The notes beneath the pieces were generated by a model, which worked only from the letters and a program-made list of their open reading frames with translations, did not search any database and was not told the DNA's origin. From assembly GCF_020711235.1 (NCBI RefSeq), contig NZ_JAJFAV010000006.1:186001-250000 (forward strand): DNA of 64,000 nucleotides. Reading direction: 5' to 3'. Positions within the stretch are counted from its first letter, which is position 1. Every line of letters begins with the position of its first letter. A program made the position numbers and the translations under genes. Positions 1 through 64,000 of the stretch are shown piece after piece. Source of the stretch: Hymenobacter sp. 15J16-1T3B (GTDB lineage: Bacteria; Bacteroidota; Bacteroidia; Cytophagales; Hymenobacteraceae).

Positions 1-406
1 AGGCCTGGGAAGGGTGCGGGCCGGCGTACGCGAACAGGCGGCTGACCACCTCGGGGCCCAGGCCTAGCACGCCCGTCAACCAGGGAACCAGGTTGTAGAA
101 AACGGACCAAACCAGAAAGGGCACCACAATGCGCAGCAGCCGCTTTCGGTAAAATGCGCTCATCGACTCCCGGATGGGTAGCAGAAACATGCCCGTCAGC
201 ATCACGAACAGCGGCACGCAGGGGCGCAGAAACGAACCGTAGATGCTGCCCCAAAAATTGAATTCCGGATTGGCGCGGGCTTCCGGCGACACGTTGAACG
301 GGTCGGCGCAGTGCACGGCAATAACCATGAGAATGGCGGCGAGGCGCACGACATCGGCCCAGGCCAGTCGAGGCGGAACCAGCGGGTGGTTAGGTGTGGG
401 TTGCAT
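1..406 (-). CDS. Acyltransferase family 3 membrane protein (partial)
   Basis: Only the N-terminal ~135 codons are visible; the gene runs off the left edge. Translation starts at the ATG at 406-404. The first predicted membrane helix carries DVVRLAAILMVIAVH, which matches the Arg-x10-His pattern in the first helix of acyltransferase family 3 (OatA/YiaH type) proteins, and a second helix (SFLRPCVPLFVMLTGMFLL) is followed by the basic stretch FYRKRLLRIVVPFLVW typical of the family. Members transfer acyl groups, often acetyl, to cell-surface glycans at the inner membrane. The acceptor cannot be told from this fragment. The gene is divergent from the GluQRS-like gene, with 144 bp between them. Confidence 0.8.
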   Translation of the reverse strand, partial: MQPTPNHPLVPPRLAWADVVRLAAILMVIAVHCADPFNVSPEARANPEFNFWGSIYGSFLRPCVPLFVMLTGMFLLPIRESMSAFYRKRLLRIVVPFLVWSVFYNLVPWLTGVLGLGPEVVSRLFAYAGPHPSQA

Positions 407-550
407 AAGTTGTACCGGGGTATTCCCTGGTTTTGGTGGGGCGCCTTGCGGCCAAGGCGTGCTCGAAGCCGGCAATGATACCCGTTTTCGGTAAGCGGCC
501 CGGGCACCAGCGGCGCGGTACCCTGCGCCAACCCCCTTTATGTTTGAGCC

Positions 551-1489
551 ATGAATCCGCCTTCGTCCCTCGCTGAGCTTGCCAAAACGCCCGCGCCATT
601 GGTGGGCCGGCTGGCGCCCACGCCCAGCGGCTACCTGCACCTGGGCAACGCCGTCAACTTCGTGCTGACCTGGCTGCTGGTGCGCCGCAGCGCAGGCCAG
701 CTGCACCTGCGCATCGACGACCTGGACCGCAACCGCCTGCGCCGCCCGTACTTGGACAGCATCTTCCGCACCGTCGAGTGGCTGGGCCTCGACTACGACC
801 ACGGCCCCAGCGGCCCCGACGACTTCCTGCGCCACCACTCCCAGTTGCTGCACCTGCCCGCCTACAACTACCTGCTGCGCCGCCTGCGCCTGCGGCCCGG
901 CCTGCTGCACGCCAGCACCCGCAGCCGCACGCAGGAAACGGAAGTGCCCGTGCCGCTCGAGCAGCCCGGCGCGGCCTGGCGCGCTGCAGTGCCGGCCGGC
1001 ACGGCGGTGCGCTTCGCGGATGCCTGGCAAGGCCCCGTGGAAATAGCCCTGGACCGCGCCATGCCCGATTTCGTGCTGCGCAAAAAGGACGCGGTGGTGG
1101 CTTATCAGCTGGCCAGCATTGCCGATGACCTGCGCCTGGGCACCACGCTCATCGTGCGCGGCCTGGACCTGCTGCCGAGCACAGCGGCCCAGCTCTGGCT
1201 GGCCGATCAGCTGCCCGAAACGGCTGCTTTCAACGCCCTGCGCATCCAGTTTCTGCACCACCCGCTGCTGCCCGGCCCCGACGGCCGCAAGCTCAGCAAG
1301 TCGCAGCAACAGCCGCTGGACCGGGGCGTGCTCGGAGCCGCGGCGGGCCCATCGGTGGTGTATGCCGCGGTGGCCGAGCTGCTGCAGCTGCCGCCCGCCG
1401 CGGCCGAGTCGCTGGCTGCGCTGCAAGCGGCTTTCGAGCACGCCGTGGCGGTGGCCGGTAGCCCAACGGTTGGCGGCCGCGCCGGCTGA
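551..1489 (+). CDS. gluQ: Glutamyl-Q tRNA(Asp) synthetase-like protein (GluQRS), zinc-less variant
   Basis: A 312-residue class I synthetase core without an anticodon-binding domain, the size and layout of GluQRS, which attaches glutamate to queuosine in tRNA(Asp). The HIGH-type motif is in GRLAPTPSGYLHLGNA near the N-terminus, followed by LRIDDLDRNR, and the KMSKS-type motif is KLSKS near residue 250. The usual zinc site (C-x-C followed by more Cys) is absent: the expected position reads LLHASTRSR. The protein could still be a tRNA-modifying enzyme or a relative with another substrate. A TATGTTTG box lies at 539-546, only 5 bp before the ATG, which would imply a very short or absent leader if it is the promoter. 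Confidence 0.8.
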   Translation: MNPPSSLAELAKTPAPLVGRLAPTPSGYLHLGNAVNFVLTWLLVRRSAGQLHLRIDDLDRNRLRRPYLDSIFRTVEWLGLDYDHGPSGPDDFLRHHSQLLHLPAYNYLLRRLRLRPGLLHASTRSRTQETEVPVPLEQPGAAWRAAVPAGTAVRFADAWQGPVEIALDRAMPDFVLRKKDAVVAYQLASIADDLRLGTTLIVRGLDLLPSTAAQLWLADQLPETAAFNALRIQFLHHPLLPGPDGRKLSKSQQQPLDRGVLGAAAGPSVVYAAVAELLQLPPAAAESLAALQAAFEHAVAVAGSPTVGGRAG

Positions 1490-1523
1490 TGCACTGGAGC
1501 TGCGCCCGGGCTGGGGTGGCTGC

Positions 1524-2192
1524 TTAGGCGCTGCAGGGCACGCGCAAATCCAGCAGCACCAGCCGCCACCGACCATCCAATCGGGCCCAGTAGAAGCGGT
1601 AGCCGGAATCGGTCTGGAGCACGGCGTAGCGGCTGGTGGCCACGGCGGCTCGGCCTTGGGCCGCCGTGCCGCCGCGCAAGGTGGCGTGGTCCCAGATGCT
1701 GCCCAGCGCAGCGCCCTTGGCCGGACCGAGCAGGCAGCCGGTGCGCGCAAAGCCCGCTTCGTTGCCGGGCCTTCCGTCGCAGGTGGCCGTCGGCAGCGTG
1801 TCGACGGCGGTGGGGCGCAGGCAGGGCATCAGCTCGGCGGCCAGGGTGAAAAACGAGGGCTGCGGCTGACTGCGACGCAGCCGGCGCACGTCCGCCACGC
1901 GGGTGAGCAGGGGCAGGGCGCCGGGCTGCTCCAGCACCCACAAGCCGTGCGCGGGGCTGATGAACCCGTTGACGGCGGCCGTATCGGCGCGGCGCACGGC
2001 ATCGGCCCAGTGCAGAAAGGCGCCGGCCGCGCTGGTATCGGCCTGGAGGGCCGGGGCGGCGGGCAGCGGCTTTTCCTTGATGACTTCGCCCGGCGCGTCC
2101 AGCTCCGCCGGCGACTTGGCCGCCGACTCGTCGCGGGCGTGGCAGGCGCCCAGCAGCAACCCGAGCAGCCCGGCTGCGGCGCAGGGCTTCAT
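1524..2192 (-). CDS. Predicted lipoprotein of unknown function
   Basis: A 222-residue protein beginning MKPCAAAGLLGLLLGAC, a lipoprotein signal with a lipobox ending in Cys17, so it should be anchored in the cell envelope. I recognise no domain. The middle holds about six scattered Cys residues (for example MPCLRP, ATCDGRPG and RTGCLLGP) and the C-terminus reads YRFYWARLDGRWRLVLLDLR, an NTF2-like ending seen in many small exported proteins. Its ATG overlaps the stop of the upstream endonuclease V gene by 4 bp (ATGA), so the two are probably translated from one mRNA. Function unknown. Confidence 0.65.
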   Translation of the reverse strand: MKPCAAAGLLGLLLGACHARDESAAKSPAELDAPGEVIKEKPLPAAPALQADTSAAGAFLHWADAVRRADTAAVNGFISPAHGLWVLEQPGALPLLTRVADVRRLRRSQPQPSFFTLAAELMPCLRPTAVDTLPTATCDGRPGNEAGFARTGCLLGPAKGAALGSIWDHATLRGGTAAQGRAAVATSRYAVLQTDSGYRFYWARLDGRWRLVLLDLRVPCSA

Positions 2193-2878
2193 CGGATTTC
2201 CTTCTTAAACTCCTCGGCCCAGTAGTCGGCCAAGCGGGTGGGCTCGGGCAGCTTGTAGCCGCGGGTGCAGTGCCAGGCCAGGGCCGTGGCCGTGTCCTGG
2301 TCGATGCGGTGGCCGGGGCTCACAAACACCGGCTTCACCCGTTCCTTGGTGCGCAGCACTTCGCCGATCAGCTCCCCGGTTTTCTTGTCGGTGAGCGGGG
2401 CAGTGCTGCCGGGCGCGGCGTCGGGCTCGGGGTGCTGGCCGGTGAGCACCTGCTTGGCCACGCCGAAGCTGGGCTTGTCGAGCAGAATGCCGATGTGGGC
2501 CGCAATGCCCATGCGCCGCGGGTGGGCGTAGCCGTGGCCGTCCACCATCAGCACGTCGGGCTGGTGCTGCAGCTTGGCGAAGGCGTGCACGAGGTTGGGC
2601 GCCTCGCGGAAGGAGAGGAAGCCGGGCACGTAGGGCATATCGACGGGACCGTGGTTGTACACCTTTTCCACCAGCTGCAGCTCCGGAAAGGTGAGCACCA
2701 CGATAACCGACAAAATGGTGTCTTCGGTCGGAAACGAGGAATCCAGCCCGGCAATGAGCTTAGGCGGGTGCGGCAGCGGCTCTAGGCGCTGGCGCTGGCG
2801 CATGTCGTGCTGCTGCTGGGTGAGCGTGCGCACGAGCTCGGGGTCGGCGGGCGGGTGGTAAGGGCGGTAGTAGGCCAT
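2189..2878 (-). CDS. nfi: Endonuclease V (deoxyinosine 3' endonuclease)
   Basis: A 229-residue protein of normal endonuclease V length. These enzymes nick DNA one nucleotide 3' of deoxyinosine produced by adenine deamination. Visible family motifs are GLDSSF (first metal-binding Asp), PYVPGFLSFRE (the conserved Glu and the wedge region) and DGHGYAHPRRMGIAAHIG (second catalytic Asp and following His/Arg block). The start is the ATG at 2878-2876; the stop overlaps the start of the downstream lipoprotein gene by 4 bp. The protein should act in the cytoplasm in base-damage repair. A second damage-specific nuclease, UvsE, lies far away at 60.7-61.6 kb. Confidence 0.93.
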   Translation of the reverse strand: MAYYRPYHPPADPELVRTLTQQQHDMRQRQRLEPLPHPPKLIAGLDSSFPTEDTILSVIVVLTFPELQLVEKVYNHGPVDMPYVPGFLSFREAPNLVHAFAKLQHQPDVLMVDGHGYAHPRRMGIAAHIGILLDKPSFGVAKQVLTGQHPEPDAAPGSTAPLTDKKTGELIGEVLRTKERVKPVFVSPGHRIDQDTATALAWHCTRGYKLPEPTRLADYWAEEFKKEIR

Positions 2879-2949
2879 CGGGGAATGTCGGGCGGGTGTC
2901 CGCGGCTATACGCAGGGGCAGGAGGCATGGCTGCGGCGGCGGAAATACA

Positions 2950-2982
2950 ACGGCCGGCTACTCCCGCGGAGCAGCCGGCCGT
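2950..2982 (-). terminator. Hairpin downstream of the serine hydrolase gene
   Basis: A 10-bp perfect stem (ACGGCCGGCT / AGCCGGCCGT) with a 13-nt loop lies 26-58 bp past the stop of the minus-strand gene at 3008. The following tract on the minus strand (TTGTATTT) is only moderately T-rich, so termination is plausible but not certain. Confidence 0.45.
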
Positions 2983-3007
2983 TGGCAATCAGGAAAGCCC
3001 GGCAACA

Positions 3008-4576
3008 TCAGCCCCGCGTAAACACGTACGGGTCTTGCTCGATGCCGTCGTTGACGCGCAGCTCCACAGCCTTCACCTGCCCGCCTTCCACGGTGAAGGT
3101 GGCCGGGAAGATGCCGTAGGCAATGTTGGAATAAGTCGTGCGGAACTGCTGCCCGTCCATGTAAGCCAGCGCGGCCGTCAGGGCAGGGTGGTGGCTGAAG
3201 CGCACCACAAGCTGCTTGCCCTGCGCCTCGATGGTGATGAGGCCGTAGAGCGGATGCGTGTACTGGCCGGCGTAGGCCTTCAGCGGCAGTTCCGGCTTGG
3301 CTTTCTTGGCCACGCGGGCGTTGAGCTTCTCGATATCGGCCTTGGTTTCGGCCTGGAAGGGCGCCGCGCGCTTCCACAGCTGGCGGCTGCGGTCGGTGTA
3401 GGGCATGCCCAGGTAGGCGTCGAGCAGCTGGTAGCGCAGGGCCTCAAAGAAGCTCTGGTTGTCCTGGTTGGTGAGCACGGCAATGCCCAGGCCTTCCTCG
3501 GGCACAAAGCAGGTGTTGCTCACGAAGCCGTTGGCCCCGCCGGTGTGCCAGAACACCTGCCGGCCGTTGTAGTCGGCGGCAAACACGCCCAAGCCGTAGG
3601 TGCGGAAGTGTTCCGGCAGCAGCGGCGACTTGCGCGCCGACAGCGCCGTGTTCACGTCGCGGGTGCGGCGCAGCGTGGCCCAGGGCAGCACCGGGCGGCC
3701 CTGCACCTTGCCGCTGTCGAGCTGGAACTGCAGCCACTTGCCCAGGTCATTCACGCACGAGACCATGCTGGCCGCCGGCCCGAGGTTGTCGACCTGGTCG
3801 TAGGGCAGCGCCGTGAGCGGGCCGTAGGCGTTGGAGTAGGGCAGGGCCACGTTCGGGTGCTGGGCCACGCCGGCCGTGAGCATGCTGGTGTTGCTCATGC
3901 CCAGCGGCTTAAGCAAGGTCTGCTCCACGTAGGCTTCCCAGGTGGTGCCGCCCGTCACGGCCGGAATGATCTGGCCCGCGGCCAAAAAGCCCGCGTTGCA
4001 GTAGCCGTAGTCCTGGCGGAAGGGCGCGCTGGGCTTGAGCAGGCGCACGCGCTGCAGAATTTCCTCCCGCGAGAGGTTCGACGACCAGAAGGTGAAGTCG
4101 CCCTGGAAGGTCTTGGTGCCCAGGTGGTGGCCCAGCAGGTCGCGCACCGTCACCAGCTGGGTGCTGACGGGGTCGTAGAGCCGGAAATCGGGCAGGTACT
4201 TGGTGGCCGGGTCGTTGAGGGAGAGCTTCTTTTCCTGCTCCAGCTGGGCCAGGGCCGTGCCCGTGAACAGCTTGGAATTCGAGGCAATCAGAAACTGCGT
4301 GTTGCCGTCGACGGGCTCGGGCCGGCCCACGGCGCGCACCCCGTAGCCCTTGCTGACCACCACTTGCCCGTCTTTCACCACCACCACGGCCAAGCCCGGA
4401 ATCTGCCACAGGCGCAGGCCGCGTTGCACGTAGGCGTCGAGGCTGTCGGCCACGAAGCGGGAGCCGGTGGCGGGGCGGGCGGCGGGTTGGGCAGCGGCGG
4501 GCGACGCCGCCAGAGCGCCCCCGAGGGCGGTGCAACACAGGGCGCCGAGCAGGCGGCGGGAAGCGAATCGTAGCAT
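3008..4576 (-). CDS. Serine hydrolase, class C beta-lactamase / penicillin-binding fold, with C-terminal DUF3471-like domain
   Basis: A 522-residue exported protein with a signal peptide ending near AAASPAAAQ (residue 30). The beta-lactamase-fold domain carries the nucleophile motif S-N-S-K at residues 99-102, a Y-C-N triad in DYGYCNAGFLAAG, and HTGG in place of the KTG motif. The last ~100 residues (from AYAGQYTHPLYG) look like the DUF3471 beta-barrel that often follows this domain in Bacteroidota. Such proteins are esterases, D-aminopeptidases or peptidoglycan-acting enzymes more often than true antibiotic lactamases, so no substrate is assigned. The protein should be periplasmic or outside the cell. 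Confidence 0.88.
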   Translation of the reverse strand: MLRFASRRLLGALCCTALGGALAASPAAAQPAARPATGSRFVADSLDAYVQRGLRLWQIPGLAVVVVKDGQVVVSKGYGVRAVGRPEPVDGNTQFLIASNSKLFTGTALAQLEQEKKLSLNDPATKYLPDFRLYDPVSTQLVTVRDLLGHHLGTKTFQGDFTFWSSNLSREEILQRVRLLKPSAPFRQDYGYCNAGFLAAGQIIPAVTGGTTWEAYVEQTLLKPLGMSNTSMLTAGVAQHPNVALPYSNAYGPLTALPYDQVDNLGPAASMVSCVNDLGKWLQFQLDSGKVQGRPVLPWATLRRTRDVNTALSARKSPLLPEHFRTYGLGVFAADYNGRQVFWHTGGANGFVSNTCFVPEEGLGIAVLTNQDNQSFFEALRYQLLDAYLGMPYTDRSRQLWKRAAPFQAETKADIEKLNARVAKKAKPELPLKAYAGQYTHPLYGLITIEAQGKQLVVRFSHHPALTAALAYMDGQQFRTTYSNIAYGIFPATFTVEGGQVKAVELRVNDGIEQDPYVFTRG

Positions 4577-4765
4577 TAATTAACGCAAACCAAAAGTTGA
4601 GAAGACGCAAAGGACACAAGGTACAACCAAGCGTTGCGGCGGCCGCGCCGGGCCCGCCGCCTTCATGCTACGCTTACCGGCGCCGGGCTACGTTGCCCCG
4701 GCCAACGCCACTGCCCGTATTTACGTAGGTTCACTGCCGCGCTCTTGTCTTTTAGCATCCCCGTT

Positions 4766-5410
4766 ATGCTCCCCTCCATTGCTCCCAAGCCCGTGCGGCT
4801 GGAGCTTCCCCACGCCACCCTGCTCGGCGACTTGGTCGTTCCGCTCCGCGCCCCCGGCATCGTGGTCTTCTCGCATGGCAGCGGCAGCTCCCGGCTGAGT
4901 CCGCGCAACCAGCACGTGGCCAAACAGTTGCAGCAGGCCGGTTTCGGTACCCTGCTGTTCGACCTGCTCACGCCCGAGGAAGACCGCGCCTTCGAAGCCC
5001 GCTTCGACATCGACCTGCTCACGCGCCGCCTGGTGGGCGCCGCCAGCTGGCTGCGCCGCGAGCAGCGCCTGCACGACTTGCGCCTGGGCTTTTTCGGGGC
5101 CAGCACTGGGGCAGCAGCCGCCTTTAATGCCGCCGCCGAGCTGGGCACCCGCGTTGGGGCCGTGATTTCGCGCGGGGGGCGGCCCGACCTGGCCCTGCCC
5201 GCCATCAGCCGGGTGCAGGCGTCCACCTTGCTGATCGTGGGCGGGCAAGATTGGCCCGTGCTTGGCGCCAACGAGCGGGCCCTGGCCGATTTGCCCGGAC
5301 CCAAGCAGCTGCACGTAGTGCCCGGCGCCAGTCACTTGTTCGAAGAGCCCGGCACCCTCGACGAAGTGGCTGAGCTGGCCGTCGACTGGTGCCAGCAGCA
5401 CCTGAGCTAA
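4766..5410 (+). CDS. Dienelactone-hydrolase-like alpha/beta hydrolase
   Basis: A 214-residue cytoplasmic alpha/beta hydrolase. VVFSHGSGSSR near residue 35 is the oxyanion region; the nucleophile elbow is GFFGASTGAAAAF (G-x-S-x-G), and the C-terminal catalytic pair is visible as VGGQDWPV (Asp) and PGASHLFEEPG (His). In this family the gene is often fused to or next to a phosphoribosyltransferase, which is not present here. The start at 4766 (MLPSIAPK) is chosen because the upstream in-frame extension is Arg-rich, has no ATG and overlaps the divergent promoter region. Substrate unknown. Confidence 0.85.
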   Translation: MLPSIAPKPVRLELPHATLLGDLVVPLRAPGIVVFSHGSGSSRLSPRNQHVAKQLQQAGFGTLLFDLLTPEEDRAFEARFDIDLLTRRLVGAASWLRREQRLHDLRLGFFGASTGAAAAFNAAAELGTRVGAVISRGGRPDLALPAISRVQASTLLIVGGQDWPVLGANERALADLPGPKQLHVVPGASHLFEEPGTLDEVAELAVDWCQQHLS

Positions 5411-5514
5411 GGCCGCGTGGCCCGGCTTTGCCGCGTGGCAAGGCCAACCCCACACGTGCCGGGGCCGTTTGCAGAGGCAGCGCCGGCCTCCTCACCCCCG
5501 CCGGCGCCCGAGCT

Positions 5515-6090
5515 ATGTCCAAACCAGTGCAAGACGCCGACACCGGGGCCGGGCCCTTCACCGTGCGGCGCTACTACATCGATATTGCCCGCCCGAAGCT
5601 GCCGGCCACCGAGCTGATGAGCCAAATTCAGGCGCACCCGGAGAAATTCTCGCCCGACTTGCTGGCCGACTTCGCCAAGGAGAAAGGCGCGGCCCACCAC
5701 CTGCAGGAGGGCGACGAGTACCACATCAAGATTCTCGGGCCCTGGAACGGCTCGGTGCGCGTGACGGAAGTGGCCGCCCAGCACTTCGAGCTGTGCACAC
5801 TCGAAGGACACCCCGAAGCCGGTACCATTCGGTTCTCGCTACGCCAGCTGCCCGAAAAAGCCGACACCCTGCGCTTCGAAATCCGCTCCCGGGCCCGCTC
5901 CCGCGACGGGCTGGTGGCCTTTGCCTACAGCACCTTGGGCGTGGGCAAGCAGGTGCAGGAGCAAACCTGGGTGACGTTCTGCCAGCGCGTGGCCGAGGCC
6001 AGCGGCGGCGAGCCGCTGGGCCCGGTGCAGGTGGATACCACCGAGGAAGACGAATCGGGCAAGCAGCACGAGCACCATGAGCGCCGCTAA
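5515..6090 (+). CDS. DUF1990-like (UPF0548-type) protein, first of a tandem pair
   Basis: A 191-residue protein starting at MSKPVQDAD; a longer in-frame extension would overlap the previous gene and is compositionally implausible. The segment LEGHPEAGTIRFSLRQL, followed by RFEIRSRARS, resembles the core of DUF1990 proteins (G-H-x-E/E-x-G, then an Ile-Arg-x-x-Ser-Arg run), as does the next gene. No catalytic function is established for the family. The 3' end overlaps the next start by 14 bp, so the two are almost certainly co-transcribed and perhaps partners. Confidence 0.6.
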   Translation: MSKPVQDADTGAGPFTVRRYYIDIARPKLPATELMSQIQAHPEKFSPDLLADFAKEKGAAHHLQEGDEYHIKILGPWNGSVRVTEVAAQHFELCTLEGHPEAGTIRFSLRQLPEKADTLRFEIRSRARSRDGLVAFAYSTLGVGKQVQEQTWVTFCQRVAEASGGEPLGPVQVDTTEEDESGKQHEHHERR

Positions 6091-6751
6091 CCCCACCGCC
6101 GCCACCGCGCCGCCGCTTTGGGAGCAGTACAAAGCCCGGTTGGAGTCGTACCGCGAAGCCAAGGTCAACTACGACCTGGACCGCGTGCACGAGTACACCG
6201 CCGCCACCGGCTGGCGCCTCGACGACTACCACACCGAGCTGCCCGCCGAGCCGCCCGGCCCGCCCGTGCCCGGCGGTTCGTTTGAGGCCGCCAAGCAGGT
6301 GCTGCTGAACTATTCCTTCCCGCCACCCGACCTCATCACCGGCATTTTCGTGCCCGATCAGCCCCTGGCCGAGCGCGTGATGCTACTGCGGGCGCACTTT
6401 CTATTTTTCACCTTCTGGTTTGGCGTGCGCATCGGCGGCGTCACCGACGAGCGGCAGGACGCACCCGACGGCCCCGAGCAGGTGTGGGGCTACAATTACC
6501 GCACCCTCGAAGGTCACTTTGAAAAGGGCCAGATTACCTTCACCGTGCACAAAAACCTGACCTCCGGCAAAGTGCGCTTCCAGGTGAAGGCCTACTCCCA
6601 ACCCGACCGCATCAAGAACATCTTCTACCGCATTGGCTTCAAGCTGTTCGGCCGCTCGCTGCAGCGCAAGTTCGCCCGCGGCTCGATGCAGCGCATGCGC
6701 ATGCTGGTGGGCGAGGCGCTGCGCAAGGGCAAGCAAACTGCGGCAGTCTAG
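6077..6751 (+). CDS. DUF1990 family protein, second of a tandem pair
   Basis: A 224-residue soluble protein. The stretch WGYNYRTLEGHFEKGQITF and the following VRFQVKAYSQPDRI match the hallmark DUF1990/UPF0548 sequence (TLpGHxExGE..F and an A-x-S-x-P segment). A basic C-terminus (QRKFARGSMQRMRM) follows. The upstream gene is probably a divergent paralogue with the same core. In other bacteria this family is uncharacterised. The start at 6077 overlaps the upstream reading frame by 14 bp. Confidence 0.75.
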   Translation: MSAANPTAATAPPLWEQYKARLESYREAKVNYDLDRVHEYTAATGWRLDDYHTELPAEPPGPPVPGGSFEAAKQVLLNYSFPPPDLITGIFVPDQPLAERVMLLRAHFLFFTFWFGVRIGGVTDERQDAPDGPEQVWGYNYRTLEGHFEKGQITFTVHKNLTSGKVRFQVKAYSQPDRIKNIFYRIGFKLFGRSLQRKFARGSMQRMRMLVGEALRKGKQTAAV

Positions 6752-6823
6752 CAAGGCATTGCCGACTCAACAAAGAATGTCTCGATCAGCGCGGCGTGTC
6801 GGCTTGCCGGAGTCCCGCTTTGC

Positions 6824-7129
6824 TTACTTCTCCGCCCGAAACAGCCGCTTGTCGGCCCAGAACGTGCCTAGCGGTACCACCGAGGCACCGAACGCCAGCA
6901 GCGCCTTGCGCAACGACCAGCCGTATTCCAGGGCTGCGCCAATGACCAGCAGTACGTAGAGCACGAACAAGCCGCCGTGGGCCATGCCCACGGCGCGCAC
7001 GGCCTCGGGCTGGCCGAACACGTATTTCAGCGGCATGGCCACGCCCAGCAGCACCAGAAACGAGAGGCCTTCGAGAAAACCGACCACCCGCAGGCGGCCC
7101 AGAGAAGAAGAAAACAGGGAAAACAACAT
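6824..7129 (-). CDS. DUF3817 family small membrane protein
   Basis: A 101-residue integral membrane protein with three hydrophobic segments (FLEGLSFLVLLGVAMPLKYV, GGLFVLYVLLVIGAAL and a C-terminal LLAFGASVVPLGTF). The order F-x-E-G-x-S-F, PLKY and H-G-x-L-F-x-x-Y is characteristic of DUF3817 proteins. The start MLFSLF at 7129 is preferred to an upstream in-frame start because it places the family's N-terminus correctly. Function unknown. Divergent from the alcohol dehydrogenase gene, 102 bp apart. Confidence 0.82.
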   Translation of the reverse strand: MLFSLFSSSLGRLRVVGFLEGLSFLVLLGVAMPLKYVFGQPEAVRAVGMAHGGLFVLYVLLVIGAALEYGWSLRKALLAFGASVVPLGTFWADKRLFRAEK

Positions 7130-7231
7130 CGGCGTACCAACAAAACCGTTCCCGGCAAAGTTACCACCATCCACCGGCGCAGTAGCCGCCCGCACCGGTG
7201 ATATTCGTCATTTTTCAACCCAACCCCTCTG

Positions 7232-8275
7232 ATGTCTCAGACCCAAGCTTACGCGGCCACTGCGCCCACTGCCCCGCTCGCCCCGTTCCAGCTGGAGCGC
7301 CGCGAAGTCGGCTCGCACGACGTGCAAATCCAGATTATGTACTGCGGCGTGTGCCACTCCGACGTGCACCAAGCCCGCGACGAATGGGGCGGCTCGACTT
7401 TCCCCATGGTGCCCGGCCACGAAATCGTGGGCCGCGTGACCCAGGTGGGCGCCGAGGTCAGCAAGTTTCGCACCGGCGACTTGGTGGGCGTGGGCTGCAT
7501 GGTGGATACCTGCCGCACCTGCCCCAACTGCCAAGACGGCCTGGAGCAGTACTGCGAAACCCACATCAGCTTCACCTACAACAGCACCTTGCAGGACCGC
7601 CAGACGCGCACCTACGGCGGCTACTCCCAGCAGATTGTGGTCGACGAAAACTACGTGCTGCGCGTGTCCGACCGGCTGCCGCTCGAAGGCGTGGCCCCGC
7701 TGCTCTGCGCCGGCATCACCACCTATTCGCCGCTGAAGCACTGGGGCGCCGGCCCGGGCAAGCGCGTGGGCGTGGTGGGCTTGGGCGGCCTGGGTCACAT
7801 GGCGGTGAAGCTCGGGGCCGCCATGGGCGCCGAAGTGACGGTGCTCAGCACCTCGCCCGCCAAGGAAGCCGACGCCCGCGCCCTGGGCGCCCACCGCTTC
7901 GTGGTGACCAAGGACGCGGCGGCTATGAAGCAGGAGCGCAACTACTTCGACCTGATCATCAACACCGTTGGCTCCAACATCGACCTGAACCCCTACCTCG
8001 GCCTGCTGCGCCTCGACGGCACGATGGTGATGGTGGGCCTGCCACCTACGCCTCCGCAGGTGGGCATCTTCCCGCTGGTGGGGCAGCGCCGCCGCCTGGC
8101 CGGCTCGCACATCGGCGGCATTGCCGAAACCCAGGAAATGCTCGATTTCTGCGCCGAGCACGGCATCGTGTCCGACGTGGAAGTCATCCCGATGAACTAC
8201 GTCAACGTGGCCTACGAGCGGATGCTGCGCAGCGACGTGAAGTACCGCTTCGTCATCGACCTAGCTACGCTGTAG
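7232..8275 (+). CDS. Zinc-dependent NAD(P) alcohol/aldehyde dehydrogenase (YahK/CAD type)
   Basis: A 347-residue medium-chain dehydrogenase. Catalytic zinc ligands are in CGVCHSDVH and the GHE motif; the structural zinc lobe has four Cys in CRTCPNCQDGLEQYC plus the first Cys block; the Rossmann motif is GLGGLGHMAVKLG. Overall spacing matches the cinnamyl-alcohol-dehydrogenase/YahK group, which reduces a broad range of aldehydes with NADPH. Cytoplasmic. The gene stands alone on the plus strand and is followed by palindromic element A, which separates it from a convergent gene. Confidence 0.92.
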   Translation: MSQTQAYAATAPTAPLAPFQLERREVGSHDVQIQIMYCGVCHSDVHQARDEWGGSTFPMVPGHEIVGRVTQVGAEVSKFRTGDLVGVGCMVDTCRTCPNCQDGLEQYCETHISFTYNSTLQDRQTRTYGGYSQQIVVDENYVLRVSDRLPLEGVAPLLCAGITTYSPLKHWGAGPGKRVGVVGLGGLGHMAVKLGAAMGAEVTVLSTSPAKEADARALGAHRFVVTKDAAAMKQERNYFDLIINTVGSNIDLNPYLGLLRLDGTMVMVGLPPTPPQVGIFPLVGQRRRLAGSHIGGIAETQEMLDFCAEHGIVSDVEVIPMNYVNVAYERMLRSDVKYRFVIDLATL

Positions 8276-8302
8276 ATAACCGCATGAGCCGATAAAGAAC
8301 AA

Positions 8303-8512
8303 CGTCATCCTGAGCAGAGCGAACCTAAGGTCGGCGTAGCCAAGGACCTTCCTCACACCCGCACTAACCAAGAAGCGCAGCCACCAACGCCCTTTCGTCC
8401 GGGCCGCGGTGGCTGCGCTTCGGCGTTGTCATGCTTTTCTTACCAGAACGTGCCCTTGGTAGTCGGCGGTGCTAGGTGCGAGAAAGGTCCTGCGCGTGGG
8501 CTCGGAACGACG
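8303..8512. repeat. Palindromic intergenic element, CTGAGC subfamily, copy A
   Basis: The left arm CGTCATCCTGAGC...AAGGTCGGCGTAGCCAAGG...ACCTTCCTC is intact; the right arm (from about 8480) is degraded but recognisable. The centre has an inner inverted repeat, GAAGCGCAGCCACC / GGTGGCTGCGCTTC (8372-8421). The central module is the reverse complement of the centre of copy F at 51.4 kb. It lies between convergent genes and may also end transcription. Confidence 0.85.
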
Positions 8513-8524
8513 AACTGATTTGGT

Positions 8525-9040
8525 CTACCGCACCTCGTAGGCGCAGCGGAACGTGCCCTCGAACGTGAGCTTCTTGGCCGTTTTGGGCGCGCTGGTGGAG
8601 CAGGTCACGGCCCGAAAGGTACCCGTCAATATTTTGCGCTTGGTGTCCACGGCCGTCACGCGCACCTCGCCCTGGTTTACCCCGCAGGCCTGCGACTCGG
8701 CCACTTGGTCGCCCACGCGGTAGGTGGCTTCGGTGACGTGGGCGCTCAGAATTTCCTTGAAGCGGTACACGGCCGGCACGGGCTTGAACTCGTCCACCAG
8801 GATGGTTAGGCCCGGGTCGTCGGGGGCATCGGCGCGAATAAGATTCAGGGTAAGCACCTTGCCCGCCCCCGGCGACACCTCGATGCGCGAGTAGGCGGTG
8901 TCGACGGGCACGGCCGCGCCGTTCAGGCGTAGCGTGAGGCGGTGGGGCAGGGCGGGCGTTTGCCGGGGCGGGCGGCTGGCGGCCGTAAGAGCCAGCAAAC
9001 CCAGGAAAAGAAGCGGGCGAAGCCGACGCGGTACGAGCAT
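8525..9040 (-). CDS. Exported protein of unknown function
   Basis: A 171-residue protein with an N-terminal signal (MLVPRRLRPLLFLGLLALTA). The remaining sequence is beta-rich, with LILV-type strands, two Cys (QACGVNQG and VTCSTSAP), and a C-terminal block ILTGTFRAV...FEGTFRCAY in which a G-T-F strand pair recurs. This layout is common in small exported Bacteroidota proteins (DUF6252-like), but I cannot assign the family firmly. The upstream in-frame extension has no convincing start and is Ala/Arg-rich. Confidence 0.6.
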   Translation of the reverse strand: MLVPRRLRPLLFLGLLALTAASRPPRQTPALPHRLTLRLNGAAVPVDTAYSRIEVSPGAGKVLTLNLIRADAPDDPGLTILVDEFKPVPAVYRFKEILSAHVTEATYRVGDQVAESQACGVNQGEVRVTAVDTKRKILTGTFRAVTCSTSAPKTAKKLTFEGTFRCAYEVR

Positions 9041-9139
9041 AGGAAGAAACGCGGGGAAAAAGCCGGGCGAAGCCGAAAATACGACGGCCGCCGCCGAGCG
9101 AGCAACGCAAAACCGTGCCACGGGCATATAAACGCAAGC

Positions 9140-9181
9140 GGCCCGGCGGTGGCAAAACGTTGGTTTCGCCACCGCCGGGCC
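9140..9181 (-). terminator. Strong GC hairpin after the cytochrome b gene
   Basis: A 14-bp perfect stem (GGCCCGGCGGTGGC / GCCACCGCCGGGCC) with a 14-nt loop lies 24 bp beyond the stop of the minus-strand gene at 9205. The T-tract that follows is weak (CTTGCGTTTATA). Confidence 0.55.
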
Positions 9182-9204
9182 GGTGCTGAGGGGCTAAGAA
9201 GCGG

Positions 9205-9882
9205 CTACTTGCGGATTTCGCCGCCGTGAATCATGTCGGAGGTAATGTTCTTGTCCTTGTTCAGCTCGGCCCACACCACGCCCACCAGGTGCGCCACGAT
9301 AAAGGCGATGATGAGGTACATGTTCACGTTGTGGATTTCCTTCACCGTGTGCTCGATCTTGTGCAGCGCCTCCACGTCGTCGGCGTACGTGAGCAGCAGG
9401 CCGGTCACCACCATCACCGTCAGCAGCAGGTAAAACACGAGGTAGCTGTACTTCACCAGCACCGAATGCCGCAGCCGGAACGACTCCGCGGGGGCGTCCT
9501 GCTGGTGTTCCTTGGCGCGCCGCAGGCGGTGGGCAAAACGCTGCAGGGCAGGCGCGGCCAGTTCGGCCACTAAGCGCCAGCCCAGCAGCACGGCCAGCGT
9601 CACGCCCAGGTAGATGTGCCAGTCCCAGATGCGGTGGCTGACCAGGCCGCCAATGCTGCGCAGCTGCTCTTTGCTGGCCTCCACGCCCTGCTCGTGCAGG
9701 CGCTCCTGCATCTTGGGCAGCAGCCCGCGCATGTTGATGATGACCTTCAGAAAAAGAATGGTGCTCAGCAGCCCCGAGATGACGGCTGCGTTGCCCCAGT
9801 GCCAGATGCGCAGGGCGCCGGAATACTTTTTGGTGGCCGGGGCCTCCGCAGGGGCGGCCGGCGTAACGTCAGGGTGAGCCAT
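9205..9882 (-). CDS. Cytochrome b561-type membrane protein
   Basis: A 225-residue integral membrane protein with about four to five helices. Candidate haem-ligating His residues lie in RIWHWGNAA (helix 1), SHRIWDWHIYLG (helix 2), the helix preceded by HSVLVKYSYLV, and IVAHLVGVVW (last helix). The pattern matches the prokaryotic cytochrome b561 / hydrogenase-type cytochrome b family, which passes electrons between quinones and periplasmic partners. No hydrogenase, formate dehydrogenase or other partner gene lies nearby, so the physiological donor is unknown. The C-terminus is cytoplasmic or periplasmic and ends in a short polar tail. Confidence 0.85.
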   Translation of the reverse strand: MAHPDVTPAAPAEAPATKKYSGALRIWHWGNAAVISGLLSTILFLKVIINMRGLLPKMQERLHEQGVEASKEQLRSIGGLVSHRIWDWHIYLGVTLAVLLGWRLVAELAAPALQRFAHRLRRAKEHQQDAPAESFRLRHSVLVKYSYLVFYLLLTVMVVTGLLLTYADDVEALHKIEHTVKEIHNVNMYLIIAFIVAHLVGVVWAELNKDKNITSDMIHGGEIRK

Positions 9883-9955
9883 ACAAACGGGCGAAAGAGA
9901 GTCGGAGGGCGCAAGATAGACGCTGCGGCCTGGGCTGGGGCCGCGCGGCAGCTAT

Positions 9956-11191
9956 TTACCGCAGCGGCGCGGCCAAGGCGTCGGCCTCGGTGGGCTGGGG
10001 CACGCGGCCGGGGTAAGCGCGCAGGCCGGCGGCCAGGCAGTCCATGGCCGCGTTGATGGCCTGCTGGTTGATGACGTAGGCCAGGCGCACCTGCTGGCGG
10101 CCGGCGCCGGGCGTGGCGTAGAAGCCCGCCGCGGGCGAAAGCATCACCGTCTGGCCGTGGTGGCTGAATTCCTCCAGCAGCCACTGCGCAAACCGCTCGG
10201 CGTCGTCGACGGGCAAGCGGGCCATGATGTAAAAGGCGCCGCTGGGGGTGGGGCACTCCACTCCGGGCATGGCGCGCAGGCGCTGCAGCACCAAGTCGCG
10301 GCGGGCGCGGTACTCGGCCTTGGTGTGGTCGAAGTAGCTGGGCGGCAGCTCGGCGGCGGCTTCGGCAAACAGCTGGCCCAGGCCGGGCGGGCTCACCCGC
10401 AGCTGGGCAAACTTGAACGCGGCCTGAAACAGCGCCTGGTGTTTGGTTACGAAGGCCCCGATGCGGGCCCCGCAGGCGCTGTAGCGCTTCGAAATGGTGT
10501 CGAGCACCACCACGTGCGCGGCCGCGCCGGGCAGCTGCAGCGGGCTGATGAACTCGGCGTCGTAGCAGAATTCGCGGTAAGCCTCGTCGGAAAGCAGGTA
10601 CAGGTCGTGCTGCTGGCAGAGCTGCAGCAGCTGCTGCAACTCGTCGCGCCGATACACGTAGCCGGTGGGGTTGTTCGGGTTGCAGATCAGGATGGCTTTG
10701 GTGCGCGCGGTGATGCGGGCCGCCAGCTCGCTGATGGGCGGCAGCTGAAAGCCCTCGTCGAGGTAGGAAGGCACGGGCACCACGCGCACGCCGGTGGCCT
10801 CGGCAAAGCCCAAGTAGGGCCCGTAGAACGGCTCGGGAATGATGACTTCGTCGCCGGGATTAAAGCAGCACATGAAAGCAAACAGCAGCGCCTCGGAGCC
10901 GCCGGTCGTCACCAAAATGTCCTCGGCCACCACCGGCATGCCGATGCGCTGGTAGTAGCTGGCCAGCTTGTGGCGGTAGCTGGGGTAGCCAGCCGTGGGG
11001 CTGTACTCCAGCACCCGTATCTGCGCCTGCTGCACCGCCGCCAGCATGGTCGGCGGCGTCTCGATGTCGGGCTGGCCGATGTTGAGGTGAAACACGTGCA
11101 CGCCGCGGGCTTTGGCCGCGTCGGCGTAGGGCGTGAGCTTTCGATAAGGCGAGAAGGGCAGCGCCTGGCCGCGGTCGGAAAGTTGGGGCAT
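9956..11191 (-). CDS. PLP-dependent aminotransferase, class I fold
   Basis: A 411-residue fold-type I aminotransferase. FHLNIGQPDIETP near the N-terminus is the substrate-contact region; ICNPNNPTGYVY is the classic N-P-N-N-P-T-G motif; the PLP lysine is in DTISKRYSACGARIG; the substrate carboxylate Arg is near QQVRLAYV at the C-terminus. This group includes aspartate and aromatic aminotransferases (AspC/PatA-like), and the sequence alone does not settle which. The TATATTTA octamer just upstream of the start is a possible promoter -7 element. Cytoplasmic; monocistronic as far as can be seen. Confidence 0.9.
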   Translation of the reverse strand: MPQLSDRGQALPFSPYRKLTPYADAAKARGVHVFHLNIGQPDIETPPTMLAAVQQAQIRVLEYSPTAGYPSYRHKLASYYQRIGMPVVAEDILVTTGGSEALLFAFMCCFNPGDEVIIPEPFYGPYLGFAEATGVRVVPVPSYLDEGFQLPPISELAARITARTKAILICNPNNPTGYVYRRDELQQLLQLCQQHDLYLLSDEAYREFCYDAEFISPLQLPGAAAHVVVLDTISKRYSACGARIGAFVTKHQALFQAAFKFAQLRVSPPGLGQLFAEAAAELPPSYFDHTKAEYRARRDLVLQRLRAMPGVECPTPSGAFYIMARLPVDDAERFAQWLLEEFSHHGQTVMLSPAAGFYATPGAGRQQVRLAYVINQQAINAAMDCLAAGLRAYPGRVPQPTEADALAAPLR

Positions 11192-11300
11192 GGTGGCTAA
11201 ATATAGGCAGCAAGTTATTGCGGCCCCGACCGGGCGGGCCGTTGACGTAACCGGTAAAGCCAGCGCAGGCGCACCAAGGAGCCTCGGCAGCCGGCTTTGG

Positions 11301-11777
11301 TTATTTCTCCAGCAGCACTTGCGTCGTGCTCGTCGTTTCGCGGCGCTGGCCGTCGATGGTCAGGCCGCGCAGGTAGGCATTGGTGCAGCCGCATTTATCG
11401 TGGTCCACGCGTACGTCCACCTCCGTCAGATTGTAGGCGCGGGCGGCCGCGGGCACCACCACGCGGAAGGAATGGGCCGGGGCTAGCGCGGCGGTGGGCG
11501 CGGCTACGTACAGCAAGCCCAATTGCCCCTGCGGCCAATACAAGGTGATGCCGTTCGGCTGACGCAGCGTGTCCAGCACCTGACGGGCTTGCCGGTCGGT
11601 ATAGCGCACCACGTAGGCCGTGCGGAGCTCGGCCCGGCGGTAGCCGCGGCCCGACAGCGAATCAACCGAAAAAGCCAGGTTCAGGATTTCGTAGCCGTCG
11701 TTGCCCGCGCAGTCCCAGCAACAGCTGCTGAGCGTGGCAGCCAACACCACAAAGCCGGGGAGTAGTGCGTTGCGCAT
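11301..11777 (-). CDS. Small Cys-rich lipoprotein, paralogue of the gene at 49.1 kb
   Basis: A 158-residue predicted lipoprotein: MRNALLPGFVVLAATLSSCC contains the lipobox at its end. It shares a clear body motif with the protein encoded at 49129-49671: R-x-x-E-x-R-x-A-Y-x-x-R-Y-T-D, then L-D-T-x-R-Q, then S-F-R-x-V-V-P-A-A, and a Cys-x-Cys near the C-terminus (KCGCTNAYLRG here). No known domain is recognised. The start at 11777 is chosen because the in-frame upstream extension lacks a signal sequence and overlaps the terminator at 11832-11880. Confidence 0.7.
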   Translation of the reverse strand: MRNALLPGFVVLAATLSSCCWDCAGNDGYEILNLAFSVDSLSGRGYRRAELRTAYVVRYTDRQARQVLDTLRQPNGITLYWPQGQLGLLYVAAPTAALAPAHSFRVVVPAAARAYNLTEVDVRVDHDKCGCTNAYLRGLTIDGQRRETTSTTQVLLEK

Positions 11778-11831
11778 AGACCTTTCATCACGATGGTTGT
11801 TAGTGGGAGCCCGAAACCTAGGCCAGCGTTG

Positions 11832-11880
11832 CAACAAGCAAAAACGGCCGGGCATCTAGCCCGGCCGTTTTTGCTTGTTG
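11832..11880 (-). terminator. Rho-independent terminator (bidirectional) after the aldehyde dehydrogenase
   Basis: A 22-bp perfect inverted repeat, core AAAAACGGCCGGGC / GCCCGGCCGTTTTT with a 5-nt loop, flanked by A- and T-runs on both sides. It sits 17 bp past the stop of the minus-strand aldehyde dehydrogenase gene. Confidence 0.9.
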
Positions 11881-11896
11881 TTATGCAGATGCCCGC

Positions 11897-13441
11897 TTAG
11901 GTCGTTTCCGGCAGCAAAATGGCGTCCTCGTAGTTGCCGAGCACCGGCTGCGTGGGCGCGCCCTGCGTCACGGCTTCCACCAGCAGCTTGCCGCCCACAA
12001 AGGCGCCCTTCCACGACTCGCCCAGGCCGCCGAACACTTCTTCCCGGTCGCCGCGCGAGCGGAGCTTGTTGATGCCCATCTTGAAGGCGCGCACTTCCTT
12101 GGCCGTGCGCTGGGCCCACTTCTCGTCGTCGGAGGCCAGGGCGCCCACCAGCGCACCGTTCGAAATGTTCATTTCGCCCACCAGCTCCTCCACGCGGTCG
12201 ACCAGCACGATGCTGTCGATGGGGCCGAAGGGCTCCTTGAAGTACAGCTCGCTCTGGCGCGGCAGGTTCACCAGGGCCCGCGGGGCGCGGTAGGCCGACA
12301 TATCCTGGCCGGGCAAAAACAGCGACTCGTCCAGCTTGCCCTCGTACACGGGCGTGGCGCCGGTCTTCAGCGCGTCGGCGTAGAGGCGGTCGAGGTCCTC
12401 GGCCTGGCGGCGGTTGATGACGGGCCCGAAGGCGAGGTCCGCCAGCTTGTCGTCGGGGTTGTCCACCAGCGTGGGGTTGCCCACTTTCAGGCTGCGGATG
12501 GCGTTCCAGTAGGTTTCCAGGAACTGCGGGAAGGCCGAGCGTTGCACCACGAAACGCACGTAGGCCGTGCAGCGCTGCTTGCCGTAGTCGTAGCCCTTCT
12601 TCAGCTGGTCGCCCAGCGCGTTCCAGTCCGAGAAATTCCAGATGCCGTAGGTGTTCACGCCCTCCATTTCCAGCATGTAGCGCTTGTGCACCGAGGCCAG
12701 CGCGTCGGCGATGTTGCGGCCGTTGTAGCGCCCGCCCACGAAGCTCAGGCAGTCGATGGCCTGGTCCTTCACCAGCACGTCGCTCAGCTCCCCGCCCGAG
12801 CCGCTGACCAAGGTCACGGGCAGGCCGGCGCGGCGGGCCAGGGCGAAGGTCACGCTCAGCGAAATGAAGCCGCCGTCGGTGGGCGTTTTGGCCACGGCCG
12901 CGTTGCCGCAGAGCACCTGCACCAGCACCGCGTGCATGAGCACCGACATGGGGTAGTTCCACGAGGCGATGTTCGACACCACGCCCAGCGGCTCGCGCTT
13001 GCCCAGCATGTCTTCGATGTGGTCCACGTACCACTGCACGCCGTCGATGCAGCGGTCGATGTCGGTGAAGCCCAGCTTGTAGGTTTTGCCGATTTCCCAC
13101 ATCAGCAGCTTGCCGATGAGCTCCACGTGGGCGCGCAGCTGGTCGAGGCAGTCCTGCACGCGACGCTTCCGCTCGTCCAGGTCTACGCGGGCCCAGTCGG
13201 CGGCTTCCTGGTGCGCGGCCTGCACGGCGCGCAGGGCGGTGGGGCGGTCGAGCATGGGCAGCGCGCCGAGGGTCGAGCCGTCGATGGGGGAGACGAAATC
13301 CTGGGGCTTGCCGGGCTCCTGCCAGCGGCCTTCCATCAGGTTGAGGTACTTGCCGTCCTGGTTGAAGATTTCGGGGGTGACCTGCTTGACCTGGCGGATC
13401 AGTTCGGCGAATTCTACCTGGGGGGAAACGATTTTTGCCAT
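11897..13441 (-). CDS. Divergent aldehyde dehydrogenase family protein
   Basis: A 514-residue ALDH-fold enzyme starting MAKIVSPQVEF. Catalytic features are present: Asn162 in SWNYP, the cofactor Lys185 in AVAKTPTDGG, nucleophile Cys291 in GKQRCTAYV, and the E-x-F-G-P-I segment (KEPFGPI). The usual ELGGK block around the general-base Glu is replaced by LEMEGVNTYGIW (Glu258 or Glu260), and the canonical F-T-G-S-x-x-x-G reads SFVGGRYNG, so it belongs to an unusual branch. A non-phosphorylating glyceraldehyde-3-phosphate dehydrogenase or a sugar-aldehyde dehydrogenase are possible roles; it shares the operator-containing intergenic region with susC1, which fits but does not prove a link to pectin use. 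The family call is secure, the substrate is not. Confidence 0.85.
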   Translation of the reverse strand: MAKIVSPQVEFAELIRQVKQVTPEIFNQDGKYLNLMEGRWQEPGKPQDFVSPIDGSTLGALPMLDRPTALRAVQAAHQEAADWARVDLDERKRRVQDCLDQLRAHVELIGKLLMWEIGKTYKLGFTDIDRCIDGVQWYVDHIEDMLGKREPLGVVSNIASWNYPMSVLMHAVLVQVLCGNAAVAKTPTDGGFISLSVTFALARRAGLPVTLVSGSGGELSDVLVKDQAIDCLSFVGGRYNGRNIADALASVHKRYMLEMEGVNTYGIWNFSDWNALGDQLKKGYDYGKQRCTAYVRFVVQRSAFPQFLETYWNAIRSLKVGNPTLVDNPDDKLADLAFGPVINRRQAEDLDRLYADALKTGATPVYEGKLDESLFLPGQDMSAYRAPRALVNLPRQSELYFKEPFGPIDSIVLVDRVEELVGEMNISNGALVGALASDDEKWAQRTAKEVRAFKMGINKLRSRGDREEVFGGLGESWKGAFVGGKLLVEAVTQGAPTQPVLGNYEDAILLPETT

Positions 13442-13635
13442 GGAATGAAGGATGGGGGAGCGGCCACGCGGCCGTCCGCAAAGTAAGAAGACCGGCCGGG
13501 TGCCGGAGCAGGTCCGGGCCCGCCGCGGCGGGCGGCGGAGCGGCCGGGTGATATAACCGCCGAGCGGCAGTTGTGGCCCGAAGAACGCAGAAAAAATCGG
13601 CGCTGCCCGCGCGGGTGCTCCGGGATTCTTGTGAG

Positions 13636-13653
13636 AACGTTCCCGACAACGTT
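13636..13653. promoter_or_regulatory. LacI-type operator, site 1
   Basis: The sequence AACGTTCCCGACAACGTT is an inverted repeat of AACGTT halves around a central CG, the arrangement bound by LacI-family dimers. It is 180 bp upstream of site 2. Confidence 0.75.
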
Positions 13654-13815
13654 TGCGGGAAAAGTAATATTCGGCGCCGGCTGGTCCAATCGACTGCGTG
13701 GGAGCAGCGCGCGGTTTTGGCGTAACGGGTCTGAAAGAAGTCCTATTGGTAGCCGAAAGTGTAAGAGTAAGCACTCACCCGCGGCGGGCTCGGCCCCGAA
13801 ACCCGGGCCGTTGGG

Positions 13816-13833
13816 AACGTTCCCGATAACGTT
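13816..13833. promoter_or_regulatory. LacI-type operator, site 2 (susC1 promoter)
   Basis: The sequence AACGTTCCCGATAACGTT differs from site 1 at one spacer base. Flanking bases (GGG before, TGCA after) also resemble the site at 23.9 kb. It is positioned to control susC1 transcription. Confidence 0.78.
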
Positions 13834-13968
13834 TGCATAAAAAAAACGCGTTTGGCGGGGTCCGAAGGCCTTCTTCCGGCCTGACCTTGAACGCACTGAA
13901 GCCGACTCCCACCCAGGTCGACCTCGTCCGTGAAGAGCCTCGTTCCCACCTCTTAATACTTCCAGTAC

Positions 13969-16900
13969 ATGCGACAAGGTTTACTCCTTAGTGCGGTGTT
14001 GGCCGTCACCTCGGCCACGCTGGCACAAGCCCAACAAACCCGGCCCATCAGCGGCCGGGTCGTCGACGCGACGTCCGGCGAAGGCCTGCCCGGCGTCACC
14101 GTTATCGTGAAGGGCACCAACAACGGCGCTTCAACCAACGAGAAGGGTGAGTTTCAGCTCACGGGCCCCGCCGGCGACGTGCAGCTGGTGTTCAGCTACG
14201 TGGGCTACCTCACCGAAACGGTGTCGGCCGCGGGCAAGGACAACGTGACCGTGCGCCTGCGCACCGACCAGAAAGCCCTGGACGAAGTCGTGGTCATCGG
14301 CTACGGTGCGGTCAAGCGCAGCGACGTAACCGGCGCCATCGTATCGGTGAAGGAGGAAGACCTGAAGAAGGTGCCCACGGCCAACGTGATGGAGTCCTTG
14401 CAGGGCCGCCTGCCCGGCGTCGACATCACCCGCAGCAGCGGCTCGGCGTCGTCGGGCGTGAACATCACCGTGCGCGGCAACCGCTCCCTGACGGCCAACA
14501 ACGGCCCGCTGTTCATCGTCGACGGCATTCAGTACAACTCCATCCAGGACATCAACCCCAACGACATTCAGTCGATGGAGGTGCTCAAGGACGCGGCCTC
14601 GACGGCGGTATACGGCTCGCGCGGGGCCAACGGCGTTATCATCGTGACGACGAAAAAAGGTGCAGCGGGCAAGACCACGGTGAGCTTCAACACCTACGTG
14701 GGGCAGACCGATGTGCAGTACTACCCCTACGTGAACGACGGGCCCAGCTACGTGGCCCAGAAGCGCGAAGCCAACCGCGCCACCGGCCTCTGGAGCAGCG
14801 AAGCCGACGACTCCAAAATCTTCACGCCCCTGCAGCTCGGCGCCATTCAGAACGGCACCTGGACGCGCTGGCCCGACGAGTTTCTGCGCAAGGGCAACCA
14901 GCAGGAGCACCAGATTGGCCTGGCGGGCGGCGGCGACAAAACGAAGTTCTACCTCTCGGCCAGCTACTACCGCGAGCAGGGCATTTTCCGCATGGACAAC
15001 CTGAAGCGCTACGCCACGCGCTTCAACCTGGAGCAGGCCGTTACCGACAAAATCAAGGTGGGTATGCAAAACCAGCTCACCTACTACAACCAGAACAACC
15101 GCCGCGACCCGCTCAACATTGCCAACAAGATTGACCCGCTCGGCGCCGCCCGCGACGAAAACGGCTCGGTCATCGTGTTTCCGAACAACGGCAAGGACAT
15201 CAACCCCCTGGCCGACGAGCTGGACGGCAACTACCTGAACAACACGCGCACCATCCGCACCTTCCTGACGGGCTACGCCAGCTACCAGATTCTGCCCTCG
15301 CTCAGCCTGCGCTCCAACGTGGGCCTGACCCTGGGCAACGCCCGGGTGGGCACATACTTCGGCTCGAACACCGTGGACCGCAACGGCAGCGTGCCGCTGG
15401 CCTCCTACGGCACGCAGATGGACACGAACTGGAGCTGGGAAAACATCCTGAACTACACCAAAACCTTCGGGGACCACAGCATCACGGCCACGGGCGTGAC
15501 TTCGCTGCTGACTTTTAAAACCGAGCAGTCCAAGGCCCAGGGCGCGAACCAGCTGCTGAGCTACCAGGGTTTCTCGGCCCTGGGCAATGCCAACCAGCAG
15601 GTGGTCATCAACAGCGGCTACGTGGCCAGCAACCTGGTTTCGTTCACCGGGCGCGTGCAGTACGGCTACAAGGGCCGCTACCTGCTCACCCTCACCGGCC
15701 GCGAAGACGGCTCCTCCAAGCTGCCCGGCAACCCCTGGGCTTTCTTCCCCTCGGCCGCCGTGGCCTGGCGCCTCATCGACGAGAACTTCGTGAAGGGCCT
15801 GCCGGTGCTCAGCGACTTGAAATTGCGCGCCTCCTACGGCCTGGCCGGCAACTACGACATTGCCGCCTACTCCTCGCAGACGCCTTTGAGCAAGGTGCCC
15901 TTCAGCTACGGCGAAACCTCGGCCCCGGGCTATTACCTGGGCGCGCGCCTGGGCAACCCCAACCTGAAGTGGGAAACCTCGCGCACCACCAACTTCGGCC
16001 TGGACTTCGGCCTGATTCGCAACCGCCTCACCGGCAGCGTGGACGTGTACAACACCCACGCCGAGAAGTTGCTCATCGACGCCTTCCTGCCCATGACCTC
16101 GGGGCAGAGCTTCAGCACCCGCAACGTGGGCGAGACGCGCAACCGCGGCATCGAGGTGGGCGTGAACGGCAGCGTCATCGACAACGGTAAGCTGCGCTGG
16201 AACGTGGGCCTGAGCTGGTTTAAAAACCAGGAGGAAATCCTGGCCCTGGCCACCGGCGCCAACGACATCAACAACGGCTGGTTTATCGGCTCGCCCACGC
16301 GGGTGTTCTACGACTACGAGAAAATCGGCATCTGGCAGACCGACGAGGCCGACCTAGCCCGCAGCTACGGGCAGAAGCCGGGGCAGATCAAGGTGAAGGA
16401 CCAGAACGGCGACGGGAAGATTTCGGCCACCGACGACCGCATCATCGTGGGCTCGGCCCTGCCGAAGTGGAACGGCAGCCTGAGCAGCGACCTGAGCTAC
16501 GCGGGCTTCGACCTCTCGTTCCAGTGGTTTGCCCGCATCGGCCAGACCATCAACTACGAGTACGCCCAGATTTTCGACCCGCAGGGCATCGAAAACAGCG
16601 GGCACCACGACTACTGGACGCCCGAAAACCCGACCAACGCCTACCCACGCCCCGACGCCTCGGTGTCGAAGAGCAGCATGCAGTACTTCAGCACCCTGGG
16701 CTACCGCGACGGGTCGTACGTGAAGCTGCGCGCCGCCACGCTGGGCTACAACCTGCCGGCTGCCTGGCTGGGCAAAATCGGCGTAGGCACGGCCCGGCTG
16801 TACGTGCAGGGCAAGAATCTGTGGGTAATCAGCAAGGTCAAGGACTACGACCCGGAGCGCGCGGCCGCGGCGGCCGCCTCCAACCCCGAAGCCACGGCCA

Positions 16901-17001
16901 CCACCTCGACTTCCACGCCGGCCGGCGCCCGCGTGGGCTTGGCGCCCCTGTCGAACCCGATTCCGCGCGTCGTCACCGTGGGCCTCAACCTCAGCTTCTA
17001 A
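13969..17001 (+). CDS. SusC/RagA-family TonB-dependent outer-membrane transporter (pectin locus, first copy)
   Basis: A 1010-residue outer-membrane protein. A signal peptide (to about residue 22, ending AQAQ) is followed by a carboxypeptidase-regulatory-like domain (RPISGRVVDATSGEGLPGV...), then the plug domain with DEVVVIGYG, LQGRLPGVDI and FIVDGIQYNS, and a long beta-barrel. SusC proteins form a lidded channel with their SusD lipoprotein and import oligosaccharides with TonB energy; here the likely cargo is oligogalacturonide because GH28 and GH105 follow. Near the C-terminus an Ala/Ser/Thr-rich insertion (about residues 965-988) interrupts the usual YDPE...P ending. Two operators lie upstream. 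The susD start is 22 bp beyond the stop. Confidence 0.96.
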   Translation: MRQGLLLSAVLAVTSATLAQAQQTRPISGRVVDATSGEGLPGVTVIVKGTNNGASTNEKGEFQLTGPAGDVQLVFSYVGYLTETVSAAGKDNVTVRLRTDQKALDEVVVIGYGAVKRSDVTGAIVSVKEEDLKKVPTANVMESLQGRLPGVDITRSSGSASSGVNITVRGNRSLTANNGPLFIVDGIQYNSIQDINPNDIQSMEVLKDAASTAVYGSRGANGVIIVTTKKGAAGKTTVSFNTYVGQTDVQYYPYVNDGPSYVAQKREANRATGLWSSEADDSKIFTPLQLGAIQNGTWTRWPDEFLRKGNQQEHQIGLAGGGDKTKFYLSASYYREQGIFRMDNLKRYATRFNLEQAVTDKIKVGMQNQLTYYNQNNRRDPLNIANKIDPLGAARDENGSVIVFPNNGKDINPLADELDGNYLNNTRTIRTFLTGYASYQILPSLSLRSNVGLTLGNARVGTYFGSNTVDRNGSVPLASYGTQMDTNWSWENILNYTKTFGDHSITATGVTSLLTFKTEQSKAQGANQLLSYQGFSALGNANQQVVINSGYVASNLVSFTGRVQYGYKGRYLLTLTGREDGSSKLPGNPWAFFPSAAVAWRLIDENFVKGLPVLSDLKLRASYGLAGNYDIAAYSSQTPLSKVPFSYGETSAPGYYLGARLGNPNLKWETSRTTNFGLDFGLIRNRLTGSVDVYNTHAEKLLIDAFLPMTSGQSFSTRNVGETRNRGIEVGVNGSVIDNGKLRWNVGLSWFKNQEEILALATGANDINNGWFIGSPTRVFYDYEKIGIWQTDEADLARSYGQKPGQIKVKDQNGDGKISATDDRIIVGSALPKWNGSLSSDLSYAGFDLSFQWFARIGQTINYEYAQIFDPQGIENSGHHDYWTPENPTNAYPRPDASVSKSSMQYFSTLGYRDGSYVKLRAATLGYNLPAAWLGKIGVGTARLYVQGKNLWVISKVKDYDPERAAAAAASNPEATATTSTSTPAGARVGLAPLSNPIPRVVTVGLNLSF

Positions 17002-17023
17002 CCATCCCCAAGCCACTTAAGTC

Positions 17024-18685
17024 ATGAAACGCACGACGACGAAACTGCTGCTGGGGACGGGCACGCTGCTGGCCTTGCTCGGCACCGCCACCAGCTGCGA
17101 CAAGCAACTGGAAGAAAACAACCCCTCGGGCCTCACCGCCGAAGGCGTATACACCACGCCCGCCGGCTTCGAGAGCCTCGTCAACGCCGCCTACTCCTAC
17201 AACCGCTGGTGGTACGGCAAGGAAGACGGCTTCAGCGCCTCCGAGCTGGGCACCGACCTCTGGCTGCGCGGCGCCGGCGACGTAAACCCCGAGCTGACGG
17301 AGTACACCACGAGCCTGCAATCCTCGTCGCGGGCCCTGGAGGTGCTCTGGGGCAAGCTCTACGCCGCCATCAACATCTGCAACACCGGCCTGGAATACCT
17401 CGACAAGTCGGGGCTGACGGACGCGCAGAAGAAAGTGCGCGGCGCCGAGCTGCGCATGCTGCGCGCCTTTTACTACTGGCACATTGTGGAAACCTGGGGC
17501 GGGGTGCACTTCACCACCGAGGCCACCAAAACGGTGCAAACCACGGCCAACCGCACGCCGGTGGACACGTTCTACCAGCAAATCATTGCGGACCTGGACT
17601 ACGCGGTGGCCAACCTGCCGAACACCACCACCGACTACGGCCGCGTGACCAAGCCCGCTGCCGAAGCCTTCCTGGCCAAGATTCACCTGACCCGCGGTAA
17701 CTACCAGCAGGCTGCCACGCTCTGCCAGCGCGTCATCACCAGCTACGGCTTTCAGCTGCAGCCGCGCTTTGCGGATCTGTGGTCGATGAGCAACCTGGAA
17801 AACCGGGAAATCATCTGGGCCGTCAACTACAGCAAGGACCTGAGCCTGAACGACCGCGTCGACGCCACGCTGTACCCGGACGGCCACCCGCGCGGCGGCA
17901 ACAACGGCCACCTGCTGTGGATGATGAAGTACGACGACCAGCCCGGCATGACCCGCGACATTGCCAACGGCCGCCCCTTCAACCGCTACATGCCCTCGCT
18001 GTTCCTGCTCAACCTCTTCGACGAGAGCAAGGACGCGCGCTACTTGGCGACGTTCAAGACGGTGTGGTTTGCTAACACCGCCGTGGCCGGCCGCCTGGCC
18101 GTGGGCGACACCGCCGTGTTTGCCACCAAGCGCGAAATTCCCAACGCGGTGGAAGCCACCAAGAACTACCGCACCTGGGACCTGAGCAAGGTGTACCGCG
18201 CCAACGGCACCGTCAGCGGCGACCGGCTGCACTACGTCTGCCTGCGCAAGTTCGACGACCCGACCCGCCCCACGGTGGCTGAGGAGCAGAGCGCCCGCGA
18301 CGCGTACTTGATTCGCCTCGCCGACGTGTACTTGCTCAACGCCGAGGCGCAGCTGCGGCTGGGCAACCCCGGCGCGGCCGTGCCGCTCCTCAACGCGGTG
18401 CGGCGCCGGGCGGCCATTCCGGGCAAGGAAGCCCAGATGGAAATAACCGCCAGCGACGTCACGCTGGACTTCATCCTCGACGAGCGGGCCCGGGAGCTGG
18501 CCGGCGAGCAGCACCGCTGGTTCGACCTTAAGCGCGTGGGCAAGCTTCTTGATAGGGTGCGTGCCTACAACCCCGAAGCCGGGCCCAACATCCAGAGTTA
18601 CCACCTGGTGCGGCCCATTCCGCAGCGCCAATTGGACGCCATTCTCAACAAAGACGAGTTCACGCAGAACCAAGGCTACCGCTAA
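17024..18685 (+). CDS. SusD/RagB-family outer-membrane lipoprotein (first copy)
   Basis: A 553-residue surface lipoprotein with the signal LGTATSC (lipid-anchored Cys at about residue 26) and the typical start ENNPSGLTAEGVYTT. The C-terminal RagB/SusD signature is visible as DERARELAGEQHRWFDLKR, and the protein ends with the family's IPQRQLDAI...QNQGY sequence. It forms the substrate-binding lid over the neighbouring SusC barrel. The gene is separated from the GH28 gene by a hairpin followed by T-runs, so enzyme expression may be lower than that of the transporter pair. Confidence 0.96.
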   Translation: MKRTTTKLLLGTGTLLALLGTATSCDKQLEENNPSGLTAEGVYTTPAGFESLVNAAYSYNRWWYGKEDGFSASELGTDLWLRGAGDVNPELTEYTTSLQSSSRALEVLWGKLYAAINICNTGLEYLDKSGLTDAQKKVRGAELRMLRAFYYWHIVETWGGVHFTTEATKTVQTTANRTPVDTFYQQIIADLDYAVANLPNTTTDYGRVTKPAAEAFLAKIHLTRGNYQQAATLCQRVITSYGFQLQPRFADLWSMSNLENREIIWAVNYSKDLSLNDRVDATLYPDGHPRGGNNGHLLWMMKYDDQPGMTRDIANGRPFNRYMPSLFLLNLFDESKDARYLATFKTVWFANTAVAGRLAVGDTAVFATKREIPNAVEATKNYRTWDLSKVYRANGTVSGDRLHYVCLRKFDDPTRPTVAEEQSARDAYLIRLADVYLLNAEAQLRLGNPGAAVPLLNAVRRRAAIPGKEAQMEITASDVTLDFILDERARELAGEQHRWFDLKRVGKLLDRVRAYNPEAGPNIQSYHLVRPIPQRQLDAILNKDEFTQNQGYR

Positions 18686-18695
18686 TTTCCTTTGC

Positions 18696-18735
18696 CCTCT
18701 GTCCGGCCGCGGGTCGGGCAGAGGTTTTTCCTTTT
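18696..18735 (+). terminator. Hairpin with T-tract between susD1 and GH28 (attenuator-like)
   Basis: A 10-bp stem with one G-T pair (CCTCTGTCCG / CGGGCAGAGG) is followed by TTTTTCCTTTTTC. It lies 10 bp past the susD1 stop and ends just before the GH28 start, so partial read-through would set the ratio of transporter to enzyme. Confidence 0.7.
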
Positions 18736-18745
18736 TCCCAGTTTG

Positions 18746-20410
18746 ATGAAAGCATTGTTTTCCCTGCTTCCCCTGGCCCTGAGCGGCGCGCTGCTCACCG
18801 CCCCGGAGGCAACCGCGCAGACCCCCAACTTGCCCGCGGTCAAAACCACCTCCTTCCGCGCCGATACCATTTCCATCGCCAAGCACGGCGCCGTGGCCGA
18901 TGGCCAGACGCTCAACACTGAAGCATTCCGCAAAGCCATTGACGCCTGCTCGCAGGCCGGCGGCGGCGTGGTGCTGGTGCCCCGCGGCATGTGGCTCACC
19001 GGCCCCATCGTGCTCAAAAACAACGTGAACCTGCACCTCGCCAAAGGCGCCTTGGTGCAGTTTTCGGCCAACCGCGCCGACTACCCGCTGATCAAAACCA
19101 ACTGGGAAGGCCTCGACGCGGTGCGCAACCTCTCGCCGCTCTACGGCGCCGACCTCGAAAACATTGCCATTACCGGCCAGGGCGTGTTCGACGGCGCCGG
19201 CGACGCCTGGCGCCCGGTCAAGAAGAGCAAGCTCAACGAAACGCAGTGGGACAAGCTGGTTTCTTCGGGCGGCGCGCTCAACGCCAAGAAAGACACCTGG
19301 TACCCCTCGGAGCAATCCTTGAAGGCCTCCACCATGGACAAGCCCGGCGTGCTGACGGCCTCGAAAACCGACATCAAGGACTTCGAGGACGTGAAGGACT
19401 TTCTGCGGCCCAACATGCTCAGCCTGCAGCGCTGCAAGCGCGTGCTGCTCGAAGGCTTCACCATCCAGAACTCCCCGGCCTGGACCATTCACCCGCTGCT
19501 CTGCGACGACATCATTATCCGCGGCGTAACGGCTAAAAACCCCTGGTACGGCCAGAACACCGACGCGCTGGACCTGGAGTCGTGCCGCAACGGCATCGTG
19601 GAGGACTGCGTGTTCGACGTGGGCGACGACGGCATCTGCATCAAGTCGGGCCGCGACGAGCAAGGGCGCAAGCGCGGCATCCCGACCGAAAACTTCATCT
19701 TCCGCAACGACCGGGTGTACCACGCCCACGGCGGCTTCGTGATTGGCTCCGAAATGTCGGGCGGCGCGCGTAACCTCTACGTGCAGAACTGCACCTTTAT
19801 GGGCACCGACGTGGGCCTGCGCTTCAAAACGGCCCGCGGCCGTGGCGGCATCGTCGAAAACATCTTCGTCGACGGCGTGGACATGACCGACATTGCCGGC
19901 CAGGCCATCCTGTTCGATATGTACTACGCTGCCAAGGACCCCGTGCCGCTGAAAGGCGAATCGACCGCGCCGCCCGAAATGAAGGCCGAGCCGGTAGGGG
20001 AGGGCACGCCGCAGTTCCGCAACTTCCAGATCAAGAACGTGACCTGCAAGGGCGCCGAAACCGCCATTCTGGTGCGCGGCCTGCCCGAAATGGCCATCAA
20101 AAACGTGAGCATCGAAAACGCGGTGCTGGAGTCGGACAAGGGCATGGTGTGCCAGGAGGCCGAGAACATCCGCCTCAAGAACGTGACCATCCTTTCCAAG
20201 GAAACCAAGCCGGTGCTGGAAATCCAGAATGCCCGCGACATCACGCTCGACGGCATCCGCTACGCCAACGGCGCCGACGTGCTGATGCGCGTGAGCGGCG
20301 ACCGGACTAAGAACATCAAGGTGCAGAACACCAACACCAAATCGGCCAAGAAAGACGTGGAAATGGGCGCCAACGCCCCCAAGAAAGCCGTGTCGATCAG
20401 CAAAAGCTAA
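18746..20410 (+). CDS. Glycoside hydrolase family 28 polygalacturonase
   Basis: A 554-residue exported right-handed beta-helix enzyme; signal peptide MKALFSLLPLALSGALLTA. GH28 motifs appear in order: NTDALDL (first catalytic Asp), GDDGICIKSG (Asp-Asp pair), HAHGGFVIGSE (the H-G motif) and LRFKTARG (the R-x-K motif). It should hydrolyse alpha-1,4 links of galacturonan in the periplasm or at the surface; exo action on oligosaccharides is common in this position of a locus. The start at 18746 is taken because the upstream in-frame stretch is the terminator hairpin. The next gene, GH105, follows palindromic element B. Confidence 0.93.
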   Translation: MKALFSLLPLALSGALLTAPEATAQTPNLPAVKTTSFRADTISIAKHGAVADGQTLNTEAFRKAIDACSQAGGGVVLVPRGMWLTGPIVLKNNVNLHLAKGALVQFSANRADYPLIKTNWEGLDAVRNLSPLYGADLENIAITGQGVFDGAGDAWRPVKKSKLNETQWDKLVSSGGALNAKKDTWYPSEQSLKASTMDKPGVLTASKTDIKDFEDVKDFLRPNMLSLQRCKRVLLEGFTIQNSPAWTIHPLLCDDIIIRGVTAKNPWYGQNTDALDLESCRNGIVEDCVFDVGDDGICIKSGRDEQGRKRGIPTENFIFRNDRVYHAHGGFVIGSEMSGGARNLYVQNCTFMGTDVGLRFKTARGRGGIVENIFVDGVDMTDIAGQAILFDMYYAAKDPVPLKGESTAPPEMKAEPVGEGTPQFRNFQIKNVTCKGAETAILVRGLPEMAIKNVSIENAVLESDKGMVCQEAENIRLKNVTILSKETKPVLEIQNARDITLDGIRYANGADVLMRVSGDRTKNIKVQNTNTKSAKKDVEMGANAPKKAVSISKS

Positions 20411-20430
20411 TTCGGGCCGCTTGCCCCGCC

Positions 20431-20534
20431 TGTCATCCTGAGGCGCAGCCGAAGGACCTTACCACGTCGGATAGTAACCACCCGACGTCTGCCGCTGAAC
20501 CGGCATAAGGTCCTTCGCTTTGCTCAGGATGACA
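20431..20534 (+). repeat. Short palindromic intergenic element, CTGAG subfamily, copy B
   Basis: Inverted arms TGTCATCCTGAGGCGCAGCC...AAGGACCTTA and TAAGGTCCTTCG...TGCTCAGGATGACA enclose a ~45-bp centre. It lies inside the plus-strand operon, between GH28 and GH105, and can fold over its whole length in mRNA. Confidence 0.85.
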
Positions 20535-20569
20535 GCCGTTTTTCAGATTCTAGCTTCCTCCACCACCGA

Positions 20570-22513
20570 ATGAAAAACCGTTTTCGTCTTTTCCCGCTGC
20601 TGAGCCTGCTGGCCCTGAGTCCGGCCGCCGAAGCCCAGCAGACGCCCGCCGCCAAGCCCGCCGTGTCGCAGCGCATGGCCGACTCGTTTATGGGCTGGTT
20701 TCCGGATTCCATCGTCATCGGCAACCGCAAAACCGCCCGCTGGGACTACGAGCAGGGCCTGATGCTCAAGGCCCTGGAGCGCGTGTGGCAGCGCACCGGC
20801 GACCCGAAGTACTACAGCTACATCCAGAAGGACCTCGACCAGTTCATCAAGGACGACGGCACCATCCGGACCTACAAGCTGGAGGACTACAACCTCGACA
20901 ACCTCACCACCGGCCACGCCGTGCTGATGATGAGCCAGATTTCGCTGGGCAGCGCCAATGCCCAGCAGAAGTACATCAAGGCCGCCCAGCTGCTGCGCAA
21001 GCAGCTCGACGGGCAGCCGCGCACCAAGGCCGGCGGCTTCTGGCACAAGAAGGTGTACCCGAACCAGATGTGGCTCGACGGCCTCTACATGGCCGAGCCC
21101 TTCTACGCCGAGTACAGCAAGGTTTTCAACCAGCCCCAGGGCTTCGACGACGTAGCCAAGCAGTTCGAGCTGATTGAAAAGAACCTGGTCGACCCGAAAT
21201 CCGGCCTGCTCTACCACGGCTACGACGAGAGCCGGGAGCAGAAGTGGGCCAACAAAACCACCGGCCAGTCGCCTAACTTCTGGGACCGGGGCATGGGCTG
21301 GTACGCCATGGCCCTGGTGGACGTGCTCGACTACTTCCCGCAAAACCACCCGCAGCGCCAGCAGCTTATCAAGGACGTGCAGCGCCTCGCGCCGGTGCTG
21401 GTGAAGTATCAGGATGCCAAAACGGGCACTTGGTCCTTGGTGGTCGATCAGGCCACGCGCAAGGGCAACTACGCCGAGGCCTCGGGCAGCAGCATGTTCG
21501 TGTACTTCCTGCAGAAGGGCGTGCGCATGGGTTACCTCGACAAGAAGTACGCCGAGGCCGCCAAAAAGGGCTACGACGGCCTGCTGAAAACCTTCGTGGC
21601 CGAGGAAAACGGCGCGCTGGCCTTCAACGGCACCGTGAGCGTGGGCGGCCTGGGCGGCAACCCCTACCGCGACGGCAGCTACGAGTACTACCTCTCCGAG
21701 CCGCTGCGCAAAAACGACCTGAAAGGCGTCGGCCCGTTCATTCTGGCCAGCATCGAGATGGAAACGGCCGCCGACCAAAGCGTGGGCAAGGGCAAGACCG
21801 TGGGCCTCGACAACTACTTCAACCACGAGCTGCGCAAGAACCCCATCACCGGCCAGGAAGAAACCTGGCACTACACCTGGGACGACCGCACCCACGGTGG
21901 CTTCTACTTCTGGGGCACCCAGTGGCGCGACCTGGGCGCTACCACGAGCTACGTCACCACCGCACCCACCGCCGCTTCGCTGAAGAACGTGGGCGTGTAC
22001 ATCATCGTCGACCCGGACAGCAAAAAGGAAACGCCCAAGCCCAACTACGTGCAAGCGGCCGATGTGAAGGCTGTTACTGAGTGGGTGAAGGCTGGCGGCG
22101 TGCTGGTGCTCATGGCCAACGACACCTCGAACTGCGAAATTCCGCGCTTCAACAAGCTGGCCGAAGCCTTCGGCATGCACTTCGACGCGGTGAATCTGAA
22201 CATGGTCAAAGGCACGCAGTTTGAGCAGGGCCTGGTGGAGATGCCGGCTGGCAACGCGGTGTTCAAAACGGCCCGCGCCGCCTACATCAAAGAGCTGGCT
22301 CCGCTCACCCTGAGCGGCCCGGCCAAGCCCTTGGTGGCGAAGGACAAGTACGTCATCATGGCCACCGCCAAGGTGGGCAAGGGCACGGTCTTCGCCGTTG
22401 GTGACCCGTGGCTGTACACCGAGTACGTCGACGGCCGCAAGATCCCGGCGCAGTTCCAGAATTTCGCCGCCGCCAAGGACCTCGCGACCTGGCTGCTGCA
22501 GCAGGCGAAATAG
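20570..22513 (+). CDS. GH105/GH88-type unsaturated glucuronyl/galacturonyl hydrolase with C-terminal DUF4350-like domain
   Basis: A 647-residue exported protein (signal peptide to about AEAQ at residue 23). Residues ~35-390 form an alpha/alpha-barrel with GH105 hallmarks: ARWDYEQGLML, MWLDGLYMAEPF (catalytic Asp), YHGYDES and FWDRGMGWYAMALVDVL. These enzymes remove the unsaturated uronic acid left by pectate lyases through hydration of the double bond. The remaining ~250 residues (NVGVYIIVDPDSKK..., AGGVLVLMANDTSN, GTVFAVGDPWLY) look like a DUF4350/amidotransferase-like flavodoxin-fold domain of unknown role. The product would feed KdgF/KduI/KduD encoded beyond lacI. Confidence 0.9.
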   Translation: MKNRFRLFPLLSLLALSPAAEAQQTPAAKPAVSQRMADSFMGWFPDSIVIGNRKTARWDYEQGLMLKALERVWQRTGDPKYYSYIQKDLDQFIKDDGTIRTYKLEDYNLDNLTTGHAVLMMSQISLGSANAQQKYIKAAQLLRKQLDGQPRTKAGGFWHKKVYPNQMWLDGLYMAEPFYAEYSKVFNQPQGFDDVAKQFELIEKNLVDPKSGLLYHGYDESREQKWANKTTGQSPNFWDRGMGWYAMALVDVLDYFPQNHPQRQQLIKDVQRLAPVLVKYQDAKTGTWSLVVDQATRKGNYAEASGSSMFVYFLQKGVRMGYLDKKYAEAAKKGYDGLLKTFVAEENGALAFNGTVSVGGLGGNPYRDGSYEYYLSEPLRKNDLKGVGPFILASIEMETAADQSVGKGKTVGLDNYFNHELRKNPITGQEETWHYTWDDRTHGGFYFWGTQWRDLGATTSYVTTAPTAASLKNVGVYIIVDPDSKKETPKPNYVQAADVKAVTEWVKAGGVLVLMANDTSNCEIPRFNKLAEAFGMHFDAVNLNMVKGTQFEQGLVEMPAGNAVFKTARAAYIKELAPLTLSGPAKPLVAKDKYVIMATAKVGKGTVFAVGDPWLYTEYVDGRKIPAQFQNFAAAKDLATWLLQQAK

Positions 22514-22531
22514 CCCTAAGCCCATTCAGCC

Positions 22532-22747
22532 CGTCATCCTGAGCGAAGCGAACCGAAGGTCGGCGTAGCCAAGGACCTTCCTCGCACCCCGCACCGCCGC
22601 AGCCAACAACGAGCAGACGCTAAGTCCTTATAACAATAAAGCACAGCCACTACCGATTCGGTTAGTGGCTGTGCTTTATCGTTCGTGCAGGGTTCGAGGA
22701 AGGTCCTTGGCTACGCCGACCTTCGGTTCGCCCTGCTCAGGATGACG
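22532..22747. repeat. Long palindromic intergenic element, CTGAGC subfamily, copy C
   Basis: Near-perfect terminal inverted repeats of about 60 bp (CGTCATCCTGAGC, CCGAAGGTCGGCGTAGCCAA, GGACCTTCCTCG) enclose a centre with its own hairpin, AAAGCACAGCCACTA / TAGTGGCTGTGCTTT. It sits between the convergent GH105 and lacI genes and could end transcription in both directions. Confidence 0.92.
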
Positions 22748-22769
22748 GGCTGGTTACTTAGTCACTTCC

Positions 22770-23792
22770 TTATTCCTCCGCCCGGCGCGTCGACTCGCGC
22801 ACGGAGAGGTGGGAGGGCACGATGATGGTGGACGGCGGGGCCGCTTTCTGCTTCCGCTCGATCAGCTCGATCAGGCGCTCGGCGGCAATCTGCCCGATTT
22901 CCTGGGCGGGCTGCACCACGGTGCTCAGCGAGGGGGAGAGCAGGTCGGCCACGTTCAGGTTGGTGAAGCCGATAAGCGACACGTCCTGCGGAATGGCAAT
23001 TTTGCGCCGCTGCAAAGCCGCCAGCGCGCCTAGAGCCAGACGGTCGGAAGCGGTGAAAAAGGCGTCGGGCGGCGAGGCCTGCGCCAGCAGATCATCCACC
23101 ATCTTGTCGGCCTCGTCGGGGCCGAACGTGCCGTAGCGCACCAGGTTTTCGTCGTATTCGAGGCCGTACTGCTCCAGGGCAGCGCGGTAGCCGGCGAGGC
23201 GCTCCTGGGTGATGGAAATCCACGGCGGAATGGTCAGGTGGGCAATGCGCTTGCGCCCGGCTTTGATCAGGTGCTCGGTAGCGGCGAAGGAGCCGGCGAA
23301 GTTGTCGGCCACCACCTTGGTCGTGTTCAGCTCGGTCGACACGCGGTCGAACTGCACGATGGGCATGTTGCGGTCGAGCAACTCGCGCAGGTGCTCCACG
23401 TCCGAGGTTTCGCTGCTGAGCGAGATGAGTAGGCCGTCGACCTTGCGCGAGAGGGCCTGCTGCACGTTGGCCACTTCCCGCTCATACGACTCGTGCGTCT
23501 GGAAAATGATGACGTGGTAGCCGCGGTTGTAGGCAATGGCCTCGATGCCGTTGATGGCCTGCGAGAAGAAGTAATTGGCAATCTGCGGCACGATGACGCC
23601 GATGGCGCGGGAGCTGCTGCCCTTCAGGCTCAGGGCAATGGGGTTGGGGCGGTAGTTAAGGCGCTCGGCGTACTCCAGCACCAGCCGCTTGGTCTCGGGA
23701 TTAATCTCGTAGCTGCCGCGCAAGGCCCGCGACACCGTGGAGGTCGACAGGTTCAGGGCGCGGGCAATGTCTTTGATGGTGACGGTATCCAA
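22770..23792 (-). CDS. LacI-family transcriptional regulator of the pectin locus
   Basis: A 340-residue regulator. The N-terminal helix-turn-helix reads VTIKDIARALNLSTSTVSRA and the hinge helix NYRPNPIALSLKG contains the Leu that inserts at a central CG step. A periplasmic-binding-protein-like sensor domain follows (GVIVPQIANYFFSQAI to the C-terminus). The reading frame is open far upstream, but its only earlier start (TTG at 23948) lies in the operator at 23924-23941; the TTG at 23792 gives normal LacI length and puts the helix-turn-helix at residue 4, so it is preferred. The expected inducer is a pectin breakdown intermediate such as KDG or galacturonate; this is inference. It probably binds the four AACGTT operators. 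Confidence 0.9.
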   Translation of the reverse strand: MDTVTIKDIARALNLSTSTVSRALRGSYEINPETKRLVLEYAERLNYRPNPIALSLKGSSSRAIGVIVPQIANYFFSQAINGIEAIAYNRGYHVIIFQTHESYEREVANVQQALSRKVDGLLISLSSETSDVEHLRELLDRNMPIVQFDRVSTELNTTKVVADNFAGSFAATEHLIKAGRKRIAHLTIPPWISITQERLAGYRAALEQYGLEYDENLVRYGTFGPDEADKMVDDLLAQASPPDAFFTASDRLALGALAALQRRKIAIPQDVSLIGFTNLNVADLLSPSLSTVVQPAQEIGQIAAERLIELIERKQKAAPPSTIIVPSHLSVRESTRRAEE

Positions 23793-23923
23793 GGGCGGGT
23801 GGGCTAGTGAAAGTGCAATTAATCGCGCCGCGTAGTTAAGGCTTTTTTTCGGCTCCGAAACAGGAGAGTGCAGCAGAGCGCGAAGGCCGAACTTGTGGCA
23901 AGGGAACAACTGCGCGAATTGGC

Positions 23924-23941
23924 AACGTTCCCGATAACGAT
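23924..23941. promoter_or_regulatory. LacI-type operator, site 3 (lacI-kduD intergenic)
   Basis: The sequence AACGTTCCCGATAACGAT matches site 2 except for one base in the last half. It lies between the divergent lacI and kduD genes, 125 bp before the kduD ATG and 131 bp before the chosen lacI start, so it could control both, including autoregulation. Confidence 0.78.
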
Positions 23942-24066
23942 TGCGCAAATAAAGTCAGAACCCGGTTTCGTTTTGTCTCAGAAGCTATGAAAATTAACAA
24001 ACCACCTCCGGCGAAACGACTTTGCCGGCCGCTGATTGATCCTCGAAAAGTTATTAACGACTCCGC

Positions 24067-24840
24067 ATGGCCCACGCTCCCGAATGGTTTGATCTGACCG
24101 GCAAAACGGCCCTGGTGACGGGCTGCAACAAGGGTATCGGGCAGGGCATGGCCCTGGGCCTGGCCGAAGCCGGCGCGGACATCATCGGCGTGTCGGCCAC
24201 CATGCCGCTCAGCGGCGGCCAGACGCAGCAGCAGGTGGAGGCCCTGGGCCGCAAGTTCACCGCCTACCAGTGCGACTTCAGCCAGCGCGCCGCCGTCGAC
24301 GCCTTCACGGCCCAGGTGATGGCCGATTTCCCGCGCATCGACATCCTCGTCAACAACGCCGGCACCATCAAGCGCGCCCCGGCCGCCGAGCACGCCGACG
24401 AGCTGTGGGACGAGGTGCTGCAGATCAACCTCGACGCCCCGTTCCGCCTGGCCCGCGCCATCGGCGGGCGCATGCTGGGGCAGGGCTCCGGCAAAATCAT
24501 CTTCACGGCCTCGTTGCTCACCTTCCAAGGCGGCATCAACGTGCCGGGCTACGCAGCCAGCAAAGGCGCCATTGGTAGCGTGGTGAAGGCGCTGGCCAAC
24601 GAATGGGCCGGCCGCGGCGTGAACGTAAACGCCATTGCCCCGGGTTATATCGCCACCGACAACACCGAGGCCCTGCGCAACGACCCGGACCGTTCCAGCA
24701 GCATCCTGGGCCGCATTCCCGCCGGCCGCTGGGGCACGCCCGCCGATTTCAAGGGCCCGACGGTGTTCCTGGCCTCCGCCGCCAGCGACTACGTGCACGG
24801 CACCATCCTCACCGTCGACGGCGGCTGGATGGGCCGCTAA
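24067..24840 (+). CDS. kduD: 2-keto-3-deoxygluconate-forming oxidoreductase KduD
   Basis: A 257-residue short-chain dehydrogenase: cofactor motif TGCNKGIGQG, NNAG block (LVNNAGTIKR), catalytic Ser in FTASLL and the Y-x-x-x-K pair in YAASKGA, with the C-terminal DGGWMGR. The sequence and length fit KduD, which reduces 2,5-diketo-3-deoxygluconate (DKII) to 2-keto-3-deoxygluconate with NADH. It is followed 69 bp later by kduI, which makes its substrate. It opens the second plus-strand run of the locus, downstream of operator site 3. Cytoplasmic. Confidence 0.95.
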   Translation: MAHAPEWFDLTGKTALVTGCNKGIGQGMALGLAEAGADIIGVSATMPLSGGQTQQQVEALGRKFTAYQCDFSQRAAVDAFTAQVMADFPRIDILVNNAGTIKRAPAAEHADELWDEVLQINLDAPFRLARAIGGRMLGQGSGKIIFTASLLTFQGGINVPGYAASKGAIGSVVKALANEWAGRGVNVNAIAPGYIATDNTEALRNDPDRSSSILGRIPAGRWGTPADFKGPTVFLASAASDYVHGTILTVDGGWMGR

Positions 24841-24909
24841 TCCTCTGTTCTGGCGCCGCCACCCCATCTTCGCGCCGGTTTTTAATCCCCACCACCCACT
24901 GCCTTTTTG

Positions 24910-25728
24910 ATGGAACAACGCTTCGCCGTCAGCCCCCGCGAAACCGCCCAAATGAACACCGCCGAGCGGCGGGACCATTTTCTGATCGAGACCCTGTTTG
25001 TGCCCGGCGACATCACGCTGGTCTACACCCACTACGACCGCATGATTGTGGGCGGCGTGCAGCCCCAGGGCCAGCCGATCAGCCTGCCGAACCCGGGCGA
25101 GCTGAAGGCGAACTTCTTCCTGGAGCGCCGCGAGCTGGGCATCCTGAACATCGGCAGCGCGGGCCAGGTGACGGTGGACGGCACGGTGTACGAGCTCGGC
25201 AACCAGGACTGCCTCTATGTAGGCCGCGGCTCGAAAGACGTGCAGTTCAGCGGCGAAGGCGCTAAGTACTACGTGTTGTCGGCGCCGGCGCACAAGGAGT
25301 ACCCGACCACCCGCCGCACCCAGGCCGAGGCCACGCCGGTGGAAATGGGCACGCTGGAAACGGCCAATCAGCGCACCATCTACAAGTACATCTACAACGA
25401 GGGCATTGCCAGCTGCCAGCTGGTAATGGGCCTGACGCAGCTGAAAGCCGGCTCAGTGTGGAATACCATGCCCTCGCACACGCACACGCGGCGCATGGAG
25501 GCCTACCTCTACTTCAACCTGCCCGAGAACCAGCGCGTGCTGCACCTGATGGGCGAGCCGAGCGAGACGCGCCCGCTGTGGGTGTCGAACGAGCAGGCCA
25601 TCCTCTCGCCGCCCTGGTCCATCCACACCGGCTGCGGCACGGCCGCCTACGCCTTTATCTGGGGCATGGCCGGCGAAAACCTCGAATACACGGACATGGA
25701 CGCGGTCGGCATCTACGACCTGCGCTAG
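24910..25728 (+). CDS. kduI: 5-dehydro-4-deoxy-D-glucuronate isomerase KduI
   Basis: A 272-residue cupin-fold isomerase. The zinc ligands are visible as His, His and Glu in PSHTHTRRMEAY and the fourth His in PWSIHTGCG. KduI converts 5-keto-4-deoxyuronate (DKI), formed from the unsaturated galacturonate monomer, to DKII, the KduD substrate. The ATG at 24910 is used; a TTG one codon earlier is less likely. susC2 begins 40 bp after its stop, so transporter and pathway genes appear to be co-transcribed. Confidence 0.95.
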   Translation: MEQRFAVSPRETAQMNTAERRDHFLIETLFVPGDITLVYTHYDRMIVGGVQPQGQPISLPNPGELKANFFLERRELGILNIGSAGQVTVDGTVYELGNQDCLYVGRGSKDVQFSGEGAKYYVLSAPAHKEYPTTRRTQAEATPVEMGTLETANQRTIYKYIYNEGIASCQLVMGLTQLKAGSVWNTMPSHTHTRRMEAYLYFNLPENQRVLHLMGEPSETRPLWVSNEQAILSPPWSIHTGCGTAAYAFIWGMAGENLEYTDMDAVGIYDLR

Positions 25729-25768
25729 TCCTTCCTCATCAGCTTTCGATTCCCACATCGTTCTTTCC

Positions 25769-28700
25769 ATGAAAAAACATCTATTCCTGGCCGGCTCGCT
25801 GCTTAGCATGGCAGTGGTGGCCAACGCCCAGCAGGCGCGCCGCATCAGCGGCGTGGTGCGCTCGGCCAAGGGCGAGGAGCTGCCCGGCGTGACCGTGGTG
25901 GTGAAAGGCACCACCAACGGTGCTACCACCGACCCCGAGGGGAAATTCAGCCTGAACGTGACCGGCGACAACCCGACGCTGCGCTTCAGCTACATCGGCT
26001 TCGAGCCGCAGGACGTGGAAGTGGGTTCGCGCCCGGACCTGACCGTGACCCTGAAGGAAGACGCGAAGGTGCTCAACGACGTGGTGGTTATCGGCTACCA
26101 GGAAATCGAGCGCAAGGACGTAACCGGCGCCGTGTCGTCGGTGAATGCCAAGCAGATCAAAGACATTCCCGTCAACTCCGCCGCCGAAGCCCTGACCGGG
26201 CGCCTGGCCGGCGTGCAGCTGACCTCGGCCGAAGGCACGCCCGGCAACCTGAACGTGCAAGTGCGCGTGCGCGGCGGCGGCTCCATCACCCAGGACAACT
26301 CGCCGCTGTACGTGGTCGACGGCATCCAGATTGAAAACGCCCTTTCGGTTATTGCCCCGCAGGACATTCAGTCGGTGGACGTGCTGAAGGACGCCTCGGC
26401 CACGGCCATCTACGGCGCCCGCGGTGCCAACGGCGTTATCATCATCACCACCAAGAAGGGCCTGGAAGGCAAGACGGTGGTGAGCTACAACGGCTTTGCG
26501 GGCTTCCGCAAAATCTCCAAAACGCTCGACGTCCTCAGCCCCGACGATTACCTGAACTACCAGTTCGAGCGCACCAGCGTGATTGGCAACGCCTCGGGCG
26601 GCCTGGGCACGTTCAAGACCCTGTTCGGCTCGCGCAACTTCAACAGCGACACCCTGCAGCGCGTGCGCAACTCGCCGTTCATCGACTGGCAGGACGAAGT
26701 GTTCGGCCGCTCGGCCTTCCAGCAGACGCACAACGTGTCGGTGGCCGGCGGGGTGAAGGGCACGACCTACTCGCTGAGCCTGACGCGCAACACCGAGGAC
26801 GGCATTCAGCGCGGCTCCGACTACGTGCGCAACCTGGTGAACTTCCGCTTCGACACGAAGGCCACGGAGAAGTTCCGCTTCGGGATGAACATGCGCTTCA
26901 ACAACCAGGAAACCAACGGCGCCGGTACCTCGTCGTCGGGCTCGAACACCACTTCGCGCCTGCGCAACGCGGTGCAGTTCCAGCCCATGGCCATTCCCCG
27001 CGCCGACGGCTCGGTGGTGGACATTTCCAACTTCGACCCGGAATTCTTCGAACTCTCCTCGCTGGCTAACCCCATCGTGGTTATCGACAACGAGAAGCGC
27101 CAGGACAAGCGCCGCACCATCAACATCGGCGCCAACGCCTCGCTGAACCTGTTCAAGGGCTTGGTATTCCGTTCCACGGCCGGCTTCGACATCACCAACT
27201 TCGACCTGAGCACCTTCAACGGCCGCTACTCGCCGGTGCTGCGCGGCTCGTCGGGGGGCTACGCGGGCCTGCCCACGGCGTCCATCACCGCCACCACCCA
27301 GACCACGCTCAACAACTCGAACGTGCTGGACTACAGCTGGAAGAAGGACAAGCACGCGCTGGGCATCCTGCTCGGCCAGGAAGTGTACACGCAGCTCAAC
27401 CGCCAGCAGTACATCCAGACCAACTTCCTGCCCCAGGATATCAACTCGGAGCAGGCCTGGGCCAACATCAACCAGGGCGTGATTCCGGCCGGCCAGACGG
27501 CCCAGCCCGTGCTGCCCTCGACCAGCATTCCGCAGAACTACCGCCTGCTCTCGGGCTTCGGGCGCGTGACCTACTCCTACGACGACAAGTACCTCTTCAC
27601 CGGTACCTTCCGCGCCGACGGCTCCTCGAAGTTTGCGCGCCAGAACTGGTGGGGCTATTTCCCGGGGGCTTCGGCCGCGTGGCGTATTTCCAAGGAAGAC
27701 TTCTTCCAGAACATTGCGGTGGTTAACGACCTGAAGCTGCGCGTGAGCTACGGCGTGGCCGGCAACAACCGTATTGCCGACAATCAGTTCTACCAGCTCT
27801 ATCAGGCCGGTGTGGCCCCGTACTCGCTGGGCGGCGTTATCGTCAACGGCTCGGCCGCTACTCGCTTGGCCAACCCCGACCTGAAGTGGGAAACCACGAC
27901 CACCCGCGACGTGGGCTTCGACCTGGCCCTGCTCCAGAACCGGGTGCAGCTGACGGCTGATATCTACTACAACACCACCTCTGACCTGCTGCTCGACAAG
28001 CCGGTGCCGGCCTTCATCGGCTACACCACCCAGCAGCAGAACGTGGGCAAAACCGCCAACCGCGGCCTGGAAGTGCAGCTGACCGGCACCATCGTGCAGA
28101 GCGGCAACTTCACCTGGACGGCCACGGCCAACGCCTCCATGAACCGCGGCAAAATCGTGAGCCTGGGCGGCGACCAGCAGGAAATCCTGGGCATCACCTC
28201 GGGCTGGGCCGGCTCCCAGGCCTCGTTGATTCCGGACTACAAAGCCGTGGTGGGCCAGCCGGTGGGCCAGATGTACGGCTACGTGACCGACGGCTGGCTG
28301 ACGGCCGATGACTTCACGGGCTACACCCCGGGCGCCGGCGGCAGCCTGGGCACCTGGACGCCCCGCCGCAACGACGCCGGCCAGGTGGCCCTGGTCAACA
28401 ACCTCGGCCTGATCGGCGAGTCGCAGTTCCGCCCGGGCTTGGTGAAGTTCAAGGACCTGAACGGGGACGGCAAAATCGATGACGCCGACAAAACCGTCAT
28501 CGGCAACGCCAACCCCAAAGTGGTGGGCGGTTTGAACCAGCAGTTCACCTACAAGGGCTTCGACGCCAGCGTGTTCCTGAACTTCGTGTACGGGAACGAC
28601 ATCTACAACGCCAACAAAATCGAGTTTACCTCGAACACGGCCAACACCCAGTTCAGCAACGTGCTCGGCATCATGGCCGACCGCTACCGCTCGATCGAGG

Positions 28701-29056
28701 CCGACGGCACGCCCATCACCTCGCTGGAGCGCCTGGCCGAAGTCAACCAGAACGCCAAGATCTGGACGCCCACCCGCGGCTTCGTGCTGCACTCCTGGGC
28801 CATCGAAGACGGTTCTTTCCTGCGCGTGAACAACGTGACGGTGGGCTACACCCTGCCCAAGACGCTGACCCAGCGCGCCAAGGTGCAGTCGTTGCGCTTC
28901 TACGTGACGCTCAACAACCTCTACACCTTCACCAAGTACTCGGGCTACGACCCGGAGGCCAACACCCGCCGCTCCTCGCCGCTGACGCCGGGTGTCGACT
29001 ACGCCGCCTACCCGCGCAGCCGCGCCTTCCTGTTCGGCGTGAACCTGTCCCTGTAA
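25769..29056 (+). CDS. SusC/RagA-family TonB-dependent outer-membrane transporter (second copy)
   Basis: A 1095-residue outer-membrane protein with signal peptide (ending NAQQ, about residue 22), carboxypeptidase-regulatory-like domain (RISGVVRSAKGEELPGV), plug domain (VVVIGYQEIERKDVTGAVSS, LYVVDGIQIEN) and barrel ending FLFGVNLSL. It differs from the first SusC in plug and barrel, so it probably takes a different pectin fragment such as unsaturated or methylated oligomers; that is inference. It lies between kduI and its SusD partner, 28 bp upstream of the latter. Confidence 0.96.
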   Translation: MKKHLFLAGSLLSMAVVANAQQARRISGVVRSAKGEELPGVTVVVKGTTNGATTDPEGKFSLNVTGDNPTLRFSYIGFEPQDVEVGSRPDLTVTLKEDAKVLNDVVVIGYQEIERKDVTGAVSSVNAKQIKDIPVNSAAEALTGRLAGVQLTSAEGTPGNLNVQVRVRGGGSITQDNSPLYVVDGIQIENALSVIAPQDIQSVDVLKDASATAIYGARGANGVIIITTKKGLEGKTVVSYNGFAGFRKISKTLDVLSPDDYLNYQFERTSVIGNASGGLGTFKTLFGSRNFNSDTLQRVRNSPFIDWQDEVFGRSAFQQTHNVSVAGGVKGTTYSLSLTRNTEDGIQRGSDYVRNLVNFRFDTKATEKFRFGMNMRFNNQETNGAGTSSSGSNTTSRLRNAVQFQPMAIPRADGSVVDISNFDPEFFELSSLANPIVVIDNEKRQDKRRTINIGANASLNLFKGLVFRSTAGFDITNFDLSTFNGRYSPVLRGSSGGYAGLPTASITATTQTTLNNSNVLDYSWKKDKHALGILLGQEVYTQLNRQQYIQTNFLPQDINSEQAWANINQGVIPAGQTAQPVLPSTSIPQNYRLLSGFGRVTYSYDDKYLFTGTFRADGSSKFARQNWWGYFPGASAAWRISKEDFFQNIAVVNDLKLRVSYGVAGNNRIADNQFYQLYQAGVAPYSLGGVIVNGSAATRLANPDLKWETTTTRDVGFDLALLQNRVQLTADIYYNTTSDLLLDKPVPAFIGYTTQQQNVGKTANRGLEVQLTGTIVQSGNFTWTATANASMNRGKIVSLGGDQQEILGITSGWAGSQASLIPDYKAVVGQPVGQMYGYVTDGWLTADDFTGYTPGAGGSLGTWTPRRNDAGQVALVNNLGLIGESQFRPGLVKFKDLNGDGKIDDADKTVIGNANPKVVGGLNQQFTYKGFDASVFLNFVYGNDIYNANKIEFTSNTANTQFSNVLGIMADRYRSIEADGTPITSLERLAEVNQNAKIWTPTRGFVLHSWAIEDGSFLRVNNVTVGYTLPKTLTQRAKVQSLRFYVTLNNLYTFTKYSGYDPEANTRRSSPLTPGVDYAAYPRSRAFLFGVNLSL

Positions 29057-29084
29057 TTCCCACTCGTTTCTCCCGCTCCTGATT

Positions 29085-30965
29085 ATGAACTCGTTCCGCT
29101 TCTTTCGCGCGGCTCTGCTGGCTACCTCCGTGGTGGCCTCGGCCGGCGCGCTGACGGCCTGCAAAGATTTCCTCAGCGTGGATCCGCTGGGCCTGAATAC
29201 CACGGAATATACCTTCAGCACGGTCGACGGGGCTACGGCCGCCGTCATCGGGGCCTACGACCCGCTCTCGGGCGACAACGGCTACGGCACGCGCGTGAGC
29301 ATGTATTACCCCTACGACTCCGACGAGATGATTGGCTCGCCGGGGGCCGACGACGGGGGGCGCCGCGGCATTGCCCGCTACACGGCCAAAGCCACCAACT
29401 CGGAAATCAACAATCCCTGGAACCAGCTGTACCAGGGCGTGGAGCGCGCCAACATCTGCATCCAGCAGATTCCCGAATCGAACCTGTACACCAATGGCAC
29501 GGCCGCCGAGGTGGCCGCCATGAAACGCCTGCACGGCGAGGCGCTGACGCTGCGCGCCCAGTACCTGTTCGAGCTGGTGCGCAACTGGGGCGACATCCCG
29601 GTGCAGTTTACGCCCTCGGTGGCGGGCCAGGACTTCAGCCTACCCAACTCCGACCGCTACGCCACGCTGACCCGCCTCGTCGACGACCTGAACACGGCGG
29701 CCCAGCTGGTGCCTTGGCGTTCGGAAGTGGGCACGGCCAATGAGCGCATCACCAAAGGCGGGGTGAAAGCCCTGCGCGCCCGCATTGCCATGTTCCGCGC
29801 CGGCTACAGCGAAAACCCGCGCACCGGCGCGTTTGAGCGCCCCAGCGACTACCAGAACTACTACACCATTGCCCGTCAGGAGTGCGCCGACCTGATGGCC
29901 CGCCGCACCGAGCACGACCTGAACCCGAGCTTCCTGGAGGTGTTCAAGGCCATGAACGAGAAGCGCACCGACGCCAAAAACGAAATCATGTTCCAGGTGG
30001 GCATGTCGACGGCAACGGGGGCTTCGGGCAGCAAGCTGGGCTACTACAACGGCCCGCGCCTGCGCAACGCCAACGGCACCTACGGCTCGACCCAGGGCGC
30101 CGTGAACGTGGCGCCGCCCTACTTCTACGCCTTCGACTCGACCGACACGCGCCGCGACGTGACGATTACGACCTACGAAATCGGGGCCAGCAGCAACTTC
30201 CAGTCGGGCGTGGCCCTGACGTCCATCACCGACGGCAAGTGGCGCCGCGACTGGCACATTCCGCCTGTCACCGGGGCAGTCAACTACCTCGACTACAACT
30301 GGCCCATCATCCGCTTCGCCGACGTGCTGCTGATGTTTGCCGAGGCCGACAACGAGCTGACCGGCTCGCCCTCGCAAGCTGCCAAGGACGCCCTGCTGGA
30401 AGTGCGCCGCCGCGGCTTCGGTGGCAACGCCGCCCGCGCCGCCGCCGGCCTGGACCTGAACAGCAAAACCGGCTTCTTTAACGCCATCGTGAACGAGCGG
30501 TACCTGGAGTTTGGCGGCGAAGGCATCCGCAAGTACGACCTACTGCGCTGGAACCTCTTCGCTACCAAGATTGCCGAGGTGAAGGCCAACATCGAGAAGA
30601 TGGCCAAAAACGAGGCGCCGTACCAGAACATCCCGCAGTACCTGTACTACCGCACCCCGTCGGCTAGTCCGCTGCAGTGGGCCAACTCGTTCTACCGGCC
30701 TTCGCCCGCTACTGCTCCTGCCGGTACCACTCGCGTAAACTGGCGCCAGGCCCTCACCGCCGACTACATCGCCAACACGCGCCCGGCCAACACCACCTAC
30801 TCGCTGACGCTGCCTGGGCCCACCGGTCCGGTGACGACCACGGCTACCAGCATTGCTAGCGGCCTGGCGGCCGAATACCTGCCCGGCAAGGGCAAGGAAC
30901 TGCTGCCGATTCCGCAGGCCACGCTGGCCGCCGACCCGGCCCTGCAGCAAAACTTCGGCTACTAA
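29085..30965 (+). CDS. SusD/RagB-family outer-membrane lipoprotein (second copy)
   Basis: A 626-residue surface lipoprotein: signal ending GALTAC with the anchor Cys near residue 23, then KDFLSVDPLGLNT. The central helices carry LHGEALTLRAQYLFELVRNW, a tetratricopeptide-like SusD signature, and the C-terminal part has NERYLEFGGEGIRKYDLLRW followed by an insert rich in Pro, Thr and Ala (about residues 540-590) before the final LLPIPQATLAADPALQQNFG. Its stop overlaps the kdgF start (TAATG), so translation of the two is coupled. Confidence 0.95.
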   Translation: MNSFRFFRAALLATSVVASAGALTACKDFLSVDPLGLNTTEYTFSTVDGATAAVIGAYDPLSGDNGYGTRVSMYYPYDSDEMIGSPGADDGGRRGIARYTAKATNSEINNPWNQLYQGVERANICIQQIPESNLYTNGTAAEVAAMKRLHGEALTLRAQYLFELVRNWGDIPVQFTPSVAGQDFSLPNSDRYATLTRLVDDLNTAAQLVPWRSEVGTANERITKGGVKALRARIAMFRAGYSENPRTGAFERPSDYQNYYTIARQECADLMARRTEHDLNPSFLEVFKAMNEKRTDAKNEIMFQVGMSTATGASGSKLGYYNGPRLRNANGTYGSTQGAVNVAPPYFYAFDSTDTRRDVTITTYEIGASSNFQSGVALTSITDGKWRRDWHIPPVTGAVNYLDYNWPIIRFADVLLMFAEADNELTGSPSQAAKDALLEVRRRGFGGNAARAAAGLDLNSKTGFFNAIVNERYLEFGGEGIRKYDLLRWNLFATKIAEVKANIEKMAKNEAPYQNIPQYLYYRTPSASPLQWANSFYRPSPATAPAGTTRVNWRQALTADYIANTRPANTTYSLTLPGPTGPVTTTATSIASGLAAEYLPGKGKELLPIPQATLAADPALQQNFGY

Positions 30966-31315
30966 TGCCGACGGCTGACACCCCTTCCGCGCAGTTCTGC
31001 GCCGGCCACGGGCTCCCCTGGGAGTCCGTGGCCGAGGGCGTGCGGCGGCAGGTGCTGGCCTACGGGCCGGCGCTGATGCTGGTGAAAGTGGCCTTCGAGG
31101 CCGGCGCCGTGGGCGCCGAGCACCAGCACCCGCACGCGCAAACCAGCTACGTGGAAAGCGGCGCGTTCGAATACACTATTGCCGGCGACACCCGCGTGCT
31201 GCGGGCAGGTGACAGCTGCTTTGTGCCGGGCAACACCCTGCACGGCACCACTTGCCTGGAAAGCGGCGTGCTGCTGGATTCCTTTACTCCCCTGCGGGAG
31301 GATTTTTTGCAATAA
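30965..31315 (+). CDS. kdgF: KdgF-type cupin, unsaturated galacturonate linearisation
   Basis: A 116-residue single cupin. The metal site is visible as HQHPHAQTSYVESG (two His and a Gln) and NTLHGTTCLESG (fourth ligand His); WESVAEGVRRQVLAYGP at the start and LLDSFTPLREDFL at the end match KdgF. KdgF catalyses conversion of 4,5-unsaturated galacturonate to the linear ketone 5-keto-4-deoxyuronate, the substrate of KduI. It overlaps the susD2 stop by one base and precedes the pectinesterase/lyase gene by 27 bp, consistent with co-expression. Confidence 0.9.
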   Translation: MPTADTPSAQFCAGHGLPWESVAEGVRRQVLAYGPALMLVKVAFEAGAVGAEHQHPHAQTSYVESGAFEYTIAGDTRVLRAGDSCFVPGNTLHGTTCLESGVLLDSFTPLREDFLQ

Positions 31316-31342
31316 CCCGCCGCGGTGCGGGAGAATAAGAAG

Positions 31343-33403
31343 ATGCGCGAGATGATGCGACGTTGGCTACACAAACTGGTACTCGGAGCGGGCCTTGCCC
31401 TGGTGAGTGGCGCGGCTGCGGCCCAGCAACTCACCGTGGCCGCCGATGGCTCAGGCCAGTTTAAAACGGTGCAGGAGGCCATCAACAGCCTGCCCGCCCA
31501 CGCCGACAAACCGCGCGTCATCAACATCAAAAAAGGCATTTACCGCGAGCAAATCTTCATCGACGGCAAAGACCACCTGACCCTACGTGGTGCCGGCGAG
31601 GCGCTGACCTGGATTCAGGTATCCTTGGCCCGGGACGCGGCCCGCTGCGCCGGCAACACCGACGACTGGGGCGTGGCCACCATCAACGTGCGCAACGCCC
31701 CCGACCTGACGCTGGAAAACCTGTCGGTGGTCAACAGCTACGGCCTCGACTCGCCCGGTGAACAGACGATTCCCTGCCCCGCCGACCCGACGGGCGCGAA
31801 GAAAATCAGCGGCACCACCCACCAGATGGCCCTGCGCACCTTCGCCGGCTCGTCGCGGATGAAGTTTGTGCACTGCACCTTCCGCGCCTACGGCGGCGAC
31901 ACGGTGAGCCCCTGGGACGGCGAAGGCGGGCAGTTCTACTTCAAGGACTGCACCATGGAAGGCGGCGTCGACTTTTACTGCCCGCGCGGCTGGGCCTACG
32001 CCGAAAACTGCCGCTTTATCTGTCACAGCACCTCGGCCGCCATCTGGCACGACGGCACCGGCAGCAAGGCCTCGAAAACCGTGCTCAAGAACTGCACTTT
32101 CGAGGGCGACAAAGGCTACAAGCTCGGCCGCTACCACCGCGAGTCGCAGTTTTACCTTATCGGCTGCAAGTTCGACGAGAACATGGCCGACGTTGACATC
32201 TACCACGCCCCCTCCGGGCCCGGCACCCCGCTGTGGGGCCGCCGCGTGTACTACGCCGACTGCCACCGCAAGGGCGGCGACTACGCCTGGCACTCCGACA
32301 ACCTCGTAACGGCCGAAGGGGCGCCCTCCGAAAAGCAAATCAACGCGGCCTGGACCTTCGGCGGCGCCTGGGACCCGGTTTCGGGCAAAGTAGGGGCGCC
32401 GGTGGCTACGGCCGAGGTTAGCAGAGATTCGGTGGCCGAGCGCATGCTGGTGTACCAGCGCGCCATCGGCGGCTGGCCCAAGGCGGTAGGGGAGAAGAAG
32501 GTGGATTATCAGCACCCGCTAACCCCGGCCGAGCGCGTGCAAACGCGCAAGGACGGAACCGTGCGCAAGGACGCCACCATCGACAACAACGCCACCACGC
32601 GTGAAATCACCTACCTGCTCGGGGCTTACAAGAAGACCAACAACCTGGCCTACCGGCAGGCGGCCGAGCGCGGCATCCGCTACCTGCTGCTGATGCAGCA
32701 GAAAAGCGGCGGCTTCCCGCAGTACTACCCCGACAGCTCCTCGTACCGTGCCCAGATTACCTACAACGACAACGCCATGATCAAGGCGCTGTGGGTGCTC
32801 AAGAACGTGGCCGATAAAAAGGGCGACTACGCCCTGGTCGACTTCAGCTTGGTGCCGGCGGCCCAGCAGGCGGTGGAACGCGGCGTGCAGTGCCTGCTGA
32901 AGACGCAGTACGTGCAGAACGGCACGCTCACCGCCTGGTGCGCCCAGCACGACCGCCGCACCCTGCTGCCCTGCAAGGCCCGGGCTTTTGAGCTGGCTTC
33001 CTTGAGTGGCATGGAAACGGTGGGCATTGTGGAATTTCTGATGGCCCAGCCCGAGCAGACGCCCGAAATCAAGCGCAGCGTCGACGCGGCGGTGGCTTGG
33101 CTCGGCAAGGTCAAAATCGAGGGTTTTACCGTGAAAGATGTGGACGACCCAGCCCAGCCGACAGGTAAGGACAGGAGAGTATTGCCCGAGGCCGGCTCTA
33201 CTTTGTGGGCACGTTTTTACGACCTGGAAACCAACCAACCAATCTACGTCGGCCGCGACGGGGTGAAGCACGCCCAGCTGGCCGACATCGAACACGAACG
33301 CCGCGTGGGCTACGCCTACCTCGGCACCTGGCCGGCCAAGTTGCTGACCAAAGAATACCCCCAGTGGCAACACCAGGGTGCGAACGGAAAGAGCGGATTA
33401 TAA
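31343..33403 (+). CDS. Exported fusion of CE8-type pectinesterase-like and PL10 pectate lyase domains
   Basis: A 686-residue two-domain protein with a signal peptide (MREMMRRWLHKLVLGAGLA...). Residues ~29-330 form a CE8-type beta-helix: GIYREQIFIDG, THQMALRTF, GGDTVSPWDG, GGVDFYCPRG and LGRYHRESQF. Compared with classical methylesterases the Q-D-T-L block is G-D-T-V and L-G-R-P-W is L-G-R-Y-H, while the two Asp and the Arg remain. Residues ~350-680 are PL10: TIDNNATTREI, GGFPQYYPDSS, ITYNDNAMI (calcium Asp), CKARAFELASLSGMET (catalytic Arg) and WARFYDLETNQPIYVGRDG. One protein could de-esterify and cut pectin. Starts at 31352, 31355 and a GTG at 31325 are alternatives. Confidence 0.9.
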   Translation: MREMMRRWLHKLVLGAGLALVSGAAAAQQLTVAADGSGQFKTVQEAINSLPAHADKPRVINIKKGIYREQIFIDGKDHLTLRGAGEALTWIQVSLARDAARCAGNTDDWGVATINVRNAPDLTLENLSVVNSYGLDSPGEQTIPCPADPTGAKKISGTTHQMALRTFAGSSRMKFVHCTFRAYGGDTVSPWDGEGGQFYFKDCTMEGGVDFYCPRGWAYAENCRFICHSTSAAIWHDGTGSKASKTVLKNCTFEGDKGYKLGRYHRESQFYLIGCKFDENMADVDIYHAPSGPGTPLWGRRVYYADCHRKGGDYAWHSDNLVTAEGAPSEKQINAAWTFGGAWDPVSGKVGAPVATAEVSRDSVAERMLVYQRAIGGWPKAVGEKKVDYQHPLTPAERVQTRKDGTVRKDATIDNNATTREITYLLGAYKKTNNLAYRQAAERGIRYLLLMQQKSGGFPQYYPDSSSYRAQITYNDNAMIKALWVLKNVADKKGDYALVDFSLVPAAQQAVERGVQCLLKTQYVQNGTLTAWCAQHDRRTLLPCKARAFELASLSGMETVGIVEFLMAQPEQTPEIKRSVDAAVAWLGKVKIEGFTVKDVDDPAQPTGKDRRVLPEAGSTLWARFYDLETNQPIYVGRDGVKHAQLADIEHERRVGYAYLGTWPAKLLTKEYPQWQHQGANGKSGL

Positions 33404-33414
33404 GAATACCACCC

Positions 33415-34938
33415 ATGAGCTACTTGTCTCGCAACATCGCGCTGGCCCACGGCGCCCATTCGGCCGTCAGCCTGCCGGAGGCCGCCCAGCTGGCCCTGCC
33501 CGAAAAGGTCCTGCAATTCGGTACCGGCGTGCTGCTGCGCGGCCTGCCCGACTACCTCATCGACAAAGCCAACCGCCAAGGCATCTTCAACGGCCGCATC
33601 GTGGTGGTGAAGTCGACCGACGGCGGCGACATCAACGCCTTTGCCCGCCAGGACGGCCTCTACACGCTCTGCATCCGCGGCATCGAGGACGGCCAGCAGG
33701 TGGAGGAAAACGTGGTCAGCTCGGCCATCAGCCGCGTGCTGTCGGCCAAAAGCCAGTGGGCCGAAGTGCTGCGCTGCGCCCAGTCGCCCGACCTGCAGGT
33801 AGTCATCAGCAACACCACGGAAGTGGGCATTCAGCTGGTCGCCGACGACGTGCGCCAGTCGCCGCCCGTGTCGTTTCCCGGCAAGCTGCTGGCCGTGCTC
33901 TACGTGCGCTGGAAAGCCTTTAAAGGCGACAAATCGAAAGGCCTGGTCATCGTGCCCACCGAGCTGGTGCCCGACAACGGCCGCAAGCTGGAAGCCATTC
34001 TGCTGGAGCTGGCCCACCGCAACGAGCTGGAAGCCGAGTTCATCGACTGGCTGGAAGCCGCCAACACCTGCTGCAACTCCCTGGTCGACCGCATCGTGCC
34101 GGGCCGCCCCGACGTGGGCGCCTACAACGCTTTGACCGAGGAGCTGGGCTACGACGACGACCTGCTGACCATGTCGGAGGTGTACCGCCTCTGGGCCATC
34201 GAAGGCGACGCGAAAGTGCGCCAGGTGCTGTCGTTTGAGCAGGCCGACAAGGGCGTTATCATTCAGCCCGACATCAACCAGTTTCGCGAGCTGAAGCTGC
34301 GCATGCTCAACGGCACGCACACCCTGAGCTGCGGCCTGGCGTTCCTGAGCGGCTTCGAGACGGTGCGCGGCGCGATGGAAGACGACGTGCTGGGCCAGTT
34401 CATCAGCCGCCTGATGGTGGACGATTTGCGCCCCGGCATCCCGTACAAAATCGACGAAACCGTGGCCCGCGACTTCGCCCGCCAGGTGCTGGACCGGTTC
34501 CGCAACCCCTTCATCGAGCACCGCTGGCTGGCCATCACGCTGAACTACACGGCCAAGATGCAGATGCGCAACGTGGCCACCCTGGTACACTACGCCGAGC
34601 AGCAGAAGCAGGCGCCGCAGCACGCGGCGCTGGGCTTTGCCGCCTATCTGCTCTTCATGCGTGCCACCGAGCAAAAGGACCACACCTGGTACGGCGAGCT
34701 GAACGGCGAGCAGTACCCCATCCAGGACGAAAAAGCCGGCTACTTCGCCGACCTCTGGCAGCGCCTGCAGCCCGCCGAATTGGTGAGCGTGGTGCTGCAC
34801 AACCAAGCCCTCTGGAACCACGACCTGACCGCCCTGCCGGGCTTCGCCAGCGCCGTGACCGGCTACCTGCAGCAGATGCTGGAAGAAGGCGTATACGCCA
34901 CCGTTGCCAAGCACCTGCGGAGCGAAGTGCCTGCCTAG
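33415..34938 (+). CDS. uxaB: Tagaturonate reductase (altronate dehydrogenase)
   Basis: A 507-residue member of the mannitol/tagaturonate dehydrogenase family. The Rossmann region starts at LQFGTGVLLRGLPDYLID; LNGTHTLSCGLAFL and WLAITLNYTAKMQMRNV are the substrate-domain signatures, including the catalytic Lys/Asn region. It reduces D-tagaturonate to D-altronate with NADH in the galacturonate branch. The start MSYLSRN at 33415 lies 11 bp past the previous stop; an upstream in-frame extension overlaps that gene. A palindromic element (copy D) separates it from uxaA. Confidence 0.94.
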   Translation: MSYLSRNIALAHGAHSAVSLPEAAQLALPEKVLQFGTGVLLRGLPDYLIDKANRQGIFNGRIVVVKSTDGGDINAFARQDGLYTLCIRGIEDGQQVEENVVSSAISRVLSAKSQWAEVLRCAQSPDLQVVISNTTEVGIQLVADDVRQSPPVSFPGKLLAVLYVRWKAFKGDKSKGLVIVPTELVPDNGRKLEAILLELAHRNELEAEFIDWLEAANTCCNSLVDRIVPGRPDVGAYNALTEELGYDDDLLTMSEVYRLWAIEGDAKVRQVLSFEQADKGVIIQPDINQFRELKLRMLNGTHTLSCGLAFLSGFETVRGAMEDDVLGQFISRLMVDDLRPGIPYKIDETVARDFARQVLDRFRNPFIEHRWLAITLNYTAKMQMRNVATLVHYAEQQKQAPQHAALGFAAYLLFMRATEQKDHTWYGELNGEQYPIQDEKAGYFADLWQRLQPAELVSVVLHNQALWNHDLTALPGFASAVTGYLQQMLEEGVYATVAKHLRSEVPA

Positions 34939-35008
34939 TTTGTTGTAAGAGGTAAAGTCATGTGGAGCGCAGCCGACTCGCGCGCTTCGTTGAACCGATA
35001 ATCCAGAA

Positions 35009-35107
35009 CGTCATGCTGAGCTTGTCGAAGCATCTCTACCGCTTTACCAGATAGAAATTACTATCCTGGTAAACACGCGAGATGCCTCGAATTCGCTCGG
35101 AATGACG
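35009..35107 (+). repeat. Palindromic intergenic element, ATGCTGAGC subfamily, copy D
   Basis: Starts CGTCATGCTGAGCTTGTCGA, includes AGCATCTCTACCGC, and ends with the inverted arm GAGATGCCTCGAATTCGCTC followed by GGAATGACG. It lies in the uxaB-uxaA gap and would fold as a long hairpin in the transcript. Confidence 0.8.
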
Positions 35108-35124
35108 GCCTAGAGCAACCCAAG

Positions 35125-36777
35125 ATGAAACACCTAGTAGCCCGAATCCACCCCCACGACAACGTACTCGTCGCCCTGCAGGACCTGCCGGCCGGCACCA
35201 CCATTCCGTGGGAGGACGGCGCCATCAAGACCGTCGCCGCCATTCCGGCCAAGCACAAGCTGGCCATGCAGGACTTTCAGGTCGGCGACTCCGTGACCAT
35301 GTACGGCGTGCTCGTGGGCAAAATCCGCGAAGCCATTCCGCAGGGCGGCCTGCTCACCACCTCGAACATCAAGCACGCCACCAACTCCTACGGGGAGCAC
35401 GGCGCCCACCGCGCTTCGTGGCCGGTGCCGAACGTGGAGCAGTGGCAGAACCGCACCTTCATGGGCTTCCACCGCTCCAACGGGCAGGTGGGCACGGCCA
35501 ACTACTGGCTGGTAATTCCGCTGGTGTTCTGCGAAAACCGCAACATCCAAGTACTGGAAGAAGCCCTGGTGAATGACCTCGGCTACGCCCGCAAGAAAAG
35601 CTACCAGCCGCAGACGCAGGAGCTGATTCAGCTGATGCAGGCCGGCAAGTCGGTGGAAGAAATCCTGCAGGCTGATCTGCAGACGGCCCTCGAAGCCCAC
35701 CAGAAGCCCAAGCTGTTCCCCAACGTGGACGGTGTGCGCTTCCTGACCCACGAAGGCGGCTGCGGAGGCATTCGGCAGGATGCGCAGACGCTCTGCGGCC
35801 TGCTGGCGGGCTACATCACCCACCCGAACGTGGCCGGCGCTACGGTGCTGAGCCTGGGCTGCCAGAACGCGCAGGTGTCGATGCTGCAGGACGAAATCCG
35901 CAAGCGCGACGCCAACTTCGACAAGCCGCTCTACATCCTGGAGCAGCAGAAAATCGGCACGGAGGAAAGCTTGGTGAGCACCGCCCTGCGCCAGACTTTC
36001 GCCGGCCTGATGCAAGCCAACGCCCAGCAGCGCCAGCCCGCGCCGCTGAGCAAGCTGTGCATCGGCCTGGAATGCGGCGGCTCGGACGGCTTCTCGGGCA
36101 TCTCGGCCAACCCCGCCGTGGGCCACGTGTCCGACATGCTGGTGGCCCTGGGCGGCTCGGTTATCCTGGCCGAATTCCCGGAGCTGAATGGCGTGGAGCA
36201 GGAGCTCGTGGACCGCAGCGTGGACAAAGAAACCGCCGAGCGGTTCAGCTCGCTGATGAAGGCCTATAGCGACTCCGCCGTGGCCGTCGGCTCGGGCTTC
36301 GACATGAACCCCTCGCCGGGCAACATCCGCGACGGTCTGCTGACCGACGCCATGAAGTCGGCCGGCGCCGCGCGTAAGGGCGGTTCCTCGCCGGTGGTGG
36401 CCGTGCTCGACTACCCCGAGCCCGTAACTAAGCCCGGCCTGAACCTGCTCTGCACCCCCGGCAACGACGTGGAATCGACCACGGCTGAGGTGGGCTCGGG
36501 CGCCAACGTGGTGCTCTTCACCACCGGCCTGGGCACTCCCACCGGCAACCCCATTGCCCCCGTGGTGAAGATTGCCACCAACACCCCGCTGGCCAAGCGC
36601 ATGCCCGACATCATCGACATCAACACCGGCACCGTCATCGACGGCGAGGAAACCATCGAGCAGGCCGGGGAGCGGATTCTGGACTACGTCATCCGCGTGG
36701 CCAGCGGCGAGGAAGTAGCCGCCGTGCGCCACGGGCAGACCGACTTCATTCCCTGGAAACGCGGCGTTTCGCTGTAA
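35125..36777 (+). CDS. uxaA: Altronate dehydratase
   Basis: A 550-residue protein with an N-terminal SAF domain (about residues 1-90, including GTTIPWEDGAI and REAIPQGGLLTTSNI) and the large UxaA/GarD catalytic domain: FHRSNGQVGTANYWLVIP, THEGGCGG (Cys region), SLGCQNAQV, LECGGSDGFSGISANP and LCTPGNDVES. It dehydrates D-altronate to 2-keto-3-deoxygluconate and is an iron-dependent enzyme in characterised relatives. It lies after uxaB; a hairpin follows its stop. Full-length, one protein instead of the split subunits seen in some hosts. Confidence 0.94.
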   Translation: MKHLVARIHPHDNVLVALQDLPAGTTIPWEDGAIKTVAAIPAKHKLAMQDFQVGDSVTMYGVLVGKIREAIPQGGLLTTSNIKHATNSYGEHGAHRASWPVPNVEQWQNRTFMGFHRSNGQVGTANYWLVIPLVFCENRNIQVLEEALVNDLGYARKKSYQPQTQELIQLMQAGKSVEEILQADLQTALEAHQKPKLFPNVDGVRFLTHEGGCGGIRQDAQTLCGLLAGYITHPNVAGATVLSLGCQNAQVSMLQDEIRKRDANFDKPLYILEQQKIGTEESLVSTALRQTFAGLMQANAQQRQPAPLSKLCIGLECGGSDGFSGISANPAVGHVSDMLVALGGSVILAEFPELNGVEQELVDRSVDKETAERFSSLMKAYSDSAVAVGSGFDMNPSPGNIRDGLLTDAMKSAGAARKGGSSPVVAVLDYPEPVTKPGLNLLCTPGNDVESTTAEVGSGANVVLFTTGLGTPTGNPIAPVVKIATNTPLAKRMPDIIDINTGTVIDGEETIEQAGERILDYVIRVASGEEVAAVRHGQTDFIPWKRGVSL

Positions 36778-36778
36778 G

Positions 36779-36841
36779 AAGCGTGGGGCCGCTCCGGAAC
36801 CGTTTGCGTGAATAAACACGGCGCCGGAGCGGCTTGCTTCA
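36779..36841 (+). terminator. Hairpin after uxaA
   Basis: The arms AAGC...GGCCGCTCCGG and CCGGAGCGGC...GCTT pair over about 14-15 positions around a 26-nt loop. There is no T-run directly after the stem, so it may be an mRNA-stabilising or partial-stop structure rather than a true terminator. Confidence 0.4.
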
Positions 36842-36925
36842 TCGGATGCTTACCCGGGTTAAATACTTTTACCGACCCACCCAGCCGGCGCTTGCAGGAG
36901 CCGACGGCTTTGCTCAGAATACCCT

Positions 36926-38365
36926 ATGAAACCCTTCCTGAACGACGATTTTCTGCTGCAGACCGCCACGGCGCGCACGCTCTACCACGAGCATGCCCGG
37001 CAGATGCCCATCATCGACTACCACAACCACCTGTTGCCCGACCAGATTGCCGAAGACAAGCAGTTCGACAACCTGACGCAGATCTGGCTCTACGGCGACC
37101 ATTACAAGTGGCGCGCCATGCGCACCAACGGCATCGATGAGCGCTACATCACCGGCGACGCGTCGGACTGGGAGAAGTTTGAAAAGTGGGCTGAGACGGT
37201 GCCGCAGACCCTGCGCAACCCGCTCTACCACTGGACGCACCTGGAGCTGCAGCGCTACTTCGGCGTGACGGAGCTGCTCAACAAGGAGTCGGCCCGCCGC
37301 ATCTACGACCACTGCTCGGCCTTGCTGCGCACGCCGGAGTACTCGGTGCGCAACCTGCTCAAGAAGATGAACGTGCAGACGCTCTGCACCACCGACGACC
37401 CCTCGGACTCTCTGGAGCACCACCGTGCCATTGCCGCCGACCCCTTCGGCGTGCAGGTGCTGCCCACCTTCCGCCCCGACAAAGCCATGTCGCCGGAAGA
37501 TGCCGCCGCTTACAACGCCTACCTGGATAAGCTGGGCGCTTCGGCCGCCGTGGAAATCCTGAACTACCAGGACCTGCAAACGGCCCTGCGCGTGCGCCAC
37601 GACTACTTTGCCGCCCTGGGCTGCCGCCTCTCCGACCACGGCCTGGAGCAGATCTACGCCGCTGATTACACCGACGCCGACATCACCCGCATCTTCGCCA
37701 AAGTGCGCGGCGGCGAGACCTTGGAGCGCGCGGAAGTGCTGCAGTTCAAGTCGGCCATGCTGGTGTTCTTGGCGGAGCTGGACTGGGAGAAAGGCTGGAC
37801 CCAGCAGTTTCACCTCGGTGCCCTGCGCAACAACAACGCCCGCATGCTGCGCCAGCTCGGCCCCGACACCGGCTGGGACTCCATCGGCGACTTCCAGCAG
37901 GCCCCGGCCCTGGCCAAGTTCCTCGACCGCCTCGACACCCAGGACAAGCTGGCCAAGACCATCCTCTACAACCTGAACCCCTCCGACAACGAGCTGTTCG
38001 CCACCATGATTGGCAACTTCCAAGACGGGTCGGTGGCCGGCAAGATGCAGTTCGGCTCGGGCTGGTGGTTCCTGGATCAGAAGGACGGCATGGAGCGGCA
38101 GATCAACGCGCTGTCGAACATGGGTCTGCTGAGCCGCTTCGTGGGCATGCTCACCGACTCGCGCTCCTTCCTCTCGTACCCGCGCCACGAGTACTTCCGC
38201 CGCATCCTCTGCAACATGCTCGGCAACGACGTGGAAAATGGCGAGCTGCCAGCCGACATGGAGCTGCTGGGCCAGATGGTCGAGAACATCTGCTACGGCA
38301 ACGCCAACGAATACTTCGGCTTCTCGAAAGTGGCCGAAACCTCCTCGGTAGCGGCCGAGGCTTAG
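36926..38365 (+). CDS. uxaC: Uronate isomerase (glucuronate/galacturonate isomerase)
   Basis: A 479-residue amidohydrolase-fold isomerase. The metal motif is DYHNHLLPDQIA (H-x-H), with TTDDPSDSLEHH, GGRVL-type segments replaced by FHLGALRNNN, and the C-terminal RHEYFRRILCNMLGNDVENG typical of UxaC. It converts D-galacturonate to D-tagaturonate (and D-glucuronate to D-fructuronate), the step before UxaB. The order uxaB-uxaA-uxaC gives a complete isomerase pathway. The next feature is a terminator hairpin that contains operator site 4. Confidence 0.95.
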   Translation: MKPFLNDDFLLQTATARTLYHEHARQMPIIDYHNHLLPDQIAEDKQFDNLTQIWLYGDHYKWRAMRTNGIDERYITGDASDWEKFEKWAETVPQTLRNPLYHWTHLELQRYFGVTELLNKESARRIYDHCSALLRTPEYSVRNLLKKMNVQTLCTTDDPSDSLEHHRAIAADPFGVQVLPTFRPDKAMSPEDAAAYNAYLDKLGASAAVEILNYQDLQTALRVRHDYFAALGCRLSDHGLEQIYAADYTDADITRIFAKVRGGETLERAEVLQFKSAMLVFLAELDWEKGWTQQFHLGALRNNNARMLRQLGPDTGWDSIGDFQQAPALAKFLDRLDTQDKLAKTILYNLNPSDNELFATMIGNFQDGSVAGKMQFGSGWWFLDQKDGMERQINALSNMGLLSRFVGMLTDSRSFLSYPRHEYFRRILCNMLGNDVENGELPADMELLGQMVENICYGNANEYFGFSKVAETSSVAAEA

Positions 38366-38376
38366 TAGAAAGCCAG

Positions 38377-38415
38377 CTCCGGCAACGTTTGCGACAACGT
38401 TGCCGGAGTTTTTAT
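38377..38415 (+). terminator. Rho-independent terminator after uxaC, overlapping operator site 4
   Basis: A 13-bp perfect stem (CTCCGGCAACGTT / AACGTTGCCGGAG) with a 6-nt loop is followed by a T-run. It begins 12 bp after the uxaC stop. The inner stem and loop read AACGTTTGCGACAACGTT, identical in pattern to the LacI-type operators. Confidence 0.85.
38384..38401. promoter_or_regulatory. LacI-type operator, site 4 (uxaC-kdgK intergenic)
   Basis: Perfect AACGTTnnCGnnAACGTT, 121 bp before the kdgK ATG. It could let the LacI protein control a separate kdgK-kdgA-exuT transcript. The match could partly be a by-product of the terminator palindrome, so confidence is lower than for sites 1-3. Confidence 0.6.
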
Positions 38416-38521
38416 GGGGCGCAAACGATTGTTCGCCCTCGTTTCCTGCCGACCTTGTCGGTAGTCCCTTTTACCCTCAACCCTGCGCGCCGCTTGCAAT
38501 AGCGGCGTTTCGTCCCCCGGC

Positions 38522-39538
38522 ATGAAGCAAATCGTCACGTTCGGCGAAATCATGATGCGGCTCTCGCCGCCGCTGAACTACCGCTTGGAACAAGCCTCGG
38601 AGCTGGAAGTAACCTACGGCGGCGGCGACGCCAACGTGGCCGCTTCCCTGGCCTGCCTCGGCCTGCCCGCCGCCCACGTCACCTGCTTCCCCGACCACCA
38701 GCTCGGCCGCGCCGCCACCCAGCAGTTCCGCGCCCTAGGCGTGGACATGCGCCACGTGGTGTACACGCCCAACACCCGCCTGGGCCTGTACTTCCTCGAA
38801 GTAGGTTCGGCGCTGCGGGCTAGCACCATCGTCTACGACCGGTTTGAGTCGGCCTTTGCCAAGCTCGACCCGGCCGCTTTCGACTGGGAAGAAATCCTGA
38901 AAGACGCCCAGTGGTTTCACTGGACGGGCATCACCGCCGCCGTGTCGGCCTCGGCCGCCCAGGCCTGCCGCGACGCTATTGCCGTAGCCCGCCGCCTCGG
39001 CATCACCGTGTCGGCCGACGTGAACTACCGCCGCAACCTGTGGCAGTACGGGCAGCGCGCCCAGGACGTGATGCCCGGCCTCACCGAAGGCTGCGACGTG
39101 GTGGTGTGCTCAGAAGGCGACGCGGAAGATTTGTTCGGCATTCAGGCCGACGCCGACTGCGAAAACAGCTTCGAGTGCATGGCCCAGAAGCTCATGCAGC
39201 GCTTCCCGCAGATCAAGCAGGTCATGGCCACCCGCCGGCAGACGCAAAGCGCCTCGCACGAGCGGATTCAGGGCATGCTGGTCGATGCCGAGCAGGGCTA
39301 CCTGGAAACGCAGTTTTACGACATCACGCCCGTCGTGGACCGCATCGGCGGCGGCGACGCGTTTATTGCCGGCTTCGTGTACGGCAAGCTCAAACTCGAC
39401 TCGGCGCAGCAGGCGCTGAACTTTGCCACGGCCGCCTCGGCGCTGAAGCACACCATCCACGGCGACGTGAACCTGGCAACCGTGGCCGAAGTGGAGCACA
39501 TCATGGCCGGCAACGTGACCGGCCGCCTGCTCCGATAA
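38522..39538 (+). CDS. kdgK: 2-keto-3-deoxygluconate kinase
   Basis: A 338-residue PfkB-family kinase. GEIMMRLSPP and YGGGDANVAASLACLG are N-terminal PfkB landmarks; the ATP/anion-hole motif IGGGDAFIAGFVYG contains the catalytic Asp near residue 280. It phosphorylates 2-keto-3-deoxygluconate, where the saturated and unsaturated branches meet, to the 6-phosphate. kdgA starts 24 bp after its stop. A second PfkB sugar substrate is possible in principle, but the neighbours make this assignment firm. Confidence 0.94.
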   Translation: MKQIVTFGEIMMRLSPPLNYRLEQASELEVTYGGGDANVAASLACLGLPAAHVTCFPDHQLGRAATQQFRALGVDMRHVVYTPNTRLGLYFLEVGSALRASTIVYDRFESAFAKLDPAAFDWEEILKDAQWFHWTGITAAVSASAAQACRDAIAVARRLGITVSADVNYRRNLWQYGQRAQDVMPGLTEGCDVVVCSEGDAEDLFGIQADADCENSFECMAQKLMQRFPQIKQVMATRRQTQSASHERIQGMLVDAEQGYLETQFYDITPVVDRIGGGDAFIAGFVYGKLKLDSAQQALNFATAASALKHTIHGDVNLATVAEVEHIMAGNVTGRLLR

Positions 39539-39562
39539 CTCACCTCAACCCCACCCAACCGT

Positions 39563-40240
39563 ATGCCCTTCGATACCGATAACGCTCCGCAAATAGCTTC
39601 CAAAGAAGTGCTCAGCCGCGTGCTGCAGGCGCCGGTGGTGCCGGTGTTCTACCACGCCGACGTGCAGCACGCGCAGAACATCATTTCGGCCTGCTACGCC
39701 GGCGGCATCCGCGTGTTCGAATTCACCAACCGCGGCGACAACGCCTTCGAGGTGTTCAGCAAGCTGCGCACTTACGTGCGCGACAACTGCCCCGACATGC
39801 TGCTGGGCATCGGCACCATTTACAACGCCAAGGACGCAGAGGCCTTCATCCTGGCCGGCGCCGACTTCGTGGTGCAGCCCATCACCACTGCCGACGTGGC
39901 CGCCATCTGCCGCCACTACGACATTGCCTGGGTGCCCGGCGTGATGACCCTGAACGAAATCTTCCACGCCACCCGCCTGGGCGCTGGCATGGTGAAAATA
40001 TTCCCCGCCGGCGTGCTCGGCCCCGACTACATCAAGGCGGTGCACGGCCCCATGCCCAAGGTGAAAATCATGGTGACGGGCGGCGTGGAGCCGACCACCG
40101 AAAGCCTGGGCGCCTGGTTTGGCGCCGGCGTAAGCGCCGTGGGCATGGGCTCGCAGCTCTTCAAGGACAGCAGCGACTTGGAAGCCCTTGGCCAGCGCAT
40201 CGCCGAGCTGATGGCATTCGTGGACACCGTAAAGAAGTAG
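39563..40240 (+). CDS. kdgA: 2-keto-3-deoxy-6-phosphogluconate (KDPG/KHG) aldolase
   Basis: A 225-residue class I aldolase. FEFTNRGDNAFEVF contains the position of the catalytic Glu neighbourhood (T-N-R instead of the common T-L-R), the Schiff-base lysine is in MVKIFPAGVLGPDYI, and MVTGGVEPTTESLGAWFGAG closes the barrel. It splits KDPG to pyruvate and glyceraldehyde-3-phosphate, ending the pathway. exuT starts only 3 bp after its stop, so kdgK-kdgA-exuT form a tight unit. Confidence 0.94.
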   Translation: MPFDTDNAPQIASKEVLSRVLQAPVVPVFYHADVQHAQNIISACYAGGIRVFEFTNRGDNAFEVFSKLRTYVRDNCPDMLLGIGTIYNAKDAEAFILAGADFVVQPITTADVAAICRHYDIAWVPGVMTLNEIFHATRLGAGMVKIFPAGVLGPDYIKAVHGPMPKVKIMVTGGVEPTTESLGAWFGAGVSAVGMGSQLFKDSSDLEALGQRIAELMAFVDTVKK

Positions 40241-40243
40241 CGC

Positions 40244-41608
40244 ATGCCAACAGCCACCCCGGCGGCCACGGCCGCCACTACTCCGGTTCAGCCGCTGGGC
40301 CCTATCGGCAAATACCGCTGGACCATCTGCGGCCTGGTGTTCTTCGCCACCACGGTCAACTACCTCGACCGCGCCGTTATTTCCCTGCTGAAGCCCTACC
40401 TGGAGAAGGTCTTCAACTGGAACGCCGGCGACTACGCCGACATCGAAATTGCCTTTAAGCTGGCTTACTCGCTGGGCATGCTGGGCGTGGGCCGCGTCAT
40501 CGACAAGCTGGGCACCAAGATGGGCTACGCATTGTCGACCTTCCTGTGGAGCCTGGCAGCCATCGGCCACGCCTTCGTTACGAGCACCATGGGCTTTAGC
40601 GTAGCCCGCGCCTTTCTGGGCGTGACGGAGGCCGGTAACTTCCCGGCGGCCATCAAAACCACCGCTGAGTGGTTTCCGCAGAAGGAGCGGGCCCTGGCCA
40701 CCGGCATTTTCAATTCCGGCTCGAACGTGGGCGCCATCATTGCCCCGCTCACGGTGCCGCTGATTGCCGAAACCATCGGCTGGCAGTGGGCTTTCATCAT
40801 CACCGGCGCCCTGGGCTTCGTGTGGCTGGTTTTGTGGTTTGTGCTCTACGAAGTACCGGCCAAGCACGCCAAGCTCTCCAAAGCTGAATTTGAGTACATC
40901 CACAGCGACGTGGACGACCTCGCGGCGGCTTCCATCACCACCGAGCCCAAGGTGTCGTGGTTTAAGCTGCTGACCTTCCGCCAGACCTGGGCCTTCGTGC
41001 TCGGCAAATTCCTGACGGACCCGATCTGGTGGTTTTACCTGTTCTGGTTGCCCGACTTCCTCAACAAACAGTACGGCCTGAAAGGCACCGAAGTGGCTTT
41101 GCCGGTGGCGCTGGTGTACGTGATGTCGAGCGTGGGCAGCGTGGGCGGCGGCTGGATTCCGATGAACTTCATCAAGAACGGCTGGGCGCCCTTCAAGGCC
41201 CGCAAGACTTCGATGTTGCTCATTGCCCTGTGCGTGTTCCCGATTGTCATTGCCCAGCAGGCGGGCAGCGTGAACATGTGGCTGGCGGTTATCGTCATTG
41301 GCATTGCCGCGGCGGCCCACCAGGCCTGGAGCGCCAACATCTTTACCACCGTGTCGGACATGTTCCCGAAGCGGGCCGTGGCCTCGGTGACGGGCATCGG
41401 CGGCATGGCCGGCGGCCTGGGCGGCATTCTGCTCTCGGCCCTGGTGCAGAAGCGCATGTTCGTGTACTACGAAAGCATCGGGCAGCTCGACAAGGCCTAT
41501 TTCATCATGTTCTGGATCTGCGGCGGCGCTTACCTGCTGGCTTGGATTCTGATGCACTTCCTGGTGCCGCGCATGAAGCCCATCCAGCTCGACGGGCCGG
41601 CGGCCTAG
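40244..41608 (+). CDS. exuT: Hexuronate transporter, MFS anion:cation symporter family
   Basis: A 454-residue inner-membrane protein with about twelve helices. FFATTVNYLDRAVISLLKPY, the A-loop GVGRVIDKLGTKMG, EAGNFPAAIKTTAEWFPQKE and GIFNSGSNVGAIIAP are the signatures of the ExuT/GudP group. It should bring galacturonate or glucuronate from the periplasm into the cytoplasm in symport with protons, delivering substrate to UxaC. It lies 3 bp after kdgA, and element E follows its stop. Confidence 0.93.
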   Translation: MPTATPAATAATTPVQPLGPIGKYRWTICGLVFFATTVNYLDRAVISLLKPYLEKVFNWNAGDYADIEIAFKLAYSLGMLGVGRVIDKLGTKMGYALSTFLWSLAAIGHAFVTSTMGFSVARAFLGVTEAGNFPAAIKTTAEWFPQKERALATGIFNSGSNVGAIIAPLTVPLIAETIGWQWAFIITGALGFVWLVLWFVLYEVPAKHAKLSKAEFEYIHSDVDDLAAASITTEPKVSWFKLLTFRQTWAFVLGKFLTDPIWWFYLFWLPDFLNKQYGLKGTEVALPVALVYVMSSVGSVGGGWIPMNFIKNGWAPFKARKTSMLLIALCVFPIVIAQQAGSVNMWLAVIVIGIAAAAHQAWSANIFTTVSDMFPKRAVASVTGIGGMAGGLGGILLSALVQKRMFVYYESIGQLDKAYFIMFWICGGAYLLAWILMHFLVPRMKPIQLDGPAA

Positions 41609-41622
41609 CGTTATTAAAAGAA

Positions 41623-41754
41623 CGTCATGCTGCGCTTGTCAGAGCATCTCTACCGCTTCGTTGTGTTGTTCGGTAGAGGTGCTTCGACTTCGCTCAGCAT
41701 GACAATACCCGCGGATGTTAGCGCGCGAGATGTCTCGACAAGCTCGACATGACG
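41623..41754 (+). repeat. Palindromic intergenic element, ATGCTGAGC subfamily, copy E
   Basis: Starts CGTCATGCTGCGCTTGTC, with CATCTCTACCGC and GGTAGAGGTGCTTCGACTTC forming an inner inverted pair, then CGCTCAGCATGACA and a second partial arm ending GACATGACG. It looks like one and a half copies in tandem. It lies in the exuT-DUF4440 gap. Confidence 0.8.
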
Positions 41755-41771
41755 CCCTTATGGTTCTTCCC

Positions 41772-42269
41772 ATGAAACGAATCCTCTCTTTTTCCATCGC
41801 CACCTTGCTCATCTTGGGACTCGCGGCCTTCACCACCATTCACGGCAAAGACGGCAAGCCCAACGCCAAGGACGCGGCGGCTGCCAAGGAAGTCGAAGCC
41901 CTGGAGCGGCAGCGCTTCGAGGCGCAGGTGAAGAAAGACTACGCCTTCCTGGAGAAGGTCTTCGCCGACGACCTGGTGTACACCCACTCCAACGGCAAGC
42001 AGAACGGCAAGCCCGACTACATTCAGTCGATTCGCGACGGCAAGAGCGTGTACGACAAGATTGACGTGGAGGCCCTGAACGTGCGCGCCTACAACGACGG
42101 CAAGGCTGCCGTGGTCAACGGCACCATCACCATCTACCAGCCCAACAAGCCCGACGGCACGCCCAACATTGCCCACCTCAAGTACGTGGTGGTGCAGATC
42201 AAGGACAGCAAGAAAGGCTGGCAAGTGGTGCTGTGGCAGAGCCAGAAGCAGCCGGAGCCGAAGAGCTAA
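41772..42269 (+). CDS. Exported DUF4440 / NTF2-like protein
   Basis: A 165-residue protein with a signal or anchor helix (ILSFSIATLLILGLAAF) and a single NTF2-fold domain: RQRFEAQVKKDYAFLEKVFA, DDLVYTHSNGK and VLWQSQK at the end match DUF4440. This fold often binds small molecules; some members are ketosteroid-isomerase-like. It sits between exuT and fbp, but a 163-bp gap with element E and a 268-bp gap downstream suggest it is not tightly coupled to the pectin genes. The start MKRILS at 41772 is chosen for the signal sequence. Confidence 0.82.
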   Translation: MKRILSFSIATLLILGLAAFTTIHGKDGKPNAKDAAAAKEVEALERQRFEAQVKKDYAFLEKVFADDLVYTHSNGKQNGKPDYIQSIRDGKSVYDKIDVEALNVRAYNDGKAAVVNGTITIYQPNKPDGTPNIAHLKYVVVQIKDSKKGWQVVLWQSQKQPEPKS

Positions 42270-42537
42270 TCAACCGACGAATACCCATGCCGCGGCCCCT
42301 CCACCGGCCGCGACCCGCAACACTGGGGTGGCCGGGCCGGCGCTATTTTGGCTGTGCAAGCTACCGACCCGGGCCATTCCCGGTCGTTGCGGGAGAGTGC
42401 AGAACAGTCGTGCTGAGCATGTTGGGGAACTTGCTGGTAATTAGGCTGCTAATAGCCTGGTTCGGCAAGCCGCCTTCAGCGGGCTCGGCACGCTGCGTTT
42501 CTGCCCCAACCCCTACATCCGTTAATCCCACCCTCGC

Positions 42538-43593
42538 ATGAGCAATACCACTACCAACCAGACCCCGCAGCCGCCGCTGCCCGACACCAGCATTGCCTCG
42601 CCCGTGGGCACCACCCTGGAGCGCTACATCATGCAAAAGCAAAGCGAATTTGCTTTTGCCACGGGCGAACTGTCGCAGCTGCTGCGCGACATTGCCTTGG
42701 CCGGCAAAATCATCAACCGCGAGGTGAACCGGGCCGGGCTGGCCGGCATCACCGGCGCCTACGGGCAGCAAAACGTGCAGGGCGAGGAGCAGCAGCAGCT
42801 CGACGTGGTGGCCAACATCCGCTTTATCCGCGCCCTGCGCAACGGTGGGCAGGCCTGCGCCATTCTCTCGGAGGAAGAGGACGACATCATCCACACCGGC
42901 AACGACCACGGCCGCTACGTGGTGGCCATCGACCCGCTCGACGGCTCCTCCAACATCAACGTCAACGTCAGCATCGGCACCATCTTCGCCATCTACCGCC
43001 GCGTGACGCCGGTGGGCTCCAAGGCTACCCGCGCCGACTTCCTGCAGGGCGGGCGCCAGCAGATTGCGGCTGGCTACATCCTCTACGGCTCCAGCACCAT
43101 GCTGGTGTACACCACCGGGCACGGCGTGGCGGGCTTCACCTACGAGCCCTCGTTGGGCGAATTTTTCCTCTCGCACCCGAGCATTACCATCCCCGAGCAG
43201 GGCAAAACCTTCTCCTGCAACGAGGGCAACTGGTTCGACTACCCCGAGTGCGTGCGCACCTACCTGCTCGACTGCAAGCGGCAGCGCTTCGCCGGCCGCT
43301 ACGTCGGCTCCCTGGTGGCCGATTACCACCGCAACCTCTTCACCGGCGGCATCTACCTCTACCCGCCCACCGCGAAGAACACCAACGGCAAGCTGCGCCT
43401 GCTCTACGAGTGCTACCCGCTGGCTTTCCTCATCGAGCAAGCCGGTGGGCAGGCCCGCGGGGAGCACGGCCCGGTGCTCGACGTGCCGCCCCTGGATTTC
43501 CACCAGCGCAGCCCGCTCTACATCGGCTCCCCGGCCATGGTAGCCGCGTACCAAGAGTGCGTGGACGCCGCCGAGCCGGCCACCACGGCCTAG
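42538..43593 (+). CDS. fbp: Fructose-1,6-bisphosphatase, class I
   Basis: A 351-residue class I enzyme. DPLDGSSNINVNVSIGTIFA is the metal and substrate signature; EEEDDIIHTGNDHGRYVVA and GGIYLYPPTAKNTNGKLRLL are further conserved segments. It hydrolyses fructose-1,6-bisphosphate to fructose-6-phosphate, the committed gluconeogenic step. Growth on galacturonate yields pyruvate and triose phosphate, so its place directly after the pectin locus is meaningful. The 268-bp upstream gap contains no gene I can support and one TCGTGCTGAGC fragment (near 42408) like the palindromic elements. It is closed by a clear terminator. Confidence 0.95.
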   Translation: MSNTTTNQTPQPPLPDTSIASPVGTTLERYIMQKQSEFAFATGELSQLLRDIALAGKIINREVNRAGLAGITGAYGQQNVQGEEQQQLDVVANIRFIRALRNGGQACAILSEEEDDIIHTGNDHGRYVVAIDPLDGSSNINVNVSIGTIFAIYRRVTPVGSKATRADFLQGGRQQIAAGYILYGSSTMLVYTTGHGVAGFTYEPSLGEFFLSHPSITIPEQGKTFSCNEGNWFDYPECVRTYLLDCKRQRFAGRYVGSLVADYHRNLFTGGIYLYPPTAKNTNGKLRLLYECYPLAFLIEQAGGQARGEHGPVLDVPPLDFHQRSPLYIGSPAMVAAYQECVDAAEPATTA

Positions 43594-43613
43594 GACTGAG
43601 CCATCCAACAAGC

Positions 43614-43647
43614 GCAAAAGCCTCCCCACGCGGGGAGGCTTTTTGCA
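43614..43647 (+). terminator. Rho-independent terminator after fbp
   Basis: The stem AAAGCCTCCCC / GGGGAGGCTTT with a 4-nt loop is followed by a T-run, 20 bp past the fbp stop. Confidence 0.9.
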
Positions 43648-43688
43648 TTCCGGCCAACATCCAGCCCGTGGCGTGGTTTGAAGGCCGT

Positions 43689-44222
43689 ATGACGACTCCG
43701 CCCGATTCCCGCGAAGTATGGCTGCGCGGCCCGCTGCCCGATATGCCGGCCTTGGTGCAGCCCGTAGCTCACGCTCTGCTGCAGGCCCGCGAAGAGCTGC
43801 ACGCTGCCCTGGATGATTTCCCGGCCGAGCTGCTCTGGCAACAGCCGGCCGGCGTGGCCTCGGTGGGCTTCCACCTGCAGCACCTCACCGGCGTGCTCGA
43901 CCGCCTGCTGACCTACGCCCGCTGCCAGTTCCTGAGCGAAACCCAACAGGCCTACCTGGCCGCCGAAGGGCAGGCGCAGGCCGACTTAACGCCCGCGGCG
44001 TTGCTGCAGGCCTTCGACGCGCAGGTCGACCGGGCCCTAGCCCAGCTACGTGCCACCGACCCAGCCACGCTGACCACCGCGCGCGGCGTGGGGCGGGCCC
44101 AGCTGCCGTCGACCATCATCGGGCTGCTCACGCACGCGGCCGAGCACACCATGCGCCACCTCGGGCAGCTGCTGGTGACGGCGCGGGTGCTGCGGGCGGG
44201 CATTACCAACCCAGGCTTTTAG
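43689..44222 (+). CDS. DinB-like (DinB_2) metal-binding four-helix protein
   Basis: A 177-residue protein with the DinB fold. The three metal-ligand His are visible: HLQHLTGVLDRLL in helix 2 and THAAEHTMRHLGQLLVTARV in the last helix. Such proteins include bacillithiol S-transferases and other thiol or glutathione-related transferases; the substrate here is unknown. The start MTTPPDSREVW at 43689 follows the terminator. Its stop overlaps by 4 bp the end of a small convergent gene. Confidence 0.85.
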   Translation: MTTPPDSREVWLRGPLPDMPALVQPVAHALLQAREELHAALDDFPAELLWQQPAGVASVGFHLQHLTGVLDRLLTYARCQFLSETQQAYLAAEGQAQADLTPAALLQAFDAQVDRALAQLRATDPATLTTARGVGRAQLPSTIIGLLTHAAEHTMRHLGQLLVTARVLRAGITNPGF

Positions 44223-44389
44223 GCCTCGGGCGGGGCGCTGTTTTTGCGGCTCTGCACGAAACCTATGGCAACAAACGCCACTCCGATGCCGGCAAAGGCC
44301 CGGTTGCGGCGCTTGGTCATGCCGATGGTGATGAACACCAAGCCGATGATAAACCAGATAAAGGCGCGGTTGACTTGCGGAGCGGCCAC
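44219..44389 (-). CDS. Small two-helix membrane protein (56 residues)
   Basis: A short minus-strand frame with a GTG start at 44389-44387 encodes 56 residues: an N-terminal polar stretch, one membrane helix (FIWFIIGLVFITIGM), a basic turn (TKRRNR), a second helix (AFAGIGVAFVAIGFV) and a polar tail. The positive-inside turn and clean helices argue for a real gene. No ATG is available and an upstream in-frame stop at 44422 fixes the limit. It ends in the last codons of the DinB-like gene on the other strand. No function known. Confidence 0.6.
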   Translation of the reverse strand: MAAPQVNRAFIWFIIGLVFITIGMTKRRNRAFAGIGVAFVAIGFVQSRKNSAPPEA

Positions 44390-44453
44390 GGCAGGAAGGC
44401 GTTGGGGGTGAAACGGCCCTCAAGGTAACACGGATTCGCGGCCACGTTGCCCG

Positions 44454-45326
44454 CTAGTCGTCGAACGAGCCGAGGCGGCCGTTTTCGTAGTCGTCGATGG
44501 CCTGCATCAGCTCCTCGTTGGTGTTCATCACGAAGGGGCCATAGGTCGCCAGCGGCTCTACAATCGGCTCCCCGGCCAGCACCAGCACGATGCTGTCCTC
44601 GGCCGCGCTGAGGCGGATGTCGGGGGCATCCCAGCCAAACACAACGAACTGCTTGGTGTGGGCGGGCCGGTGCTCGTTGATGAGCACGTCGCCCTTCACT
44701 ACGTAGAGTCCCACGTTGTAGGCGGCCGGCAGGCGGAGCGTGGTGGCGCTGCCTTCGGGCAGGTGCGCGTCGAGCAGGATGAGCGGGGAAAACGTGTGGG
44801 CCGGGCCCTGCACGCCTTGATACTCGCCGGCAATGACGCGGATGCGGCCGGGGCTCCCCGCCACGGGCACGCTGGGAATAGCCGTGGCGGGCAGCTCCTG
44901 GTAGTTGGCCGGGGCCAGTTTGTCTTTGGCGGGTACGTTCACCCACAGCTGAATCAGCTCCAGCGTGCCGCCGCGGCGCGAGAATTCCCGCTCGTGCATT
45001 TCCTCGTGCAGGAGGCCGGCCCCGGCGGTCATCCACTGCACGTCGCCGGGGCCGAGGTGGCCCTGGTGGCCGGCCGTGTCGCGGTGGGCGAGGTAGCCCT
45101 GGTACACCACCGTCACCGTCTCAAAGCCGCGGTGCGGGTGGGGGTGCGCGCCGAGCGGGGTATCGGTGGGCTGCACGGGCATGGGGCCGGTGTGGTCGAT
45201 GAGCAAGTAGGGGCTGAGCTGGCGGATGCGCGAGCCGGGCATGGGGCTGCACACGTCGAATCCGTCGCCGACGAGCTTTTTAACGCCGTCGATAACTTGA
45301 AAAATGCGCCGAAAGGTGTTGGCCAT
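44454..45326 (-). CDS. Pirin family bicupin
   Basis: A 290-residue two-cupin protein. The metal site of the N-terminal cupin is in HPHPHRGFETVTVVYQG (three His) and WMTAGAGLLHEEMHE (His and Glu). Characterised pirins are iron-binding and some (YhhW type) oxidise quercetin or other flavonoids; others act as regulators. The start MANTFRRIF at 45326 removes a long low-complexity N-terminal extension. It is downstream of a strong double hairpin that ends the T9SS gene's transcript. Confidence 0.92.
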   Translation of the reverse strand: MANTFRRIFQVIDGVKKLVGDGFDVCSPMPGSRIRQLSPYLLIDHTGPMPVQPTDTPLGAHPHPHRGFETVTVVYQGYLAHRDTAGHQGHLGPGDVQWMTAGAGLLHEEMHEREFSRRGGTLELIQLWVNVPAKDKLAPANYQELPATAIPSVPVAGSPGRIRVIAGEYQGVQGPAHTFSPLILLDAHLPEGSATTLRLPAAYNVGLYVVKGDVLINEHRPAHTKQFVVFGWDAPDIRLSAAEDSIVLVLAGEPIVEPLATYGPFVMNTNEELMQAIDDYENGRLGSFDD

Positions 45327-45500
45327 GGGGATTGGAGGAGTTTGGGGCGGAGGCGGCGCGCTAGCGGAGGCGGTGGCAGGAGTCGGAGCAGTTGTAGCGA
45401 AAAGTAGCAGACTTCGCAATTTGTTCAAGCCTGGCGGCGGACCGCTCCTGAGTAGCCGCCCGTTTAGCCGCCTCCCGGCGGCCTGCGGTGGATACAAAAA

Positions 45501-45526
45501 ACGGCGCCCCATTTCCGGGGCGCCGT
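45501..45526 (-). terminator. Hairpin, second of a tandem pair
   Basis: The stem ACGGCGCCCC / GGGGCGCCGT (10 bp, 6-nt loop) is followed on the minus strand by TTTTTTGTATCC. It is a strong intrinsic terminator. Confidence 0.85.
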
Positions 45527-45538
45527 AAGGAAAAAAGC

Positions 45539-45577
45539 TGGGGCCGGCCAAGCTAACGTCTTGCTTGGCCGGCCCCA
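45539..45577 (-). terminator. Hairpin, first of a tandem pair after the T9SS gene
   Basis: The stem TGGGGCCGGCCAAG / CTTGGCCGGCCCCA (14 bp, 11-nt loop) is followed on the minus strand by CTTTTTTCC. It starts 12 bp after the T9SS gene's stop. Confidence 0.85.
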
Positions 45578-45588
45578 ATGACTTCGGG

Positions 45589-47721
45589 CTACTGCTTCAG
45601 GAACCGTGCCGTTTGGCTACCCACGCGCAGCACGTACAGCCCGGCGGGCAGCTCGGCCACGCGCAGGCGGACCTGCCCGCTGCTGAGCGGGGCGCGCAGC
45701 CGCACGCGGCCCTGCGGGTCGAGCACGGTAGCCATTTGGTCGGCGGAGGCGTCGGGCGCCGTCACGCTCAGCCAATCGTGGGCGGGGTTGGGCAGCAGAA
45801 GCAAGCCGGCGCCGGCGGCGGGCACCATCGCCACGGCCGAGTACGCGGCCGTGCCGTCCGCGTCCAGCTGGCGCAGACGGTAATAGAGCGCGGTGGCGCG
45901 GGGCGCGGCCGCGTCGCGGAACTGGTAGCTGCGGGCCGTGTTGCTGCTGCCGGCCCCGGCCAAGCGGCCGACGGTGACAAACCCGCGGCCATCGGCCGAG
46001 CGCTGCACCTCAAAGCCGGCGTTGTTCAGCTCCTGAGCGGTGCTCCAGCGCAGGGCCACGGCGTTGGGTCCCGCCGCCGCGGCCGAGAAGCCGAGCAAGG
46101 TGACGGGCAGCGGGGCCGAAGAGTTGCCGAGTGTGAGCGTGCCCAGGTCCGTGAGGCCGTTGCGGCTCACGGTGCGCGCCGCGCCGTCGACGGTGGCCAG
46201 GGGCAGGGGTTGCCAGGGGCTGCTGCCGGAGGGCGAGAAGTACAGGGCCAGATTCGTGAGTGGGGTGCTGCCAATTTCCACGTCGCGGTAGGGGAACACC
46301 ACGTCGTAGCTCAGGCCGGTGCTGGTGGCGGCCGTCAGCTGGTACTGACGCAGGCTGCTGGCGTTGTTGTCGGCGCCGGTGACGGCCGTGCCGGTGGTGC
46401 GCAGGGCGGTGGTGGGCCCGGGCAGGGGAGCGGCCTGGGGCGTGAGCTGCAGGCCGTCGGGGTAGGTATAGGTGGTGCCGGCCTGGGTCAGGTCGCGGTT
46501 CATCTGCAGCTTGCCCAGCAGGTAGCTGCTGGTGGTTTCGGTCAGCGTAGCGTTGCCGTTGAGGGTAAACGTGTTGGGGCCCGTGCTCAGAATGCCGCCC
46601 TGGAAAATCAGGTTCTGGTTCGAAGAGGCCGGGGCCAGCAGGGTCTTGGTGCCGCTGCCGGCTACGGTCAGGTAGTCGAAGGCCAGGCTGGGGCCGCTGA
46701 CGAGCTGCGCGCCGTTGCCGGTGAGTCGCACGGCGCGGTTGTTAGGCTGAAAGGTGCCGGTGCTGATGAAGTTGCCGCTCACGTTCACGTCGCCGCCGAT
46801 GACGGAGGACAGACGCAGGGTGGCGAGGGTGCCCGTGGCGAGGTTGTGGACGGTAATGGGCGTGCTGCTGCTGCCGAAGTCGAGGGTGCCGCTGGCTATC
46901 GAGAGGGTATTGGCCACGGTCCAGGCGCCGCCGGCGCCGCTGCTGCGGGTGATGCTGCCGCCGAGCGTGTTCAGCGAGAAGTCGTAAACGGAAATGGCGC
47001 CGAAGTTGGTAACGGTGCCGCCGGGGAAGGTATAGCTGGTGCGGCTAAACGGGTCTACCGCGCTGGCGCTGGCCGTGCTGCTGACGGTGTAATAGTAGGA
47101 CAAGGCCGGAGTGGCCCCGTTGTTGCCGGCGGGGTTAAGGTTGGGCGTCTGATCGTAGATGAAGTAAGGCGAGCCAGTGGTGGCTTCGTAGCCCAGCCAG
47201 TTGAAGGCGCTGGGCCGGGCGCTCAGGCCCGGCAATGCCGCCCAGCGCAGGCGCATCTCCCGCGACGTACCCCCGGACGAGCCCCGGGAAATGTCGGCGG
47301 CAGTAGTCGAGGGCGCCGACCAGCCGCCGCTGCCGTTGGTGCTGCGAAACTCGATGTAGGTGTCTTGCCAGTACACGCGCACCTCGGCGCGGAAGGGCAG
47401 GGCGGGCGTGGTACCGTAGTCGGTGGTGCCGTTGATGCTGCCGTAGCTGGCGTTGATGACGTTGGCCGGCAGCGTGGGGTTCACGTCCAGGTAGAGGTAC
47501 ACGGGCTCGTCGGTGGCGCCGCCGGTTTTGGCCACGTAGAGGTAGGTGTCGTCCCAGGCCACGGACCAACTACCGCTTTGGGCGGGGTATTCGCCGCTGT
47601 TGATGACGCCGTCCTGCACCGGCGCGGTGCTGACAAACTGGGCGCGGGCCGTCAGGCTGGCCCAAAGCAGTAGCGCCAGGGCGAAGGCGCCTCGGCCGAA
47701 GAAGGAGTAAGGGTGGGGCAT
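45589..47721 (-). CDS. Type IX secretion system sorting-domain protein
   Basis: A 710-residue exported protein: signal peptide ending TARAQ, then a long beta-rich, Ser/Thr/Gly-rich body with many short repeated strands (for example GNATLTETTSSYLLG). From about residue 555 the sequence LPVTLLGFSAAAAGP and LRWSTAQELNNAGFEVQRSA is the common Hymenobacter-type module, and the last ~75 residues (LLPNPAHDWLSV ... ELPAGLYVLRV ... RFLKQ) are the type A sorting domain that directs export through T9SS. The N-terminal part (VINSGEYPAQSGSWSVAWDD) may form a carbohydrate- or adhesion-type fold. Cargo function unknown. Confidence 0.9.
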   Translation of the reverse strand: MPHPYSFFGRGAFALALLLWASLTARAQFVSTAPVQDGVINSGEYPAQSGSWSVAWDDTYLYVAKTGGATDEPVYLYLDVNPTLPANVINASYGSINGTTDYGTTPALPFRAEVRVYWQDTYIEFRSTNGSGGWSAPSTTAADISRGSSGGTSREMRLRWAALPGLSARPSAFNWLGYEATTGSPYFIYDQTPNLNPAGNNGATPALSYYYTVSSTASASAVDPFSRTSYTFPGGTVTNFGAISVYDFSLNTLGGSITRSSGAGGAWTVANTLSIASGTLDFGSSSTPITVHNLATGTLATLRLSSVIGGDVNVSGNFISTGTFQPNNRAVRLTGNGAQLVSGPSLAFDYLTVAGSGTKTLLAPASSNQNLIFQGGILSTGPNTFTLNGNATLTETTSSYLLGKLQMNRDLTQAGTTYTYPDGLQLTPQAAPLPGPTTALRTTGTAVTGADNNASSLRQYQLTAATSTGLSYDVVFPYRDVEIGSTPLTNLALYFSPSGSSPWQPLPLATVDGAARTVSRNGLTDLGTLTLGNSSAPLPVTLLGFSAAAAGPNAVALRWSTAQELNNAGFEVQRSADGRGFVTVGRLAGAGSSNTARSYQFRDAAAPRATALYYRLRQLDADGTAAYSAVAMVPAAGAGLLLLPNPAHDWLSVTAPDASADQMATVLDPQGRVRLRAPLSSGQVRLRVAELPAGLYVLRVGSQTARFLKQ

Positions 47722-48029
47722 GCAGTGGGTGGTAAAATGGGTGTCTAAAATTGCGTGATTTTTATGGTTTTTGGATGAATGGTATAACTAATTGCGGACT
47801 GCCTGGCCGGGGCGTTCAGCCGCGCAGGCGGAGCAACATGCCGGTGTTGACGGGCCAGCAGGTATGCCGCAGCTCTTGTTCGGCGCCGTGCTCCGGCTGC
47901 GGAACGGGCGCGGCTGCCGTTGGCGGGTTACCTAGCCAAACCAGGGGCTGGCGGTTGAACATATGGCGTCCTGCACGCCGGATGGGAGCTTCGCGCCGGG
48001 GCTCGGGTATCCGCCTGATTTTGTTTTAC
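47722..48029. other. Intergenic stretch without a supported gene
   Basis: Between the start of the T9SS gene and the Kelch-type remnant I find no reading frame with coding character. The T9SS promoter must lie here; the AT-rich part at 47730-47785 is a likely place, but I could not pick a -7 box. Confidence 0.5.
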
Positions 48030-48347
48030 ATGCACCCACGCACACGTGTTGCTGGGCTGTGGCCGGGCTTGCTGCTGAGTAGCCGCCTGCTGGCTCAGGA
48101 TCCTACCCTGAACCGCCCGGGCACGGCCCCTACGGCCCGCGCCCCGACCACAACGGCCCTCCTGCTGGCCCGCACTACGGCCACTTGGCCGACAGTGGCC
48201 AGCATGGGCACGGCCCGCGCCCAGCAGGGAGCGGTAGCGCACCCCAACGGCAACATCTATGTGTTCGAGGGAGCGGTACGGCACCTCCCGGTCCATCACC
48301 TTGGGAGGCGGGGCGTTCAACAAATTTTTGGGCGGTGCATTCTGTGA
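48030..48347 (+). pseudogene. Remnant of an exported Kelch-repeat protein
   Basis: A 105-codon frame starts MHPRTRVAGLWPGLLL with a signal-like helix ending SRLLAQ and then, after a Thr/Ala/Pro stretch, reads TWPTVASMGTARAQQGAVA followed by HPNGNIYVFEG, a nearly complete Kelch repeat (W-x5-M-x-x-x-R, then G-x-I-Y-V). After FEG the frame loses Kelch character, while a +1-shifted frame continues with GGGAF segments. It therefore looks truncated and frameshifted. It could also be a short functional protein, which I think unlikely. Confidence 0.5.
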
Positions 48348-48383
48348 GGTGGAATGCCCTGCTTTATTTCTGCTGTCGCGCCC

Positions 48384-49046
48384 TTAGAATGGTGCAGCGG
48401 TTAGCAGCTCTGGTTGCAGTTGTAGACTGGCCTCTAGCACACGCAGGGACTGGCGGACCAGCGTCAGCGGGTGGCCGGGGAATTGGTCGTCGTACTCGGG
48501 CTGCTCGGCGCGGTTCATAAGGGTGCCAAGGGTATAATACGGGTCGTAGGGGTCGGCGAACCAGCCGCTGTAGCCCTCCTCGGTGAGTTGGAGCTGACCG
48601 GTTTGCATCAGCTGTTCGGCGACGAAGGACTCACGCAAGCCAGTCATGCCAGATTCCCAGGCTTGTACTTTCACCACGTAGCTACAGTCCTGGAAAGGCA
48701 GTATCAGCGAACCGACGTAACCCATGCCCGATGGCTGCTGGCGTAACTTGAACAGCGTGCGTACCAGCGGCTGGGTGCCCACCAACCCACGTGATACCTC
48801 AAGAAGCCCGCCCTCCTGCTGACTGAGGCTTTTGCGAAAGAGGCTACGCAAAGTTGAGGGGTCCAGCCCGTGCGGCAGGTCGGGGGGCAACTCAAAGAAG
48901 TCGACGGAAAGCAGGGCCGGGTCCGTGGGGTGTTCCCAGGTGCGGTGGCGGGTGCTTTGGTCGCGCAAGGGCCAGCCTAGCGTATCGAAGTGCAGGGAAC
49001 CGAGGTGGGGCCTCTTCGGGCCGAATAGCTTGCGGAGGAAATTCAT
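48384..49046 (-). CDS. Conserved-looking protein of unknown function
   Basis: A 220-residue soluble protein starting MNFLRKLFGPKRP, with no signal peptide. It contains HLGSLHFDTLGWPL, VDFFELPPDLPHGLD and a C-terminal block YSGWFADPYDPYYTLG ... YDDQFPGHPLTLVRQSLRVL. The combination of aromatic-rich and acidic segments resembles small proteins found near polymorphic-toxin immunity loci, but I cannot name a family and no toxin is nearby. Base composition is lower in GC than the neighbours, as in the next gene. The upstream in-frame extension of nine codons is not used. Confidence 0.6.
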   Translation of the reverse strand: MNFLRKLFGPKRPHLGSLHFDTLGWPLRDQSTRHRTWEHPTDPALLSVDFFELPPDLPHGLDPSTLRSLFRKSLSQQEGGLLEVSRGLVGTQPLVRTLFKLRQQPSGMGYVGSLILPFQDCSYVVKVQAWESGMTGLRESFVAEQLMQTGQLQLTEEGYSGWFADPYDPYYTLGTLMNRAEQPEYDDQFPGHPLTLVRQSLRVLEASLQLQPELLTAAPF

Positions 49047-49128
49047 TGAGGCGAAGAGAGGCACATCCACCAAGACGGGGCACGTGTTACGCTGCGCTAA
49101 ACTCGCACCCGTCGAACGAAAAGCAAGG

Positions 49129-49671
49129 CTATCTGCTCAAGACGGTTTCTCGGCTTTCATCCTGCTTCAAATCGACTTTCTCCCCGTTCAAGAGGAAGCT
49201 TTTGTGTTTGATGGATTGGCAGCCACAACTCAGGGGCAGGTTTGAGCTTCTGGTGACTACGTCGATATCCGTAATGGCATGGCTTACGCCAGCCGCTGGC
49301 ACCACCACCCGGTAGCTTCTAATCGTCTCCCCGGAAGGCGTGGAGACATTGCCAACCAAACGAAAGGAATAGTTGATGAAGGCGCCGGGAATGTAGATGA
49401 CCTGAAAATAGGACGAGTCAGACGCCGGAGGATACCTGCGGGACTGCCGCACAGTGTCCAGCAAGTGCGTGGCCTTGGAATCAGTGTAACGGATCAGATA
49501 AGCGCCCCGAACTTCTTCTTGACGGAAACCTTGACCTAAACTATCCGCGTCGAATTTAAAGCGCAGATGGTCAATGCTCTCATCAAAACAATCGCAGCAG
49601 CTGCTTAACGCCAATAACGACAGGCCGCCCATAAGCCGGCAGCAGCGGTTTGAATAGTAAAGGACTTGCAT
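49129..49671 (-). CDS. Small Cys-rich lipoprotein, paralogue of the gene at 11.3 kb
   Basis: A 180-residue predicted lipoprotein: the signal MGGLSLLALSSCCDC follows an N-terminal extension that contains two more Cys. It shares with the 11.3-kb protein R-x-E-E-V-R-G-A-Y-L-I-R-Y-T-D, L-D-T-V-R-Q, a SYRVVVPAA segment and a C-terminal Cys-x-Cys (SCGCQSIKHK). The start at 49671 is chosen; the Met at 49632 is an alternative that leaves only the signal. GC content is visibly lower than in the surrounding genome, unlike its paralogue. Function unknown. Confidence 0.7.
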   Translation of the reverse strand: MQVLYYSNRCCRLMGGLSLLALSSCCDCFDESIDHLRFKFDADSLGQGFRQEEVRGAYLIRYTDSKATHLLDTVRQSRRYPPASDSSYFQVIYIPGAFINYSFRLVGNVSTPSGETIRSYRVVVPAAGVSHAITDIDVVTRSSNLPLSCGCQSIKHKSFLLNGEKVDLKQDESRETVLSR

Positions 49672-49713
49672 AATCGTGGGTATAAGAATACGTGGCAATT
49701 GCCGTTGAGCACA

Positions 49714-49757
49714 AAACAAAACCCCGCGCCGGCTTGCACCAACGCGGGGTTTTGTTG
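49714..49757 (-). terminator. Rho-independent terminator after icd
   Basis: The stem AACAAAACCCCGCG / CGCGGGGTTTTGTT (14 bp, 14-nt loop) includes A- and T-runs on both sides. It lies 18 bp past the icd stop and can also serve the opposite direction. Confidence 0.9.
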
Positions 49758-49774
49758 TGGCCTAAGCCAAAGTA

Positions 49775-51040
49775 TTACATGTTCTTAATAATCTCGTCGC
49801 CGAACTCCGAGGTCTTCAGGAGGGTGGCGCCTTCCATCAGGCGTTCGAAGTCGTAGGTCACGCGCTTGGCGGCAATGGCGGCTTCGAGGCCTTTGTAGAT
49901 GAGGTCGGCGGCTTCTTGCCAGCCCATGTACTCCAGCATGAGGGCGCCGGAGAGGATGACCGAGCCGGGGTTCACCTTGTCCTGGCCGGCGTACTTGGGC
50001 GCCGTGCCGTGGGTGGCTTCGAAGATGGCGTGGCCGGTGAGGTAGTTGATGTTGGCGCCCGGCGCGATGCCGATGCCGCCCACGATGGCCGCGAGGGCGT
50101 CGGAGATGTAGTCGCCGTTGAGGTTCAGGGTGGCTACCACGTCGTAGTCGGCGGGGCGGAGCAAGATCTGCTGCAGGAAGGCGTCGGCGATGCTGTCCTT
50201 GATGAGGATTTTGCCCGAGGCCAGCTCGTTCTTCATGTGGGCGTTGGCGGCGTCCTGCCCGTGCTTGGCGGCCAGCTTGTCGAACTGAGCCCAGGTGAAC
50301 ACCTTGTCGCCGAATTCCTTCTCGGCTAACTCGTAGCCCCACTGCTTGAAGGCGCCCTCGGTGAACTTCATGATGTTGCCCTTGTGCACGAGCGTCACCG
50401 ACTCACGCTTGTTTTCCAGGGCATAGTTGATAGCGGCGCGCACGAGGCGGTCGGTGCCTTCTTTCGACACCGGCTTGATGCCGAAGGAGGAGGTTTCGGG
50501 AAAGCGGATTTTCTTCACGCCCATCTCGTCCTGCAGGAATTCCAGCATTTTCTGGGCCTGCGGGGTGCCGTTCATGTATTCGATGCCGGCGTAGATGTCC
50601 TCGGTGTTTTCGCGGAAGATGACCATGTCGGTCAGCTCCGGGTGCTTCACCGGGGAGGGCACGCCCTCAAACCAGCGCACGGGGCGCACGCAGGCGTAGA
50701 GGTCCAGCTCCTGGCGCAGGGCCACGTTCAGGGAGCGGATGCCGCCGCCCACGGGGGTGGTCAGCGGGCCTTTGATGCCCACGAGGTATTCGCGGAAGGC
50801 ATCCAGGGTATCGTTGGGGAGCCAGTTGTTGAGCTGCTTGTACGACTTTTCGCCGGCCAGTACTTCTTTCCACTCAATCTTACGTGCGCCACCGTAGGCT
50901 TTTTCGACGGCTGCGTCGAATACGCGTACCGAAGCGGCCCAAATGTCGGGACCGGTACCGTCGCCTTCGATGAACGGAATGGTGGGGCGGTCAGGAACGT
51001 TGAGTTTGCCGTTCTTGATGGTAATTTTCTGGTCAGCCAT
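49775..51040 (-). CDS. icd: Isocitrate dehydrogenase (NADP-type)
   Basis: A 421-residue enzyme of the E. coli Icd type. [13 protein letters not shown] opens the fold, [20 protein letters not shown] carries the substrate-binding Ser and Arg residues, [15 protein letters not shown] and [20 protein letters not shown] follow, and [20 protein letters not shown] is near the cofactor site. It oxidises isocitrate to 2-oxoglutarate in the TCA cycle; the A-P-K-Y pattern supports NADP. Single gene with its own terminator. Cytoplasmic. Confidence 0.95.
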
Positions 51041-51267
51041 ATGATGCGTTGTCAGGAAATGACGCGGGGGTTAGTGGGTTGTGGTTGGGGTGAAATAGCT
51101 ATTTCGGGCGGGCAGTGGGACGTACCCGGGGCGAAATAGGATGCAAAGCACCGACTAAAAACGGGGGGAAACAAGTGTTTGGAAAAAATGTCGTATATGC
51201 GCACCCCACCTCCCGGCCCCCTCTACTGAGGGAGAGCCTGACGATTCTGGGATGAAGAAAACTCAAC

Positions 51268-51502
51268 GGTCATCCTGAGCGCAGCGAACCGAAGGTCGGC
51301 GTAGCCAAGGACCTTCCCCGAACCCTGCACCGCCATTACCTACGAAGTGCAGACGCTTTTTCGGTCGAGCGCATCAATGCAGAAGCGCAGCCACCGCGGC
51401 CCGGACGATTGGGCGTTGGTAGCTGCGCTTCTCAGTTGGTGCAGGGTTGGAGGAAGGTCCTTGGCTACGCCGACCTTCGGTTCGCTGCGCTCAGGATGAC
51501 GG
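51268..51502. repeat. Long palindromic intergenic element, CTGAGC subfamily, copy F
   Basis: Terminal inverted repeats of about 60 bp are nearly identical to copy C. The centre holds GAAGCGCAGCCACCGCGGCC ... TTGGTAGCTGCGCTTC, which is the reverse complement of the centre of copy A. It fills most of the 483-bp gap (51041-51523) between icd and the M16 gene; the rest of the gap contains no gene I can support. Confidence 0.92.
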
Positions 51503-51523
51503 TATTTACCTCACACTGCCGTT

Positions 51524-54500
51524 TTAATACCCGAAGATTTCCTTCAAAGTGAGCTGCTTGACTTCGCCGTACTTGGCTAGCTCCTTGAAGTTGAGGCGGT
51601 CCTTGGAGCCGATGACGAGCACGGTTTGGGGGCGGCCTTTCACGCGGGCTTCCTGGAACTTCTTCAGGTCAGAGAGGCTCATGTTGGCCGTCTGCTCGTA
51701 CACGTCGCGGCGCAGGTCGTAATCGAGGCCGAGGCGCTTGGCCCGCTCGTAGGCGAAGAGCACGTCGGACTTGGTGATGCGCTCGGTGGCAATGCTGTTA
51801 CGGATGCTTTGGCGGGCAATGTTGAGGTTGGCCTCGGCCATGGGCATGTCGTTGAGCAGCGTCTCCATACCGGCCATGGCCTCGGGCAGCTTATCGGCCT
51901 GGGTGCCGATGTAGCTGAGCTGGTAGTTGGAGCGGCCTGCTTTGTCGGCGTTGGCGTAGCGGGAAGTGGCGGAGTAGGCCAGGGCCTTGGACTCGCGCAG
52001 CTCCTGGAACACGATGCTGCCCATGTTGCCGCCGAAGTACTCGTTGTAGAGGCTTACCGTGGGCACCAGGGCCTTGTCGTAGGCGTCGCCGCGCGAGAGA
52101 AACAGAATTTCGGCCTGCACCATGTTGAAGTCGGTCCAGTAAACGCGGCGGTCCTTCAAGGGCAGCTCGGCGAAGTCCTTGGCGGGCGGGGTGGGAGTGA
52201 GCTGGGCGGGCGTTTTGTGCAGCGTCAGCAGCATTTCGGTGATGCCAGCGTCGGCCGAAAGGGCCACGGCAGCCGAGGCCGTGCGGCCGGTTTTATTGGC
52301 GGCCGAAATGGTAACGTTGCTAACGGAGCGCGGCCCGTAGTAGAGCACGCGGTGCTGGTACGTCTCCAGCTGCTTGATGCGGCTGATGAGCTCCTGGGGC
52401 TTGAGCGTCTTCAGCTCCTGGGCACTGACGATGTTGGTGAAGGGATTCTTCGGGCCAAACTTCACGTAGTTCAGCATGGCCTGGCTGAGGATGACGCCCT
52501 TGTTGAGCTTGGCGTCCTGGCGGTTTTTGAGCACGCCGGCCACCATGTCCTTCAGCGCCTGCGCATCGGGCGTGGGGTTGTTCAGCAGCTGCTCAAACAG
52601 CTGCAGCGCCGGCTCCATGTTCTTGTCGAGGCCGCTGAGGCTGACGAACACGCGGTCGGGGCTGCTGCTCACGTCGAAGGAGCAGCCGAGCTTGTAGAAT
52701 TCCTGCTGCAGCTGGGCGGCCGAGTACTTGCCGGTGCCCAGGTACTTGAGGTAGTCGGCAGCCAGACCCAGCTTGGGGTCGTTGTTGGTGCCGATGTCGA
52801 GCACGTAGAAGAGCGAGAACAGGTTGTTTTCCGAGTTCTTGGTGTAGTACAGCGGCAGGCCGGGCTTAAGCTCGGTTTGCTGGATGTCCTTCTTATAGTC
52901 GAGGAACACGGGCTGCAGCTCGGGCGCCTGCAGGGCCACTACTTGCTTGTAATAGTCTGAGGCGGCGTCGCGGTTCACCGGCACCGGCGTAATGGCCGGC
53001 TTGATGACCTTGGGCGTGCTGGTGTCCTTGCCGGTGCGCTTGTAGATGAGGGCGTAGCCGGGGCCGTAGTACTGGTTGGCCACGCGCATCACATCGGCCT
53101 TGGTGATGTTGCCAAAGTCCTCGAACTGCTGCAAGTAGTCTTTCCAGTCCTCGCGGGCCACGAAGGCCGACACGAAGGCGCCCGCGCGGGCCTCGTTACT
53201 CTCGTAGCTTTTGGTGCGCTGCAGCTGCTCGTTGTTGATGATGGCCGGGATGAGCCAGTCGGGGAAGTCGCCCTTCTTCACCTTGTCGAGCTGGGCCAGC
53301 AGCAGCGTCTTTACCTGGTCGAGCGTCTGGCCCTGGCGCGGCGTGCCGAAGAGCACGTGCGTGGAGTAGTCGTTGTTGAAGTCGGCGAAGCTCTGCGCTT
53401 CGAGCACGGCCTGCTTCTGGTTCAGGTTCAGGTCGATGAGGCCGGCCTGCCCGTTGGTCAAGATCTTGTCGATCATGCGCAGCACCAGTGCGTCCGGGGT
53501 CGTGGTGCCGGGAAAGCGGAAGCCTACCATCACGTTTTCGGCCTGCGGGCCTTTCACCTCCGTCACGATGGGGGCGGTAAGCGGGGCTTCCTGGGCGGGC
53601 GTGAAGGCCGGTACCGGCTTGTTTTTCAGCTTGCCGAAGTACTGGTCAATGGTGCGGATGGTCTGGTCGAAGTCCAGGTCGCCGCTCATGGCAATGGCCA
53701 TGTTGTTGGGCACGTAGTACTTGTCGAAATAGGCCTTGATGGCCGTAATCGACGGGTTCTGCAGGTGCTCGATGGTGCCGATGGTGGTCTGCGTGCCGTA
53801 CTCGTGCTTCTGGAACAGGGACCGGTTCAGGGCCTCAAACTCCTTGCTGAAGTCGTTGTCGAGGCCGCGGTTTTTCTCCTCGTACACGGCCTCCAGCTCG
53901 GTGTGGAACAGGCGCGGCACCAGCTCACCGAAGCGCTCCGCCTGCACCGAAGCCCACTGCTCCACGCGGTTAGAGGGAATGTCCTCCTGGTACACCGTCT
54001 GCTCCACCGAGGTGTAGGCGTTGGAGCCCTTGGCCCCGATGGCGCCCATCAGCTTGTCGTACTCGTTGGCCACGGCGTACTTCGCCGCCACGCCCGAAAT
54101 CGAGTCGATCTGGTGGTAGTACTTCTTGCGCAGCGCCGCATCCCGGGTGCCGCGGTACTGCTCGTACAGCGCCTCGATTTTGGCCAACTCGGGCTGCTCG
54201 GCGGCGAAGTTCTGCGCGCCCAGCCGCGAGGTGCCTTTAAACACCATGTGCTCCAGGTAGTGCGCGAGGCCGGTGGCGTCGTGCGGGTCGTTTTTGGAGC
54301 CGGCGCGCACGGCCACGTAGGTCTGAATGCGCGGGGCGTCGTCGTAGTCGGAGAGGTACACCGTCAGGCCGTTGTCCAGCGTGTAGATGCGCGTCTTGAG
54401 CGGGTCGCCCTCGACGGTGGTGTACTTGTATTCCTTGGCCTTGGGCGCCTCGGCGGCGGCAGGGGCCTGCGTGGCCGGCGCGGTGGCCGTAGCCGCCGGC

Positions 54501-54574
54501 TTGCTCGACTGGCATTGGGTGGTCAGCCCCAGCGCGGCCATGGCGGGCAGCAGGAGCAGCAAAGGTTTTTTCAC
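51524..54574 (-). CDS. Two-domain M16 family zinc peptidase
   Basis: A 1016-residue exported peptidase. It begins with an uncommon GTG start, giving MKKPLLLLLPAMAALGLTTQ and a Cys at residue 21 that may be lipidated; the frame is open further upstream but lacks a better start. The inverted zinc motif H-Y-L-E-H is at residues 105-109, with the distal Glu in the following EAVYEEKNRGLDND region. The C-terminal half is a second M16 domain without the zinc motif, the usual arrangement for pitrilysin-like proteins. It should degrade oligopeptides in the periplasm or on the surface. Confidence 0.92.
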   Translation of the reverse strand: MKKPLLLLLPAMAALGLTTQCQSSKPAATATAPATQAPAAAEAPKAKEYKYTTVEGDPLKTRIYTLDNGLTVYLSDYDDAPRIQTYVAVRAGSKNDPHDATGLAHYLEHMVFKGTSRLGAQNFAAEQPELAKIEALYEQYRGTRDAALRKKYYHQIDSISGVAAKYAVANEYDKLMGAIGAKGSNAYTSVEQTVYQEDIPSNRVEQWASVQAERFGELVPRLFHTELEAVYEEKNRGLDNDFSKEFEALNRSLFQKHEYGTQTTIGTIEHLQNPSITAIKAYFDKYYVPNNMAIAMSGDLDFDQTIRTIDQYFGKLKNKPVPAFTPAQEAPLTAPIVTEVKGPQAENVMVGFRFPGTTTPDALVLRMIDKILTNGQAGLIDLNLNQKQAVLEAQSFADFNNDYSTHVLFGTPRQGQTLDQVKTLLLAQLDKVKKGDFPDWLIPAIINNEQLQRTKSYESNEARAGAFVSAFVAREDWKDYLQQFEDFGNITKADVMRVANQYYGPGYALIYKRTGKDTSTPKVIKPAITPVPVNRDAASDYYKQVVALQAPELQPVFLDYKKDIQQTELKPGLPLYYTKNSENNLFSLFYVLDIGTNNDPKLGLAADYLKYLGTGKYSAAQLQQEFYKLGCSFDVSSSPDRVFVSLSGLDKNMEPALQLFEQLLNNPTPDAQALKDMVAGVLKNRQDAKLNKGVILSQAMLNYVKFGPKNPFTNIVSAQELKTLKPQELISRIKQLETYQHRVLYYGPRSVSNVTISAANKTGRTASAAVALSADAGITEMLLTLHKTPAQLTPTPPAKDFAELPLKDRRVYWTDFNMVQAEILFLSRGDAYDKALVPTVSLYNEYFGGNMGSIVFQELRESKALAYSATSRYANADKAGRSNYQLSYIGTQADKLPEAMAGMETLLNDMPMAEANLNIARQSIRNSIATERITKSDVLFAYERAKRLGLDYDLRRDVYEQTANMSLSDLKKFQEARVKGRPQTVLVIGSKDRLNFKELAKYGEVKQLTLKEIFGY

Positions 54575-54695
54575 GGATAGCAACGGTTCAGTAGGGACGA
54601 AGCCAAAGGTAGCTAGGCGAGAAGAACACCGGCAACGCGCCAGGAGTTGCCCGGGGGCTGTTTGCAGACGGCAGCAGTTGCTGGCAGCACTGGTA

Positions 54696-54866
54696 GTCAT
54701 TGCGAGGCGTGGCCGAAGCAATCCTTCCTCCAGCAGCAGAAACGCTTCAGTAGCTACTGCCCAAAAACGGCACCGCCCGAAACTGCAGCTACAGTTTCGG
54801 GCGGTTGGTATTGATTCGTCAGCCCGTGGTAGAGGACCGATTGCTGCGCTTCGCTCGCAACGACAG
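54696..54866. repeat. Palindromic intergenic element, ATTGCGAGG subfamily, copy G
   Basis: The left arm GTCATTGCGAGGCGTGGCC...AATCCTTCCTCCAG and right arm GACCGATTGCTGCG...CGCTCGCAACGAC enclose an inner hairpin CCGCCCGAAACTG / CAGTTTCGGGCGG. It occupies most of the 307-bp gap (54575-54881) between the M16 gene and dnaX; nothing else is supported there. Confidence 0.85.
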
Positions 54867-54881
54867 TGGGGTGAGCCGGCC

Positions 54882-56927
54882 CTAGAAATCCGTGTCCAGG
54901 CCCAGCTTCTGCTTCATGTCCAGCAGCACTGGGAATTTCTGGGCCAGGTACTCGAAGCGGTCCGAGGAGGTGTACAGGCGCATGGCGTTCTGCTCCTGAT
55001 GCGTCACTTCGGTTTGAATAGTAAGGCTTTTGTAGCCGGTGCGCTGGCGCAGGGCCATGATAAACTCCGGCTTGAACGCGTTGAATTGGTCGAGCTGCAC
55101 CGTGTTTTCCAAGTGTAGGCGGATGACGTGCTCGGCGTCGGCCTGTACTGGGCGGTTCAGGATGGTAAATTCGCTCATGCTGATTTCCTTCCTGGCCTCG
55201 GCCAGCTCGCGCCACACTTGCTGCAGGCGCTGCTGGTCGATGGTGCCGGTGACGGGCGCTGCGGCTTCCTCTTCCAGCACGGCGGCCTGGGTTTCCTGGC
55301 GCTGCGTGGCCTGGTTTTTCAGCGCCTGCAGGTTCAGCTTCGGAATGGCCAGCGGTTTGGCCTGGGGCCGGGCGCTGCCCGGGGCAGAGGCCAGCGGGTC
55401 GGGGTTAGCCACCAAGGGGCGGCTGCCCGGCTCGTGACCGGCCACGCTGGGACGGCCGGCATCCACGTGCGGCAACGTATCCACCAGCTGCCGGCGCGTC
55501 GAGGGCCGTTCCTCCACCTCGTTTTCGATGCTGGGCGTCGGGTGCAGCTCCTCCACACCGCTTTGCACCGGCACCATGGCTTCGGGCGCGGCCGGGGCGT
55601 GGGCCAGGGGCTGATTGCCCGCTACCGGCTGCGCCACGCGCGGCCCCGGAGCGGCAGGGGTGGGGGAGTTACCGTTGGTGGCCGGAGCGGCGGCGCCGTG
55701 AGAAGACGCGTAGCTGCCGGTGCCGTTTGAGCTGGTAGCGGCCGGAGCAACAGCTGCCGCGGCTACACCGTCAGTTTTTTTTTTAGCCTCGCCGTTACCG
55801 GCCGAGGCTATCATTTCCTGGGTGAGCTGCACCGCGTTGCGCAGGTAGGCCAGCTTCATGAGCATCAGCTCCACGTGCAGGCGCTGGTTTTTGGCGGCTT
55901 TGAAGTCCCGGTCGCACTGGCTCAGCAGGTTCAGGCCGGTCACCAGGAAGCTCAGCGGCGCCTGCCGGGCCTGGTCGGCGTAGCGCTGGCGCAGACCCTC
56001 CGATACTTCCAGCAGCTGCACCGTCTGCGGGTCCTTGCACACCAGCAGCCCGCGCAGGTGCTCGGCCGCGCCGATGACGAACTGGTGCAGGTCGAAGCCG
56101 TTCTGCACCACCTCGTCGAGCAGCAGCAGCGTCTGGCTCAGGTCCTGCTGCAGGCAGTAGTCGGTGAGGCGGAAATAGTACTCGTAGTCGAGTACGTGCA
56201 GGTTTTGTACCACCGCCCGGTAGCTCAGCCGATGGCCCGAGAAGGTCACCATCTGGTCGAAAATGCTCAGCGCGTCGCGCAAGCCGCCGTCGGCTTTCTG
56301 GGCAATGAGGTGCAAGGCGTCCTCTTCGGCCGTCACCTGCTCCTGGCCCGAAATGTAGTTCAGGTGCCCGACGATGTCGTCGAGCTTGATGCGGTTGAAG
56401 TCGAAGATCTGGCAGCGCGACAAAATCGTCGGAATGATCTTGTGCCGCTCGGTGGTGGCCAGGATGAAGATGGCGTAGCCCGGCGGCTCCTCCAGCGTCT
56501 TCAGAAAGGCGTTAAAGGCCGCATTCGAGAGCATGTGCACCTCGTCGATGATGTACACCTTGTAGCGGCCCTGCTGCGGGGCGTAGCGCACCTGCTCCAC
56601 CAACGAGCGAATGTCCTCCACCGAGTTGTTCGAGGCCGCGTCGAGCTCGTGCACGTTGAACGAGGCGCTCTGGTTGAAGGCGCGGCAGGAGTCGCACTCG
56701 TTGCAGGCCTCGGCCTCCGGGGTGAGGTTCGTGCAGTTGATGGTCTTGGCCAGAATGCGGGCGCAGGTGGTTTTGCCCACCCCGCGGGGGCCGCAAAACA
56801 GGAACGCCTGGGCCAAGTGGCCGGTCACAATGGCGTTCTGCAGCGTGGTGGTAACGTGCTGCTGCCCAACCACGCTGCGGAACGTGGCGGGACGGTACTT
56901 GCGGGCCGAAACGACAAAATTCTCCAT
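54882..56927 (-). CDS. dnaX: DNA polymerase III subunits gamma and tau
   Basis: A 681-residue clamp-loader subunit starting MENFVVSARKYRP. Walker A is GPRGVGKTT (residues 46-54), the zinc-binding Cys quartet lies in CTNLTPEAEACNECDSC, Walker B is YIIDEVHMLS, sensor SRC is SRCQIFDF. Residues ~1-375 are the ATPase and collar; the rest is the tau tail, with a Pro/Ala/Asn-rich linker and a C-terminal domain that binds the polymerase. Codons 382-384 form part of a run of ten adenines that could produce a short gamma form by slippage. A TATCTTTG box lies 13 bp upstream of the ATG. Confidence 0.96.
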   Translation of the reverse strand: MENFVVSARKYRPATFRSVVGQQHVTTTLQNAIVTGHLAQAFLFCGPRGVGKTTCARILAKTINCTNLTPEAEACNECDSCRAFNQSASFNVHELDAASNNSVEDIRSLVEQVRYAPQQGRYKVYIIDEVHMLSNAAFNAFLKTLEEPPGYAIFILATTERHKIIPTILSRCQIFDFNRIKLDDIVGHLNYISGQEQVTAEEDALHLIAQKADGGLRDALSIFDQMVTFSGHRLSYRAVVQNLHVLDYEYYFRLTDYCLQQDLSQTLLLLDEVVQNGFDLHQFVIGAAEHLRGLLVCKDPQTVQLLEVSEGLRQRYADQARQAPLSFLVTGLNLLSQCDRDFKAAKNQRLHVELMLMKLAYLRNAVQLTQEMIASAGNGEAKKKTDGVAAAAVAPAATSSNGTGSYASSHGAAAPATNGNSPTPAAPGPRVAQPVAGNQPLAHAPAAPEAMVPVQSGVEELHPTPSIENEVEERPSTRRQLVDTLPHVDAGRPSVAGHEPGSRPLVANPDPLASAPGSARPQAKPLAIPKLNLQALKNQATQRQETQAAVLEEEAAAPVTGTIDQQRLQQVWRELAEARKEISMSEFTILNRPVQADAEHVIRLHLENTVQLDQFNAFKPEFIMALRQRTGYKSLTIQTEVTHQEQNAMRLYTSSDRFEYLAQKFPVLLDMKQKLGLDTDF
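55775..55784 (-). promoter_or_regulatory. A10 slippery run inside dnaX, possible programmed slippage site for gamma
   Basis: On the coding strand the sequence is GCT followed by ten A then CTGACGGTG. Adding one A (or a -1 shift) gives ...AAC TGA; losing one A gives ...CTG ACG GTG TAG. Both stop within four codons, after about residue 385, at the end of the collar domain. Thermus dnaX uses a nine-A run and E. coli a heptamer for the same purpose. Confidence 0.6.
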
Positions 56928-57434
56928 AACTCCTAGCCACAAAGATACCCCTAAAAGGCGGGCCGGGAAAGGAAAGTTCGGGCGGACGCAAGCCCGGCCG
57001 TGGGCTGGTGGCCTTGCCCGCGCAGGCTGCTTTGGGGCCAGCCGGCCGCTGGTTTCTAAGCGCGGGGCTGGATTTCGCGGAAACTGCCCTCCGGCTGTCA
57101 TGCCGAGCTTGGCGGGACTTCTTGCGTGCTAGTGCTCGGTGGCGGCCTGACAATCTGATCCAGGCGCAGAACCGCTTAGCGGCCGCCGGATTGAATCCAG
57201 GCCAAACCTCTACTCAAAGCATGCTCTAAAAGGATGTGAAGCATAAACTCAACGCATGAGTTAGTAGCGAAGGGGGATAAATGATAGCAGAATGACAACT
57301 CGTGAAAGGATATGATATAATTATGTCAATTTTAGCTTGCATTATAATTCTAGTTTAGCTATATTATCCGTGGATGATCAGTAAGCCTGCTGCGGTGGCA
57401 GGTAGCTGATAGCCGGACCCTTAACCCTCGTACA
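56928..57434. other. Intergenic stretch with a one-armed repeat fragment and an AT-rich island
   Basis: There is no supported gene in this 507-bp gap. It holds the dnaX promoter, a single arm of the palindromic family (57096-57125, TGTCATGCCGAGCTTGGCGG) and, at about 57220-57380, an unusually AT-rich segment with the perfect 6+6 inverted repeat AACTCAACGCATGAGTT (57246-57262). Confidence 0.6.
56940..56947 (-). promoter_or_regulatory. Bacteroidota -7 promoter box upstream of dnaX
   Basis: TATCTTTG on the minus strand matches TAnnTTTG, 13 bp before the dnaX ATG. No convincing -33 element was found at the usual distance. Confidence 0.45.
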
Positions 57435-57953
57435 ATGACTGCAACCTCTACGCTTTCCCGCGGACTGCTGCTCGCTTACGTGTTGCTGACGATTTACTGC
57501 CTGGGCGTCGCCATTTTCACCGAATGGGCGGAGTTGCGCAGCGCCTCCGACGTCAGCTCTTACCTGAGCGCGGCTGATCTGGCCGCTTGGCAGATGGCCA
57601 GCACCGACAATACCGCTCTGCTGCTCACCGTACTGTCGGGGGTGCAAACGGCGGCCCTGCTGGCGCTGGTGTGGCTGCTGCCCGCTTCGGTGCCGCGTGG
57701 GGTACTGTGGGCCGCGCTGATCTGCCACGTGGTGGTGTGGGCCTTGGGGCTGCTGGCCCGCCTGCCCGCCGGTAGCTTCGGCGCCGCCGACCCGAGCCTA
57801 GTGGAGTTGCTGGTGCGCAGCGGCTGGGGGCGCAAGCTGGTGCTGTTGATCGAGGCGCCGCTGGCCCTCTACATGGCTTTCCGCGCGTTCTGGCCGGCTG
57901 CGGCCGGCGCCGGGCGGCCGGCGCTGCCCGGCAAAGCCCCGGCCTTGAGCTGA
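57435..57953 (+). CDS. Four-helix membrane protein of unknown function
   Basis: A 172-residue protein with about four hydrophobic segments (GLLLAYVLLTIYCLGVAIF, LLLTVLSGVQTAALLALVWL, GVLWAALICHVVVWALGLL, and LVLLIEAPLALYMAFRAF). No family is recognised with confidence; its size and helix spacing recall small DUF-type integral proteins. It follows the AT-rich island and is closed by a strong hairpin that also precedes the tmRNA. Confidence 0.65.
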   Translation: MTATSTLSRGLLLAYVLLTIYCLGVAIFTEWAELRSASDVSSYLSAADLAAWQMASTDNTALLLTVLSGVQTAALLALVWLLPASVPRGVLWAALICHVVVWALGLLARLPAGSFGAADPSLVELLVRSGWGRKLVLLIEAPLALYMAFRAFWPAAAGAGRPALPGKAPALS

Positions 57954-57962
57954 TTGTTCTCC

Positions 57963-58006
57963 CCCGGAACGGGCAAGTACGGGTAACACCTTGCCCGTTC
58001 CGGGGA
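57963..58006 (+). terminator. Strong hairpin after the membrane protein
   Basis: The 16-bp perfect stem CCCCGGAACGGGCAAG / CTTGCCCGTTCCGGGG with a 12-nt loop is followed by AAACTTTTCGG. It lies 10 bp past the stop. Confidence 0.75.
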
Positions 58007-58047
58007 AACTTTTCGGCCCTGGTTCACCGTTATTACGCTGGTTGCGC

Positions 58048-58055
58048 TACCTTCG
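58048..58055 (+). promoter_or_regulatory. Candidate -7 box of tmRNA
   Basis: TACCTTCG is one base from TAnnTTTG and lies 40 bp before the mature 5' end. The same octamer occurs at 58627-58634 before the next gene. Confidence 0.35.
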
Positions 58056-58095
58056 CAGCCCGCTCCGCTCGCCGGGGCATCGTTCTTACACATTT

Positions 58096-58464
58096 GGGGC
58101 TGACCGGAATTGACAGCTCGTGCAAGTCACGAGTAAGCGTGTCGGGAGTTGGACGAATCTCCCGCCAAAAAATCATCCGAAAAACAACTGGCGACTACTC
58201 GTACGCCATGGCTGCCTAGTCTAGGTACTAAGCACTAGCCATCATCCCGCATCCGTCTTCCTTTTCACGGGTGAGTCCGGGGTGTCGAAAGTATTAGGAT
58301 AGTCTTGGTGGCGCTGCGACGCCAAGGCGAAACTCTAGCAGATAAGGGTAACCCATAGGCCTGATGTGCGCCTCGGTTGCTTCGAAAAAACAAGCATAGC
58401 TACACACGTAGAAAGCTCGTCGTCTTCCTTGTCTGGACCAGGGTTCGACTCCCTGCAGCTCCAC
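58096..58464 (+). ncRNA. ssrA: Transfer-messenger RNA (tmRNA)
   Basis: The 5' end GGGGCTGACCGGAATTGACA and the 3' end with the T-arm GGGTTCGACTCCC and CAGCTCC pair as the tRNA-like acceptor stem (GGGGCTG with CAGCTCC). The tag frame starts at GGC (58190) and reads GDYSYAMAA, then TAG at 58217-58219; the same A-M-A-A ending is known in Cytophaga-type tags. About 370 nt long, one piece, normal for this phylum. It tags stalled proteins for ClpXP degradation and rescues ribosomes. Confidence 0.95.
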
Positions 58465-58468
58465 TGAT

Positions 58469-58505
58469 ACCCGCTCTGTATTGCACAGGGCGGGTTTTTT
58501 GTTTT
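58469..58505 (+). terminator. Rho-independent terminator after tmRNA
   Basis: The stem CCCGCTCTGT / ACAGGGCGGG with a 5-nt loop is followed by TTTTTTGTTTTT, directly after the mature 3' end. Confidence 0.88.
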
Positions 58506-58626
58506 TCGGCGCCGCGTTGCTACGCGGCGCATACAAGCCGCTCATGCGTGCGTAGTCGTAACCAAGGCTGGTGCGAGGTGACACGGCAACCGAACGAACG
58601 TTCGGGTCCAGGTTGGGGCAAATCTC

Positions 58627-58634
58627 TACCTTCG
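58627..58634 (+). promoter_or_regulatory. Candidate -7 box upstream of the PLP lyase gene
   Basis: TACCTTCG, identical to the octamer before the tmRNA and 28 bp upstream of the ATG at 58663. Confidence 0.35.
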
Positions 58635-58662
58635 TGGACTGCCATTTTCCCCTCCCACCCCC

Positions 58663-59982
58663 ATGAAAGTAAAAGAACTACGCAAGCAAGCGGAGCTCAA
58701 CGGGCGCACCCTGAAGCCTGAGAGCCTGATGATGAGCTACGGCTTCAACCCCGAGTGGAGCGAAAACGCCATCAAGTGCCCCATTTTCCAGACCTCGACC
58801 TTCGTATTCAACCGCGCCGAGGAAGGGAAGGCCTTTTTTGAACTGGCCTACGGCCTGCGCCAGCCCGCCCCCGAAGAGGAAATGGGCCTGATTTACTCGC
58901 GGCTGAACAACCCCTCGCTGGAAATTCTGGAGGACCGCCTCACCCTGTGGGACGGCGCCGAGGACGCCGCCGCGTTTGCTTCGGGCATGGCCGCCATCAG
59001 CACGTCCTTGCTGGCCCTGCTCAAGCCCGGCGACGTGGTGCTGCACGCCGAGCCGGTGTACGGCGGCACCGATTTCTTTCTCAAGAACGTGCTGCCGCGC
59101 TTCGGCATCACCGCCGAAGGCTTTTCGCCCACCCTGCCCGCCGACGAGCTGCTGGCCCGCGCAGAGGCGCTAGGGGAGAAGCTGGCCGTGCTTTACGTGG
59201 AAACGCCTGCCAACCCCACCAACCACCTCGTGGACCTGGACGCCTGCGTAGCCGCCGCCCGCCGGGCCGGCTCGGCCGAGCGGCCCTGCCGCGTGGTGGT
59301 CGATAATACCTTCCTCGGGCCGGTGTTTCAGCACCCGCTCAAGCACGGTGCCGACTTGGTTATCTACTCGGCCACGAAGTTTCTCGGCGGCCACTCCGAC
59401 CTGATTGCCGGCGCGGCCTTGGGCACCAAGGCGCTGATGAAGGAAGTACGGGCCATGCGAACCTTCATGGGCACCATGTGCGACCCGAACACCGGCTGGA
59501 TGCTCATGCGCAGCCTCGAAACGCTGAAGCTGCGCATGGAGCGCGCCGCCCACTCGGCCCAGATCATTGCCGATTGGTTGCGTGAGCATCCGCAGGTGAC
59601 GCGCACCTACTACCTCGGCCACCTCGACGACAACCCGGCCCAGCAGGACATCTACCGCCGGCAGTGCCTCTCGCCCGGCTCCATGATTTCCTTCGACATC
59701 CGCGGCGGCGAGGCCGAAGCCTTTGCCTTCCTCAACAAGCTGCAACTCATCAAGCTGGCCGTGAGCCTGGGCGGCACGGAAAGCCTGGCCGAACACCCGG
59801 CCACCATGACGCACTCCGACATCGAACCGGCCACCCAGCGCGACATGGGCATCACCAGCAGCATGGTGCGCCTGAGCATCGGCGTGGAAGACCCGCACGA
59901 CCTGATGGCCGACCTCGCCCAAGCCTTTGCCGGCGTGGAAATTCCCGTCGAGGCCGAAGCTCAGTATGACGCGGTGATTTAA
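58663..59982 (+). CDS. Cystathionine gamma-synthase / methionine gamma-lyase family PLP enzyme
   Basis: A 439-residue fold-type I enzyme of the Cys/Met metabolism family. Substrate and PLP features are seen in FQTSTFVF, IYSRLNNPSLEILEDRLT, ASGMAAISTSLLALL, and the PLP lysine in SATKFLGGHSD; SLGGTESLAEHPATMTHS is the C-terminal signature. Length is about 40 residues over most gamma-lyases, mainly through inserts near FFELAYGLRQPAPEEEM and the N-terminus. Whether it makes cystathionine or cleaves methionine cannot be judged from sequence. It stands alone and is followed by palindromic element H. Confidence 0.88.
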   Translation: MKVKELRKQAELNGRTLKPESLMMSYGFNPEWSENAIKCPIFQTSTFVFNRAEEGKAFFELAYGLRQPAPEEEMGLIYSRLNNPSLEILEDRLTLWDGAEDAAAFASGMAAISTSLLALLKPGDVVLHAEPVYGGTDFFLKNVLPRFGITAEGFSPTLPADELLARAEALGEKLAVLYVETPANPTNHLVDLDACVAAARRAGSAERPCRVVVDNTFLGPVFQHPLKHGADLVIYSATKFLGGHSDLIAGAALGTKALMKEVRAMRTFMGTMCDPNTGWMLMRSLETLKLRMERAAHSAQIIADWLREHPQVTRTYYLGHLDDNPAQQDIYRRQCLSPGSMISFDIRGGEAEAFAFLNKLQLIKLAVSLGGTESLAEHPATMTHSDIEPATQRDMGITSSMVRLSIGVEDPHDLMADLAQAFAGVEIPVEAEAQYDAVI

Positions 59983-60050
59983 GCGTGCTGGCAAAGCAAT
60001 AGTGGCTGCCCTAGCCGCTATTGCCAGGAAAGGCTACGCCTCACCCCATC

Positions 60051-60319
60051 GTCATTGCGAGGGGTAGTCGAAGAACTTCTTCCTCCAGTAGCATCGCCGA
60101 CGCGATACCTGCTAACCGCAACCGGCCCCGCCCAAACCTGCAGATGCTGGTTTTGGGCGGGGCCGGTTTTGGTTTCTGCCAGTTAGGCCGTCGTGCTCCT
60201 GGAGGAAGGATTGGCTACGCCTTCCTGCGGGTGCCGCGTTTGACTACGTCGACCTTCGGTTCGCTCGCAATAACTGCAGAGCGAACCAGCGTCACCGGCG
60301 GGCTTGCTTGCAACGACGG
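60051..60319. repeat. Palindromic intergenic element, ATTGCGAGG subfamily, copy H (composite)
   Basis: It starts GTCATTGCGAGGGGTAGTCG, contains TTCTTCCTCCAGTAGC and an inner hairpin CCGGCCCCGCCCAAAACC / GGGCGGGGCCGG, then GGAGGAAGGATTGGCTACGC, a GACCTTCGGTTCGCTCGCAA arm, and a second arm ending TTGCTTGCAACGAC. It looks like more than one insertion. It fills most of the 359-bp gap (59983-60341) between two convergent genes; no gene is supported there. Confidence 0.8.
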
Positions 60320-60341
60320 ATGGGGCAGCCGTTGGCGAAGA

Positions 60342-60707
60342 TTAACGGCCGTTGTTATCGACTTCCAACTCGCCGCCGATGCGCAGCAGCAAGGTGCTCA
60401 GCTGCGAGAGGCCGAGCTTCCGGTCTTCGGGAGCGTGGGGCAGCAGGTCGCTGATTTGAGCGCCGAGCATGCCCAGGGAACGGCCCAACGAGGGTCCGTC
60501 GAGGGGCTGGCTGGTGAGCAAGGACTGCAGGTTGCCGATTTCACGGGCAATGTCCTGCAGTTCGGGAATGCCGCTTTGCAGGAATTGCTGCTGCCAAGCT
60601 TCGGTGGTGTCCATGGCTTGGCTGAGCGGCAGGGAAGTCAGCCCGCTTTGCAGGGCGTGGATGGTGTCGGCGAGTAGGTCGGCGGTGACGGAAGGAGAGG
60701 AGGCCAT
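60342..60707 (-). CDS. Small helical protein of unknown function next to uvsE
   Basis: A 121-residue protein with high Leu, Gln and Ser content, predicted to be mostly helical, for example LLADTIHALQSGLTSLPL and ELQDIAREIGNLQSLLTS. No signal, no membrane segment, no Cys. It starts 11 bp after the UvsE stop and so is probably co-transcribed with it. I do not recognise a family. A repair-linked role is only suggested by position. Confidence 0.65.
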   Translation of the reverse strand: MASSPSVTADLLADTIHALQSGLTSLPLSQAMDTTEAWQQQFLQSGIPELQDIAREIGNLQSLLTSQPLDGPSLGRSLGMLGAQISDLLPHAPEDRKLGLSQLSTLLLRIGGELEVDNNGR

Positions 60708-60718
60708 AGGGGAATAAC

Positions 60719-61633
60719 TCAGAGGGCAGGAGTGGAAACGGGAACGATGCGGCCCAGGCCGGTGAGGATGGCGCAGGCGCGGTGGGCACTGGCTTCTTTG
60801 TCTTTGATTTCGAGCATGATGTCGGCGTCGATGCCGCGCAGATCTTCCACAAAAGCTCGGAACAGGTCTTCCTGCATGGTGTTGACGTGTTTGCCCTTCC
60901 GCTCCCCGGGAGCTTGCGAGCTGTAGTCAATCATCAGCGGACCGTCCTCGGTGGGGTGCCAAGTGGCGGCGGCTAGTTGCAGGGCCATGGGCATGGGCTC
61001 CCCGCTGTTCAGGCACTCGTGGTGGAAGTTGTCGAAGAGCACGGGCACGCCCACCGCGTCGTAGAGGCGCAGGCAGTCCTGCAGGGAGTAGAGCCGGTCG
61101 TCGTTTTCGACCACCAAGCGGCGCTTCACCGCGTCGGGCAGGGTTTTGTAGGTGGCAATCCAGCGGGCGAGGGCGCCTTCCCGGTCGCCGTAGAGGCCGC
61201 CGGCGTGTATCTGCAGCTTGGCTGTGCCGTCGAGGCCCATCAGATCCAGCATGGAGCCCTGGTACACCAGCTCGTCGATGCTGCGCTGCACAATGCCCGC
61301 GTCGGGCGAGTTGAGCACCACAAACTGGTCGGGGTGAAACGACACGCGCAAGTCGTGGGCCTTGATGTAGTCGCCAATGGCCCGAAACTCGGCGGCAAAA
61401 TGCGTCTGCCAGGGAAAGGTATTGACGGGGTGCGAGCCAAACGGCACGATGCCCGAGCCGATGCGGAAAAAGCGCAGGTTGTGCTGCACGTTGTACTCCA
61501 GAATGCGCTGCAGGCAGGCCAGATTGTTGCCGACGGCCTGCACCACGCGCTCATCGGAGTACGAGGCCAGCCGGAACGTGCTGGTGGAAGTGCAGTCGAG
61601 CGACTCGTTGACGCAGGGATACCCGATTCTCAT
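60719..61633 (-). CDS. uvsE: UV damage endonuclease UvsE/UVDE
   Basis: A 304-residue TIM-barrel nuclease. MRIGYPCVNESLDC is the classic N-terminus; FRIGSGIVPFGSHPVN, SFHPDQFVVLNSP, LQIHAGGLYGDREGAL, VVENDDRLYSL and PVLFDNFHHECLN give the metal-ligand His, Asp and Glu residues. It nicks DNA on the 5' side of UV photoproducts and some other lesions, starting an alternative excision repair. Length is normal. It shares a short transcript with the small gene downstream. Second damage-specific nuclease in the window besides endonuclease V. Confidence 0.95.
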   Translation of the reverse strand: MRIGYPCVNESLDCTSTSTFRLASYSDERVVQAVGNNLACLQRILEYNVQHNLRFFRIGSGIVPFGSHPVNTFPWQTHFAAEFRAIGDYIKAHDLRVSFHPDQFVVLNSPDAGIVQRSIDELVYQGSMLDLMGLDGTAKLQIHAGGLYGDREGALARWIATYKTLPDAVKRRLVVENDDRLYSLQDCLRLYDAVGVPVLFDNFHHECLNSGEPMPMALQLAAATWHPTEDGPLMIDYSSQAPGERKGKHVNTMQEDLFRAFVEDLRGIDADIMLEIKDKEASAHRACAILTGLGRIVPVSTPAL

Positions 61634-61684
61634 AAGCTAGGCTTACGCCGCCACGCCCGGTCGGGTTCGGCCCGGGGCGCCGGG

Positions 61685-62446
61685 CTACGGCTTGGGCGCC
61701 AGCGCCCCGGCGGGCGGCTGCACCGGCTGCACCGGCACGGCGGGCGGCGACGAGGGCAGCTGCCACGGCGCCGTGACCGGCCGGCGGGAGGAGTCGCGCT
61801 CCACTTCGTAGCCCTTGTTGATGCGGAAATAGCGGTTGTAGGCGCGGCGGCGGGCTATTTCGGCTTCCACGCGCTTTTCCTCCTCGATTTCCTCCAGCTT
61901 GCGCCGCTGGGCCCCCTCGCGCGAAAATTGGTCGTAGAGCATGCTGATGGGGTTTTGCAGCGTTGCCACCGGGGCCTTGGGCGCGGCCGAATCGACCGGG
62001 AACAGGGGCTGGGGCCGGGGGGCGCGCTTGACGGCGTTGGGCGGCGGGGCCTGCCGGCGCACGTTGCGCAGGGCGCGGGCAATGGTCTGGTCGTTGGGGC
62101 GGCCTTCGCGGATGGTCACGCCGGTGAGCTGCACGCTGGCGCGGTCCAGCTTCACCTGCACGATGAGCTGCGAGAGGCCGGTGTCGCCCAGGGGCAGGCG
62201 GTAGGGCTGAAAGCCCACGGCCCGGAATTCCAGCGTATCGGTGCTGTTGACTTTGATGTCGAAGTCGCCCTGCTCGTCGGCCACCACGCCGCGGCGGGTG
62301 CTCAGGTTGATGACGCTGGCGCCGGGGATGGGCTTGCGCGTCTGCCGCTCGCTCACCGAGCCGGTTACGCGCACCAGGCGCTTTTGGGCGGCGGCGGGCA
62401 GGGCCAGCAGCAGGCTCAGCAACAGCACGGCCCCGCCGCTCCCCAT
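61685..62446 (-). CDS. Exported protein with a carboxypeptidase-regulatory-like domain
   Basis: A 253-residue protein with a signal peptide (MGSGGAVLLLSLLLALPAAA). Residues ~25-110 form a CarboxypepD_reg-like beta-sandwich: VRVTGSVSERQTRKPIPGAS, VVADEQGDFDIKV, LEFRAVGFQPYRLPL. A charged middle (RRKLEEIEEEKRVEAEIARR, likely coiled coil) and a Pro-rich C-terminus follow. Such proteins are abundant in the envelope of Bacteroidota; function unknown. The start at 62446 gives the cleanest signal; a Met at 62476 is an alternative. Confidence 0.72.
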   Translation of the reverse strand: MGSGGAVLLLSLLLALPAAAQKRLVRVTGSVSERQTRKPIPGASVINLSTRRGVVADEQGDFDIKVNSTDTLEFRAVGFQPYRLPLGDTGLSQLIVQVKLDRASVQLTGVTIREGRPNDQTIARALRNVRRQAPPPNAVKRAPRPQPLFPVDSAAPKAPVATLQNPISMLYDQFSREGAQRRKLEEIEEEKRVEAEIARRRAYNRYFRINKGYEVERDSSRRPVTAPWQLPSSPPAVPVQPVQPPAGALAPKP

Positions 62447-62534
62447 AGTCTTAAAACGAATCAAACAGGCAATCATGCAGCGCAACAACACCAAAACCGG
62501 GTGCAAAGTAGGCAAGCCCCGGCGCAAGGAGACA

Positions 62535-62572
62535 AAAAAAGACCGCAGCGGTTGTCAGCCGTGCGGTCTTTC
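62535..62572 (-). terminator. Rho-independent terminator after the Ser/Thr-rich lipoprotein gene
   Basis: The stem AAAGACCGCA...CGG / CCG.CTGCGGTCTTT (12-13 bp with one bulge, 7-nt loop) is followed on the minus strand by a T-run. It lies 40 bp beyond the stop of the gene at 62612. Confidence 0.8.
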
Positions 62573-62611
62573 CGGGAAAATCATCGACTAACGCGCCGAA
62601 ACACTCGGCGT

Positions 62612-63310
62612 TTAGTCCCCGGCTTTGGTTTTCACCTTGCCGTTGTCTTTTACCTTCAGCTTGTTGCCGGCGGCGTCTTTGATCTTGGCTTTTTCAACGG
62701 CCATGCCCGTACCGGCTGCCGCCGAGCTGGTTTCCTCGGTCGTGGTAGTCGTGGTGGTCGAGTTCATGTCCGACGACATCGAGCCGTCGGTGCCCGTGGA
62801 GGCGTCGCCGCTCATCGAACCGTCCGAGCTCATGCTGGAACCGTCCGACATGCTATTGGGCGCAGTCATGTAGCGGTCCTCCATGTATTCGTCGCGGCTG
62901 CTCTCGTAGGTCGAGTATTGGGCCGGGTCGGTAAACACCGATTTCAGCTCCGTGTCGGTATCCGAATACACGCTGCGCATGGCGGCAGCCATGCCGGTCG
63001 TGTCGTTGGCGTATTGGTTGTGCAGCTCCCCGAGGCGCTTCGAGCGGTTGTAGTAGGCCGTGCGCACCTTGGCGCGGGTGGCCTCGTCGAGCTTCATTTT
63101 GGTGGCCATGTCGCCCGCAATGCGGTCGGCGCGGCTGTTGTAGTCGGCATCCGAATACCCGCCCATGGCGGCACTGCCCGAGCCAGCGGCGTCGGTCGAG
63201 GTGGTCGTGGTAGTTTCGGTCGTCGTGGCCGTATCGGCCGATTTATCCTGCGAGCAAGATGCCATCGTGAGCACACCGGCGCACGAGAGCAACATGAGGT
63301 ACTTTTTCAT
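62612..63310 (-). CDS. Ser/Thr/Met-rich lipoprotein with short repeats
   Basis: A 232-residue predicted lipoprotein: LLSCAGVLTMASC at the N-terminus ends in the anchor Cys. Residues ~45-150 are charged and helical (RADRIAGDMATKMKLDEATR, TAYYNRSKRLGELHNQYAN), possibly a DUF-type envelope domain. Residues ~155-185 repeat SMSSDG and SMSGD-like units, followed by a Thr run and a Lys-rich tail (KAKIKDAAGNKLKVKDNGK). The low-complexity half may be variable between strains. No function known. Confidence 0.7.
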   Translation of the reverse strand: MKKYLMLLSCAGVLTMASCSQDKSADTATTTETTTTTSTDAAGSGSAAMGGYSDADYNSRADRIAGDMATKMKLDEATRAKVRTAYYNRSKRLGELHNQYANDTTGMAAAMRSVYSDTDTELKSVFTDPAQYSTYESSRDEYMEDRYMTAPNSMSDGSSMSSDGSMSGDASTGTDGSMSSDMNSTTTTTTTEETSSAAAGTGMAVEKAKIKDAAGNKLKVKDNGKVKTKAGD

Positions 63311-63424
63311 GGGAAATGACGGTGTCTTGGGAGAAGTCAGAAACAGAACAGGACAAAACCCGGAGGAATTGTCCTGTCGCCTTGTACGCCGCCCTCGCGG
63401 AATCGTTACATACTGCCGTGGTTA

Positions 63425-64000
63425 TCAGCCCCGCCGCAGTTCAAACACCGTTATTTCGGGCAAAAAGCCCACCCGCCCGGGGTAGCCGATAAAGCCCAGC
63501 CCGGTGTTGACGTAGAGGTACTGCTTGCCGCGCTGGTAGAGGCCCGCCCACTGCTTGTACACGTATTGCACCGGGCTCCACTTCATCCACGGCAGGTTCA
63601 CGCCGAACTGCATGCCGTGGGTGTGGCCCGAAAGGGTCAGGTCGATGTCGGGGTACTCATGCACCTGCCCGTCCCAGTGCGAAGGGTCGTGCGAGAGCAG
63701 AATCTTGAAGGGCGCCGCCGGGTCGGCGGCGGCGTGGGTTTTCGGGAGGTTGCCGTACTGCGCAAAGCCGCGGGCGCCCCAGTTCTGCACGCCCAGGATG
63801 CTGATTTTCTCGCCGCCGCGCTCCACGGTGCGGGCCTCGTCGAGCAGCAGCTCCCAGCCGATTTGGGCGTGGTTGCGCTTGAGGCGGGCCAGGTTGTCGG
63901 CCTTGGCCGCGGGGCTGTCCCACTGCACGTAGTCGGCGTAGTCGTGGTTGCCGAGAATGGAGTAGATGGGCAGCTGGGATTTGATGCCGGCCAGCGTGTC
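63425..64000 (-). CDS. Metallophosphoesterase (partial, cut by the right edge)
   Basis: The visible 191 codons are the C-terminal part of a calcineurin-like phosphoesterase. Motifs are YSILGNHDYADYVQWD (the Asn-His-Asp block), ILLSHDPSHWD (His) and TLSGHTHGMQFG (the G-H-x-H block); the N-terminal D-x-H motif lies beyond the window. The C-terminus (VNTGLGFIGYPGRVGFLPEI) matches the YkuE/YaeI-like group, which act on UDP- or lipid-linked pyrophosphates or other phosphoesters. The true start is outside the window. Confidence 0.9.
   Translation of the reverse strand, partial: DTLAGIKSQLPIYSILGNHDYADYVQWDSPAAKADNLARLKRNHAQIGWELLLDEARTVERGGEKISILGVQNWGARGFAQYGNLPKTHAAADPAAPFKILLSHDPSHWDGQVHEYPDIDLTLSGHTHGMQFGVNLPWMKWSPVQYVYKQWAGLYQRGKQYLYVNTGLGFIGYPGRVGFLPEITVFELRRG

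Follow-up and report, generated by a model that had tools for sequence, protein, structure and literature searches.

A candidate LacI-type regulator of pectin-digestion genes in Hymenobacter, with a polar operator at a fixed distance from a promoter-like element

Introduction

LacI is the textbook repressor and most proteins of its family are repressors; Cra (FruR) of Escherichia coli activates gluconeogenic genes.

The closest described systems share some features with the locus considered here. In Bacillus subtilis, the LacI/GalR protein CcpA can activate a subset of genes when bound to cre boxes that precede the -35 element, in a helix-face-dependent manner, but it exerts global catabolite control (PMC3463425). 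E. coli GalR, bound at OE, contacts the C-terminal domain of the RNA polymerase alpha subunit (alpha-CTD), inhibiting promoter P1 and activating P2, but the text compared describes one operon and no uniform geometry across a regulon (PMC4693257). Cphy2742 of Clostridium phytofermentans is a LacI/GalR protein predicted to govern pectin metabolism, and its operator precedes 22 genes as well as the regulator gene itself; this operator, however, is cre-like (TGAAAGCGCTTTCA-like) and the host belongs to the Clostridia (PMC5171806).

In the Bacteroidota, LacI-family control of hexuronate use has already been published as a computational prediction (PMC3878776), so the novelty that a preliminary description of this DNA saw in a LacI-run pectin locus does not hold. 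The regulators predicted in Bacteroides are KdgR (BT0487), UxaR (BT0824), UxuR and UxmR (PMC3878776, Table 2). KdgR and UxaR resemble the present case in that LacI-family control of glucuronate and galacturonate catabolism is predicted by comparative genomics (PMC3878776; PMC4052901), but they are classed under monosaccharide use, KdgR has few periplasmic or extracellular genes, the pectin loci of Bacteroides are assigned to HTCS regulators (PMC3878776), and the text compared mentions no fixed distance between operator and promoter. A literature search over titles and abstract openings in open-licence PMC found neither a LacI pectin regulon in Hymenobacter nor fixed-distance LacI activation in Bacteroidota. 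The polar operator with its fixed distance is the new part.

The pectin locus and its regulator

The window is the whole stretch of DNA that was analysed, 64,000 nt from Hymenobacter sp. 15J16-1T3B. The genes of the locus, with the regulator, are the following.

11897..13438, minus strand: aldehyde dehydrogenase (PF00171), divergent from susC1
13969..18685, plus strand: SusC/SusD-like pair 1, named by eye from the translation
18746..20410, plus strand: GH28 polygalacturonase-like protein (PF00295)
20570..22513, plus strand: GH88 family, unsaturated uronyl hydrolase-like protein (PF07470)
22770..23792, minus strand: LacI-family regulator, 340 aa with an inferred TTG start, HTH at 5-50 and a sugar-binding domain (PF00356, PF13377, PF00532; alignment)
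24067..25728, plus strand: kduD-like dehydrogenase (by eye) and KduI (PF04962)
25769..30965, plus strand: SusC/SusD-like pair 2, named by eye from the translation
31325..33403, plus strand: pectinesterase fused to a Pec_lyase domain (PF01095 and PF09492)
33415..38365, plus strand: uxaB-like gene, uxaA and uxaC of hexuronate catabolism (PF01232/PF08125, PF20629/PF04295, PF02614)
38522..41608, plus strand: kdgK-like kinase (by eye), KDPG aldolase (PF01081) and hexuronate transporter-like MFS protein (by eye)

Pfam domains bear out the earlier view that a LacI-family regulator is encoded within the locus: the N-terminal HTH (PF00356, 47.0 bits) and the periplasmic-binding-like sensor (PF13377, 123.8 bits) both exceed the curated cut-offs and place the protein in the LacI/GalR family. 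Among the proteins translated at 11856-43593, no second regulator was recognized by eye.

The 18-bp motif of the preliminary description, AACGTTNNCGNNAACGTT, is present exactly at 13636, 13816 and 38384 and with one mismatch at 23924, as claimed. With up to three mismatches, it has 12 matches in the window versus 1.92 +/- 1.38 in shuffled sequences, and none of 100 shuffled windows contained at least 12. The longer form, AACGTTCCCGAYAACGWTTGC, with up to three mismatches allowed, matches the window only at 13636, 13816 and 23924, each time exactly, versus a mean of 0.00 matches in shuffles. The four copies are listed with their flanks.

13633..13656, plus strand: operator copy upstream of susC1, the upstream one of two tandem copies, with two mismatches to the 24-mer
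13813..13836, plus strand: operator copy serving susC1, found in the motif and 24-mer searches
23921..23944, plus strand: operator copy between lacI and kduD, directed at kduD, found in the motif and 24-mer searches
38381..38404, plus strand: fourth AACGTT..AACGTT copy, a stem-loop with a T-run after uxaC (motif search, RNA fold, relatives)

Three of the four copies (13636, 13816 and 23924) are one conserved element. Each is followed by an A-rich or A/T tail (13657-13665, 13837-13845 and 23945-23953, respectively), and the core of the first is kept in a relative (G020). The earlier picture of four equal copies is rejected, since the copy at 38384 differs: it forms a terminator stem and lacks the TTGC and A-tract signature.

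The copy at 38384

The fourth copy has three mismatches to the 24-mer and is the central part of a perfect stem with TTTTT behind it. Its RNA fold reaches -27.2 kcal/mol at z -5.8, compared with z from -0.5 to -1.1 for the remaining copies. Stem and T-run are kept in four of the five same-genus relatives (G010 lacks them), and in one of these the outer stem changes from CTCC/GGAG to CACC/GGTG; the site qualifies as an intrinsic terminator after uxaC. A generic terminator scan of the region returned 5 sites versus 5.0 expected and saw this one only as a 5-bp version. That the site is a plain terminator, resembling the operator by chance, has a slightly better than even chance of being right; this reading draws on the preserved stem and the missing signature, and is softened by the central CG retained in the loop of all four stem-keeping relatives, by the kdgK ATG lying 117 bp downstream, and by CGACCTTG at position 70, a place where all four relatives have CGAYYTTG (69-70). 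The copy is thus ambiguous: at least also a terminator and possibly also an operator for kdgK.

Structure and polarity of the element

The operator is not the plain 18-bp palindrome first described but a longer, polar element, GGCAWCGTTNCCGRYAWCGWTTGC plus an A/T tract, which is directed at the gene served. Polarity was not built in by the search, because a symmetric core pattern applied upstream of lacI still yields GCAA at the lacI-distal end in 53/54 sites and TTGC at the lacI-side end in only 5/54. The A/T fraction at positions 27-33 is 0.91 in Hymenobacteraceae and 0.97 in other families, versus 0.40 and 0.60, respectively, at the mirrored positions. In genus g4, four genomes have near-perfect palindromes upstream of a LacI of about 54% identity; the better-kept promoter-side half of the 24-mer in this genus was dropped as evidence, the search pattern itself having required TTGC there.

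A near-palindrome with a central CG is the LacI-family signature (PMC4052901). Both the window sites, as near-palindromes, and the four near-perfect g4 palindromes are even and have this CG, although its constancy among sites proves nothing, being part of every search pattern. At 24 nt, the element is longer than the 16-22 nt given for LacI-family operators (PMC4052901). Another possible reading divides it into two overlapping boxes, G..AWC|GWT..C, whose centres are spaced by 12 bp, a value set by the search patterns used; the two-box reading is shared with the overlapping LacI-family sites of the E. coli GntR type, at about 13 bp, which are reported upstream of 110 operons (PMC4052901, section 9). 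A few loci (L115; L163-L165) have three boxes.

Linkage of the motif to lacI

Comparison of LacI-linked loci among relatives, as the preliminary description had suggested, ties the motif to the regulator gene: among the 80 closest named relatives of the LacI protein, a core site precedes the lacI gene in 54, whereas a control stretch that starts 300 bp within lacI and is largely coding has one in 0/80. The other 26 lack a strict core site within 700 bp, including four Hymenobacter at 76-78% identity (L201, L203, L204, L206), and 3 of the 40 ortholog loci examined have no core site. Across 150 sampled genomes of the family, 51 have both ortholog and motif, 2 the ortholog only, 5 the motif only and 92 neither, that is, 7 discordant genomes (Fisher p 1.2e-31, uncorrected for shared ancestry); the respective counts within genus g5 are 45, 2, 4 and 15 (p 1.7e-9, likewise uncorrected). 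Genomes G107, G129 and G131 have one motif match each without the ortholog. The LacI protein of 22770-23792 is the likely, best-candidate binder of the motif.

A genome-wide regulon

In the whole genome, the 18-mer is exact at 6 places and has one mismatch at another 6 (each place counted once). Allowing up to two mismatches gives 30 places versus 14 for a reversed control, and the asymmetric 24-mer with up to three mismatches gives 15 versus 3; 12 places are within one mismatch of the 24-mer. The genome holds about 13 copies of the element, and these counts reject an even spread of the motif.

A pectin regulon, as originally proposed, is supported, but it is not confined to this locus: 10 more sites that differ from the 24-mer at no more than one position are found on other contigs or at a great distance on the same one, mostly upstream of pectin-related genes. 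Of the 11 ORFs downstream of non-window sites, ten were run on Pfam (L031, a doubtful site and ORF, was excluded), yielding three Pectate_lyase_4 proteins, a pectinesterase, a GDSL esterase, a GntR regulator, a GFO/IDH oxidoreductase, two proteins with a secretion tail only and one without a Pfam match. Six of the seven nameable genes outside the window are consistent with pectin or rhamnose use. Genes for pectin digestion at many positions across the genome appear to be under the control of a LacI-type protein.

Constant spacing between the operator and a promoter-like element

In 28 of 94 non-redundant flanks from Hymenobacteraceae, a -7-like element, TANNNTT, lies at position 70-71 counted from the site start (mean 0.61 and maximum 4 in other two-base windows), and the same holds for 24 of 30 flanks from other families (mean 0.44, maximum 3); it is absent there in the remaining 66/94 and 6/30. 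The spacing is maintained although the gene served varies (kduD, susC homolog, uxaB, GH28), and it persists among flanks less than 50% identical. A leave-one-gene-family-out matrix places its best match at 68-73 in 46/94 sites versus 2.8 expected, unevenly by gene family (e.g. 12/12, 15/35, 2/8). A Hymenobacteraceae-trained matrix finds its best match at the expected place in only 3/30 other-family sites, so that the result for those families rests on the simple TANNNTT pattern.

The window sites themselves have no exact TANNNTT at 70-71: the copy at 13816 has TGACCTTG at 13882-13889 (position 70), one letter from TANNNTTG, the copy at 23924 a weak -7-like AAAATTAA at 23990, and the copy at 13636 no such element at the standard place (13702). 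Among the sites of the same genome, TANNNTT occurs at 69-72 in 4/14. At paralogous LacI genes with related palindromes (L163-L166), TANNNTT at 70 was not seen, with a near match in L166.

The expected -33 place (position 47), which like the -70 placement is derived from the Bacteroidota promoter consensus rather than from mapped starts, has TTG in 7/94 Hymenobacteraceae and 9/30 other-family flanks, and TTTG at 46-48 in 3/94 and 5/30. In Hymenobacteraceae, TTG is commoner at position 53 (11) than at 47. The median distance from the end of the 24-mer to the start codon is 128 bp. With its constant position ahead of the inferred core promoter, the site has a class-I activator-like geometry, although the promoter element is weak at the window's own copies.

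Mechanism and alternatives

Because the distance between site and promoter is fixed, also in relatives, the LacI-type protein probably works by touching RNA polymerase rather than by simple blocking, perhaps switching the genes on. The favoured model, which is somewhat probable, is class-I-type activation of the pectin genes. The regulator of 22770-23792 would bind the 24-bp polar near-palindrome with its central CG, some 70 bp ahead of the presumed transcription start, with the 7-base A/T tract, a poor -33 box and the TANNNTT(G) -7-like element following on the promoter side. A pectin-breakdown intermediate, e.g. 2-keto-3-deoxygluconate or its 5-keto precursor (suggested by the kduI/kduD neighbours alone), may alter the state of the regulator, and the bound protein would help the alpha-CTD dock on the A/T tract. 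The predicted activated targets are pectate lyases, pectinesterase, SusCD uptake, the kdu genes and a regulator beside rhamnose genes. The site, its polarity, the regulon, the tie to lacI and the constant spacing come from computation; binding by this particular protein, polymerase contact, activation and the effector belong to the proposed model.

The same protein at the same sites might instead repress from upstream, by blocking alpha-CTD docking or by trapping polymerase through contact as GalR does at E. coli gal OE, until a pectin intermediate releases it. Fixed distance and polarity indicate promoter dependence, not sign, and repressors are the majority in the family. The poor -33 box, at a place itself inferred, is what is expected of activator-dependent promoters and makes upstream repression rather unlikely, despite the GalR precedent of inhibition at P1 and stimulation at P2 through alpha-CTD contact (PMC4693257). 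Classical steric repression, with the distance a by-product of shared promoter ancestry, would suit a LacI-family protein and the 128-bp median, which is within the usual 30-140 bp range of over 75% of the family's sites (PMC4052901, section 9); it is nevertheless very improbable, given that the distance is kept in flanks below 50% identity, across downstream genes and families, and that the site is upstream of the entire inferred core promoter.

AraC-type activators, too, typically have polar sites this far from the promoter, and genomes may lose LacI together with the pectin genes, so that co-occurrence does not separate lacI from another co-inherited factor. Binding of the motif by such a different regulator is hardly to be expected, however, considering the LacI-family signature of the site (PMC4052901), its presence upstream of lacI itself in relatives with varying neighbours and the lack of a second regulator, by eye, among the translated proteins.

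Implications

There is an even chance that a branch of LacI-family proteins found across several families of Bacteroidota acts as a dedicated class-I activator, with a polar 24-bp double-box operator near -70, an A/T tract for alpha-CTD docking and a weak core promoter; one regulator would then switch on the whole pectin system and, via the GntR-type gene beside rhamnose genes, the rhamnose branch. Conserved polar LacI-family sites at one promoter distance are a large natural data set on the contact between LacI proteins and RNA polymerase, in a phylum whose unusual promoter type provides a setting for this question. They could also be the basis of a portable promoter design, inducible in Bacteroidota. 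Where plant-polysaccharide use is otherwise under hybrid two-component control, they would represent a simple alternative with one component.

Predicted operator copies in the window

The motif AACGTTNNCGNNAACGTT occurs at all four positions where the preliminary description had placed it, far above the chance expectation, and three of the copies belong to a longer common element, AACGTTCCCGAYAACGWTTGC, which has no other match in the window at up to three mismatches and a mean of 0.00 occurrences in 100 shuffled sequences.

13636: operator copy, longer element
13816: operator copy, longer element
22770–23792 (−): lacI, the gene for a LacI-family regulator, the candidate binder of the operator
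23924: operator copy, longer element
38384: fourth motif copy, ~18 bp past the uxaC stop, a perfect stem with a T-run

We take the fourth copy to be a terminator, possibly doubling as an operator. The stem and the T-run are kept in four of the five same-genus relatives (all except G010), with the central CG retained in all four, and one relative shows a paired change in the outer stem. In these four relatives, a CGAYYTTG block lies at the constant position 69–70 relative to this copy (positions are counted from the start of the 24-base operator), and kdgK starts 117 bp beyond the copy in the window. Between the hairpin and kdgK, there is an extra LacI-like box around GCAAACGATTGT (38422–38433), almost unaltered in the close relatives (L275–L277). 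Elsewhere, the window encodes a pectinesterase and a Pec_lyase domain in one protein (31325–33403) and a tmRNA with the tag GDYSYAMAA (58096–58464, +).

The regulon across the genome

In the 6.3 Mb genome, where the window is part of contig C39, the 24-base asymmetric pattern matches 15 places with at most three mismatches, compared with 3 for the reversed control; 10 matches are exact, two have one mismatch, two have two, and one, the 38384 copy, has three. The match at C40:194780 (two mismatches) lacks the A/T tail, has a doubtful ORF downstream and is probably due to chance. Ten of the 11 downstream ORFs outside the window were run against Pfam: three are pectate lyases (PF00544), two match a secretion tail only, one has no match, and the others are a pectinesterase (PF01095), a GDSL esterase, a GFO/IDH oxidoreductase and a GntR-type regulator. 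Given the pectin-related matches, the predicted regulon extends well beyond the window. The earlier claim of four LacI-type operators defining a pectin regulon was correct as an observation but only in part as an interpretation, and its argument for novelty, control by LacI rather than by HTCS or sigma systems, did not hold as regards the regulator type.

The neighbors of the GntR-type gene are rhamnose isomerase- and kinase-like, as judged by eye from the translations, and the operator in front of this gene suggests a possible cascade from pectin to rhamnose control. The GntR-type protein (L014:8201–9211, on contig C14 of this genome, G000), with the operator copy upstream and the rhamnose-like genes adjoining, has a partial sugar-binding domain, and genes of its family also follow operator copies in three further genomes (cluster 5, four sites).

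Anatomy of the operator

The logo was built from 139 unique sites from the loci in hand (up to two mismatches; duplicates and sites near locus ends removed). It consists of Y at 0, GGCAWCGTT(C/G)CCGRYAWCGWTTGC at 1–24, R at 25, an A/T tract at 27–33, and then little, apart from weak T's at 47–48 and 52–54, up to a TAAYYTT-like block at 70–76; the search pattern fixed most of 1–24 and so accounts in part for how conserved and asymmetric this stretch looks, and positions 0, 25–33 and 70–76 were free. The upstream flank contains no comparable A/T tract. The median distance from the site end to the ATG of the first plausible ORF is 128 bp (136 of the 139 sites, with a simple ORF caller).

About the central CG, the operator forms a palindrome of 24 bp and so exceeds the usual 16–22 nt of LacI sites given in section 9 of PMC4052901; about each AWCGWT, it resolves into two G..AWCGWT..C boxes (axis between AWC and GWT) 12 bp apart, and the same section records overlapping LacI-family sites ~13 bp apart. 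Some loci have three consecutive boxes (L115, L163–L165), and a 12-bp box period may be general among these LacI proteins. At L163–L165, with LacI paralogs 46–48% identical, the triple AWCGWT-like boxes, with the 12-bp step, lie upstream of another LacI group.

A fixed distance to a promoter-like element

After the removal of flanks at least 50% identical, 94 non-redundant Hymenobacteraceae flanks were left. The −7-like element TANNNTT starts at 70 in 16 of these and at 71 in 12, compared with a mean of 0.61 and a maximum of 4 in other two-base windows. A matrix trained without the tested gene family has its best match at 68–73 in 46/94 flanks (2.8 expected), with uneven success: 12/12 before kduD-like genes, and 15/35 and 2/8 in two lyase-type groups. 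The genome under study by itself would hardly have revealed the fixed distance because only 4 of its 14 sites have TANNNTT at 69–72; at 13636, 13816 and 23924, the match is weak or absent. The regulon promoters have a poor −33 box: 7/94 carry TTG at 47 and 11/94 at 53. Genome-wide, TTTG-N18-20-TANNTTTG occurs 53 times, against 13 for the reversed control, in agreement with the Bacteroidota promoter consensus.

The candidate binding protein

Among 150 sampled Hymenobacteraceae genomes, 56 contain the motif (at most one mismatch) and 53 a LacI ortholog (E <= 1e-140, a cut-off set at a gap in the list); 51 have both and 92 neither. In genus g5, the counts for both, ortholog only, motif only and neither are 45, 2, 4 and 15. 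The ortholog occurs without the motif in G089 and G091, the latter with a more divergent site beside lacI, and the motif without the ortholog in G016, where an 82%-identical lacI fragment adjoins a site, G034, which has the 54% LacI homolog, G107, G129 and G131. With a looser pattern, a site was found upstream of lacI in 37 of the 40 ortholog loci inspected and none in L086–L088. Recognition helix residues 18–25 (STVSRALR) are invariant in 23 aligned orthologs. The genome contains nine further LacI genes; among the six inspected, one is accompanied by a palindrome that is related to this operator but not the same (GGAAACGTTTTCGAAAACGGTTCC). In L162 (G016) and L157 (G031), the ortholog appears broken (a fragment and in-frame TGAs, respectively), with operator copies still in those genomes.

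Sites beside lacI in other families

Named genomes were scanned with the LacI alignment, and the 80 best loci, with titles including Hymenobacter, Spirosoma, Larkinella, Emticicia, Dyadobacter, Runella, Chitinophagaceae, Pedobacter and Mucilaginibacter, were kept. The core A.CG.T..CG..A.CG.T lies within 700 bp upstream of lacI in 54 of these 80, compared with 0/80 for a mostly coding control stretch starting 300 bp inside lacI (the full 700 bp in 79/80). Although the core pattern is symmetric, the sites are polar, with GCAA at the end away from lacI in 53/54 and TTGC at the lacI-side end in 5/54, and an adjoining A/T fraction of 0.97 at the far end versus 0.56. The divergent genes include kduD (23), kduI (23), a SusC homolog (23), uxaB (6) and GH28 (5); in 20 of the 80 loci, none of the 16 proteins tested from the window has a homolog nearby.

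Loci titled outside Hymenobacteraceae provide 44 sites, 30 of them non-redundant, all beside lacI. TANNNTT starts at 70 in 14 and at 71 in 10 (24/30; maximum elsewhere, 3), TANNNTTG is present in 20/30, and TTG at 47 in 9/30. The Hymenobacteraceae-trained matrix has its best match at 67–73 in only 3/30 (1.05 expected) because it also matches the A/T-rich background. In genus g4 of the window's own family (LacI ~54% identical), near-perfect palindromes lie beside lacI, and TAnnnTT(G) is at or near 70 in several other sites, read by eye.

Proposed mode of action

A polar site at one distance from the promoter across many unrelated flanks is likely to reflect contact with the polymerase, not simple blocking; the alpha-CTD could dock on the A/T tract between the site and the −33 box. 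Among LacI-type proteins, GalR bound at gal OE acts through the alpha-CTD in both directions, as inhibitor and as activator (PMC4693257), and the cre boxes from which CcpA exerts activation lie upstream of −35 (PMC3463425). Given their poor −33 box, the regulon promoters are more likely to be activated by the LacI-type protein than repressed by contact. The fixed-distance polar operator provides a testable case, across Bacteroidota, of LacI-type action via polymerase contact, which here would probably be activation.
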